DNA of 39,634 bases, from positions 1 to 39,634 of the forward strand of contig NZ_CAINTR010000212.1 in NCBI RefSeq assembly GCF_903853455.1. The letters are read 5' to 3'. A model generated the notes under the pieces. The model was not told the origin of the DNA. It did no database searches and saw only the letters and a program-made list of their open reading frames with translations. Numbering within the stretch: the first letter of the stretch is position 1; each line of letters opens with the position of its first letter. Origin of the DNA: an uncultured Magnetospirillum sp. Its GTDB lineage: Bacteria > Pseudomonadota > Alphaproteobacteria > Rhodospirillales > Magnetospirillaceae. Positions 1 through 39,634 of the stretch are shown here, piece after piece. Position numbers and translations under genes: made by a program.

Positions 1-1
1 C

Positions 2-143
2 CATCAAATGGTGATGGTGACGGTCCGCACCGGCGGACGCGCGCTTCCGCTGGCTTGGCGGGTCAAGGAGACCCAGGGTGCGATCGGTTTCACCGAGCAG
101 CGCGACGCCCTGGAAGCGGTATTGCCCCTGCTGCCCGAGGGTC
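2..143 (+). pseudogene. IS4-type transposase fragment
   Basis: Reading frame 2 encodes a stretch resembling the catalytic-core region of IS4-superfamily DDE transposases, with the typical segments GRALPLAWRV and IGFTEQR followed by LPEG. In intact relatives this leads into the second catalytic Asp (GDRFYG-like), but here the similarity stops at about position 143 and the frame ends at 253 in unrelated residues. The upstream part lies outside the window. It is a remnant of an insertion sequence, not a working gene. The family call rests on remembered motifs and is moderately sure. Confidence 0.55.
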
Positions 144-149
144 AAAACA

Positions 150-605
150 ATCCCCATTACGAGGTTTCACTCCGCTTTTTATCGACGGCAAGCGCAGGAA
201 TTGAGAGGGAGCGGCCTTTTGGGGGATGCCTCTGGCATTGGATATTGGCGTGATGCCGCTGCTGGTAGAGCGGAGCTCAAGCCATTGCGGGACTTCCTTT
301 TGGGCCTCGGCTTAACCAAGGAGTTGGCCCAATTTGTTGGTGAAGCCAGCGACGAGGCTCTTCGATCCAAGTTGATCCAGAGAATCGATTGGGACCTCGG
401 CGCGGCCCCCACCGACGCACTTCGGGCGGCCATTGAAGATAAGCTTAAGTTCCACGGCAGCAAGCAGCGCATAAACACCCATCACTCGCGCGGCGTTTTG
501 CCTCATCTGCTGAAGCATGTCGCAGACCTGCTTTCGACAAAGGGGGCTAAGCAGCTGACCTACGACATCACGTCGAAGCCGCCGGGCACGATTGAATGGG
601 AGTGA
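150..605 (+). pseudogene. C-terminal fragment of an unrecognised protein
   Basis: From about 150 a frame different from that of the transposase piece stays open to TGA at 603-605. It encodes about 150 residues of soluble, mostly helical sequence, including LKPLRDFLLGLGLTKELAQF and, further on, LIQRIDWDLGAAP. No start codon or ribosome binding site belongs to it; the ORF start at 78 lies inside the transposase piece. It looks like the middle or end of a larger protein cut by an IS insertion and deletion. The helical style recalls regions near the ATPase of large STAND-type proteins, but I do not recognise a family. Local GC is slightly lower than in the neighbours. Confidence 0.4.
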
Positions 606-640
606 TTTCGGGTGGGGTCGTCCGCACGGCCCCAACATGA

Positions 641-660
641 CTCCTCGCTTTCGCGGGGGT
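641..660. repeat. Short GC-rich hairpin repeat
   Basis: CCTCGC (643-648) and GCGGGG (653-658) form a six-pair stem with one G-T pair around a TTTC loop. It is downstream of the minus-strand gene ending at 684. Hairpins of the CCCCGCGAAAGCGGGG type are common intergenic repeats in alphaproteobacteria. It may help terminate the minus-strand transcript, but no T-run follows. Confidence 0.35.
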
Positions 661-683
661 GACGAGATAGGAGACGTTTCGGG

Positions 684-1379
684 TCAGTCTCCCTCGGCGA
701 TCAGCGCGTTCCACACCAACGCCATGGTTCCGGCGGTCAGGGCGACGCCGAGATAGCGGGTGACCACGGCGGCCGTCTGACGCAGGTCGAGCCCCTCCAG
801 GAGGTCCCACTCCGGCAGGGCCTTGACGCCCTCCAGCAGCAGATTGGTGGGCAGCCAGGCCAGGAACACCGCCAGACCGGCGGCGACGCCGCCCTTGATG
901 ACCATTTCCGGCAATCGCCAAGTGGCCGAGGTGCCGACCTCCAGCGCCGCCTCGGTGGGCAGCAGATAGGCGGCTCCCAGCAGGGCGTGGGCGACGGCCA
1001 GCATGGGCATCATCAGGTCGGGGAAGGATAGTCCGGTGGCCACGGCCAGCGAGGCGGCGATGGCCTGGGCGGGAAAGACCACGAAGACCTCCGCCGTCAT
1101 CCAGCCCAGCGCCGTGAGGATTTCGCGGCGGCCCAGGTGGAAATAGGCCGAGCGGCGCGGCAATTCGCCCAGGCCGACCAGACGCAGCCACGCCACCGCG
1201 AAGACGCCGCGGGCCAGCAGGTCGGTGACGCTGCCCAGCCAGACATAGCGTTCGGACACCGCACCTCCCACCAGGCTGGCGGCCATGCAGATCCAGGACA
1301 GGCGCAGGAAAGCGGGAAACTGTTCGATCAGAATGACGAAGCCGCGCAACGGCTGGCGGCAGAAGCGGAAGAGTCTCAT
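684..1379 (-). CDS. Conserved membrane protein, function unknown
   Basis: This 231-residue protein starts MRLFRFCRQP and has about five hydrophobic segments, near residues 25-45, 75-90, 95-115, 120-145 and 160-180, with a further one near the C-terminus. Charged residues are few and lie mainly between the segments. I recognise no catalytic or transport motif. It lies 28 bp downstream of a receiver-domain gene on the same strand, so the two may be co-transcribed. Inner-membrane location is inferred from hydrophobicity only. The frame has normal codon use and no internal stop. Confidence 0.6.
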   Translation of the reverse strand: MRLFRFCRQPLRGFVILIEQFPAFLRLSWICMAASLVGGAVSERYVWLGSVTDLLARGVFAVAWLRLVGLGELPRRSAYFHLGRREILTALGWMTAEVFVVFPAQAIAASLAVATGLSFPDLMMPMLAVAHALLGAAYLLPTEAALEVGTSATWRLPEMVIKGGVAAGLAVFLAWLPTNLLLEGVKALPEWDLLEGLDLRQTAAVVTRYLGVALTAGTMALVWNALIAEGD

Positions 1380-1407
1380 GACGCGACTCCTCCTTTTGTT
1401 GCCGGGA

Positions 1408-2133
1408 TCAGCGGGCGGTTTCGAAGTGGCCGCGCACCAGGTTGATCTGCTTGATCAGGTCGTCGGCGGAGATCGGCTTGGTCAGGACCTTGGAGGCGCC
1501 CACCTGACGGGTGATCTCGTGGGCCTGGTCGGATTTGTCGCTGGTGAGGATCAGCACTGGCTTGCGGCTGTTGACGTTGCCCTTCTCGGCCCGCAGGGTG
1601 CGCAGGAACTCGATGCCGTCCATGTTGTCCATGTGCAGGTCGCAGATGATGACGTCGGGATCGACCTCGCCCGAGCGCAGCATCTCCAGCGCCTTGACGC
1701 CGTCGCTGGCCTCGGAGATCTGCGAGGGGTTGGCCTTGGTCAGCAGCCTCTTGATGATGGTGCGCATGACCTCCTGATCGTCGACGATCAGGACGTGGAG
1801 ACCGCCGCCGCCGATCTGCATGGTCAGCGCCGCGCCGTCCTTGAACTTCTCGATCTGCTTGGTGGCGTCCTTGGGCAGCGGCACCCGGTGTTCGCGGCAA
1901 TAGATGGTCAGGGCCTGGCCCACGTCGTCGCGGCTGAAGACGAAATCCTTGGGCGAGCCGCCGACGAAGACGGCGGGAAAACGGATGGTCAGCGCGATGT
2001 CCTGGGCAGGGTCGAAGCCGAGCATGTCCGGCGCGGTGTCGGGCAGATGCTTGCCGATCCGTTCGCCATAGCGCCGCATGGCGTCAAGGAAGTCCGCTCG
2101 TGGGAAAACGATGACGCGGCGTTCAAGGATCAT
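1408..2133 (-). CDS. Response regulator with C-terminal receiver domain
   Basis: The product is 241 residues. Residues about 112-235 are a complete CheY-like receiver: acidic pair D118-D119, phospho-acceptor D165 in VIICDLHMD, a Thr in LILTSDKS and the Lys in VLTKPIS. The first 110 residues (starting MILERRVIVFPRADF) are an N-terminal domain I do not recognise. No DNA-binding or enzymatic output domain follows the receiver, so signalling is probably by protein contact. ATG at 2133 is preferred to the longer start at 2169 because AGGAG and GAGAG lie just upstream. No histidine kinase is in the window. The membrane protein at 684-1379 is its likely operon partner. Confidence 0.75.
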   Translation of the reverse strand: MILERRVIVFPRADFLDAMRRYGERIGKHLPDTAPDMLGFDPAQDIALTIRFPAVFVGGSPKDFVFSRDDVGQALTIYCREHRVPLPKDATKQIEKFKDGAALTMQIGGGGLHVLIVDDQEVMRTIIKRLLTKANPSQISEASDGVKALEMLRSGEVDPDVIICDLHMDNMDGIEFLRTLRAEKGNVNSRKPVLILTSDKSDQAHEITRQVGASKVLTKPISADDLIKQINLVRGHFETAR

Positions 2134-2204
2134 TCGCTCTCGACACTCCTGCTGACGGCAGCCGATCAATACCCGGAGGACCGGTTAAGGCAAGGCTATT
2201 TTGG

Positions 2205-2786
2205 TCAGTGCTTCTTTTCCGGCTCGGGGGCGCTCTCCTTGATGTCGTTCTTGTCGCCCAGCGGCAGGGTCGACTTGATCTGCATTCCCAGCGAGCAGGC
2301 CTCCGGGTCCTGATCCGGCTTGGCGCATTTCACCGGCGGCCAACTGAACTCGGGCAGGGGGGTCAGGATCAGCTTGGCGGCCCCCAGACCGCAGGAGAAC
2401 AGGCGGGCGGTCTGGCCGTTGGGGGGCAGCGAGCCGATGGAGAGCGCCCAATTGTCGGTCACCTCGCCCTTGGCGTTGATGGCAGTGGCCACCGCCCCCA
2501 TGGCGATGGCGGCGGTGGTGGGGTTGCTCATCACGAAATTCATCCGGCATTTCCCCGCCCCGGCGCCGGCCATCATGGTGGCCACGACGACGAGGTTGCC
2601 CAGGCTGGGGCTGGCCTGCTCGGTGGGGACCAGCATCTCGCGCGGGCCGGACAACTCGCCGGCGATGGGGGCGACGACGCTGCCGCCGCTTTCGCCGGCG
2701 CCTTCCTTCTTGCCGCCGGCTCCTGCGGGGGCGGCAGCCAGGAGGGCCGCGCCGACCATGATCGCCACCAGATTTCGACCCATCAT
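2205..2786 (-). CDS. Exported hypothetical protein
   Basis: A 193-residue product beginning MMGRNLVAIMVGAALLAAAP, a typical Sec signal peptide ending near AGAGG. The mature part is rich in Ala, Gly and Ser and has three Cys (in GKCRMNF, FSCGL and VKCAK plus EACSLG) that could pair in the periplasm. No family is recognised. The start at 2786 is chosen because GAGGA lies eight bases upstream and the signal peptide begins there; the longer frame to 2816 adds residues without an N-terminal signal character. The gene is divergent from nasT. Confidence 0.6.
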   Translation of the reverse strand: MMGRNLVAIMVGAALLAAAPAGAGGKKEGAGESGGSVVAPIAGELSGPREMLVPTEQASPSLGNLVVVATMMAGAGAGKCRMNFVMSNPTTAAIAMGAVATAINAKGEVTDNWALSIGSLPPNGQTARLFSCGLGAAKLILTPLPEFSWPPVKCAKPDQDPEACSLGMQIKSTLPLGDKNDIKESAPEPEKKH

Positions 2787-2958
2787 GACCTTGTCCTCTG
2801 TTCCGTTCTCCGCCACATCCCAGGCTAGCAGGGTGTGGCGGAACGTGCACGCCTACAAAATAGGCATGACACATGCTTGAATAGCTCGACTATACTGGCC
2901 CTTCGCGCGGCACGCGCCGTGCGAGTCTGGATGTCGGGTCTCTTTCGAAAGGCGGGGC

Positions 2959-3537
2959 ATGGGGCTGCGGGTGATCGTGGTCGACGACGAACGCGACCGG
3001 GCGGCCTTGGTCAAGGCCGCGCTGGAGGCCGACGGCTTCACCGTGGTGGCGGTCCTGGGCAGCGGTGCCGGCCTGCATGCCAAGGTGTCCGAGCTGGCGG
3101 CCGACGTGATCATCGTCGACATCGACTCTCCCGACCGCGACATCCTGGAAGACATGCGCCGGGTGGGGCTGGAGCAGAATCGCCCGGTGGTGATGTTCGC
3201 CCAGGACGGCAAGCCCGAGACCATCCGGGCGGCGGTGGAGGCCGGCGTCTCGGCCTATGTGGTCGACGGGTTGAAGCCCGACCGGGTACGGCCGGTGATC
3301 GACGTCGCCATCGCCCGCTTCGCCCAGTTCCAGGATCTGCGCAGCCAGCTCGACAAGGCCAAGTCCACCCTGGCCGAGCGCAAGCAGATCGAAAAGGCCA
3401 AGGGCATCCTGATGAAGCGCCGCAAGCTGGGCGAGGACGAGGGCTACCACCTGCTTCGCCGCATGGCCATGGACCAGAAGCTGCGGCTGATCGACGTGGC
3501 CAACAAGGTCATCGAGGCGGCCGAGTTGCTCGGCTAG
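2959..3537 (+). CDS. nasT: NasT-type ANTAR antitermination regulator
   Basis: This 192-residue protein has an N-terminal receiver-like domain (VIVVDDERD at 6-14, putative acceptor D54 in IIVDIDSPD) and a C-terminal ANTAR RNA-binding domain (about 130-192, with ERKQIEKAKGILMKRR). In known NasS-NasT systems, NasT binds two-hairpin RNA leaders of nitrate assimilation operons and prevents termination; NasS holds it inactive without nitrate. The gene lies immediately upstream of such a leader (3662-3850), and a NasS homologue is encoded at 8164-9363, which makes the assignment firm. The start at 2959 follows AAAGGCGGGGC. A short palindrome, GCATG-ACA-CATGC at 2864-2876, lies in its upstream region. 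Confidence 0.9.
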   Translation: MGLRVIVVDDERDRAALVKAALEADGFTVVAVLGSGAGLHAKVSELAADVIIVDIDSPDRDILEDMRRVGLEQNRPVVMFAQDGKPETIRAAVEAGVSAYVVDGLKPDRVRPVIDVAIARFAQFQDLRSQLDKAKSTLAERKQIEKAKGILMKRRKLGEDEGYHLLRRMAMDQKLRLIDVANKVIEAAELLG

Positions 3538-3541
3538 CTGC

Positions 3542-3584
3542 CTAATTATTAAGCACAGCGGCATCTGAGTCTAACAATTAAGCA
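3542..3584 (+). promoter_or_regulatory. AT-rich direct repeat upstream of the sigma-54 promoter
   Basis: CTAATTATTAAGCA (3542-3555) and CTAACAATTAAGCA (3571-3584) match at 12 of 14 positions, 29 bp apart. They sit about 80-115 bp upstream of the predicted start site, where activators of sigma-54 promoters bind. They do not match the usual GC-rich NtrC site, so the binding protein is unknown. Confidence 0.4.
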
Positions 3585-3634
3585 GGCACTGCCGTTCCTC
3601 TCCCCGAAAACCCTGAAATCGCGGGACTTCGCCG

Positions 3635-3650
3635 CTGGCACACCGCTTGC
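3635..3650 (+). promoter_or_regulatory. Sigma-54 (-24/-12) promoter of the nrt-nir-nas operon
   Basis: CTGGCAC (3635-3641), five bases, then TTGC (3647-3650) matches the RpoN consensus YTGGCAC-N5-TTGC exactly, with the invariant GG and GC ten bases apart. Transcription should begin near 3662. This puts the whole antitermination leader inside the transcript and implies control by an NtrC-class activator under nitrogen limitation. Confidence 0.8.
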
Positions 3651-3674
3651 GTGGTGTTGCAGTGCGAAGGCGGC

Positions 3675-3739
3675 CCGATCTCAATGGCGAGGGGCGGCTT
3701 TCACTCAAGACAACGCGGCCCGCGGGCAATGACGCCCGC
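3675..3739 (+). promoter_or_regulatory. Two-hairpin ANTAR (NasT) binding motif in the nrtA leader
   Basis: Two stem-loops with six-base loops are visible. P2 is GCGGGC (3722-3727), loop AATGAC (3728-3733), GCCCGC (3734-3739). P1 has CTC/GAG plus a T-G pair around loop AATGGC (3683-3688), with a lower stem 3675-3677/3695-3697 across an internal loop. Both loops have A at position 1 and G at position 4, the published signature of ANTAR RNA targets. The P2 stem ends 14 bases before the terminator hairpin. NasT binding should favour read-through; the exact competing fold is not obvious and is inferred. Confidence 0.75.
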
Positions 3740-3753
3740 ACCGGCCAAGGAAC

Positions 3754-3827
3754 AACGGCGTTCCACGGATTGCGCTCTTCCCTCGCGGGAAGCGGCAGCG
3801 ACTCCGCGGAACGCCGTTTTTGTTTTT
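3754..3827 (+). terminator. Leader intrinsic terminator (attenuator) before nrtA
   Basis: AACGGCGTTCC (3754-3764) pairs perfectly with GGAACGCCGTT (3808-3818) and is followed by TTTTTGTTTTT (3817-3827). The 43-base interior holds its own hairpin, CTTCCC-TCGC-GGGAAG (3777-3792). It stands between the sigma-54 promoter and the nrtA start, so it can only act as a conditional terminator controlled by NasT. Confidence 0.85.
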
Positions 3828-3850
3828 GGTTCTGACCTGGCGAGGGAACG

Positions 3851-5275
3851 ATGATGACGAAGAACAAGAGTGCGAGCGCGACCGGCACCTGGTCCGGCCT
3901 CTGCCGCCGTGGCCTGCTGGGCTTGGCCGTCGCGGCTTGCGTCGCCTCCCTGGCGCCGGGCTGGGCCGAGGCCAAGGCCAAGCTGGAAAAGGACGAACTG
4001 AAGCTGGGCTTCATCAAGCTCACCGACATGGCGCCGCTGGCCATCGCCAAGGAAAAGGGCTTCTTCGAGGACGAGGGCCTGTTCGTCACCCTGGAGCCCC
4101 AGGCCAATTGGAAGGTGCTGCTGGACCGCGTCATCTCCGGCGAGCTGGACGGCGCCCACATGCTGGCCGGCCAACCGCTCGGCGCCACCATCGGCTATGG
4201 CACCAAGGCCCATGTCGTCACCGCCTTTTCCATGGACCTCAACGGCAACGGCATCACCGTTTCCAACGAGGTGTGGGCGCTGATGAAGCCGCATCTGCCC
4301 AAGGGACCGGACGGCAGGGTCCTGCATCCCATCAAGGCCGAATACCTGAAGTCGGTGATCGAGGCGTTCAAGGCCCAGGGCAAGAGCTTCAACATGGGCA
4401 TGGTGTTCCCGGTCTCGACCCATAATTACGAGCTGCGCTACTGGCTGGCGGCGGGCGGCGTCAATCCCGGCTTCTATTCCCCGGACAACGTGTCCGGCCA
4501 GATCGGCGCCGACGCCCTGTTGTCGGTGACGCCGCCGCCCCAGATGCCCAGCACCCTGGAGGCCGGCACCATTTCCGGCTACGCGGTCGGCGAGCCGTGG
4601 AACCAGCAGGCGGTGGTCAAGGGCATCGGCGTGCCGGTGATCACCGACTACGAGATCTGGAAGAACAACCCGGAGAAGGTGCTGGGCGTCACCGCTGCCT
4701 GGGCCGAGAAGAACCCCAACACCCATATCGCCCTGGTCAAGGCGCTGATCCGCGCCGGCAAGTGGCTGGACGAGAACAACAACGCCAATCGCGACGAGGC
4801 GGTGCGGATCCTGGCCAAGCCGGAATATGTGGGCGCCGACGCCAAGGTGATCGCCAATTCCATGACCGGAACCTTCGAATACGAGAAGGGCGACAAGCGG
4901 TCGGTGCCCGACTTCAACGTGTTCTACCGCTACTTCGCCACCTATCCCTACTACTCGGACGCCATCTGGTACCTGACCCAGATGCGCCGCTGGGGCCAGA
5001 TCGCCGAGGCCAAGCCCGACTCGTGGTACCTGGAAACCGCCAAGAGCGTCTACCGCCCCGACATCTACCTGAAGGCGGCCCAGGCGCTGCTGGACGAAGG
5101 CAAGGTCGCCAAGGCCGACTTCCCCTGGGACAGCGACGGCTTCCACGCCCCCACCGCCGATTTCATCGACGGCGTCAGCTATGACGGCAAGAAGCCCAAC
5201 GACTACCTGAACAAGCTCTCCATCGGCCTCAAGGGCGGCCAGAAGGTCGAGGCCAACAAGATCGTCGGGAACTGA
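3851..5275 (+). CDS. nrtA: Nitrate ABC transporter, periplasmic substrate-binding protein
   Basis: The 474-residue product has a Tat-like signal ([12 protein letters not shown] near residues 18-29, cleavage near AEA) and then an NrtA/SsuA-type binding fold: [21 protein letters not shown], a [17 protein letters not shown] segment and [11 protein letters not shown]. NrtA-family proteins bind nitrate or nitrite for NrtB and the ATPase. The signal suggests export by the Tat pathway as a soluble periplasmic protein, unlike the cyanobacterial lipoprotein NrtA. The start at 3851 follows GAGGGAACG; a second ATG directly follows. It is the first gene behind the antitermination leader. The paralogue at 8164 lacks the signal peptide. 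Confidence 0.9.
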
Positions 5276-5279
5276 CGCC

Positions 5280-5378
5280 CCGACGAGCGCCAGCTCGGAG
5301 TTGCGGCCAAGGGCCGGCGCCGCTCGTGCGGCGAAAGCCAAGGGATGCGGGACGCATCCCGCCCGGCGACTGAGGGAC
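5280..5378 (+). repeat. Structured intergenic element, copy A
   Basis: This copy begins five bases after the nrtA stop and ends 25 bases before the nrtB start. It has hairpins CGAGC-GCCA-GCTCG (5284-5297), CGCCGC-TCGT-GCGGCG (5318-5333) and GGGATGCG-GGA-CGCATCCC (5342-5360). Conserved linkers include AAAGCCAAG and GCCCGGCGACTGAGGGA. It shares its skeleton with four other copies in the window. Within an operon it could act in RNA as a processing, stability or partial-termination element. Confidence 0.8.
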
Positions 5379-5403
5379 AAATTAAGTGAACGAGGATTCC
5401 ACC

Positions 5404-6483
5404 ATGAGCAGCATCACCCAGGCCGTCGGCACTCCGGCCACCGCTCCCAAGACCCCCGGCGTTTCCCTCGGCTACGCGCTGAACCGGGCCGGCGCCATCC
5501 TGACCGTGGCCGGTTTCGGCTGGGTGGTGCCGCTGGGCAAGCTGGCGGTGGGCAACCATCCCCGCCAGCAACTGGGCGAGTTGTGGCGTCAGCTGGGAGT
5601 GCCGGTGGCGGCCATCGGCCTGTTCCTGCTGGCCTGGGGGGTGCTGGCGCCCAAGGTTCACACCTCGCTGGGGGCGGTTCCGGGTCCGGTGGAGGTGTGG
5701 GCCCAGGTGGACAACCTGATCGCCGACCACCGCGCCGAACGGGCCAAGGAGGTGGCGTTCTACGAGCGTCAGGCCAAGCGCAACGCCGAGGCGGTGGCCG
5801 AGGGCGGCGAGGCCAAGTTCCGCAAGTTCACCGGCAAGCCCACCTATTTCGACCAGATCGCCACCAGCCTGGAGACGGTGTTCATGGGCTTCCTGCTGGC
5901 CACCGTGATCGCGGTGCCGCTGGGTGTCATGTGCGGCCTGTCCAAGGTGGTGAACTCGGCGCTGAACCCCTTGATCCAGATCTTCAAACCGGTGTCGCCG
6001 CTGGCCTGGCTGCCCATCGTCACCATGGTGGTGTCGGCCACCTATACCTCGGCCGATCCCATGTTCGAGAAGGCCTTCCTCAACTCGGCCATCACCGTGA
6101 CCCTGTGCTCGCTGTGGACGACCTTGATCAACACCGCCATCGGCGTCGCCTCCATCGACAAGGACCTGATGAATGTGGGCCGGGTGCTGAACCTGCCCTT
6201 GACCACCACCATCCGCAAATTGGTGCTGCCGTCGGCGCTGCCCTACATCTTCACCGGTCTGCGGCTGTCGCTGGGGGTGGGCTGGATGGTGCTGATCGCC
6301 GCCGAGATGCTGGCCCAGAATCCCGGCCTCGGCAAGTTCGTGTGGGACGAGTTCCAGAACGGCTCGTCGCAGTCGCTGGCCAAGATCATGGTCGCCGTCC
6401 TCACCATCGGCCTGATCGGCTTCCTGCTCGACCGGGTGATGATGGCGCTGCAAGCCATGTTCTCCCATTCCGCTCCCCGCTGA
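5404..6483 (+). CDS. nrtB: Nitrate ABC transporter permease
   Basis: A 359-residue integral membrane protein with a hydrophobic N-terminal pair of segments, a charged loop (about residues 100-150) and a C-terminal BPD_transp_1 core. The EAA-type cytoplasmic loop is visible as [21 protein letters not shown] followed by [20 protein letters not shown]. It forms the channel of the nitrate importer with NrtA and the double ATPase that follows 13 bases downstream. ATG at 5404 is chosen over GTG 5386 because GAGGA lies seven bases upstream. The N-terminal extension before the transport core is longer than in many NrtB proteins. Confidence 0.88.
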
Positions 6484-6496
6484 GGAAGGACCGATC

Positions 6497-8161
6497 ATGA
6501 CGATCCTCGAACTCAAGGGCGTCGCCAAGGGCTTTGGTGCCAATCCGGTGCTGCGCGACATCGACCTGGCCATCGCGGAGGGCGAGTTCATCGCCATCCT
6601 CGGCTTCTCCGGCTCGGGGAAGACCACCCTGGTGTCGCTGATGGCCGGGCTGACCCAGCCGGATAGCGGCCAGATCCTGTTGCGTGGCAAGCCGGTGACG
6701 GGTCCCGGCGCCGATCGCGGCGTGGTGTTCCAGAGCTACTCGCTGATGCCGTGGCTGACGGTGGCGGGCAATGTCGCCCTGGCGGTGGACGCCACCATGG
6801 CCGGCCGTCCCAAGGCCGAGCGTGCCGCCAAGGTCGCCAAGTATATCGCCATGGTCGGCCTCGCCCATGCGGCGGACCGCCGCCCGGCCGAACTGTCGGG
6901 CGGCATGCGCCAGCGGGTGGCGGTGGCCCGCGCCCTGGCCATGAGCCCCGACATCCTGCTGCTGGACGAGCCGCTGTCGGCGCTGGACGCGCTGACCCGC
7001 GCCAAGCTGCAGGACGAGATCGAGGCCATCTGGGAGCAGGAGAAGAAGACCGTCGTCCTCGTCACCAACGACGTGGACGAGGCGCTGCTGCTGGCCGACC
7101 GCATCATTCCGCTGAACCCCGGCCCCGGGGCGACGCTGGGCCCCGCCTTCAAGGTCGACCTGCCCCGGCCGCGCGACCGCTCCGCCGTCAACCACGACCC
7201 CGATTTCAAGCGCCTGCGCGCCGAGATCACCGAATATCTGATGGCGGTGGGCGTCGAGCGCAACGCCGAGGCCGGCCATGCCCGCCTGCTGCCCGACGTG
7301 GCCCCCGTCAGCCTGGGCGGTTCGCCCAAGGCCTATCGCGACGCCGGCCGGGTCAACAACCCCGAACGCTATGTGGAGTTCTCCCGGGTCAAGAAGATCT
7401 TCCCCACCCCCAAGGGGCCGCTGACGGTGGTGGACGGCTTCGACCTCAAGATGCACAAGGGCGAGTTCATCTCGCTGATCGGCCATTCCGGCTGCGGCAA
7501 GTCCACCGTGCTGACCATGACGGCGGGCCTGACCGAGGTGTCGGAGGGCGGCGTCATCCTTGACGGCCGCGAAGTCACCGACGCCGGTCCCGACCGCGCC
7601 GTGGTGTTCCAGGCGCCGTCGCTGTTTCCCTGGCTGACCGCGTTGGAGAACGTGGCGCTGGGGGTGGACCGGGTCTATCCCCGCGCGTCGCCCGCCGAGC
7701 GTCTGGACATCGTCTCCTACTACCTGGAGCGGGTGGGGCTGGCCGACAGCATGGACAAGAAGGCGGCCGACCTGTCCAACGGCATGAAGCAGCGGGTCGG
7801 CATCGCCCGGGCCTTCGCCCTGTCGCCCAAGCTGCTGCTGCTGGACGAGCCGTTCGGCATGCTGGACTCCCTGACCCGCTGGGAGTTGCAGGAGGTGCTG
7901 ATGGAGGTGTGGGCCCGCACCCGGGTCACCGCCATCTGCGTCACCCACGACGTGGACGAAGCCATCCTGATGGCCGACCGGGTGGTGATGATGACCAACG
8001 GCCCCAACGCCCGCATCGGCAAGGTGCTGCAGGTGGACATCCCGCGTCCGCGTTCGCGGCGCGCCCTGCTGGACCACCCCCGCTATTACCAATACCGCGC
8101 CGAAGTGCTCGACTTCCTCGACGAGTACGAGACCGGTGCCCCTGCCAAGAAGGCGTCCTGA
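6497..8161 (+). CDS. nrtCD: Nitrate ABC transporter, fused double ATPase
   Basis: One 554-residue chain contains two NrtD-like ATPase domains. Domain 1 has Walker [10 protein letters not shown] (36-44), Q-loop VVFQS, signature LSGGM (133-137) and Walker B LLLDEP (154-159). Domain 2 has Walker [10 protein letters not shown] (329-337), signature LSNGM (426-430), Walker B LLLDEP and H-loop VTHD (482-485). In domain 1 the H-loop His is replaced by Asn (VTND, N191), so the first ATP site may be slow or inactive. Cyanobacterial NrtC carries an NrtA-like tail instead; this chain has none. Each domain is followed by an NrtD-type extension (for example VDIPRPRSR). It starts 13 bases after nrtB, with GAGGAAGG upstream. 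Confidence 0.88.
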
Positions 8162-8163
8162 TC

Positions 8164-9363
8164 ATGGCTCTGGAAAAGAACCGTCTCAAGCTGGGCCTGG
8201 TGCCGCTGGTGGACGCGGCCCCCCTGGTGGTGGCCAAGGAGCGCGGCTTCTTCGCCGAGGTCGGCCTGGAGGTCGAGCTCAGCCGCGAGGCCTCGTGGGC
8301 TTCCATCCGCGACAAGGTGGCGGTCGGCGCCCTGGACGGCGCCCAGATGCTGGCGCCGCTGCCGCTGGCCATGACGCTTGGCTTGTCGGCCATCCGGGTG
8401 CCCATGGTGGCCGGCATGGCGCTCAATCTCGGCGGCAACACCATCACCCTGGCCAACGCCCTGTGGGAGCGCATGGACCCGGAAATCGCGCCGGCTCTCG
8501 CTCTCAAGGCGGTGATCGAGGCCGACAAGGCGGCCGGCCGCGAGCCCATGACCTTCGCCACCGTCTATCCCTTCTCGCCCCACTCCGCCGAGCTGCGGCT
8601 GTGGCTGGCCTCCGCCGGCATCGACACCGAGCGCGACATCCGGCTGGTGGTGGTGCCGCCGCCGCAGATGATCGCCTATCTCTCGGCCGGCAACATCAGC
8701 GGCTATTGCGTCGGCGAGCCTTGGGGCAGCCTGGCGGTGCGGCTGGGATTGGGTCGGGTCGCCGCCACCAGCCGCGACATCTTCGCCGGCCGGCTGGAGA
8801 AGGTGTTCGCCGTCACCCGCGACTGGGCCGACCATCATCCCGAGACCCATGTCGCCGTGCTGGAGGCCCTGATCGGCGCGGCGCGCTGGTGCGACGAGAA
8901 CCGCTGCGAGCTGGCCGAGCTGCTGGCCCAGCCCCACTACGTCAACGCTCCCGTCGACGCGCTGATGGCGCCGCTGCTGGGCGAATGCGGCCTGCCCAAG
9001 GATCTGGTGGTATTCCACCGCCATGCCGCCAACTTCCCCTGGCGCTCCCAGGCCATGTGGTACCTGGAGGAGATGAAGCGCCACGGCCTGCTGCCGGCCG
9101 AGACCGACTCGCGCGCCGCCGCCGACGCGGTCTTCCGTCCCGACCTCTACCGCATGGCGGCGGGAACCCTGGGGCTGCCGGTGCCGTTGGTGGACTACAA
9201 GACCGAGGGCACCCACGCCGAGCCCTGGACCCTGTTGCGCGCCAGCCGTCCCATCGCCATGGGTCCCGACCTGCTGCTGGGCGGCGCCGTGTTCGACCCC
9301 TTCCACCCGCCCGTCGTCGCCGACCCGTCATCCGACGCCGCCGACACAGGAGACCTGTCATGA
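8164..9363 (+). CDS. nasS: NasS-type cytoplasmic nitrate sensor
   Basis: The 399-residue product is a paralogue of NrtA: LKLGLVPLVDAAPLVVAKER, then GALDGAQMLAPLPLAM and GYCVGEPWG. It has no signal peptide; the fold begins within ten residues of the start MALEKNRLK. That is the mark of NasS, which in characterised systems binds nitrate in the cytoplasm and releases NasT. Its place inside the operon that NasT controls, and the nasT gene upstream, support this. It starts 2 bases after the nrtCD stop, and its TGA overlaps the nirB ATG. The alternative, a second transport-binding protein, is unlikely without an export signal. Confidence 0.82.
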   Translation: MALEKNRLKLGLVPLVDAAPLVVAKERGFFAEVGLEVELSREASWASIRDKVAVGALDGAQMLAPLPLAMTLGLSAIRVPMVAGMALNLGGNTITLANALWERMDPEIAPALALKAVIEADKAAGREPMTFATVYPFSPHSAELRLWLASAGIDTERDIRLVVVPPPQMIAYLSAGNISGYCVGEPWGSLAVRLGLGRVAATSRDIFAGRLEKVFAVTRDWADHHPETHVAVLEALIGAARWCDENRCELAELLAQPHYVNAPVDALMAPLLGECGLPKDLVVFHRHAANFPWRSQAMWYLEEMKRHGLLPAETDSRAAADAVFRPDLYRMAAGTLGLPVPLVDYKTEGTHAEPWTLLRASRPIAMGPDLLLGGAVFDPFHPPVVADPSSDAADTGDLS

Positions 9364-11804
9364 ACGCTGTTCCCCGCCAGAAGCTGGTCGTCGTCGGCAA
9401 CGGCATGGCCGGCATGCGCACTGTCGAGGAGCTGCTGGCCCTGGCGCCGGCGCGCTTCGAGATCACCGTGTTCGGCGCCGAGCCCCACCCCAACTACAAC
9501 CGCATCATGCTGTCCTCGGTGCTGGCGGGCGAGAAGGCGGTGGACGACATCGTCATCAACCCGCGCGCCTGGTACGCCGACAACGGCGTCACCCTGCATA
9601 CCGGCGACCCGGTACTGGCCATCGATCCGGCGGCCAAGACGGTGACCGCCGCCTCCGGTCTGGTGGTGCCCTACGACCGGTTGCTGCTGTCCACCGGCTC
9701 CAAGCTGCTGATGCCGCCGCTGCCGGGCCTCGATCTGCCGGGGGTGGTGGCGTTCCGCGACATCGCCGACGTGGAGAAGATGCTGGCGGCGGCCGAGGCC
9801 GGTCAGCGCGCCGTGGTGATCGGCGGCGGCCTGCTGGGGCTGGAGGCGGCCTGGGGCCTGCGCCGGCGCGGCATGCCGGTGGCGGTGGTCCATCTGATGC
9901 CGACCCTGATGGAGCGGCAGTTGGACGTGGAAGCCGGTCATCTGCTGCAAAAAGACCTGACCGAGCGCGGCCTGCACTTCTTCACCGGCGCCCAGTCCGA
10001 GGAGATCATGGGCAGCGACCGGGCCGAGGGGCTGAAACTGGCCGACGGCCGCGAGGTGCCGGCCGATCTGGTGGTGGTGGCCATCGGCATCCGCCCCAAT
10101 GTGGATCTGGCCAAGGCCGCCGGCCTGGAGGTCAACCGCGGCATCGTGGTCGGCGACGACATGCGCAGTTCCGACCCGTCCATCTACGGCGTCGGCGAAT
10201 GCGTCGAGCATCGCGGCCAGGTGTTCGGGCTGGTGGCGCCGTTGTGGGAACAGGCCAAGGTCTGCGCGTCCCGCCTCGCCGGCCGCGACGAGGCCCATTA
10301 CGAAACCCCGCCGCTGTCCACCCGGCTCAAGATCACCGGCATCGACGTGTTCTCCGCCGGCCAGTTGACGGCGGTGGACGAGGGCGACGAGGAGTTGGTC
10401 TACCGCGACTCCGCCCGGGGCATCTACAAGAAGCTGGTGCTGCGCGAGGACAAGGTGGTCGGCGCGGTCATGTACGGCGACGTCGCCGACGGCGCCTGGT
10501 ACTTCCAGCTGATGCGCGAGAAGGCCGACATCGCCGCCCTGCGCGACCGCATGATCTTCGGCCAGGCCTATGCCGACACCACCTGCAAGGGCAAGGGGAC
10601 GGATGTCGCCGCCATGGCCGACTCCACCCAGGTCTGCGGCTGCAACGGCGTTTCCAAGGGCGCCATCGTCGCCGCCATCAAGGCCAAGGGGTTGACCTCG
10701 CTGGAGGAGGTCAAGGCCCATACCAAGGCCGGTTCGTCCTGCGGCCAGTGCTCCTCGGTGGTCCTGGCCATCCTGTCCCATACCACCGGCGAGGTGGTGG
10801 AGGCCAAGGCCGCCGGTCTGTGCGGCTGCACCGATCTCGGCCATGACGAGGTCCGCCGCGTCATCCTCACCCAGCAGCTCAAGACCATGGACGCGGTGCG
10901 CACGGCGCTGGGCTGGCGCACCGCCGACGGCTGCGTCAAGTGCCGCCCGGCGCTGAACTACTACCTGCTCTGCGCCTGGCCGGGCGAATATGTGGATGAT
11001 GGACAGAGCCGCTTCATCAACGAGCGGGCCCACGCCAATATCCAGAAGGACGGCACCTATTCGGTGGTGCCGCGCATGTGGGGCGGCGTCACCACCGCGG
11101 CCGAGCTGCGCGCCATCGCCGACGTGGCCGACAAGTTCCAGATCCCCACCGTCAAGGTTACCGGCGGCCAGCGCATCGACCTGCTGGGGGTGCGCAAGGA
11201 CCAGCTTCCCGCCGTCTGGGCCGATCTCAACAAGGCCGGCATGGTGTCGGGGCACGCCTATGCCAAGGGGCTGCGCACGGTCAAGACCTGCGTCGGCACC
11301 GAATGGTGCCGCTTCGGCACCCAGGATTCCACCGGGCTCGGCATCAAGCTGGAAAGGCTGATGTGGGGCACCTGGACGCCGCACAAATTCAAGCTGGCGG
11401 TGTCGGGCTGTCCGCGCAACTGCGCCGAGGCCACCATCAAGGATCTGGGCGTGATCTGCGTCGAGGCCGGCTACGACATCGTGGTCGGCGGCAATGGCGG
11501 GATCGAGCTGCGCGGCACCGATCATCTGGTCCGGGTGGCCCGCGAGGAGGAGGTGCTGGAATATGCCGGCGCCTTCCTCCAGATCTACCGCGAGGAGGCC
11601 CGCTATCTCGAGCGCACCGCGCCGTGGGTCGAGCGGGTGGGCATGGATCATGTCAAACAGCGGGTGGTCGAGGACGCCGCCGGCCGTCGCGCCGCCTTCG
11701 CCCGCTTCATCCATTCCCAGACATACGTGCAGACCGATCCCTGGGCCGAACGGGTCCGGGGCATGGAAGCGCACGAGTTCAAATCCCTGGCCGAGGTGGA
11801 GTAG
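9360..11804 (+). CDS. nirB: NADH-dependent assimilatory nitrite reductase, large subunit
   Basis: This 814-residue protein reduces nitrite to ammonium with six electrons. In order it has a FAD/NAD(P)H dehydrogenase part (GNGMAG at 13-18, GGGLLG at 155-160), a BFD-type [2Fe-2S] domain (C426, C428, C461, C464), a second BFD-like segment (C488, C490, C525, C528), and the nitrite/sulfite reductase part with siroheme-[4Fe-4S] ligands C644, C650, C684 and C688. All expected ligands are present and the length is normal for NirB. Its ATG overlaps the nasS stop (ATGA), indicating coupling. The small subunit NirD follows four bases later. No siroheme synthase gene is nearby. Confidence 0.95.
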   Translation: MNAVPRQKLVVVGNGMAGMRTVEELLALAPARFEITVFGAEPHPNYNRIMLSSVLAGEKAVDDIVINPRAWYADNGVTLHTGDPVLAIDPAAKTVTAASGLVVPYDRLLLSTGSKLLMPPLPGLDLPGVVAFRDIADVEKMLAAAEAGQRAVVIGGGLLGLEAAWGLRRRGMPVAVVHLMPTLMERQLDVEAGHLLQKDLTERGLHFFTGAQSEEIMGSDRAEGLKLADGREVPADLVVVAIGIRPNVDLAKAAGLEVNRGIVVGDDMRSSDPSIYGVGECVEHRGQVFGLVAPLWEQAKVCASRLAGRDEAHYETPPLSTRLKITGIDVFSAGQLTAVDEGDEELVYRDSARGIYKKLVLREDKVVGAVMYGDVADGAWYFQLMREKADIAALRDRMIFGQAYADTTCKGKGTDVAAMADSTQVCGCNGVSKGAIVAAIKAKGLTSLEEVKAHTKAGSSCGQCSSVVLAILSHTTGEVVEAKAAGLCGCTDLGHDEVRRVILTQQLKTMDAVRTALGWRTADGCVKCRPALNYYLLCAWPGEYVDDGQSRFINERAHANIQKDGTYSVVPRMWGGVTTAAELRAIADVADKFQIPTVKVTGGQRIDLLGVRKDQLPAVWADLNKAGMVSGHAYAKGLRTVKTCVGTEWCRFGTQDSTGLGIKLERLMWGTWTPHKFKLAVSGCPRNCAEATIKDLGVICVEAGYDIVVGGNGGIELRGTDHLVRVAREEEVLEYAGAFLQIYREEARYLERTAPWVERVGMDHVKQRVVEDAAGRRAAFARFIHSQTYVQTDPWAERVRGMEAHEFKSLAEVE

Positions 11805-11808
11805 CGTC

Positions 11809-12228
11809 ATGCCGGAGTGGATCAAGGTCGGCACCCTGTCCGATATTCCCCGTCTCGGGGCTCGCACCGTGGACACCCATCAGGGTCAGGTGGCGGTGTT
11901 CCGCACCAACGAGGACGAGGTCTTCGCCCTGTTCAACAAATGCCCCCACAAAGGCGGGCCACTGTCGGAGGGCATCGTGTCGGGCAAGGTGGTGGTGTGC
12001 CCGCTGCACAACTGGACCATCGACCTGGTGAGCGGCGAGGCCACCGCCCCCGACGAGGGCTGCACCCGGCCGGTGGCGGCCAGGCTGGTGGAGGGCGAGA
12101 TCTATCTGAGCCTTCCCCCTCTCCCTGAGGGAGAGGGTCGGGGTGAGGGGGAATTGTCGGGTCATCGGAACCACCTCCCCCTCACCCGGCCTTCGGCCAC
12201 CCTCTCCCTCAAGGGAGAGGGGATCTAG
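11809..12228 (+). CDS. nirD: Nitrite reductase small subunit with repeat-derived tail
   Basis: A 139-residue Rieske-type protein partnering NirB. The iron-sulfur ligands are intact: C45 and H47 (KCPHKGG), C64 and H67 (VCPLHNW). Many NirD homologues lack them. The family-like part ends near residue 102 (EGEIYLSL). The last ~37 residues are encoded by two inverted copies of an intergenic repeat (12112-12156 and 12174-12222) and form a low-complexity Gly/Glu/Pro/Leu tail. The reading frame passes through both copies and stops at TAG 12226-12228, two bases before nasA. The start ATG is four bases after nirB, with GGAG seven bases upstream. Confidence 0.9.
   Translation: MPEWIKVGTLSDIPRLGARTVDTHQGQVAVFRTNEDEVFALFNKCPHKGGPLSEGIVSGKVVVCPLHNWTIDLVSGEATAPDEGCTRPVAARLVEGEIYLSLPPLPEGEGRGEGELSGHRNHLPLTRPSATLSLKGEGI
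12112..12156 (+). repeat. CCCTCTCCC-type palindromic repeat, copy 1
   Basis: The unit has CCCTCTCCCT and AGGGAGAGGG forming a hairpin, followed by TCGGGGTGAGGGGGAATTG. It is nearly identical to the copy at 38309-38353 and inverted relative to 12174-12222. It lies inside the nirD frame. Confidence 0.85.
12174..12222 (-). repeat. CCCTCTCCC-type palindromic repeat, copy 2 (inverted)
   Basis: This copy reads CCCCCTCACCC, a small CGGCCTTCGGCC-like hairpin, then CCCTCTCCCTCAAGGGAGAGG. It is the inverse of copy 1, separated from it by 17 bases, so the pair can fold into a long structure. Its last bases (GGGAGAGGGG) provide the purine-rich ribosome binding site for nasA at 12231. Confidence 0.85.
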
Positions 12229-12230
12229 CC

Positions 12231-14783
12231 ATGCCTGACATCATCCGCACCACCTGCCCCTATTGTGGCGTCGGCTGCGGCGTCGTCGCCCAACCGGGCG
12301 AGGATGGCTGGGTGGTGAAGGGTGATCCCGAGCATCCCGCCAATTTCGGCCGGCTGTGCGTCAAGGGTGCCGCCCTGGCCGAGACCATCGGCCTCGACGG
12401 CCGCCTGCTCCATCCCGAGATCGAGGGACGGCGGATCGGCTGGGATGCGGCGCTGGACACCGTGGCGGAGCGATTTCGCGCGACCATCGCCGAGCATGGC
12501 CCCGATGCGGTGGCGTTCTACGTTTCCGGCCAGTTGCTGACCGAGGATTATTACGTCGCCAACAAGCTGATGAAGGGCTTCATCGGCTCGGCCAACATCG
12601 ACACCAATTCGCGGCTGTGCATGTCGTCCACCGTGGCCGGCCAGGTGCGCGCCTTCGGCTCCGACACCGTGCCCGGCTGCTATGAGGACATCGAACTGGC
12701 CGATCTGGTGGTGCTGGTCGGCTCCAACGCCGCGTGGTGTCATCCGGTGGTGTTCCAGCGGCTACTGGCGGAAAAGACGCGTCGCCCTGAATTGCGCATC
12801 GTGGTGATCGATCCCCGCCGCACCGCCACCGCCGAATGCGCCGACCTGCATCTGGCCATCCGTCCCGGCGCCGACGCGGTGCTGTTCAACGGCCTGCTCA
12901 CATACCTGACCGGTCAGTCAGGATTGGATATGGAGTGCGGCGTGCCGTCCTCCCAGGTGGAAACCTTCTTCTCCTGGTTCGCCGCCACCGAGAAGGTGGT
13001 CACCCTGTGGTCGCAGGGAATCAACCAGTCCTCGTCGGGCACCGACAAGGTCGATGCCATCATCAACTGCCATCTGGCCATCGGGCGCATCGGGCGGCCG
13101 GGCATGGGGCCGTTCTCCTTGACCGGTCAGCCTAACGCCATGGGCGGGCGCGAGGTGGGGGGGCTGGCCAATATGCTGGCCGCCCATATGGGCTTCGACG
13201 AAGCCGCCATCGACCGGGTCGGCCGGTTCTGGGCCGCGCCGCGCATGGCGACCAAGCCGGGCCTGAAGGCGGTGGACCTGTTCAACGCCGTCGCCGACGG
13301 CCGCATCAAGGCGCTGTGGGTGATGGCGACCAATCCGGCGGTCAGCCTGCCCGAGGCCGATCTGGTGAGAACCGCCATGGCGGCCTGCCCCTTCGTGGTG
13401 GTGTCCGATTGCGAGGCCGACACCGACACCACAAGGCTGGCGCATGTGCGGCTGCCGGCCCTGGCCTGGGGCGAGAAGGACGGTACCGTCACCAATTCCG
13501 AACGCCGCATCTCGCGCCAGCGGGCGTTCCTGCCGCCCCCCGGCGAGGCCAAGCCCGATTGGTGGATCGTCGCCCAGGTGGCGGCGCGACTGGGCTTCGC
13601 CGAGGCTTTCGCCTATGGCGGGCCGGGGGAGATCTTCGCCGAGCATTGCCGCCTGACCGCCTTCGAGAACTTTGGATCCCGCGACCTGGACCTGGGCGGG
13701 CTGGCCGGGATCGATTACGACCACCTGGAGCCGGTGCAGTGGCCGGTGGGACCGGACGGAACCGGCACGGCGCGGCTGTTCGGCGACGGCCGTTTCTTCC
13801 ATCCCGACGGCAAGGCCCGGATGATCCCGGTCACGCCACGCCCGCCCGCGTCGCTGGCCGACGAGGCGTTCCCGCTGATCCTCAACACCGGCCGCATGCG
13901 CGACCAGTGGCACACCATGACCCGCACCGGCCGTTCGCCCGTGCTGGCGGCCCATGCCCCCGAGCCGGCCCTGTCGATCCATCCCGACGACGCCGCCCGC
14001 TTCGGCCTGAGCGAGAACGGTCTGGCGCGGATCACGGCCAAGCGCGCCTCGGTGGTGCTGCGGGTGGCGGTCAGCACCGGCCAGCGTCCCGGCGAGGTGT
14101 TCGCACCCATCCACTGGACTGACCGGGCCGCCTCGGCGGCGGTGGTCGGCAGCCTGATCGACGCCGCCGTCGATCCGTTTTCCGGCCAGCCCGAACTCAA
14201 ACACGCGCCAGTGCGGGTGGAGCCCTTCGTCGCCGGCTGGCACGGCGTCCTGCTCAGCCGCGCCCCGGTGGATCTGCCGCGCGATATCTACTGGTCGCGG
14301 GCGGCCGGCACGTCCCATTCGGTGTGGCGGCTGGCCGGCGAGAGCGGCCAGGATTGGCCGGTGACGGCGCGGGATTGGTTGGGGCGGTCGGGCGAATGGA
14401 TCGAGTTCCTCGACCCCAGCCGGGGCCACTACCGCGCCGCCCGGCTGGTGGAGGGACGGCTGGAGGGGGTGCTGTTCATCTTCCGCTGGGCCACCGATTT
14501 CTCGCCCGACTGGGTGGCGGCCGCCTTCGGCCGCGCCGCCATCACCGGCGAGGAGCGCGGAACCCTGCTGGCGGGAGCGCCGCCCGGCGGCGACCGTGGC
14601 GGCGACAAGACGGTTTGCGCTTGTTTCGGGGTCGGTCTGGCCACCATCCGCGCCGCCATCCGCGACCACCGGCTGGCCAGTGTCGGCGAAATCGGCGCCC
14701 TGCTGAAAGCCGGCACCAATTGCGGGTCCTGCGTGCCGGAGCTCCGCGTCATCCTGGCCGAGACGGCGGACCGGGTGGCGTAG
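12231..14783 (+). CDS. nasA: Assimilatory nitrate reductase catalytic subunit
   Basis: An 850-residue molybdenum bis-MGD enzyme that reduces nitrate to nitrite. The N-terminal [4Fe-4S] ligands are C9, C12, C16 and C43, and the likely Mo ligand is C130 in SRLCMSS. The long molybdopterin-binding region follows, and the chain ends in a BFD-like [2Fe-2S] domain (C796, C798, C831, C834). No signal peptide is present, so the enzyme is cytoplasmic. No separate NADH-linked electron-transfer subunit is encoded here; the BFD domain probably accepts electrons from a ferredoxin or flavoprotein elsewhere. It is the last gene of the operon, with nirD 2 bases upstream and a convergent gene 10 bases downstream. 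Confidence 0.93.
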   Translation: MPDIIRTTCPYCGVGCGVVAQPGEDGWVVKGDPEHPANFGRLCVKGAALAETIGLDGRLLHPEIEGRRIGWDAALDTVAERFRATIAEHGPDAVAFYVSGQLLTEDYYVANKLMKGFIGSANIDTNSRLCMSSTVAGQVRAFGSDTVPGCYEDIELADLVVLVGSNAAWCHPVVFQRLLAEKTRRPELRIVVIDPRRTATAECADLHLAIRPGADAVLFNGLLTYLTGQSGLDMECGVPSSQVETFFSWFAATEKVVTLWSQGINQSSSGTDKVDAIINCHLAIGRIGRPGMGPFSLTGQPNAMGGREVGGLANMLAAHMGFDEAAIDRVGRFWAAPRMATKPGLKAVDLFNAVADGRIKALWVMATNPAVSLPEADLVRTAMAACPFVVVSDCEADTDTTRLAHVRLPALAWGEKDGTVTNSERRISRQRAFLPPPGEAKPDWWIVAQVAARLGFAEAFAYGGPGEIFAEHCRLTAFENFGSRDLDLGGLAGIDYDHLEPVQWPVGPDGTGTARLFGDGRFFHPDGKARMIPVTPRPPASLADEAFPLILNTGRMRDQWHTMTRTGRSPVLAAHAPEPALSIHPDDAARFGLSENGLARITAKRASVVLRVAVSTGQRPGEVFAPIHWTDRAASAAVVGSLIDAAVDPFSGQPELKHAPVRVEPFVAGWHGVLLSRAPVDLPRDIYWSRAAGTSHSVWRLAGESGQDWPVTARDWLGRSGEWIEFLDPSRGHYRAARLVEGRLEGVLFIFRWATDFSPDWVAAAFGRAAITGEERGTLLAGAPPGGDRGGDKTVCACFGVGLATIRAAIRDHRLASVGEIGALLKAGTNCGSCVPELRVILAETADRVA

Positions 14784-14793
14784 TAGGCCTTGC

Positions 14794-15138
14794 CTACTTC
14801 TCCATCACCGTCCAGCCGGCGTCGCCCTTGACGAAGCGGCCGGAGCCCTTCTGGGTGCTGGCGCCCAGGGGGCCGTCCACCGTCATCTCGAAGTCGCAGG
14901 CATAGCCCGGCTTGCCCTCGACCTTGGCGCAGGCCAGCTTCTTGAACGCCGTGACCTTGGTGCTGAGGTCCTTGCCGATCGTTTTGCCGACGCCGGCCAG
15001 CTCCTTGTTGACGGTGCCGTAGGTCTGCTCGACCGCCGCCTTCAGGTCGGTCTCGGACGGTTCGCCGCCGCAGGCGGTCAGCAGGGCGCAGGCGGCAAAG
15101 GCGACGGACAGCGTGGCGAAGCGGCGAAACCCGGTCAT
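14794..15138 (-). CDS. Small lipoprotein, function unknown
   Basis: The 114-residue product begins MTGFRRFATLSVAF and has lipobox LLTAC at the cleavage point (Cys about residue 23), so it should be lipid-anchored. The mature part has two further Cys (KKLACAKV and GYACDFE) that may form a disulfide, and an FVKGDAGWTVMEK end like small lipoproteins of the DUF-type cystatin-like folds. No partner gene is evident. GGAGAGAG-like purines precede the ATG at 15138. It is convergent with nasA and preceded on its own strand by structured element copy B. Confidence 0.7.
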   Translation of the reverse strand: MTGFRRFATLSVAFAACALLTACGGEPSETDLKAAVEQTYGTVNKELAGVGKTIGKDLSTKVTAFKKLACAKVEGKPGYACDFEMTVDGPLGASTQKGSGRFVKGDAGWTVMEK

Positions 15139-15191
15139 GATGCACTCTCTCCAAATTTATATCGGCGAGCCACTGACGTGGCGCGCCTTTG

Positions 15192-15287
15192 CCCTCAAGC
15201 GCCGGGCGCCGCCCTCCGGCGGCTTGGCTTTCGCGCCACGCGGCGCGGCGGCCTTTGGCCTTGCCTCCGAGCGCATCCGCTCGTCGG
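15192..15287 (-). repeat. Structured intergenic element, copy B
   Basis: Read on the minus strand it has the conserved order: CCGACGAGC...GCTCGG hairpin, GGCAAGGCC, hairpin CGCGCC-GCGT-GGCGCG, linker GAAAGCCAAG, hairpin CCGCC-GGAG-GGCGG, then CGCCCGGCGCTTGAGGG. It lies between the divergent lipoprotein (14794-15138) and GT39 (15392) genes and faces the lipoprotein start, about 54 bases away. Confidence 0.8.
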
Positions 15288-15391
15288 AATTCAGTCTCGA
15301 GGTATAGCGGGATGGCGGATCATCGACAACCGAGTCGTCTTCATGCTAAAGGCGGCGGCGCCCGCTCGTCGCGTATCCCCGGAGGCATGTA

Positions 15392-16936
15392 TTGGCTCTC
15401 GCGTCCAACCCGGCGCCCAGGTCCCGGTTCAAGACCCCCGATCCCATCGTCGCCCTGGCGGCGGTGATCGTGGGTTTCGCCGTGCTGCGCGCCGTGGTCG
15501 CCGGCCATAGCCTGTTGTCGGGGGACGAGGCCTATTACTGGCTGTGGTCGCGTCGGCTGCAATTGTCCTATTTCGACCATCCCGGCATGCTGGCCTGGGG
15601 GATCGCCGCCGCGACGCGGCTGTTCGGAGCCTCCGAGTTGGCCATCCGCCTGCCGTCGATCCTGGCGGCGGCGGTGGTTACCGGGCTGGTCTACGACACC
15701 GTCCGGTTGGCCTTCGAGGATGCCTGGGCCGGGCTGTGGGCCGCGCTGTGGCTCAACGTCACCATCCTGTTCGGCGCCTCGGCGGTGACGGCGACCCCGG
15801 ACGCCCCCCTGCTGGTGTTCTGGTCCGCCGCCCTGTGGGCCCTGACCCGCCTGATCAAGGACGGGCGGCCGATCTGGGTCTACGCCCTCGGCGCCGCCCT
15901 GGGGCTGGGCTTCGACAGCAAATACACCATGGTCCTGGTGGCGCCCGGCGTGCTGGCGGTGTTCCTGCTGTTCCCTCAGGGGCGGGTTTGGTTGGGCCGC
16001 CGGCATTTCTACCTCGCCATCGGGCTGGCGGTGGTGTGTACCGCTCCGGTGCTGGCGTGGAATCTTCTCAACGACTGGATGTCGTTCCGCAAGCAGATGG
16101 CCCACTCCTTCGACACCCCGGTGACCGATCCGATCCGCAGCATGGTCACCTTCCTCACCACCCAGCTGGGGGTGGTGACGCCGCTGATCCTGGGCTTTTC
16201 CCTGTGGGGCATGGGCTGGTCGCTGTGGGCCGGCTGGCGCCGCCAGCGGCCGGAATGGTTCCTGCTGGGAGCCGCCTCGGCGCCGGTGCTGGTCTTCTTC
16301 GTCCATCACAGCCTGGGCGGGCTGGTGCAGCCCCACTGGGCCGGACCGGCCTATCTCGGCGGCGTCATGGCGGCGGTGGGCGGCTGGCGGATGATCCCGC
16401 GCCGGCCCTGGCTTGATGTGCTGTTCCGGGTCGCGCCGGCCCTGGCGGGGGGAATGCTGGCGCTGGCCTATCTCCAGATGACCACCGCCCTGCTGCCGCT
16501 GCCGGTGCGGGTCGACACCTTCAGCCGCCTGGGCGGCTGGGACGGCCTGGCGGCGGCGGTGGAGGACGAGCTGCGGTCGCGTCCCGGCGCCTTCGTCTTC
16601 GTCCAGAAGCACGAGGTCAGCGGGCTGATGACCTATTACCTTCCGGGCCATCCCAAGGCCTTCCTTGCCGGATCGGCTGGCGTTCCGCGAATTCCCTCGT
16701 ATGATGCCGCTGACGTCGCCGGGCTGGTCGGCCGGGACGGCCTGTTCGTGACCCGCGCCAACCCCCACGCCGTCGAGGACGAGGCGCGCTATTTCGACAA
16801 GATGACGCTGGTGCGGCGGGTTGACCGGTCGTGGGGCGGACGGGTGATCGACCACTACGAGATCTGGTTGGGCGAGGTCTATCGGCCAGGGGGCTTCGAG
16901 GACCAGGACAACCGCAAGGAACGGGGGCCGAATTGA
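15392..16936 (+). CDS. GT39-family membrane glycosyltransferase (ArnT/PMT-like)
   Basis: A 514-residue protein with about ten hydrophobic segments. The first periplasmic loop carries the family's acidic motif as LLSGDEAYYWLWSRRLQLSY, followed by DHPGMLAW, typical of dolichol/undecaprenyl-phosphate-mannose or aminoarabinose transferases of glycosyltransferase family 39. It should transfer a lipid-linked sugar to an envelope acceptor on the periplasmic side; donor and acceptor cannot be told. The start is TTG at 15392, with GGAGG six bases upstream; the ATG at 15387 is out of frame. Its stop overlaps the next glycosyltransferase start, suggesting one envelope operon. Confidence 0.82.
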   Translation: MALASNPAPRSRFKTPDPIVALAAVIVGFAVLRAVVAGHSLLSGDEAYYWLWSRRLQLSYFDHPGMLAWGIAAATRLFGASELAIRLPSILAAAVVTGLVYDTVRLAFEDAWAGLWAALWLNVTILFGASAVTATPDAPLLVFWSAALWALTRLIKDGRPIWVYALGAALGLGFDSKYTMVLVAPGVLAVFLLFPQGRVWLGRRHFYLAIGLAVVCTAPVLAWNLLNDWMSFRKQMAHSFDTPVTDPIRSMVTFLTTQLGVVTPLILGFSLWGMGWSLWAGWRRQRPEWFLLGAASAPVLVFFVHHSLGGLVQPHWAGPAYLGGVMAAVGGWRMIPRRPWLDVLFRVAPALAGGMLALAYLQMTTALLPLPVRVDTFSRLGGWDGLAAAVEDELRSRPGAFVFVQKHEVSGLMTYYLPGHPKAFLAGSAGVPRIPSYDAADVAGLVGRDGLFVTRANPHAVEDEARYFDKMTLVRRVDRSWGGRVIDHYEIWLGEVYRPGGFEDQDNRKERGPN

Positions 16937-18150
16937 ACGTCGACAGGATGCGGCAGATCGATTTCTGGGCGGGGGTTCCGCTCTGTGCCCTGATGAGCGG
17001 GCTTCACCGCCTGTGGCGGCTGTTCCGGCCCCAGCCGGTCAAGACCGGCCGCGACATCCTCTTCATCGAGCTGTCGGAAATGGGCAGCGCCGTCATCGCC
17101 GATTCGGCGTTCAAGCGGGCGCAGCGCCTGTTCCCCGACGCCCGGCTGCACTTCCTGATCTTCGCCAAGAACCGTCCCAGCCTGGACATCACCGGCACCA
17201 TCCGGCCGGAGAACACCCTGACCATCCGGGCCGACAACATGGTCAGCCTGACCATCGACACGCTGCGGGTGATCATCGCCATGCGCCGGCTGGACCTGTT
17301 CGCCGCCATCGACATGGAGATGTTCTCGCGCTTCGCCGCCCTGCTGACCTTTTTCAGCGGTGCGCCCAACCGGGTGGGCTTTCATAATTTCCACGGCGAG
17401 GGGCTGTATCGCGGCGAACTGCTGACCCACCGGGTGGTGTTCAATCCCCACCGCCACGTGGCCAAGTGCTTCCTGTCGCTGGTGCATGCCCTGGCCGAGC
17501 CGCCCGGCACCGTGCCGCACACCAAGGTCGCCTTCTCCGACGCGGAGATCCAACTCGACCCGGTGGTGCCGAAGCCGGAGCAGTTGGAGGCGTTCCGCGC
17601 CCGTCTGGTGACGGCGTTCCCAGTGCTGGAACGGGCCAAGCGCTGGGTGTTGCTCAATCCCAACAGCAGCGAGCTGATGCCGCTGCGGCGATGGGCCAAG
17701 GAGAGCTACACCGAACTGGCGCGGCGCCTGCTGGCCGACCCGGATGTGGCGGTGGTGATCACCGGGGTGGCGTCGGAGAAGGGCGAGGCTCAGCGCTTGT
17801 GCGACGCCTGCGGCGGTGACCGCATCGTCAATCTGGCCGGCTTCACCCGCATGTCCGATCTGGTGCCGTTGTACACCCTGGCGGAACTGATGGTGACCAA
17901 TGACAGCGGCCCCGCCCATTTCGCCGCTCCCACCGGCCTCAAGACCATCGTGCTGTTCGGCCCCGAGACGCCGTCGCTTTACGGCGCGCTTAATCCCAAT
18001 GCAGAGTTCATTTATGCCGCCCTGGGCTGTTCGCCCTGCGTGTCGGCCCTCAACCACCGCAAGTCGTCCTGCGACGACGCGCTGTGCATGAAGGCCATCA
18101 CCGTCGATCAGGTGCTGGAGCGGGTGAAGGCCAAGCTGAGTCCGTCGTGA
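16933..18150 (+). CDS. Glycosyltransferase family 9 (heptosyltransferase-like)
   Basis: The product has two Rossmann-like halves. The C-terminal half has the donor-site region MVTNDSGPAHFAAPTGLKTI and LFGPETP, as in ADP-heptose:LPS heptosyltransferases. The N-terminal half has ILFIELSEMGSAVIADSAF in place of the usual GDVL...P motif. A role in lipopolysaccharide or cell-surface glycan assembly is likely; the sugar is unknown. The C-terminal region has several Cys (GCSPCVSA, KSSCDDALCM) that may bind metal or form disulfides. The start is taken as TTG 16933, overlapping the previous stop; ATG 16948 (MRQIDFW) is an equally possible start. The last codons overlap the next gene. Confidence 0.82.
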   Translation: MNVDRMRQIDFWAGVPLCALMSGLHRLWRLFRPQPVKTGRDILFIELSEMGSAVIADSAFKRAQRLFPDARLHFLIFAKNRPSLDITGTIRPENTLTIRADNMVSLTIDTLRVIIAMRRLDLFAAIDMEMFSRFAALLTFFSGAPNRVGFHNFHGEGLYRGELLTHRVVFNPHRHVAKCFLSLVHALAEPPGTVPHTKVAFSDAEIQLDPVVPKPEQLEAFRARLVTAFPVLERAKRWVLLNPNSSELMPLRRWAKESYTELARRLLADPDVAVVITGVASEKGEAQRLCDACGGDRIVNLAGFTRMSDLVPLYTLAELMVTNDSGPAHFAAPTGLKTIVLFGPETPSLYGALNPNAEFIYAALGCSPCVSALNHRKSSCDDALCMKAITVDQVLERVKAKLSPS

Positions 18151-18866
18151 TCATTCTGCCGCCGCTCATCGGGCATCGCGGCGTCGCCGGTCTGGCGCCG
18201 GAGAACACCCTGGCCTCGTTCCGCCGCGCCGCCGCCCTGGGGGTGACCATGGTGGAGTTCGACGTCCGGCTGACCGCCGACGGCCTGCCGGTGGTGTTTC
18301 ACGACGACACGCTGGAGCGCACCACCGACGGCGCCGGCGCGGTGGCGGCCCACAGTCTGGCCGAGTTGAAGCGGCTCGACGCCGGATCGTGGTTCGCGGC
18401 GGAATTTGGTGGCGAGCGGATTGCCACCCTGGACGAGGTGCTGGTACTGTGCCGCGAGTTGGGATTGGGCTTTAACCTGGAGATCAAGCCGGACGCCGGG
18501 CGCCCGGCCGAGACGGCACGGGTGGCTTTGGAGCGCGCCGCCATTCTGTGGCCGGCCGCGGCACCGGTGCCGTTAGTGTCGAGCTTCGTCGGCGCATGTC
18601 TGGCAGTGGCCCGTGACCGGGCGCCGGCCTGGCCGCGCGGACTGCTGGTGGAAAGCGTGCCGGAGGATTGGCGGGTCCAGGCCGAGGTGTATGACTGTGG
18701 GACGGTTCATGCCGATCACCGTCATCTCGACCGGGAGATCGTCGCCGCGATCACCGGCTCCGGGCGGTCGGTATTGGCCTACACGGTCAACGACGCCATC
18801 CGGGCGCGGGAGTTGCGAGGCATGGGAATCCGCTCTGTTTTCAGCGATTATCCTCAATCGTCATGA
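18147..18866 (+). CDS. Glycerophosphodiester phosphodiesterase
   Basis: A 239-residue TIM-barrel enzyme that hydrolyses glycerophosphodiesters to glycerol-3-phosphate and an alcohol. It has the family hallmarks GHRGVAGLAPENTLASF (His and Arg of the active site, metal-binding Glu), then VEFDVRLTADGLPVVFHDD (Glu/Asp metal ligands and second His), and FNLEIKP. No signal peptide is seen, so it is likely cytoplasmic. The start is GTG 18147, overlapping the TGA of the glycosyltransferase gene, so translation is coupled. Its linkage to two envelope glycosyltransferases suggests phospholipid-headgroup recycling during envelope synthesis, an inference from context. Confidence 0.88.
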   Translation: MIILPPLIGHRGVAGLAPENTLASFRRAAALGVTMVEFDVRLTADGLPVVFHDDTLERTTDGAGAVAAHSLAELKRLDAGSWFAAEFGGERIATLDEVLVLCRELGLGFNLEIKPDAGRPAETARVALERAAILWPAAAPVPLVSSFVGACLAVARDRAPAWPRGLLVESVPEDWRVQAEVYDCGTVHADHRHLDREIVAAITGSGRSVLAYTVNDAIRARELRGMGIRSVFSDYPQSS

Positions 18867-18968
18867 TTTCGTAATGTCACTGGTGACGACTTCATCGTGG
18901 CACTATATATGTCCCCTCTCGGACAGTCGCGGGCGCGGCTGTCGTCTGCCTAAGGAGTGATCGTCGCC

Positions 18969-20366
18969 TTGAAACCGCTCGATCCCATTCTCATTTCCGG
19001 CCGTGAAGTCCTTCCCATCGTGGAGGGCGGCAAGGGGATCAACGTCTCCAACGGTGAAAGCTCCGGCGCTTGGGCCGCGGCGGGTGGCGTCGCGACCTTC
19101 TCCGGGGTCAATGCCGATCTCTATGACGCGGACGGCAACCGGATCGACATGGTCTATTACGGCAAGACCCGGACCGAGAAGCATCACGAGCTGATCGCCT
19201 ACGGCATCAAGGGCGGCATCGCCCAGGCCCGCATCGCCCACGAGATCTCCGGCGGCAATGGCCGGATCCACATGAACGTGCTGTGGGAGATGGGCGGCGC
19301 CGAGGCCATCCTGGAAGGCGTGCTGGACGGCGCCAAGGGGCTGATCCACGGCGTCACCTGCGGCGCCGGCATGCCCTACAAGGTGGCCGAGATCGCCGCC
19401 AGTTACGGCGTCTACTATTATCCGATCGTGTCGTCGGCGCGGGCCTTCCGCGCCTTGTGGAAACGCGCCTACCACAAATACGGTTCGCTGCTGGGCGGCG
19501 TGGTCTACGAGGATCCCTGGCTGGCCGGCGGCCATAACGGCCTGTCCAACAGCGAAGATCCCCGCAAGCCGGAGCCGCCCTATGAGCGGGTGCGCGAACT
19601 GCGCGCCCTCATGAACGAATGCGGCCTGCACCAGACCCCCATCTTCATGGCCGGCGGCGTCTGGTGGCTGAAGGAGTGGGAGGACTGGATCGGCAATCCC
19701 GAGCTGGGCCCCATCGCCTTCCAGTACGGCACCCGTCCGTTGCTGACCAAGGAAAGCCCCATTTCCGACGCCTGGAAGCATCGGTTGCTGACCCTGAAGT
19801 CGGGCGACGTGCTGTTGCACCATTTCAGCCCCACCGGCTTCTACTCGTCGGCGGTGAAGAACGGCTTCATCGACGAACTGTGCCAGCGTCTGGACCACCA
19901 GATTCCCTATTCCAGCGAATGCGTCGGCGACCACGAGGCCGAGCTGCCCATCGGGGCCCGCAAGCGCATCGTCTGGGTGACCCCCCATGACCGCGACCGG
20001 GCGCTGGGCTGGATGGCCGAGGGCTTTACCGAGGCGCTGCGCACCCCCGATTCGACCCTGATCTTCGTCACCCCCGACCGGGCCGAGGACATCCGCATCG
20101 ACCAGGTGGCCTGCATGGGCTGCCTGTCCCAGTGCATGTTCTCCAACTGGGCCCAGAACGATGCCGGCACCACCGGCAAGAAGGCCGATCCGCGCAGCTT
20201 CTGTATCCAGAAGACCCTGCAGAACATCGGCCATGGCGGCGACGTGGAGCACGAACTGATGTTCGCCGGCCACAACGCCTATCGTTTCGGCCAGGACCCC
20301 TACTACGCCAACGGCTTCATTCCCACCGTCAAGCAACTGGTCGAGCGCATCGCCACGGGGGACTAG
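18969..20366 (+). CDS. Nitronate monooxygenase / PfaD-family flavoprotein
   Basis: A 465-residue TIM-barrel protein of the 2-nitropropane dioxygenase (nitronate monooxygenase) superfamily. The flavin-binding barrel is visible as GLIHGVTCGAGMPYKVAEIA and IFMAGGVWW. It is longer than typical ~350-residue nitronate monooxygenases and has a Cys-rich segment, ACMGCLSQCMF, near residue 380, whose C-x2-C-x3-C spacing could bind a metal or cluster. The substrate is unknown. The start is TTG 18969, with AAGGAG 11 bases upstream; GTG 18957 overlaps that site. A palindrome, GTCAC-TG-GTGAC (18876-18887), lies in the short upstream gap and may be an operator. A bidirectional terminator follows. Confidence 0.75.
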   Translation: MKPLDPILISGREVLPIVEGGKGINVSNGESSGAWAAAGGVATFSGVNADLYDADGNRIDMVYYGKTRTEKHHELIAYGIKGGIAQARIAHEISGGNGRIHMNVLWEMGGAEAILEGVLDGAKGLIHGVTCGAGMPYKVAEIAASYGVYYYPIVSSARAFRALWKRAYHKYGSLLGGVVYEDPWLAGGHNGLSNSEDPRKPEPPYERVRELRALMNECGLHQTPIFMAGGVWWLKEWEDWIGNPELGPIAFQYGTRPLLTKESPISDAWKHRLLTLKSGDVLLHHFSPTGFYSSAVKNGFIDELCQRLDHQIPYSSECVGDHEAELPIGARKRIVWVTPHDRDRALGWMAEGFTEALRTPDSTLIFVTPDRAEDIRIDQVACMGCLSQCMFSNWAQNDAGTTGKKADPRSFCIQKTLQNIGHGGDVEHELMFAGHNAYRFGQDPYYANGFIPTVKQLVERIATGD

Positions 20367-20401
20367 CCCTATTTCCGCCACAAAGCGGGACCACAAACGA
20401 A

Positions 20402-20429
20402 GACGCCGCCCCGGTCCCGGGGCGGCGTC
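20402..20429. terminator. Bidirectional terminator
   Basis: GACGCCGCCCCG (20402-20413) and CGGGGCGGCGTC (20418-20429) form a perfect 12-bp stem around GTCC. It lies between two converging genes (ending at 20366 and 20454). On the minus strand the hairpin is followed by TTCGTTTG, and on the plus strand by GGTCGTTG, so termination is better supported for the minus-strand gene. Confidence 0.7.
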
Positions 20430-20453
20430 GGTCGTTGTAGAGGCGGGAAGATG

Positions 20454-20657
20454 CTATTCGTTGACGGCGGCCTTGAGCACGGCGCGGGCCTCGTGCTCGT
20501 CGATCTGGTGGACGTCGGAGAGGTGGGTTTCCCAGTTCTCGACATATTCCTGGACCGCCACCAGCAGGCATTCCCCCAGGGTTTGCCCGGTCTCGGCGGC
20601 CAGCGCTTCCAGGCGCAGCTTCAGCTCGGGGGGAATCGTCACCGCAAGGGTTTCCAT
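20454..20657 (-). CDS. Ribbon-helix-helix (CopG/ParD-like) protein
   Basis: The product is 67 residues from METLAVTIPPELKLRLEALA, a beta-strand followed by two helices as in ribbon-helix-helix DNA-binding proteins. The C-terminal part is acidic (VENWETHLSDVHQIDEHEAR), as in antitoxins that wrap a toxin. No toxin gene adjoins it, so it may be an orphan antitoxin or a small repressor. ATG 20657 is chosen because GAGGA lies seven bases upstream; longer starts at 20663 and 20678 exist. The stop lies just before the bidirectional terminator. Confidence 0.65.
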   Translation of the reverse strand: METLAVTIPPELKLRLEALAAETGQTLGECLLVAVQEYVENWETHLSDVHQIDEHEARAVLKAAVNE

Positions 20658-20752
20658 CGTCATGTCCTCGTAAATCATCCTGGCCGCAGTTTACAACCAT
20701 TGTTGCGCCGTTGCCAGTTCCGACACATGCCGTTCTCATGGTAGAACCGCGC

Positions 20753-22876
20753 ATGGCAGCGACACCCTCTCGCCCCAAGCGCGGCGGCAATCCCTTCACC
20801 CTCTCCGTCGACCCGTCTGATCGGCTGATTCCCAGCGGCGCGCGCGGTGCCGACGACGGCGCTCCGCCGCCGCCGCCGCCACCGTCGAAGCGCGGCCGCA
20901 CGCCACCCAAGCCGCCGAAGGGGCCACGCAAGGCCAAGGCCGGCGGAGGCGGCGGTTCGGGTCGCCGCTGGCTCAAGCGGGTGCTGATGTGGGGGCTGAC
21001 CCTGGCCATCTGGGTCGGCATCGGCGTGGGGGGCGTGGTGGCCTATTACGCCATCGACTTGCCCGACATCGACCGCATGACCGCCACCACGCGGCGGCCC
21101 AGCGTGGTGTTCCACTCGGTGGAGGGCGACGTCTTCGCCGCCTATGGCGACCTCTACGGCGAGCCGCTCGACCTTCCCGACATCTCGCCCTTCATCGTCC
21201 AGGCGGTGCTGGCCACCGAGGATCGCCGCTTCTACAGCCATTGGGGCTTCGACCCCATCGGCCTGGCGCGCGCTTTCTATACCAATCTGCGGGCTGGCCA
21301 CATGGTCCAGGGCGGCTCCACCATCACCCAGCAGTTGGCCAAGAACCTGTTCCTGACGCCGGAGCGCAACCTCAAGCGCAAGGTGCAGGAACTGCTGATG
21401 GCGCTGTGGTTGGAAAAGCGCTTCACCAAGGACCAGATCCTGTCCTTGTATCTTAACCGGGTCTATCTCGGCTCCGGCACCTTCGGGGTGGACGCGGCGG
21501 CCAAGCGCTATTTCGACGTCTCGGCCCGCAAGCTCGAACTCTACCCCTCCGCCGTCCTCGCCGGCCTGCTGAAGGCGCCCAGCCGCTACAGCCCGCTCAA
21601 CGACCCCGACGCGTCGCGCAAGCGCACTGCCGACGTGCTCCAGAACATGGTCAACGCCGGCTATATCGACCAGAAGACCGCCGACGAGACCCAGGTCATC
21701 GGCGGGTCGCAGTTCATCCGCCGCCAGCTTCCGGCCGGGCGCTATTTCGCCGACTGGGTGATGAGCCATCTCGACCAGTTCGGCGAGGTCTCCGGCAAGG
21801 ACATCGTGGTCCAGACCACCTTGGACATCGGCCTGCAGCGTAAGGTCGAGGCCAGCCTCGCCGCCATGATGGCGGGAGCCGGCGCCAAAGCCAACGCGTC
21901 CCAGGGCGCGGTGGTGGTGATGAGCCCCGACGGCGCGGTGCGCGCCATGGCCGGCGGCAAGGATTACGACGACAGCCAGTTCAACCGCGCCACCCAGGGG
22001 CTGCGCCAGCCCGGCTCGTCGTTCAAGCCGTTCGTCTACCTGACCGCCATGGAAAAGGGCTTCACCCCCGACGACACCTTCGAGGACGCCCCCATCAAGC
22101 TGGGGAATTGGGGCCCCGGCAACTACACCGGCAAGTATCTCGGCCGCATCACCCTGCGCCAGGCCCTGGCCGAATCCATCAACACGGTGGCGGTGCGTCT
22201 GGTCGAGGAGGTGGGGCCCAATCAGGTGATCGCCACCGCCCGGCGGCTGGGCATCACCTCCGACCTGCGCAATGACGCCACCCTGGCGCTGGGCACCAGC
22301 GAGGTGTCGCTGGTGGAACTGACCACCGCCTACGCCTCCTTCGCCAATGGCGGCAACGGCGTCACCGCCTATGCGGTGGCCCAGATCACCGATCCGGCCG
22401 GCCATGTGCTGTATCAGCGCTCCGGCGGCGGCTTCGGACAGGTGATCACCCCCACCGCCCTGGCGCGCATGCACGACATGATGACCGCCGTGATCCAGCA
22501 GGGTTCGGGCAAGGCGGCCCGACTCGACCGTCCCGCCGCCGGCAAGACCGGCACCACCCAGGATTACCGCGACGCCTGGTTCATGGGTTTCACCGCCGAC
22601 TACGTGGCCGGGGTGTGGATGGGCAACGACGATTACCGCGTCGAGATGAAGAAGGTCACCGGCGGCGGTCTGCCCGCCCAGTTGTGGAAGCAGGTGATGG
22701 TGGCCGCCCATAAGGGACTGCCGGTCCATCCGCTGCCGACGCCGGAGGTTCCGTCGGCCGAGGCGCCGAACGCCGCCGAGGAGTTCGTCACCGGCGCCGC
22801 CGAGGCGGGAGCCGAGGCGGTACGCGGCATTGGCAGCGCGATCGATGGTCTGCTGAAGGGGATCTTCGGGCGGTAG
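20753..22876 (+). CDS. Class A penicillin-binding protein (PBP1a-like)
   Basis: A bifunctional peptidoglycan synthase of about 707 residues. The cytoplasmic N-terminus is Pro-, Lys- and Arg-rich (PPPPPP near 38-44), and one membrane anchor spans about 75-100. The GT51 glycosyltransferase domain has TEDRRFYSHWG (catalytic Glu about 156) and QGGSTITQQLAKNLF. The transpeptidase domain has SxxK at 422-425 (PGSSFKPF), SxN at 475-477 and KTGT at 598-601. It polymerises and crosslinks glycan strands in the periplasm. The start is uncertain; ATG 20753 (MAATPSRP) and ATG 20738 both lack a clear ribosome binding site. Confidence 0.9.
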   Translation: MAATPSRPKRGGNPFTLSVDPSDRLIPSGARGADDGAPPPPPPPSKRGRTPPKPPKGPRKAKAGGGGGSGRRWLKRVLMWGLTLAIWVGIGVGGVVAYYAIDLPDIDRMTATTRRPSVVFHSVEGDVFAAYGDLYGEPLDLPDISPFIVQAVLATEDRRFYSHWGFDPIGLARAFYTNLRAGHMVQGGSTITQQLAKNLFLTPERNLKRKVQELLMALWLEKRFTKDQILSLYLNRVYLGSGTFGVDAAAKRYFDVSARKLELYPSAVLAGLLKAPSRYSPLNDPDASRKRTADVLQNMVNAGYIDQKTADETQVIGGSQFIRRQLPAGRYFADWVMSHLDQFGEVSGKDIVVQTTLDIGLQRKVEASLAAMMAGAGAKANASQGAVVVMSPDGAVRAMAGGKDYDDSQFNRATQGLRQPGSSFKPFVYLTAMEKGFTPDDTFEDAPIKLGNWGPGNYTGKYLGRITLRQALAESINTVAVRLVEEVGPNQVIATARRLGITSDLRNDATLALGTSEVSLVELTTAYASFANGGNGVTAYAVAQITDPAGHVLYQRSGGGFGQVITPTALARMHDMMTAVIQQGSGKAARLDRPAAGKTGTTQDYRDAWFMGFTADYVAGVWMGNDDYRVEMKKVTGGGLPAQLWKQVMVAAHKGLPVHPLPTPEVPSAEAPNAAEEFVTGAAEAGAEAVRGIGSAIDGLLKGIFGR

Positions 22877-22889
22877 ATTATCCCATGTC

Positions 22890-22913
22890 TCGCTGATCGT
22901 AACCGATCAGCGA
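22890..22913 (+). terminator. Stem-loop after the penicillin-binding protein gene
   Basis: TCGCTGATCG (22890-22899) and CGATCAGCGA (22904-22913) form a perfect 10-bp stem with loop TAAC, 14 bases after the stop codon. No T-run follows, so it may be a Rho-assisted terminator or 3'-end stabiliser. It abuts structured element copy E. Confidence 0.5.
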
Positions 22914-22914
22914 C

Positions 22915-22975
22915 GCCCTCAAGCGGCGGGCGGGCGCGAGCGCCCTTGCCTTCCGCGGCATGGGCCGCGCGGCGC
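22915..22975 (-). repeat. Structured intergenic element, copy E (5'-truncated)
   Basis: On the minus strand it has hairpin CGCGGC-CCAT-GCCGCG, linker GAAGGCAAG, hairpin GGGCG-CTCG-CGCCC and the terminal GCCCGCCGCTTGAGGG. The first hairpin (GACGAGC...) is missing. It lies between the convergent penicillin-binding protein and HTH genes. Confidence 0.65.
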
Positions 22976-22986
22976 GTTGCGCCTAA

Positions 22987-23021
22987 CCAGATCTCGATGA
23001 GTTAGGATCATCGAGATCTGG
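22987..23021. repeat. 14-bp perfect inverted repeat
   Basis: CCAGATCTCGATGA (22987-23000) pairs perfectly with TCATCGAGATCTGG (23008-23021) across GTTAGGA. It ends two bases before the stop codon of the minus-strand HTH gene. It may be that gene's terminator (no T-run is seen) or a protein-binding palindrome. Confidence 0.6.
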
Positions 23022-23023
23022 TG

Positions 23024-23254
23024 TTACGCCCGCAGCGCCTTGCGGGTGACCTGCGCCCGGATCTCGGTGGGAAGTTGTTCCAGAAGCTTCAACAGCGCGC
23101 CGATGCCGATCGGCACGCGCGAACGCCCATCGGCCCACCGCCAGACCGTGGTCGGCGCCGGCTGCTGTTCGCCGAGATCGTCGAGCAGGCGCCCCAGTGC
23201 CGCCTGCGACAGTCCGAGCCTTTGCAAGGCCTCGGTGAATTCGTCCTCAGTCAT
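23024..23254 (-). CDS. Small HTH protein
   Basis: A 76-residue protein starting MTEDEFTEALQRLGLSQAAL. Residues about 5-45 fit a Cro/C1-type helix-turn-helix: LGLSQAALGRLLDDL as helices 2-3 and TTVWRWADGRSRVP as the recognition helix and turn. The rest is a short helical tail (LLKLLEQLPTEIRAQ). Similar small HTH proteins are often of phage or plasmid origin. Its upstream region (23255-23435) is much more AT-rich than the surroundings. Targets are unknown; the perfect palindrome just beyond its 3' end is one candidate. Confidence 0.6.
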   Translation of the reverse strand: MTEDEFTEALQRLGLSQAALGRLLDDLGEQQPAPTTVWRWADGRSRVPIGIGALLKLLEQLPTEIRAQVTRKALRA

Positions 23255-23435
23255 CTATAGCTGCCCCACCGGAAATCCCCCAACCCAGGCGCGATTTATC
23301 ACGACGGAAAAGTGACGTGCGCGCGGGGGTCTGTCAATATCAGCCCGATGGCATAAGTAATAAATCGTATCAAAAGATCAGTTACCTAGCCGCATTCGGA
23401 GATTTTATAACACAATTTGTCTGGTAATAGCTGCT
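23255..23435. other. AT-rich intergenic stretch
   Basis: No gene is seen. The stretch is clearly less GC-rich than its neighbours, especially 23340-23430 (GGCATAAGTAATAAATCG and nearby). It holds the promoter region of the HTH gene and the 3' flank of the recombinase gene. Being next to a tyrosine recombinase and a phage-like HTH gene, it could be an old integration scar, but I see no direct-repeat att core. Confidence 0.4.
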
Positions 23436-24350
23436 TTACTCGTCCGGCTTGCGCAGGCCGGCGAGGGGATGATGCTGACGCACCAGGCGGACCCGCTGCT
23501 CGTCGAGGATATGGGTGTAGATCTCGGTGGTGGCGATGTCGGCATGGCCCAGCATCTGCTGAACGCTTCTGAGATCGGCGCCGCCGGCCAGGAGATGGCT
23601 GGCGAAGGAGTGGCGCAGCACATGCGGCGACACCCGCGCCAGGTCGATTCCGGCGGTCTGGGCGATGCGGGCCAGCATCTTGGCGAAGCCGGAGCGGCTG
23701 AGATGGCCGCTGGCGCCATGGGAGGGGAACAGCCAGCGCGAGGCCTTGCCCTTGGGTTGGGCCGCGTCGCGGACCGAGCACCACGCCGACAGGGCGGCGC
23801 GGGCGGGGTCGGACAACGGCACCATGCGCTCCTTGCCGCCCTTGCCGCGCACGATCAGGACCGACGGGTCGCGCGCCACGGCGGCGGCCGGGAGCGACAC
23901 CAGTTCCGAGACGCGCAGGCCGGTGGCGTAGAGGGTCTCCATCAGGGCGGTCATCAGGACGCCGTCCTCAGCCTCCAGGGCGCGGGCGGCGGTCAGAAGC
24001 TTCTCGACCTCCTCCTTGCTCAGATATTTGGGCAGGGGCCGCCCCAGCCGGGGCGAGTCCACGTTGGTGGTGGGATCGTCGGGGCGCAGCCCCTCGGCGA
24101 ATAGGAACAGGTAGAACTGGCGGATGCAGGACAGCCGGCGGGCCTGGGTGCGGGGCGCCATGCCCAAGGCGGCCTGATGGGCCAGCCAGTCCCGGATCGC
24201 CTCGGTGTCGGCGGTAACCACGTCCACGCTGGCCCGGGCCAGGAACTCCCCCAGATCGTCCAGGTCGCGACCATAGGCGTCCAAGGTGTTGGCCGCCGCG
24301 CCGCGTTCGGCGGCCAGCATCTCCAGGAACGATTCCACATGGCGGGACAT
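23436..24350 (-). CDS. xerD: Tyrosine recombinase, XerD-type
   Basis: A 304-residue phage-integrase-family recombinase. The N-terminal SAM-like DNA-binding domain (about 1-90) precedes the catalytic domain with R146 (ATGLRVSEL), K170 (RGKGGKERMVPLS), H243 and R246 (HVLRHSFASH), H269 (LGHADIATTEIYTH) and nucleophile Y278. Length and motifs fit XerC/XerD, which resolve chromosome dimers at dif in the cytoplasm with FtsK. XerD is favoured by motif style, but XerC cannot be excluded. ATG 24350 begins at MSRHVESF, 14 bases after the SPOR-like lipoprotein gene. The longer upstream frame is a shadow. Confidence 0.85.
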   Translation of the reverse strand: MSRHVESFLEMLAAERGAAANTLDAYGRDLDDLGEFLARASVDVVTADTEAIRDWLAHQAALGMAPRTQARRLSCIRQFYLFLFAEGLRPDDPTTNVDSPRLGRPLPKYLSKEEVEKLLTAARALEAEDGVLMTALMETLYATGLRVSELVSLPAAAVARDPSVLIVRGKGGKERMVPLSDPARAALSAWCSVRDAAQPKGKASRWLFPSHGASGHLSRSGFAKMLARIAQTAGIDLARVSPHVLRHSFASHLLAGGADLRSVQQMLGHADIATTEIYTHILDEQRVRLVRQHHPLAGLRKPDE

Positions 24351-24364
24351 GGCGGGTTCCGGAC

Positions 24365-25162
24365 TTACTTGTCCCGGCCGGCGGCGCCGCATTCGGCGAT
24401 GGCCTTGCCCAACTCCTGGCAGATGCGCTTGCCGTCGGCGGCGTCCTTGGCAGGGGCGAACAGGCGGACGAAGGTGCCTTTGCCCTTGATCTCGACGTTG
24501 CGGGTGACCGGCTCCACCGCTTTCAGGCTGGCCGATTGGGCCGTCAGGATGCCCCAGCCCTTCCTGGCCCAGGCCTCGGTCTTGTAGGAGGCGAGATAGA
24601 CCAGCAGGACCGGCGCGGCGGCGTGCGGCGGCGTTTCCGCCATGGGGGGCGGCGGCATGGGCTCGGCGGCGGGCGGCGTCAGCATCATCGGCACGTCGGA
24701 AACCATGGGGGCGGGGTTGGCCGCCAGCTTCTCGCCCGGCTCCAGCCGCAGCAGCCACGGGCCATGCCGGCCGAGCAGGCTGCCGTCCGGCATCACCGCG
24801 TAGGTGGCGAAGGGCTGGCCGGCGCAGGCGACCTCCAGCACGCCGACGGTGGCGGCCAGGGTCGCGTTGCTGCCGGCGGCGCCCAGCACCGTTCCCAGCG
24901 GCATGGCCGTGTCGTGATAGCTCGGCCAGGGGCAGGCCCGCCCGGCGGCGTCGCCGGCCATGCCGGCGTCGAGCCGCACCATCTGCCCGCGCGGGGCCGA
25001 GCCGGGATCGGTGACCGGGCCGGCGGGGAAGACGTCGGTGACGACCCAGGTTCCGCCGCGCGGGCTGGTGGCGCTCGGCGTGGCCGGGTCCGAGGCGCAG
25101 GCCCCCAGCGCCAGCACGCCCGCCGCGGCCGTCAGCCATCGCATCAAAGGATGCATGAGCAT
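24365..25162 (-). CDS. Lipoprotein with SPOR-like C-terminal domain
   Basis: The 265-residue product starts MLMHPLMRWLTAAAG and has a lipobox, ALGAC, so it is lipid-anchored. After a region with one Cys pair (GRACPWPS and EVACAGQP) comes a Pro-rich linker (AAEPMPPPPMAETPP) and then a C-terminal domain resembling SPOR repeats: VYLASYKTEAWARKGWGIL, later GTFVRLFAPAKDAADGKRIC. SPOR domains bind denuded septal peptidoglycan. The start follows AAGGGAGGGCTCC. It lies directly upstream of xerD on the same strand and 25 bases after structured element copy C. Confidence 0.7.
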   Translation of the reverse strand: MLMHPLMRWLTAAAGVLALGACASDPATPSATSPRGGTWVVTDVFPAGPVTDPGSAPRGQMVRLDAGMAGDAAGRACPWPSYHDTAMPLGTVLGAAGSNATLAATVGVLEVACAGQPFATYAVMPDGSLLGRHGPWLLRLEPGEKLAANPAPMVSDVPMMLTPPAAEPMPPPPMAETPPHAAAPVLLVYLASYKTEAWARKGWGILTAQSASLKAVEPVTRNVEIKGKGTFVRLFAPAKDAADGKRICQELGKAIAECGAAGRDK

Positions 25163-25185
25163 GGAGCCCTCCCTTATCCTTGTTG

Positions 25186-25282
25186 TCCCTCAAGCGCCGG
25201 GCGGGCCACCTCCGTGGCCCTTGGCTTACACGCCATGAGGCGTGGCGGCCTTCGGCCTTGCCTCCGAGCGGATGCTCGTCGG
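25186..25282 (-). repeat. Structured intergenic element, copy C
   Basis: On the minus strand it reads CCGACGAGC-ATCC-GCTCGG, GGCAAGGCC, hairpin CACGCC-TCAT-GGCGTG, linker AAGCCAAG, hairpin GGGCCAC-GGAG-GTGGCCC and CGCCCGGCGCTTGAGGGA. It begins seven bases after the carbonic anhydrase stop and ends about 24 bases before the lipoprotein start, the same position relative to genes as copy A. Confidence 0.8.
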
Positions 25283-25286
25283 TGTC

Positions 25287-26057
25287 TCACATGACGTCGA
25301 GCAGCAGCTTGCGGCGATTGAGCGGCATGACCGGCCGGGCGTTGTTGGCGAACAGCGCCCCGAAGCGGGCAAGCTGCTCGGCCGAGGCGGTGATGGCTTG
25401 GCGATAGACCACCCACTGCACCACTTCGCTGCACGGCGGCGTGGTCAGCGATCCGGCGTAGCGGAAGGTGACGACGTCCTTGGGCAGCAGCATGGTGGGG
25501 TCGAGCATGCCGCCGGCGGTGACGGCCTCGCCGCCCTTGGCGGGCATGACCTGCCAGATGGCTTCCAGCGCCGGATTGGCGGCGCCCTTGGCGATCATCA
25601 CCCCCAGCACCGCCAACCCGCCATCGGCTGCCTTGTGGACGAAGTGGCACTCCATGTCGAAGGCGGCGCCATCGACGGTGTGTTCGCTGGGGTGATGGAA
25701 GTGGAATTGCAGCAGGTCATAGGACTTGCCGTCCAGCGCCAGGGTGCCGCCGCCGGCACCATCCACCTGGATGGTGTGGCCGTTGTTCAGCACCTTGAGC
25801 GGCAGCGGCCGCCAGGCCGGCACCGGGTCGCCCATGATGGCGGCGATGGGCTTGGTCAGGTCGATGGGGGATTGTTCCCGGCCCATGGAGCAGGCGGCGT
25901 ATTCCGGCGACAGGGTGCCCCAGTCGGCAGGGCCGCCATGGCCCTCATAGGCCCAATGGGCGCCCTCGGAGGCCAAGGCTTGGGAGATGCTGGACCCGCA
26001 GGTGCCGCACAGACAGGCGGCGCCGGTGGCATGACGGAGAAACGAGCGACGATCCAT
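25287..26057 (-). CDS. Alpha-carbonic anhydrase, Tat-exported
   Basis: A 256-residue enzyme interconverting CO2 and bicarbonate. The N-terminus MDRRSFLRHATGAACLCG is a twin-arginine signal, so it acts in the periplasm. Hallmarks of the alpha class are present: WGTLSPEYAACSMGREQSPI, zinc ligands in LLQFHFHHPSEH and in MECHFVHK, and the LTTPPCSE segment near the substrate pocket. ATG 26057 follows GGGAAGGGTGCCC; a GTG two codons upstream is possible. A LysR-type regulator gene lies 70 bases upstream on the same strand and may control it or be co-transcribed with it. Confidence 0.92.
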   Translation of the reverse strand: MDRRSFLRHATGAACLCGTCGSSISQALASEGAHWAYEGHGGPADWGTLSPEYAACSMGREQSPIDLTKPIAAIMGDPVPAWRPLPLKVLNNGHTIQVDGAGGGTLALDGKSYDLLQFHFHHPSEHTVDGAAFDMECHFVHKAADGGLAVLGVMIAKGAANPALEAIWQVMPAKGGEAVTAGGMLDPTMLLPKDVVTFRYAGSLTTPPCSEVVQWVVYRQAITASAEQLARFGALFANNARPVMPLNRRKLLLDVM

Positions 26058-26127
26058 GGGCACCCTTCCCGAAATTTGGCTGATGTCGCAGCCAGCCTAT
26101 CGCGGAAGTGGGGAAGCGTCCATTGGG

Positions 26128-26985
26128 TTACTCTTCGTTCTCCAGCGACGCCACGTAGCGCAGGCCGTCCAGGGCGGTGGCGAACCACTCCTCGCGGCTT
26201 TCGTCCTCGGCGTGGACCAGATAGGCCGGGCGGCGGAATTCCGGGGCGCCGGTCACCTCGAACAGCCGTCCCGACGCCAGATAGTTGCGCGCCACCCGCA
26301 TGGGGAAATAACCGGTGCCGCCATAGGCCAGGATATGCTGCAATCCCAGAGCCCCCAATCCCACCGACACCGCCGGCGTCTTGAGGTCGGGGAAGGCCTG
26401 GCTGTGGGCGGCGCGGAATTCCGGTCCCCAATCCACCAGGACATAGTCGTCGTCCCATTCGTTGACCGAGCGCCGCCGGGTCGAGACCAGCACCAGATGC
26501 TCCTCCAGCAGCTTTTCGATATGCAGGCCGGGGCGCGAGGTGGGGGAATACATCACGCCGACGTCCAGCAATCCCTCGATCAACTGGCGCATGATGCCGT
26601 CGGACAGGCCCACTTCGGCGCGCAACGCCACGTCGGGCATGGCGGTGCGCATCCACGGAATCCACTGCACCAGCAGGCGATCCCACAGCGAGAACTGGCC
26701 GCCGATGTTCAGCACGGTGCGAAACCCCGGCGGCAGGGCCAGTTCCTGGCGCGCCTGTTCCCATACCCGCACCATGGTGGTGGCGTAGCGGCGGAACTGC
26801 ATGCCGGCGGCGGTCAGTTTGGTGCCGGATTTGGAGCGCACGAACAAAGGCCGTCCCAATTCGTCCTCAAGCGCCTTGATGCGCATGCTGACGGTGGACT
26901 GGGTCACGGAAAGCCGTTCGGCGGCCTTGTTGAAATTGCCGGTGTCGACAATTTCGAGAAAGGTTCTGGCGAGATCGATGTTCAT
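26128..26985 (-). CDS. LysR-family transcriptional regulator
   Basis: A 285-residue regulator. Residues 1-60 are the winged HTH: MNIDLARTFLEIVDTGNFNK, then AAERLSVTQSTVSMRIKALE and LGRPLFVRS. The rest is the periplasmic-binding-like effector domain. The inducer is unknown. ATG 26985 is chosen because the HTH begins there; the frame to 27024 adds unlikely residues. It lies just upstream of the carbonic anhydrase gene on the same strand. A perfect palindrome, GTTGCGTTGTAACGCAAC, stands about 46 bases before its start, fitting an autoregulatory site. Confidence 0.88.
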   Translation of the reverse strand: MNIDLARTFLEIVDTGNFNKAAERLSVTQSTVSMRIKALEDELGRPLFVRSKSGTKLTAAGMQFRRYATTMVRVWEQARQELALPPGFRTVLNIGGQFSLWDRLLVQWIPWMRTAMPDVALRAEVGLSDGIMRQLIEGLLDVGVMYSPTSRPGLHIEKLLEEHLVLVSTRRRSVNEWDDDYVLVDWGPEFRAAHSQAFPDLKTPAVSVGLGALGLQHILAYGGTGYFPMRVARNYLASGRLFEVTGAPEFRRPAYLVHAEDESREEWFATALDGLRYVASLENEE

Positions 26986-27030
26986 GGCGCGTCCGGGTAG
27001 CGCAGCCTGGATGCTGCACTGCAATATGAA

Positions 27031-27048
27031 GTTGCGTTGTAACGCAAC
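27031..27048. promoter_or_regulatory. Palindrome before the LysR gene (putative operator)
   Basis: GTTGCGTT-GT-AACGCAAC is an 8-2-8 inverted repeat 46-63 bases upstream of the LysR start. LysR proteins often bind such dyads (T-N11-A) upstream of their own promoters. Binding is inferred. Confidence 0.5.
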
Positions 27049-27081
27049 CGCACCCGAACTTCAACCGTGTGCCGGGGTCAG

Positions 27082-27124
27082 ATCAATAATATTGATGCAT
27101 GGGTGGGTTTTACCCCACCCATGC
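27082..27124. terminator. Hairpins between the HPF and LysR genes
   Basis: GCATGGGTGGG (27097-27107) and CCCACCCATGC (27114-27124) form an 11-bp stem with loop TTTTAC, just downstream of the minus-strand HPF gene ending at 27156. Next to it lies ATCAAT-AAT-ATTGAT (27082-27096). On the minus strand the hairpin is followed by AT-rich sequence, so it may terminate the HPF transcript; the small AT-rich dyad could also be part of the LysR promoter. Confidence 0.5.
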
Positions 27125-27155
27125 GGGCAATATACAGTGGCAGGCGCCGGGCGGG

Positions 27156-27518
27156 TTAGGCGCGGACGCGGGCCTTCACGTCGCCGCGCTGGCGCTCGAC
27201 GTATTCCTTCAACTGACGCTCCATGCTGACGAAGGTTTCGCGCAAGGCCACGTAGATGTCTTCGTTCACGTGGCTATCCTTGGGGTCGCGCTTGACCACC
27301 AATTCGGTGCCGGGCACCGTGATGTCCAGACGGATATGAAAAGGTTCACCCTTGTGGTGGAGGTTGGACGTGTTGCGGTGGTGCGCTTCGATCACCACGC
27401 GACAGCTGGTGATTCGATCGAAGAGTAACTCCAGTTTCGCCACCTTCTCGCGGATGCGGGTTTCGACGGCGTCGGAATGATCGATACCGTGAAAGGTGAT
27501 CTGGAGGGGAATCTGCAT
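27156..27518 (-). CDS. hpf: Ribosome hibernation-promoting factor, short form
   Basis: A 120-residue protein of the HPF/RaiA (sigma-54 modulation) family: MQIPLQITFHGIDHSDAVET, then VAKLELLFDRITSCRVVIEA and LDITVPGTELVVKRDP. It binds the 30S decoding centre and silences ribosomes in resting cells. Only the N-terminal domain is present; the C-terminal dimerisation domain of long HPF, common in alphaproteobacteria, is absent. ATG 27518 is preferred because GGAG lies six bases upstream; MM at 27533 is possible. It is divergent from htpG with about 250 bases between, and rpoN is not adjacent. Confidence 0.82.
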   Translation of the reverse strand: MQIPLQITFHGIDHSDAVETRIREKVAKLELLFDRITSCRVVIEAHHRNTSNLHHKGEPFHIRLDITVPGTELVVKRDPKDSHVNEDIYVALRETFVSMERQLKEYVERQRGDVKARVRA

Positions 27519-27698
27519 CAACGTCTCCATCATATCGGTCGCCGGAACGCCCTGATTTCCTCGGGCGTCGTGCAACTCGGTTCTTTGTCGCGCCTGCGAA
27601 CGGTCACTAGGGCGAATTCCGGGGCGCCATACATACCCATTCGCGGACGCTAAGGCAACGCCCGGAACGAACATCCATTGTTTCGGAGAATCGCGACA

Positions 27699-27730
27699 CT
27701 TGCAACCTTCCCCAGCTCGCCTCATATCAG
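27699..27730 (+). promoter_or_regulatory. Putative sigma-32 (RpoH) promoter of htpG
   Basis: CTTG (27699-27702) and CTCATATCAG (27721-27730), 18 bases apart, fit the alphaproteobacterial heat-shock consensus CTTG-N17/18-CYTATNTNNG with one mismatch. Transcription would begin about 37 bases before the htpG ATG. Confidence 0.55.
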
Positions 27731-27772
27731 GTCGCGCCCAAACACATACCATTTGTCGGAGATTAACTGGTC

Positions 27773-29641
27773 ATGGCCGAAGAGAAGCGTCAATTCCAGG
27801 CGGAAGTCGGCAAGCTGCTCGACATCGTCGTCCACTCGCTCTACTCCAACAAGGAGATCTTCCTGCGCGAGCTGATCTCGAACGCCTCGGATTCCTGCGA
27901 CCGGCTGCGTTACGCCGCCATTACCGAGCCCGAGCTGCTGGCCGGCGAGGGTGATTTCCAGATCCGCCTGATTCCCGACGCGGAAGCCGGCACCCTGACC
28001 ATCGCCGACAACGGCCTCGGCATGACCCATGACGAGCTGATCGCCAATCTGGGCACCATCGCCAAGTCGGGCACCGCCGAGTTCCTGTCGCGCCTGACCG
28101 GCGATTCCAAGAAGGACGTCAGCCTGATCGGCCAGTTCGGCGTCGGCTTCTATTCCGCCTTCATGGTGGCCGAGGAGGTCACGGTGGTGACCCGCAAGGC
28201 CGGCGAGGCCAAGGGCTGGCGCTGGACCTCGGACGGCAAGGGCGAGTTCACCGTCGCCGAGGCCCCCGAGGCGGCGCGCGGCGCGTCGATCACCCTGAAA
28301 CTGCGCGACGGCGAGAAGGAATTCACCGAGGCCTACCGCCTGAAGTCCATCGTCAAGCGCTACTCCGACCACATCGCCATTCCGGTCACCCTGACGGAGG
28401 GCGACAAGGAGGCCGAGACCATCAACGCGGCCAGCGCCCTATGGACCCGGCCCAAGTCCGAGATCACCCCGGAGCAGTACACGGAATTCTACCACCACGT
28501 CGCCCATGCCTTCGACGAGCCCTGGTCCACCCTGCACTTCAAGGCCGAGGGCGCCATCGAGTATAGCGGCCTGCTCTACGTGCCGTCGTCCAAGCCCATG
28601 GACATCTTCCATCCCGACCGCAAGCAGCATGTGAAGCTGTATGTGCGCCGGGTGTTCATCACCGACGATTGCGAGGAGTTGCTGCCGCCTTACCTGCGCT
28701 TCGTGCGCGGCGTGGTCGACAGCCAGGACCTGCCGCTGAACGTCAGCCGCGAGATGCTCCAGCACAATCCGGTGCTGGCCAAGATCCGCAGCGGTCTGGT
28801 GAAGCGGGTGCTGGGTGAGCTGAAGAAGAAGGCCGAGGATGCCGAGGGCAATTACGCCGCCTTCTGGGAGGCCTTCGGCGCCGTCCTCAAGGAGGGCATC
28901 TACGAGGATTTCGAGCGCCGTGACGAGATCCTGGAACTGTGCCGCTTCCGCTCCACCCACGGCGACGGCCTGGTGACCCTGGCCGAGTATGTGGGCCGCA
29001 TGAAGGAGGGGCAGGAGGCCATCTACACCATCACCGGCGACGACCTCGCCCAGCTCAAGAAGAGCCCGCAGTTGGAAGGCTTCGTGGCCAAGGGCGTCGA
29101 GGTGCTGCTGCTGACCGATCCCATCGACGAGTTCTGGGTGTCGGCCATCCCCAAATACCAGGACAAGGAACTGCGCTCGGTGGCCGCCGCCGGTGCCGAC
29201 CTCGGCAAGGTCAAGGCCCCCGAGGGCGCCGACGACAAGAAGGAAGCCGAGGCTCCCGCCGACGAGCTCACCACCCTGATCGAGGCGCTCAAGCTGGCCT
29301 TGGGCGACAAGGTCAAGGATGTGCGCGGCTCCGAACGCCTGACCGAATCCGCCGTCTGCCTGGTGGCCGATTCCGGCGATATGAGCATGCATCTGGAAAA
29401 GCTGCTGCGCGCCCACGGCCAGGCCGCCGGCGAGCGGGTCCGCATCCTGGAGATCAACCCTCGCCATGCCCTGATCAAGGGGCTCGCCGCCAAGGTCAAG
29501 GCGACCGGCACCGATGCCCGGATCGAGGACATGGCCGCCCTGCTGCTGGATCAGGCCCGCATCGTCGAGGGCGAGCCCCCCGCCGACCCGGTCGCCTTCG
29601 CCCGGCGCATGGTCTCGGTGATGGAACTGGGACTGGTGTAG
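27773..29641 (+). CDS. htpG: Molecular chaperone HtpG (Hsp90)
   Basis: A 622-residue cytosolic Hsp90. The N-terminal GHKL ATP-binding domain is clear: FLRELISNASDSCDRLRY, ADNGLGMTHDEL and IGQFGVGFYSAFMV. The middle domain has the catalytic-loop Arg region (LPLNVSREMLQHNPVL) and the C-terminal dimerisation domain follows. The length is normal. It remodels client proteins under heat and other stress. The start at 27773 has GGAG about 11 bases upstream. A heat-shock-type promoter lies 43 bases upstream, and a nested palindromic element follows the stop. Confidence 0.97.
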   Translation: MAEEKRQFQAEVGKLLDIVVHSLYSNKEIFLRELISNASDSCDRLRYAAITEPELLAGEGDFQIRLIPDAEAGTLTIADNGLGMTHDELIANLGTIAKSGTAEFLSRLTGDSKKDVSLIGQFGVGFYSAFMVAEEVTVVTRKAGEAKGWRWTSDGKGEFTVAEAPEAARGASITLKLRDGEKEFTEAYRLKSIVKRYSDHIAIPVTLTEGDKEAETINAASALWTRPKSEITPEQYTEFYHHVAHAFDEPWSTLHFKAEGAIEYSGLLYVPSSKPMDIFHPDRKQHVKLYVRRVFITDDCEELLPPYLRFVRGVVDSQDLPLNVSREMLQHNPVLAKIRSGLVKRVLGELKKKAEDAEGNYAAFWEAFGAVLKEGIYEDFERRDEILELCRFRSTHGDGLVTLAEYVGRMKEGQEAIYTITGDDLAQLKKSPQLEGFVAKGVEVLLLTDPIDEFWVSAIPKYQDKELRSVAAAGADLGKVKAPEGADDKKEAEAPADELTTLIEALKLALGDKVKDVRGSERLTESAVCLVADSGDMSMHLEKLLRAHGQAAGERVRILEINPRHALIKGLAAKVKATGTDARIEDMAALLLDQARIVEGEPPADPVAFARRMVSVMELGLV

Positions 29642-29654
29642 GGTTCACGCCAGA

Positions 29655-29767
29655 ACGTCGTCATGGCCGGGATTAAGTCCCGGCCATCCTCCACGCCGTG
29701 CCGCAACTCCAAGCCTCGAGGGGCGGAACGGCGTGGATGCCCGGAACACGTCCGGGCATGACGATGT
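29655..29767. repeat. Nested palindromic intergenic element after htpG
   Basis: ATGGCCGGGA and TCCCGGCCAT form one hairpin, GATGCCCGGA and TCCGGGCAT another; CCACGCCGT and ACGGCGTGG pair across the middle, and GTCGTCATG and CATGACGAT pair near the outside. Such CATGGCCGGG...CCCGGGCATGAC units are widespread alphaproteobacterial intergenic repeats. It separates convergent genes and could terminate both transcripts. Confidence 0.7.
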
Positions 29768-29807
29768 TAGGTAATCCGAGAGACGGGATGGATGCCTTCC
29801 GGATCCC

Positions 29808-30833
29808 TCAGGGCACGAGCGCCGGAATCGGCAGCGGCGGCACCCGCATGATGCGGATCTGACCGGCGGTCAGGATGCCGTCTTGCAGGGTCAGCGGCAA
29901 CGACAGGGTCGGTCGGCCTTGCAGGTCGGGGCGGGCCATGATGGCCAGCATGACTTGGGCGGTGGAGGCCATCTTCGGTTCCACCAGACCGGCCTGGACC
30001 AGCCGGACCATGACTTCTCCGGCGCCGCGGACGCGGGCGCTGAGGGCGACCTGCGGCTGCAAATGGGCGTCCAGCGCCAGGGTGCCGTCGGCGTCCAGGG
30101 ACAGCGGCAGCCAGTCCAGGGCGATGCGGTCCAACTCGACGGTGCCGCCGTCGTTGCTCCAGACCGTCACCGCCGCCAGCGGTGGCGAGCCGGTGATGGT
30201 GCCCATCACCCTTGCCTCCACCTGGAAGCTGTCGATGCGGCGGGCCAGCGGCTGCCCGGCGATGTCGGGCAGGTCGAGGCCGCGCAGCCCCAGGGTCAGC
30301 CCGGCCGACGGAGTCTCGTGACCGGTGTCGGGGGGATCGAGCCGGTCGAAGGTGACGGTGGCCTCGGCCAGGGCCAGGGGCTCGATTCCGGGCTGTTCCA
30401 GCACCAGGGTGGAGGCGGCGAAGGTGAAGCCGGCCAGGGTGCCGTCGGTGTGCAGATGCAGCCGGGTCTGGGCGGTTCCCGCCGTCACGATGCCCGACCA
30501 GCCGAGGCCGGCCAGGATGTGCTGTCCCGCCATGTCGATGGTGACGTTCAGCGGCGTCGGCAGCGGAATGGTGATGGCGATGCCGTCGCCGTGCCAGGAC
30601 AGCCCCGCCGGGCTGCGGAGATCGACGCCACTCAGCCGGGCGGTGACGGCGTAGGGAAAGCCGCTCATCTGGACGGAATCCATCTCCACCGTCCAGCCGG
30701 CGGCCCGGCGCTGTTCCGCGAAGGCGTCGATTCCCTTGCGCAACTCCCCCGCCACGTGGAACCAATAGGCGCTGACGCCGGCCACGATCAGGCCGGCCAG
30801 GATCAGGACGATGAGACGGAGTCGAAGGGACAT
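29808..30833 (-). CDS. DUF2125-family exported or anchored protein
   Basis: A 341-residue protein starting MSLRLRLIVLILAGLIVAGV, one N-terminal membrane segment (uncleaved or signal), then a long beta-rich region: YWFHVAGELRKGIDAFAEQR, MSGFPYAVTARLSGVDL and repeated LxLxL patterns. This matches the DUF2125 family of alphaproteobacteria, function unknown, with an AsmA-like beta character that suggests an envelope role (inference). ATG 30833 lies within the palindrome CATG, whose other strand is a possible start of the next gene, so the two divergent starts overlap. Confidence 0.72.
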   Translation of the reverse strand: MSLRLRLIVLILAGLIVAGVSAYWFHVAGELRKGIDAFAEQRRAAGWTVEMDSVQMSGFPYAVTARLSGVDLRSPAGLSWHGDGIAITIPLPTPLNVTIDMAGQHILAGLGWSGIVTAGTAQTRLHLHTDGTLAGFTFAASTLVLEQPGIEPLALAEATVTFDRLDPPDTGHETPSAGLTLGLRGLDLPDIAGQPLARRIDSFQVEARVMGTITGSPPLAAVTVWSNDGGTVELDRIALDWLPLSLDADGTLALDAHLQPQVALSARVRGAGEVMVRLVQAGLVEPKMASTAQVMLAIMARPDLQGRPTLSLPLTLQDGILTAGQIRIMRVPPLPIPALVP

Positions 30834-31413
30834 GGAGTCCACCACAGGGAATGCAGCCCCATCCTGTACCTTGCCTGGAGGTATCGGACAAGCGCCACCC
30901 GATTTCTGGGTGTTCGCCTACGGCTCGCTGATGTGGCGCCCCGACTTCGAGCATGAGGAGGCGCGGCCGGCCCGCCTCGCCGGCTATCACCGTGCCATGT
31001 GCATTCTGTCCAACATCTATCGCGGCACCGACGAGCGGCCGGGTCTGGTGCTGGGGCTCGACCGGGGCGGCTCCTGCTTGGGCCGCGCCTTCCGGGTGGC
31101 GGCGGGGCAGGCCGAGGCGGTGCGGGCCAAGCTTTACGAGCGCGAACTGGTCACCGGCGTTTATTTCCCGCGCATGCTGCCGGTGCGGCTGGACGATGGC
31201 CGCCGGGTCGCCGCCCTGGCCTTCGTCGCCGACCGCCGCCATGTCCAGTATTTTCCCGCCGGCGATCCGGCGCGGGCCGCCGCCCTGATCCGCCAGGGCA
31301 TCGGCAAAGCCGGCACCGCCCGCGACTACCTCGCCTGCACGGTGGAACACCTGACGGCGCTGGGCATCGCCGACGGCGCCCTGCACCGGCTGCTGGCGTT
31401 GGTGGAGGGGTAG
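30832..31413 (+). CDS. Gamma-glutamylcyclotransferase (ChaC-like)
   Basis: A protein of up to 193 residues that should cleave gamma-glutamyl compounds, probably glutathione, to 5-oxoproline. The family signature FAYGSLMWRPDFEHEEARPA binds the glutamyl group, and a catalytic Glu is expected in AKLYEREL. RGTDERPGLVLGLDRGGSC is typical of ChaC. The start is uncertain: ATG 30832 has AAGGG close upstream, ATG 30811 is longer, and the conserved part begins only at about 30894. With ATG 30832 the gene would overlap the divergent DUF2125 start codon, leaving no promoter space. Cytoplasmic; structured element copy D follows. Confidence 0.8.
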   Translation: MESTTGNAAPSCTLPGGIGQAPPDFWVFAYGSLMWRPDFEHEEARPARLAGYHRAMCILSNIYRGTDERPGLVLGLDRGGSCLGRAFRVAAGQAEAVRAKLYERELVTGVYFPRMLPVRLDDGRRVAALAFVADRRHVQYFPAGDPARAAALIRQGIGKAGTARDYLACTVEHLTALGIADGALHRLLALVEG

Positions 31414-31438
31414 CGGGGAAGGTTGGATAGGGGACGTG

Positions 31439-31548
31439 CCGACGAGCCCGTGAAACTTTCACGGGCTCGGACTTGCGGGCAAGGCCCGGCGCGCCTCGTG
31501 GCGCGAGAGCCAAGGGATTCGGAGAATCCCGCCCGGCGATTGAGGGAC
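31439..31548 (+). repeat. Structured intergenic element, copy D
   Basis: The first hairpin is expanded: CGAGCCCGTGAAA (31443-31455) pairs perfectly with TTTCACGGGCTCG (31457-31469). Then come GGCAAGGCC, hairpin CGCGCC-TCGT-GGCGCG (31490-31505), linker GAGAGCCAAG, hairpin GGGATTC-GGA-GAATCCC, and GCCCGGCGATTGAGGGAC. It lies between the convergent ChaC-like and ecm genes and may terminate either. Confidence 0.8.
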
Positions 31549-31557
31549 CTTAAATCC

Positions 31558-33552
31558 CTAAGCCGCCTGGGCCTTGCCGTCCAGCAGGTCGACGATGTCG
31601 CCCATGATGGCGGTGATGTCGTAGTCCTTGGGGGTGTAGATGCGGGCGCAGCCGGCCGCCAGCAGGGTCTTCTCGTCCTCGGGCGGGATGATGCCGCCGG
31701 CCACCACCGGGATGTCGCCCAGACCGGCGGCGCGCATGCGCTCCAGCACCTCGGTCACCAGCGGGATGTGGCTGCCCGACAGGATGGAAAGGCCGACCAC
31801 GTGGACGCCTTCCTCCAGCGCCGCGTTGACGATCTGGGCCGGGGTGAGGCGGATGCCCTCGTAGACCACTTCCATACCGGCGTCACGGGCGCGGACCGCG
31901 ATCTGTTCGGCGCCGTTGGAATGGCCGTCGAGGCCGGGCTTGCCCACCAGCATCTTGATGCGGCGGCCCAGCTTGGCCGACACCTGCTCGACGCGGGTGC
32001 GCACCGCGGCCATCTTCTCGCTCTTGACCCCGGCGGCGGCGCGCGCCACCCCGGTGGGGGCGCGGTATTCGCCGAACACCTCGCGCAGGGCGCCGGCCCA
32101 TTCGCCGCCGGTGACGCCGGCATGGGCGGCGGTGATGGAGGGCTCCATGATGTTGCGGCCTTCCTGGGCGGCGGCCTTGAGCTCGGCCAGGGCCTTGTCC
32201 GCCGCCTTGGCGTCGCGGCTGGCGCGGAAGGCCTTGAGGCGCTCGATCTGCTCGGCCTCGGCCTTGGGATCGACGGTCATGATGGAGCCGTCACCGGTGG
32301 TCAGCGGGCTGGGCTCGGTCTCGGTCCACTTGTTGACGCCGACCACGATCTGCTCGCCGCTTTCGATGGCGCCGATGCGCCGCGCGTTGGATTCCACCAG
32401 CTTCTGCTTCATGTAGCTGGATTCCACGGCGGCGACGGCGCCGCCCATGGCGTCGATGCGCTGCAACTCCTCCTGGGCGCCGGCCATTAGCTCGGCGACC
32501 TTGCCGGCGATCTCGGTGGAGCCGTCGAAGATATCGCCGAATTCCAGCAGGTCGGTCTCGTAGGCGACGATCTGCTGCAGGCGCAGCGACCATTGCTGAT
32601 CCCACGGACGCGGCAGGCCCAGCGCCTCGTTCCATGCCGGCAGTTGTACCGCGCGGGCGCGGGCGTTCTTGGACAGCACCACCGCCAGCATCTCCAGGAT
32701 GATGCGGTAGACGTTGTTTTCCGGCTGCTGCTCGGTGAGGCCCAGGCTGTTGACCTGGACGCCGTAGCGGAAGCGCCGGGCCTTTTCATCCTGGATGCCG
32801 TAGCGATTGCGGCAGATGTCGTCCCACAGCTCGGTGAAGGCGCGCATCTTGCACAATTCGGTGACGAAGCGGATGCCGGCGTTGACGAAGAAGCTGATGC
32901 GGCTGACCACCTGCTCGAAATCGGCGGCGGGCACGGTGGGGCGCACTGTGTCGAGGACGGCGATGGCGGTGGCCAGGGCGAAGGACAGCTCCTGCTCCGG
33001 CGTCGCCCCGGCTTCCTGGAGATGGTAGGAGCAGACATTCATGGGGTTCCACTTGGGAACCTCGCGATAGGTGAAGGCGATGACGTCGCTGGTCAGCTTC
33101 AGCGAGGGCTGCGGCGCGAAGATATAGGTACCGCGCGACAGGTATTCCTTGATGACGTCGTTCTGGGTGGTGCCGTTGAGGTTGGCGCGCGCGGCGCCCT
33201 GCTTTTCGGCGGCGGCGATGTACAGCGACAGCAGCCAGGCAGCCGGGGCGTTGATGGTCATCGACGTGTTCATCTTTTCCAGCGGGATGCCCTCGAACAG
33301 GGTCATCATGTCGCCGAGATGGCAGACCGGCACGCCCACCTTGCCCACTTCGCCCTTGGCCAGGATGTGGTCGCTGTCGTAGCCGGTCTGGGTCGGCAGG
33401 TCGAAGGCGACGGACAGGCCGGTCTGGCCTTTGGTCAGATTGGTGCGGTAGAGCTTGTTGGATTCGGCCGCCGAGCTGTGTCCCGAATAGGTCCGGATCA
33501 GCCAGGGCTTCTCACGGCCGGCGCTCTTGCCGGGGGCGGTCTTGTCGGTCAT
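31558..33552 (-). CDS. ecm: Ethylmalonyl-CoA mutase
   Basis: A 664-residue adenosylcobalamin enzyme converting (2R)-ethylmalonyl-CoA to (2S)-methylsuccinyl-CoA in the ethylmalonyl-CoA pathway. The substrate-binding barrel is N-terminal (SVAFDLPTQTGYDSD near 47-61). The C-terminal B12 domain (about 530-664) has the cobalt-ligand motif D542-x-H544-x2-G547 in GLDGHSNG, then SILSGSH and VVAGGIIP. It resembles methylmalonyl-CoA mutase, but the shorter length, the PWLIRTYSGHSSAAESNKLY start and the divergent ccr gene favour Ecm. ATG 33552 follows GGAG. It is divergent from ccr across 229 bases holding an inverted repeat. Confidence 0.9.
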   Translation of the reverse strand: MTDKTAPGKSAGREKPWLIRTYSGHSSAAESNKLYRTNLTKGQTGLSVAFDLPTQTGYDSDHILAKGEVGKVGVPVCHLGDMMTLFEGIPLEKMNTSMTINAPAAWLLSLYIAAAEKQGAARANLNGTTQNDVIKEYLSRGTYIFAPQPSLKLTSDVIAFTYREVPKWNPMNVCSYHLQEAGATPEQELSFALATAIAVLDTVRPTVPAADFEQVVSRISFFVNAGIRFVTELCKMRAFTELWDDICRNRYGIQDEKARRFRYGVQVNSLGLTEQQPENNVYRIILEMLAVVLSKNARARAVQLPAWNEALGLPRPWDQQWSLRLQQIVAYETDLLEFGDIFDGSTEIAGKVAELMAGAQEELQRIDAMGGAVAAVESSYMKQKLVESNARRIGAIESGEQIVVGVNKWTETEPSPLTTGDGSIMTVDPKAEAEQIERLKAFRASRDAKAADKALAELKAAAQEGRNIMEPSITAAHAGVTGGEWAGALREVFGEYRAPTGVARAAAGVKSEKMAAVRTRVEQVSAKLGRRIKMLVGKPGLDGHSNGAEQIAVRARDAGMEVVYEGIRLTPAQIVNAALEEGVHVVGLSILSGSHIPLVTEVLERMRAAGLGDIPVVAGGIIPPEDEKTLLAAGCARIYTPKDYDITAIMGDIVDLLDGKAQAA

Positions 33553-33642
33553 GGCGTGCTCCACACTCGCTCGCGGTCAAAAAAATGTCTCTTTGCCGAG
33601 GGTTAGGACGCACAAACGACCTAAAATTTCTCAATGCCCCGA

Positions 33643-33679
33643 CTTCGCGAAACAAACTATCATTTTGTGCATTGCGAAG
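33643..33679. promoter_or_regulatory. Inverted repeat in the ecm-ccr divergent promoter region
   Basis: CTTCGCGAAACAAA (33643-33656) and TTTTGTGCATTGCGAAG (33663-33679) form an imperfect dyad, with CTTCGC/GCGAAG and ACAAA/TTTGT pairing and a short mismatch between. Lying midway between divergent ecm and ccr, it is a candidate operator for a regulator of acetyl-CoA assimilation. No known consensus is claimed. Confidence 0.45.
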
Positions 33680-33781
33680 AAAGCGACAAAACGCTAAAAG
33701 GCGGGGATGTCGCGTGCCTCCCCGTCCCCCTGGGCGGCGCCGAAGGTGAAATGTCGTCTTGCGGGTCTAAGGAGTTCTCAG

Positions 33782-35038
33782 ATGAGCGAACAGGTGGTCA
33801 AGGATCTCTACGAGCTGGGTGAGATCCCGCCGCTCGGGCATGTGCCGCGGCAGATGTATGCCTGGGCCATCCGTCGCGAGCGTCACGGCAATCCCGATAC
33901 CGCCATGCAGGTCGAGGTGGTGGACACCCCCGAGATCGATCCCCATGAAGTCCTGATCATGGTGATGGCGGCCGGCGTCAACTACAACGGCGTCTGGGCC
34001 TGTCTCGGCAAGCCGATCTCGCCGTTCGACTACCACAAGGCCGAGTACCACATCGCCGGCTCCGACGCCTCGGGCGTCGTCTATAAGGTCGGCTCCAAGG
34101 TGAAGCGTTGGAAGGTCGGCGACGAGGTGGTGGTCCACTGCAACCAGACCGACGGCGACGACGAGGAGTGCAACGGCGGCGATCCCATGAACTCGCCCAG
34201 CCAGCGCATCTGGGGCTACGAGACCGCCGACGGGTCCTTCGCCCAGTTCGCCCGGGTCCAGGCGCAGCAGGTGATGCAGCGCCCCAAGCACCTGACCTGG
34301 GAAGAAAGCGCCTGCTACACCCTGACGCTGGCCACCGCCTATCGCATGCTGTTCGGCCATCGTCCGCATGTGCTGCGTCCCGGCCATAACGTGCTGGTGT
34401 GGGGCGCCGCCGGCGGCCTCGGCTCCATGGCCATCCAGCTGATCGCCGTGTCGGGCGGCAACGCCATCGGCGTGGTGTCGGAAGAGGACAAGCGCGACTT
34501 CGTGCTGGGACTCGGCGCCAAGGGCGTCATCAACCGCAAGGACTTCGACTGTTGGGGCCAGTTGCCCGACGTGGACGGCGATCCCAAGGTGTTCTCCGAC
34601 TACATGAAGAAGACCCGCGAGTTCGGCAAGGCCATCTGGGACATCACCGGCAAGGGCAACGACGTCGATTTCGTGTTCGAGCATCCCGGCGAGGCCACCT
34701 TCCCGGTGTCGTGCAACGTGGTCAAGCGCGGCGGCATGGTGGTGTTCTGCGCCGGCACCTCCGGCTTCAACCTGACCTTCGACGCCCGCTTCGTGTGGAT
34801 GCGTCAGAAGCGCATCCAGGGCAGCCACTTCGCCAACCTGCTCCAGGCCTCCCAGGCCAACCAGCTGGTGATCGAACGCCGCATCGACCCCTGCATGTCC
34901 GAGGTCTATTCCTGGGACGACATCCCGCTGGCCCATATGCAGATGCTGAAGAACCTGCACAAGCCCGGCAACATGGCGGTGCTGGTCCAGGCCCTGAAGC
35001 CCGGCCGCACCACCATCGAGGACTGCATCGAGGGCTGA
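33782..35038 (+). CDS. ccr: Crotonyl-CoA carboxylase/reductase
   Basis: A 418-residue MDR-family enzyme that reductively carboxylates crotonyl-CoA with NADPH and CO2 to (2S)-ethylmalonyl-CoA, the key step of the ethylmalonyl-CoA pathway. The NADPH-binding site is VLVWGAAGGLGSMAIQL. Residues known from studied Ccr proteins to hold CO2 have clear counterparts: Asn in AGVNYNGVW, Phe in DGSFAQFA, Glu in TWEESACYTL and His in QGSHFANLL. ATG 33782 follows AAGGAG eight bases upstream. It is divergent from ecm and followed by a strong terminator, so mcd downstream is probably not on its transcript. Confidence 0.95.
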   Translation: MSEQVVKDLYELGEIPPLGHVPRQMYAWAIRRERHGNPDTAMQVEVVDTPEIDPHEVLIMVMAAGVNYNGVWACLGKPISPFDYHKAEYHIAGSDASGVVYKVGSKVKRWKVGDEVVVHCNQTDGDDEECNGGDPMNSPSQRIWGYETADGSFAQFARVQAQQVMQRPKHLTWEESACYTLTLATAYRMLFGHRPHVLRPGHNVLVWGAAGGLGSMAIQLIAVSGGNAIGVVSEEDKRDFVLGLGAKGVINRKDFDCWGQLPDVDGDPKVFSDYMKKTREFGKAIWDITGKGNDVDFVFEHPGEATFPVSCNVVKRGGMVVFCAGTSGFNLTFDARFVWMRQKRIQGSHFANLLQASQANQLVIERRIDPCMSEVYSWDDIPLAHMQMLKNLHKPGNMAVLVQALKPGRTTIEDCIEG

Positions 35039-35060
35039 GGCTATCGTTGCACTATGTTTG

Positions 35061-35095
35061 ACCCGCCGGTGAGGGATGCCTTGCCGGCGGGTTTT
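35061..35095 (+). terminator. Intrinsic terminator after ccr
   Basis: ACCCGCCGG (35061-35069) pairs with CCGGCGGGT (35084-35092) and is followed by TTTT, 22 bases after the ccr stop. Confidence 0.8.
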
Positions 35096-35097
35096 CG

Positions 35098-35121
35098 ATA
35101 ACGTAAAAGTTTTTACGTTAT
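35098..35121. promoter_or_regulatory. Perfect palindrome upstream of the ATPase gene
   Basis: ATAACGTAAAA (35098-35108) is repeated inverted as TTTTACGTTAT (35111-35121) across GT, a perfect 11-2-11 dyad 19 bases before the ATPase ATG. It is very AT-rich for this genome and directly follows the ccr terminator. It may be an operator, an autoregulatory site or a boundary of the inserted gene. TTTATC follows it, so a hairpin terminator role is possible but secondary. Confidence 0.65.
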
Positions 35122-35140
35122 TTTATCTTCGGGCCTAACC

Positions 35141-36640
35141 ATGCAGAAAACCTGGGGATTTTACGGCCGCGCCCGTGAGATCGCCACGATCGAGAAGATC
35201 CTCGACCGTGGGCGCTGGTTCTTCTGCGCCATTTCCGGTCGCCGCCGGATCGGCAAGACATCGCTGATCCGGGAGGCATTGCAGGCGGTTGGGCGAGGCC
35301 ACAAATGCCTCTACGTCCAGATTCCAGATAGCGATGAACGGGGTGTGGTTCAGGCGTTTCAAGATGCCGTGGAAGGAGTCGGAGCAACTCCAGACGAGGC
35401 TCGGAGATATCGTACATTCGCTGACATGGCTCACATCATAAGGATATGTTGCGAGTCTGGCTGGGTGGTCATCCTCGACGAATTCCAATATTTTCATCGC
35501 AAAGGACTTGCCCCATTTCAGTCGCTGCTTCAGGCGGAGGTGGATCGGCTGCGCGATACGACCGAGGGCGGTCTGGTCGTCCTCGGTTCGATCCATACCG
35601 AGATGTCGGCCATTCTGGAAGACCGCAACGCGCCGCTGTTCAGCCGCATCACCGACCGGATCGAAGTGGAGCATTGGGATTTCGAGACGCTGTTCGAGAT
35701 GTTTGGCGCTCACGGTATCGTCGATCCGGCCCAGCAGTTGTTCCTGTGGTCGCTGTTCGAGGGCGTGCCGAAGTTCTACCGCGACGCCTTCGATCAGGGC
35801 GTTCTGACGCCAGCTCCCGATTATCGCCAGCGGACGCTCCGCCAGTTGTTCTTCGAGGGCAGTAGCCCGCTACGCGACGAGGCCGACACCTGGTTCCTGC
35901 GCGAATTCCGCGGTCGCTACGACACCGTGCTGCGACTGCTGGCCCGGCTGGGACCTTGCTCCCATGGCGCCTTGACCGAGGAGTTCGGCCGGGCCGGCAC
36001 GGAATCGGAAAAGCAATTAGGCGGCTATCTCAAGATCCTGGTCGAGAACTACCGCATGGTCGAGCGGCAAATGCCCATCTTCGCCGGGAAGAAGGACCGC
36101 AAGGGCCGCTACGCCATCACCGACAATTTCCTGATGTCCTGGCTGGGCGGGTTGGCCAAGAATGTCGTGGCGTCTCGCATGATGCCTTTGGGCCGTCCGC
36201 TCGCCGCCGCCGACGAAGCCCTGGCCACGGTGGAGGGCTTTACCTTCGAGCGGATGATCCGTCAGCTGACCGTGGAATGCTCGCGCAAGGACTGCGGCGA
36301 CTTCACCCTAAGTGAGATGGTGCAGGGCTACTGGAACAGCGCCGATACCGAAATTGATCTAGTAGCGCTTGATGATGTATCCGAGACCATCCGCTTCGGT
36401 TCCTGCAAACGCTCGGAGACCAAGCACGACGTGGACTCCCTGGCCGGCTTCGACGGGCATATCCAGCGTTTCCTCGAGACTAAGGACGGCCGCCGCTTTA
36501 ACGGATGGGTTGTGGAAAAGGCGCTGTATTCCACCACATTCTCCAGCGACAATCGCAGTCACCTCGAAGCCCTCGGCTATGTCTGCCGCGATATCCCCGA
36601 TTTCCGCAACCTTCTCTTCCCCAAGAGGATAAGCCCATGA
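35141..36640 (+). CDS. P-loop ATPase with C-terminal nuclease-like domain (DUF234-type)
   Basis: A 499-residue protein of the archaeal-type (MNS) STAND-related ATPase family. Walker A is SGRRRIGKTS (32-41), Walker B VVILDEFQ (109-116), and LVVLGS (145-150) is a sensor strand. The middle holds a winged-helix-like region (LARLGPCSHGALTEEF). The C-terminus resembles the DUF234 PD-(D/E)XK fold: E404-x-D406 in TEIDLVAL and K423 in FGSCKRSE. Its role is unknown; such proteins are often tied to mobile DNA or defence. Its 5' part is less GC-rich than its neighbours. ATG 35141 lacks a clear ribosome binding site; its stop overlaps the mcd start (ATGA). Confidence 0.75.
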   Translation: MQKTWGFYGRAREIATIEKILDRGRWFFCAISGRRRIGKTSLIREALQAVGRGHKCLYVQIPDSDERGVVQAFQDAVEGVGATPDEARRYRTFADMAHIIRICCESGWVVILDEFQYFHRKGLAPFQSLLQAEVDRLRDTTEGGLVVLGSIHTEMSAILEDRNAPLFSRITDRIEVEHWDFETLFEMFGAHGIVDPAQQLFLWSLFEGVPKFYRDAFDQGVLTPAPDYRQRTLRQLFFEGSSPLRDEADTWFLREFRGRYDTVLRLLARLGPCSHGALTEEFGRAGTESEKQLGGYLKILVENYRMVERQMPIFAGKKDRKGRYAITDNFLMSWLGGLAKNVVASRMMPLGRPLAAADEALATVEGFTFERMIRQLTVECSRKDCGDFTLSEMVQGYWNSADTEIDLVALDDVSETIRFGSCKRSETKHDVDSLAGFDGHIQRFLETKDGRRFNGWVVEKALYSTTFSSDNRSHLEALGYVCRDIPDFRNLLFPKRISP

Positions 36641-38298
36641 CCGCCATCCTGCTTCCCGATCTGATCCCCACCTGTGAGAAGGCGCTGGTCGCCGTCGACA
36701 AGCTTCGGCTTGCCGCCAAGGCCTCCGTCGTCGCCATGGTCAGCAAGGACGGCAAGATCGACGGCGCCCTGTTCGAGGCCAACCAGACCGCCGCCCACGG
36801 CTATGCCTGGCTGGCGACCTATGTGTCGGCGCTGGAGCAGATGCTGGGCTGGGCCAAGCGGATCGACGCGGTCGGTAAGCTGGGCGAGTTGGAGACCCTG
36901 ATGCTTCAGGCCGCCTTCGGCGAGTATCTGGCCCAGATCCATGGCGGCATCCCCATGAGCCAGGGCGAGATCATTCGCCCCGCCGATCTCGGCCTCGACG
37001 CCAAGACGGTGCGCGGCTTCACCTCGGAGGCGACCGCGCTGCTGCGCCGCCAGGGCTGCACCGCCGCTCTGCGCACCCGCATCGCCGAGCTGATCCGCGA
37101 CGGCCAGCATTTCGGCGAGGCCGGTCTCGAGGACGAGACCCTGACCATGATCCGCGACCAGTTCCGCCGCTTCGCCGACGAGGAGGTGATCCCCCACGCC
37201 CACGAATGGCACCTCAAGGACCAGTTGATCCCCATCGAGGTGGTGGACCACGTGGCCGAGATGGGGGTGTTCGGCCTGACCCTGCCGGAGGAATACGGCG
37301 GGCTGGGCCTGGGCAAGACCGCCATGTGCGTGGTGACGGAAGAGCTGTCGCGCGGCTATATCGGCGTCGGGTCCTTGGGTACCCGCTCGGAGATCGCCGG
37401 CGAGTTGATCCGTCTGGGCGGCACCGAGGAGCAGAAGCACGAATGGCTGCCCAAGATCGCCTCGGGCGAGATTCTGCCCACCGCCGTGTTCACCGAGCCC
37501 AATACCGGCTCCGACCTGGGGTCTTTGCGCACCCGCGCGGTCAAGGACGGCGACGACTACGTGGTGACCGGCAACAAGACCTGGATCACCCATGCCAGCC
37601 GCACCGACGTCATGACCCTGCTGGTGCGCACCGATCCCGCCACCAAGGATTACCGGGGCCTGTCCATGATGCTGGCGCCCAAGCCGCGCGGCACCGAGGC
37701 CGATCCGTTCCCGGCCGAGGGCATGACCGGCGGCGAGATCAAGGTGCTGGGCTATCGCGGCATGAAGGAATACGAGCTGGGCTTCGACGGCTTCAAGGTG
37801 CCGGCCGCCAACCTGCTGGGCGGCGTCGAGGGCCAGGGCTTCAAGCAGCTGATGGAGACCTTCGAGTCGGCCCGCATCCAGACCGCCGCCCGCGCCGTCG
37901 GCGTTGCCCAGTGCGCCATGGAATCCGGCCTGAAATACGCCAACGACCGGGTGCAGTTCGGCAAGTCCATCTACGAGTTCCCCCGCGTCGGCGGCAAGAT
38001 CGCCTGGATGGCGGTCGAAACCATGATCGCCCGCCAGCTCACCTATTTCTCGGCGCGCGAGAAGGACGAGGGCCACCGCTGCGACATCGAGGCCGGCATG
38101 GCCAAGCTGCTGGCGGCGCGCGTCGCCTGGGCCAACGCCGACAACGCGCTTCAGGTCCATGGCGGCAACGGCTATGCCGAGGAATACCCCATCTCGCGCA
38201 TCCTGTGCGACGCCCGCATCCTCAACATCTTCGAGGGCGCCGCCGAGATCCAGGCCCAGGTCATCGCCCGTGGCCTGCTGAGCGGGGCGCGGAACTGA
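36637..38298 (+). CDS. mcd: (2S)-methylsuccinyl-CoA dehydrogenase
   Basis: A 553-residue FAD acyl-CoA dehydrogenase oxidising (2S)-methylsuccinyl-CoA to mesaconyl-C1-CoA, the step after Ecm in the ethylmalonyl-CoA pathway. Residues from about 160 form the acyl-CoA dehydrogenase fold: FGLTLPEEYGGLGLGKTAM, FTEPNTGSDLGSLRTRA and QVHGGNGYAEEYPISR. The ~150-residue N-terminal extension (MTAILLPDLIPTCEKALV onward) is typical of Mcd and absent from short-chain dehydrogenases. ATG 36637 overlaps the ATPase stop, and its ribosome binding site (AGAGGA) lies inside the ATPase gene, so translation is coupled to a gene of unrelated function. A CCCTCTCCC-type repeat follows. Confidence 0.9.
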   Translation: MTAILLPDLIPTCEKALVAVDKLRLAAKASVVAMVSKDGKIDGALFEANQTAAHGYAWLATYVSALEQMLGWAKRIDAVGKLGELETLMLQAAFGEYLAQIHGGIPMSQGEIIRPADLGLDAKTVRGFTSEATALLRRQGCTAALRTRIAELIRDGQHFGEAGLEDETLTMIRDQFRRFADEEVIPHAHEWHLKDQLIPIEVVDHVAEMGVFGLTLPEEYGGLGLGKTAMCVVTEELSRGYIGVGSLGTRSEIAGELIRLGGTEEQKHEWLPKIASGEILPTAVFTEPNTGSDLGSLRTRAVKDGDDYVVTGNKTWITHASRTDVMTLLVRTDPATKDYRGLSMMLAPKPRGTEADPFPAEGMTGGEIKVLGYRGMKEYELGFDGFKVPAANLLGGVEGQGFKQLMETFESARIQTAARAVGVAQCAMESGLKYANDRVQFGKSIYEFPRVGGKIAWMAVETMIARQLTYFSAREKDEGHRCDIEAGMAKLLAARVAWANADNALQVHGGNGYAEEYPISRILCDARILNIFEGAAEIQAQVIARGLLSGARN

Positions 38299-38308
38299 TT
38301 TGGACCTC

Positions 38309-38353
38309 TTCCCCCTCTCCCTTGAGGGAGAGGGTCGGGGTGAGGGGGAATTG
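38309..38353 (+). repeat. CCCTCTCCC-type palindromic repeat, copy 3
   Basis: It reads TTCCCCCTCTCCCTTGAGGG, then AGAGGGTCGGGGTGAGGGGG and AATTG, nearly identical to the copy in nirD at 12112-12156. It begins 11 bases after the mcd stop and is intergenic, which appears to be the usual place for this unit. Confidence 0.85.
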
Positions 38354-38452
38354 GGGCTGGCGGGAGGAAAGCGCCGGGCGTATCGTGCCGGCGTTTTTCC
38401 TGCTAGGCCGTACCATGTCTTTAGCTGATCTCCCGAGGAAGGCGCCACGCCG

Positions 38453-39043
38453 GTGATGCACTTCCGCCACCGTCTGCTGACCTTGCGCGACGCCGAGCTG
38501 GCGCTGCGGGCCGAGCTGGCCCAGTCGGGCGAGCCGGCGGGCGAGTACCATCCCCGCCTGCGCCAGTTACACGAGACCCATGCCCGCGAGCTGGAGCTGA
38601 TCATCGACGACGAGGGCTGGCCCACCGCCGACGTCGCCGACGCCGACGGCTCCGAGGCCGCCTGGCTGGTGGCCATGCACGCGGTGTCGCGGCCCAGCTT
38701 CATGCGCCGCTGCCTCGGCCTGCTGAAAGGCGCCGCCAACCGGGGCGAGGCCCCGGCCCGCCACGCCGCCCTGCTGGAGGACCGCATCCGGGCGCTGGAA
38801 GGCCGCAAGCAGGTCTACGGCACCCAGTTGGACTGGCACGACGGCATCCTGTCGCCGCTGCCCATCGACAACCCGGACGGCGTCGATGCCCGCCGCGCCG
38901 CCGCCGGCCTGGAACCCCTGGCCGACGCCATCGCCAACGCCCGCAGCGCCGCCCAACACGACGGCGCCCCACCGCCGGAGGAATGGGAAGCCTCGTCGGC
39001 CGTGCTCGAAGCATTGGCCAAAGAGGTGGGGTGGCGGGAGTAG
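38453..39043 (+). CDS. DUF6624-family protein
   Basis: The product is 196 residues. The pattern DDEGWPTADVADADGSEAAW, then LLEDRIRALEGRKQVYGTQL and PLPIDNPDGVDARRAAAGL matches the DUF6624 family, function unknown. No signal peptide or membrane segment is seen. The start is GTG 38453 or the adjoining ATG 38456; GAGGAAGG lies 10-13 bases upstream. A 13-codon reading frame (ATG 38415 to TGA 38456) ends on the start codon and could couple translation. No functional neighbour is evident. Confidence 0.75.
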   Translation: MMHFRHRLLTLRDAELALRAELAQSGEPAGEYHPRLRQLHETHARELELIIDDEGWPTADVADADGSEAAWLVAMHAVSRPSFMRRCLGLLKGAANRGEAPARHAALLEDRIRALEGRKQVYGTQLDWHDGILSPLPIDNPDGVDARRAAAGLEPLADAIANARSAAQHDGAPPPEEWEASSAVLEALAKEVGWRE

Positions 39044-39091
39044 AGGGGAGGGCGCCCTTCATGAATGGGCCCCTTCCTGAATCTCCCCGTA

Positions 39092-39115
39092 CAGCTTTTT
39101 GGAGATCGAAAGCTG
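39092..39115. other. Small stem-loop
   Basis: CAGCTTT (39092-39098) and AAAGCTG (39109-39115) form a seven-bp stem downstream of the DUF6624 gene. No clear T-run follows on the plus strand, so terminator function is uncertain. Confidence 0.35.
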
Positions 39116-39145
39116 CCAAAAATGATGCGCAATTCATCTTGTATT

Positions 39146-39165
39146 GCATATTTCTAACAATATGC
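39146..39165. promoter_or_regulatory. Inverted repeat upstream of the Fic gene
   Basis: GCATATT-TCTAAC-AATATGC is a 7-6-7 dyad in the AT-rich region 41 bases before the fic start. It may be an operator from when the gene was intact. Confidence 0.45.
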
Positions 39166-39205
39166 TAGTTAACTCCTGTGCGTTGAGACATTTTGGTGCG
39201 GCAGA

Positions 39206-39529
39206 ATGAACAATTCGGCGATGGGGTTCGACCTCACGGATGCGGTTCAATACCACTACGACCAATTCCCGCCCGCGAACTTGGATACAACCAAGCTAAT
39301 TAAGCCACTTGCCGCCGCCGCATCATCCCTTGCCCGCTATGACCAGATGCTGAAGGGGATGCACAATAGCGAGATCCCTCTTGCCCCACTGCGTGGCCAA
39401 GAAGCCGTTATTTCATCCCGGATGGAAGGAACCGTCAGTACCCTTGATGAGGTCTTGCGGTATGAAGCAGATAACGAAGGTGACGGAGAACATACGGCTC
39501 CTCGCTATTCGGAGTGGGTGGCTGCGTGA
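39206..39529 (+). pseudogene. Truncated Fic-family protein (N-terminal part)
   Basis: The 107 residues match the Fic N-terminal region: DAVQYHYDQFPPANLD, LAPLRGQEAVISSRMEGT and STLDEVLRYEAD. The inhibitory-helix motif SxxxEG (SSRMEG) that blocks Fic AMP-transfer is present. The frame stops at 39527-39529, before the catalytic HxFxDGNGR loop, and no other frame continues the family. Downstream sequence to 39634 (including WLRDHWLITPASIPMFDLKA in another frame) is not recognised. The break near 39510 looks like a deletion or insertion scar; AMPylation cannot occur. A composition lower in GC than its neighbours suggests acquisition by transfer. Confidence 0.7.
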
Positions 39530-39634
39530 CCATTGGTTGATCACCCCTGCGTCCATCCCTATGTTCGATCTGAAGGCCATCCCTCCGTCCCGACCTGCGA
39601 ATCTGGCATGCGGCTGAGCGGAGCGGCGGTCAAG

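Follow-up and report, generated by a model that had tools for sequence, protein, structure and literature searches.

The window, a 39,634-nt stretch of an uncultured Magnetospirillum sp. genome, carries five copies of a repeat composed of short hairpins (hp1 to hp5). They were identified by a sequence pattern, by the score of a covariance model, R1, and, for two of them, by their ends; gene calls came from our own script.

5280-5379, plus strand: copy A, type I, without hp5 (pattern, R1 score); hp1 5284-5297, hp2 5304-5316, hp3 5318-5333, hp4 5342-5360, outer helix 5337-5367 enclosing hp4, tail 5368-5379
15160-15289, minus strand: copy B, type I with hp5 (R1 score, end mapping); hp1 15268-15283, hp2 15250-15260, hp3 15232-15247, hp4 15208-15223, tail 15190-15200, hp5 15164-15187
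22881-23023, minus strand: copy C, type IV, complete (R1 score, both ends); hp1 22986-23022, hp2 22971-22983, hp3 22954-22969, outer helix GGC/GCC 22925-22950 enclosing hp4 22932-22945, hp5 22890-22913
23024-23026, minus strand: TAA, left member of the direct repeat at copy C
22878-22880, minus strand: TAA, right member of the direct repeat at copy C
25184-25284, minus strand: copy D, type I, without hp5 (pattern, R1 score); hp1 25265-25278, hp2 25247-25257, hp3 25229-25244, hp4 25203-25220, tail 25184-25195
31438-31548, plus strand: copy E, type I, without hp5 (pattern, R1 score); hp1 31443-31469, hp2 31476-31488, hp3 31490-31505, hp4 31514-31530, tail 31538-31548

A preliminary description had placed five elements here, and all five are present, scoring 98.8, 95.2, 94.3, 78.8 and 52.6 bits with R1 against 13.7 for the next match in the window; the R1 alignment itself contains copies A, B, D and E, which leaves copy C as the only independent match. 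Copy B extends beyond its original bounds to about 15160, taking in a fifth hairpin, and ends in GATA followed by TAA; exactly at its left end no matching TNA was seen. Copy C, previously regarded as truncated, belongs to another subtype and is complete: it has a fifth hairpin, TAA on both flanks and a DNA fold at z = -8.1. The linkers said to unite the five copies are not identical in all, copy C for example having GAAGGCAAG and CGCCCGCCG. Copies A and C had both been described as lying just after a stop codon and close to the next start. This holds for copy A, which begins 4 nt past the TGA (5273-5275) that ends the gene at 3851-5275, but not for copy C; the pattern fits copy D instead, which begins 2 nt past the TGA stop (25287-25289) of a minus-strand gene. 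At copies A and D the gene that stops is on the element's own strand and the next start is close downstream. Copy C is antisense to a plus-strand gene whose stop lies just short of the element (gene end at 22876); the gap is convergent and has no start nearby.

A repeat family with covarying stems

A strict pattern search of the same genome returned 48 copies, 24 per strand, and none in a reversed control, and R1, built from 22 regular copies chosen by pattern (L012 and context duplicates omitted), gave at least 150 matches. Searches with the model matched the family in 16 of 17 genomes of the genus. Tens to more than 100 near-replicate copies are present per genome. The own-genome alignment comprised 138 copies from 90 loci chosen to avoid overlaps, and a second alignment comprised 103 copies of two other genomes, from 100 of 107 G009/G016 loci (L293 and L352-L357 omitted); of 80 named loci, 35 went into a further set.

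A complete element measures about 145 bp (131-184 bp in copies with both ends recognised) and is ordered TACC-hp1-hp2-hp3-hp4-TTGAGGG-hp5-GGTA, with hp2 preceded by GGAG or TTGG. Many copies stop at TTGAGGG(A/G)CA and are missing hp5; they are probably 3'-shortened derivatives. Of 239 copies, 86 have a hairpin of at least 7 bp that starts within 26 nt past the tail; the same holds for 34 of 234 windows placed 300 bp further on.

Loop and linker bases are kept and stem bases vary, and the stems do remain complementary, as first proposed: 98.9% of cells in the 138 own-genome copies were paired versus 75.6% after shuffling, with 447 two-sided changes versus 139, and the covarying stems were found again in the 103 copies of the two other genomes. 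In a structure-free scan, the top eight mutual-information column pairs were all base pairs of hp2-hp4, the alignment itself having been fitted to R1. An additional covarying helix, missed in the preliminary description, surrounds hp4 as GCC/GGC, or as GGC/GCC in copy C and others. A long-range pairing between the 5' linker and the tail, which appeared in single-sequence folds, was absent from the top coupled column pairs; single-sequence RNA folds of the copies were not striking throughout (z from -4.0 to 0.06). The folded structure of the element is real and constrained.

The original step from compensatory change to a selected structure, whether in RNA or as a cruciform, was nevertheless taken too quickly, because G-U pairs are few, because orthologs differ by two-sided swaps and because arms can be matched by other routes. 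G-U makes up about 0.8% of pairs: among 4200 filtered cells there were 33 G-U, 17 A-C and 28 other mismatches, a weak G-U excess over A-C (P = 0.03) after omission of four duplicate rows, three rows with at least three non-Watson-Crick cells and the loop-closing pair of hp4, versus 42 and 29 unfiltered (P = 0.15), so that as a strand test the comparison is ambiguous. Between orthologous copies compared by eye, there were five two-sided stem changes, four being exchanges between C-G and G-C, and at least three one-sided changes (pair L307/L324, whose 5' halves differ, was omitted).

These observations raise a plausible, if not the likelier, account of the covariation, in which the matched arms would arise mainly from DNA mechanics, either template switching in hairpins or stem-swapping gene conversion between copies, and selection on structure would be weak; it bears on why the stems covary and leaves room for mobility. 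The rarity of mismatched intermediates, the two-sided swaps and the discrete hp3 stem types common to several copies all agree with it, and according to PMC8794818 template switching can both generate and fix the stems of hairpins. However, loops and linkers stay conserved, and the final loop base of hp3 is T in 129 of the 130 copies having a base at that place, which makes inverted loops rare at most. In hp1, a census covering 101 of 138 copies found 75 copies with 56 distinct arms between them, 65 of these copies pairing perfectly under a finder that tolerated at most one mismatch, so the stems are not just a few shared types, and the one-sided ortholog changes also speak against such mechanics. 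Because G-U pairs are so scarce and arms could also be matched through template switching or gene conversion, covariation alone is no proof of RNA function. The near-replicate copies offer a natural experiment on structure selection versus mutation mechanics behind compensatory change, and such a separation bears on the use of covariation as evidence of RNA function.

Insertion sites, stop codons and gene context

Mobility had not entered the earlier picture, in which the terminal ends, the 3-bp target repeat of complete copies and the frequent insertion at stop codons went unseen. Complete copies have terminal inverted ends, TACC...GGTA, which are short and variable, with junctions concordant at two empty sites. 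Nine sites were flagged as empty in one of two related genomes; the ninth (L333/L274) contains other sequence, and the eight others were, on inspection, occupied in one genome and empty in the other. Clean insertions were seen at L286/L358, with a TCA repeat, and at L304/L367, with a TAA repeat; the remaining six of the eight had no clean TNA repeat visible, L328/L360 having an 8-bp repeat in its place.

A TNA direct repeat of 3 bp is frequent at the flanks of complete elements. Identical TNAs stood on both sides of 18 of the 28 copies with both ends recognised (9.1 expected, P = 2e-4), or 17 of 27 (8.9 expected, P = 1e-4) without L328, which its own empty site contradicts; the TNA motif was itself used to recognise ends, copies that are orthologous or in tandem are not independent of each other, and the count includes 19 rows from nested-module loci that may recount copies. 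Among 236 copies with a 5' hairpin, the left TNA was recognised in 62 and the right in 62. For type I (copies without hp5) the left TNA sat at a single offset in 26 of 80 copies, with one to seven at each of 12 other offsets; 10 of the 26 had the same TNA on the right (5.0 expected), a weak signal, and a motif-free scan for direct repeats of type I likewise gave weak signals only.

The TNA coincided exactly with a called stop codon in 48 of the 96 copies with a recognised end, against a background of 133/1373 (9.7%); 36 of 62 left TNAs lay at distance 0 from a stop, and 16 of 233 nearby TNAs did. Stops that end no more than 7 nt from the 5' stem were less often TAG, which is not a TNA (9/64 vs 130/441, P = 0.010); antisense stops near the tail showed no such depletion (33/88, P = 0.16). 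Insertion appears to duplicate, and so preserve, the stop codon.

We consider it likely that the repeats form a MITE-like, non-autonomous mobile family in Magnetospirillum and some of its relatives, constrained in its fold and often inserted on stop codons. A putative transposase acting in trans would cut at TNA with a 3-nt stagger, and the target repeat would rebuild the stop codon; since the repeat restores the stop, such insertions would spare the gene and could accumulate. A host factor or the machinery of mobilisation may recognise the folded single strand through its hairpins, linkers and loops, not its stem sequence. If the stop-codon result is true, this is a gene-sparing insertion route, with TAA or TGA restored by the 3-bp target repeat. 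An extended version, speculative and on balance improbable, is that a shape-recognised element moves as a folded single strand of DNA or RNA, its stems drifting while they keep pairing and its loops taking a second hairpin module in one orientation, with the machinery picking TNAs at stops so that insertion rebuilds the stop.

In E. coli, REPs have been proposed to serve mRNA 3'-end protection, processing or operon tuning. A comparable host-useful RNA element in 3' untranslated regions, its structure kept by host selection, is possible though doubtful here, and would be compatible with a mobile origin. Gene context points towards it: co-directional gaps hold sense and antisense copies at 46:25 in the own genome (P = 0.017) and 46:19 in the two others (P = 0.001), and fewer copies than the background lie in divergent gaps of the own genome (10/119 vs 72/317, P = 0.0005), a depletion that is not significant in the two others (6/98 vs 18/145, P = 0.13). 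Loops and linkers conserved alongside variable stems are also consistent with such a role. On the other hand, about one third of the copies in tandem gene context are antisense, presence differs across orthologous sites, and G-U pairs exceed A-C only weakly. The bases past the tail are A-rich, not T-rich, in 127 copies read in the sense orientation, and the lack of a T-run there counts against an intrinsic terminator. No known Rfam family matched the window above the gathering threshold, nor, at four loci, the elements at E up to 1.

Relation to known repeat systems

Searches for a parent transposon with TACC...GGTA ends, covering PF01797 and PF01609, found none. Y1_Tnp (PF01797, RAYT) has no match in the own genome and is present in 4 of 17 genus genomes; at three DDE_Tnp_1 (PF01609) loci our script detected no such terminal ends. 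In the regions examined, no larger element with a gene between such ends was seen. Plasmid or phage carriage, searched with copy A alone in distant mode, gave no match in plasmid or phage sets. In the best-ranked open-licence PMC literature, judged by title and the start of the abstract, no Magnetospirillum repeats of such a kind were found.

Spread by a RAYT (Y1) transposase, as for REP/REPIN elements, is disfavoured and very improbable. The extragenic hairpins in high copy number are alike, and the GGAG ahead of hp2 resembles the REP tetranucleotide. But the Y1 transposase was not found in the genome, complete copies have a 3-bp direct repeat and terminal ends, and an element of about 145 bp with four to five hairpins is much bigger than a REP, defined in PMC8266576 as one palindrome of 20-50 nt that follows GTAG or a like sequence.

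Bacterial MITEs resemble the family in being small, non-coding, multi-copy and intergenic, with short terminal inverted ends, a target-site repeat and presence or absence between related genomes; it differs from them in having four or five covarying hairpins whose stem sequence is free, in a TNA target that is often a stop codon and in having no parent transposon found. Mitochondrial repetitive hairpin-forming and double-hairpin elements of Allomyces, as passages of PMC2800124 describe them, are likewise intergenic, comprise single or multiple hairpins, include two types differing by complementary substitutions and vary in frequency between closely related species. The same passages say that they are without flanking duplications; the family described here is, by contrast, bacterial and has a defined 3-bp target repeat and a preference for stop codons.

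Window copies and spread of the family

The preliminary description claimed five copies of an intergenic hairpin element in the window, and all five are present where it placed them.

Copy A, 5280..5379 (+), hairpin element, type I
Copy B, 15160..15289 (-), hairpin element, type I
Copy C, 22881..23023 (-), hairpin element
Copy D, 25184..25284 (-), hairpin element, type I
Copy E, 31438..31548 (+), hairpin element, type I

Against R1, a covariance model of the 79-position core built from 22 regular copies, the five scored 98.8, 95.2, 94.3, 78.8 and 52.6 bits, and the next match in the window 13.7 bits; the R1 alignment itself includes A, B, D and E, so that copy C alone (52.6 bits) is an independent match. 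Elsewhere in the window, 12231-14783(+) encodes a molybdopterin oxidoreductase of the nitrate reductase/formate dehydrogenase type, whose product has a weak C-terminal match, under the curated cut-off, to bacterioferritin-associated ferredoxin.

The covariance-model search proposed for the genome and its relatives revealed a large family. By HtpG relatives the own genome (5.18 Mb, 223 contigs) falls near Magnetospirillum/Paramagnetospirillum, Magnetospirillum sp. SS-4 being the best named match at 90% identity. It holds at least 150 R1 matches at E <= 2.5e-6, every scored candidate having matched, and a strict pattern recovered 48 copies, 24 per strand, with none in the reversed control. In a relatives set of 40 genomes, with scoring limited to 118 candidates in each, R1 matched in 25, the own one counted: 16 of 17 within the genus, 4 of 7 in the rest of the family and 5 of 16 in the rest of the order. 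A second model of the element, R2, run on 35 of 80 named loci with no more than 134 candidates scored in each genome, matched in 23 of the 35 genomes reached through such loci.

R2 matches per genome, examples
P. kuznetsovii: 83
P. caucaseum: 46
Telmatospirillum siberiense: 83
Novispirillum itersonii: 63
M. fulvum: 22 and 28
Azospirillum: 0, 1, 0
Stella: 0, 0
Sneathiella litorea: 0

On G016:C1, a nearly complete chromosome of a related genome, a hand count indicates that element strands may be unevenly spread.

Covariation of the stems and its possible causes

Covariation no better than chance, or stems that stop pairing, had been named as the outcome speaking against a conserved structure, and we found the opposite. 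Across 138 own-genome copies, standard pairs fill 98.9% of cells vs 75.6% after shuffling, two-sided changes occur in 447 cells vs 139, and the covariation score is 0.440 vs 0.096 shuffled and 0.017-0.051 with partners slid; none of 500 shuffles reached any of the three. Pairs showing two-sided change (11 vs 9.4 shuffled) and further pair types (32 vs 29.7) are in slight excess, reached by 12 and 57 of the 500 shuffles, respectively. A mutual-information scan, which was supplied no structure but used an alignment that was itself model-fitted, ranked base pairs of hairpins 4, 3 and 2 as its top eight column pairs. The second sample, 103 copies of two other genomes aligned with the model of the first, which favours the structure, was 97.2% paired vs 75.2% shuffled, with 313 two-sided cells vs 90.5, and no shuffle reached any of the five measures. 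An extra GCC/GGC helix encloses hairpin 4; both bases of its middle pair are exchanged in 6 of the 138 copies and in 14 of 99 distinct rows from two other genomes. Hairpin 1 was detected in 75 of 101 tested copies, with 56 distinct arms of 4 to 17 bp, and 65 of the 75 are free of mismatches (the finder tolerated at most one); linker and loop positions are mostly conserved.

Selection at the RNA level would generally be expected to leave more G-U pairs. Non-standard cells in the filtered set of 4200 comprised 33 G-U, 17 A-C and 28 other mismatches, an excess of G-U over A-C with P = 0.03, vs P = 0.15 unfiltered (42 vs 29). Visual comparison of orthologous copies in two related genomes, G009 (matching P. 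caucaseum in its coordinates) and G016, gave five stem changes on both arms (L256/L255, two in L303/L316, L290/L327, L264/L263) and three or more on one arm (L272/L277, L264/L263, L256/L255). Compensatory change had been taken to imply selection for structure: the strong covariation stands, but the implication is premature, since matched arm changes are also obtainable by template switching (PMC8794818), and gene conversion could yield them too; the data fit these processes and selection alike.

Element ends, insertion sites and gene context

Complete copies start with TACC, or a variant of it, and close after the fifth hairpin with GGTA or a variant. A hairpin of at least 7 bp starts within 26 nt past the tail, the stretch after hairpin 4, in 86 of 239 copies vs 34 of 234 control windows 300 bp further on, so part of the 86 is due to chance. 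Searching with flanks between G009 and G016 pointed to nine empty sites, eight of which were inspected as such, while one (L333/L274) was occupied by other sequence; seven further sites carry elements in both genomes; these loci were picked for carrying elements, and the counts therefore give no turnover estimate. L286 vs L358 reads TCA-TACC...GGTA-TCA vs a lone TCA, and L304 vs L367 reads TAA-TGCC...GGTA-TAA vs TGA. In the remaining six the insertion is visible and a clean repeat of the flanking triplet TNA is absent; in L328 vs L360 it is bounded instead by an 8-bp direct repeat.

Among 236 copies with a 5' hairpin, TNA was recognised on the left in 62 and on the right in 62. Both ends were recognised in 28, with identical TNA in 18 (expected 9.1, P = 2e-4), or 17 of 27 (P = 1e-4) once L328, whose empty site contradicts its repeat, is excluded. 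In type I (n = 80) the left TNA lies at one offset in 26 copies and at 12 other offsets in 1-7 each, and 10 of these 26 copies repeat it to the right of the tail (expected 5.0, P = 0.007). Remnants of 3' ends lie shortly upstream of 16 of the 138 own-genome copies (tandem copies counted), and L075, L090, L069 and L332 hold head-to-tail tandem arrays with like spacers.

By our own codon-usage script for gene calling, 6 of 138 own-genome copies lie within called genes and 7 at gene edges, and 1 and 2, respectively, of the 103 in G009 and G016. The orientation bias that had been proposed for counting is present: with each gap counted once, tandem sense exceeds tandem antisense by 46 to 25 in the own genome (P = 0.017) and 46 to 19 in G009 and G016 (P = 0.001). 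Copies are scarce in the divergent gaps of the own genome (10, P = 0.0005) and not significantly so in those of G009 and G016 (6, P = 0.13); in convergent gaps they are in excess in the former (38, P = 0.005) and not in the latter (27, P = 0.55). An RNA role would fit this pattern, and so would biased insertion or retention.

Of 96 copies in which an end was recognised, 48 have a TNA that is the exact stop of a called gene (left 36/62, right 13/62). Among other TNAs up to 40 bp away the count is 16 of 233, and it is 133 of 1373 in a background of element-free gaps and bordering stops, limited in this way because purging of in-gene insertions would enrich stops among surviving sites. In a TNA-free test, TAG was rarer among stops whose end lies no more than 7 nt from the 5' stem (9/64 vs 130/441, P = 0.010), a depletion absent among stops 8-80 nt away (17/57) and among antisense stops near the tail (33/88, P = 0.16). 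Either target preference or retention bias, indistinguishable here, would account for the coincidence.

A second, two-hairpin motif has 21 exact-pattern copies in the own genome (L232-L252; e.g. L233:1501-1542), 20 of which by eye are nested in an element of the hairpin family, in its orientation, within the loop of hairpin 2 or 3 or next to hairpin 4 inside the outer helix.

Mode of spread and known systems

REPs (PMC8266576) and mitochondrial hairpin elements (PMC2800124) served as references, and a stem-loop survey (PMC2267715) does not mention Magnetospirillum. Spread driven by RAYT, the Y1 transposase of REP elements, is disfavoured: the own genome has no Y1 match, and neither do 13 of the 17 genomes of the genus, this one included, which is evidence against it. 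The transposase search covered Y1 and DDE_Tnp_1; at three DDE_Tnp_1 loci, element-type ends were not found. Inverted ends and target repeats are common among MITEs (miniature inverted-repeat transposable elements) and insertion sequences, and we read the element as MITE-like and mobilised in trans, with its folded form having a putative role in recognition.
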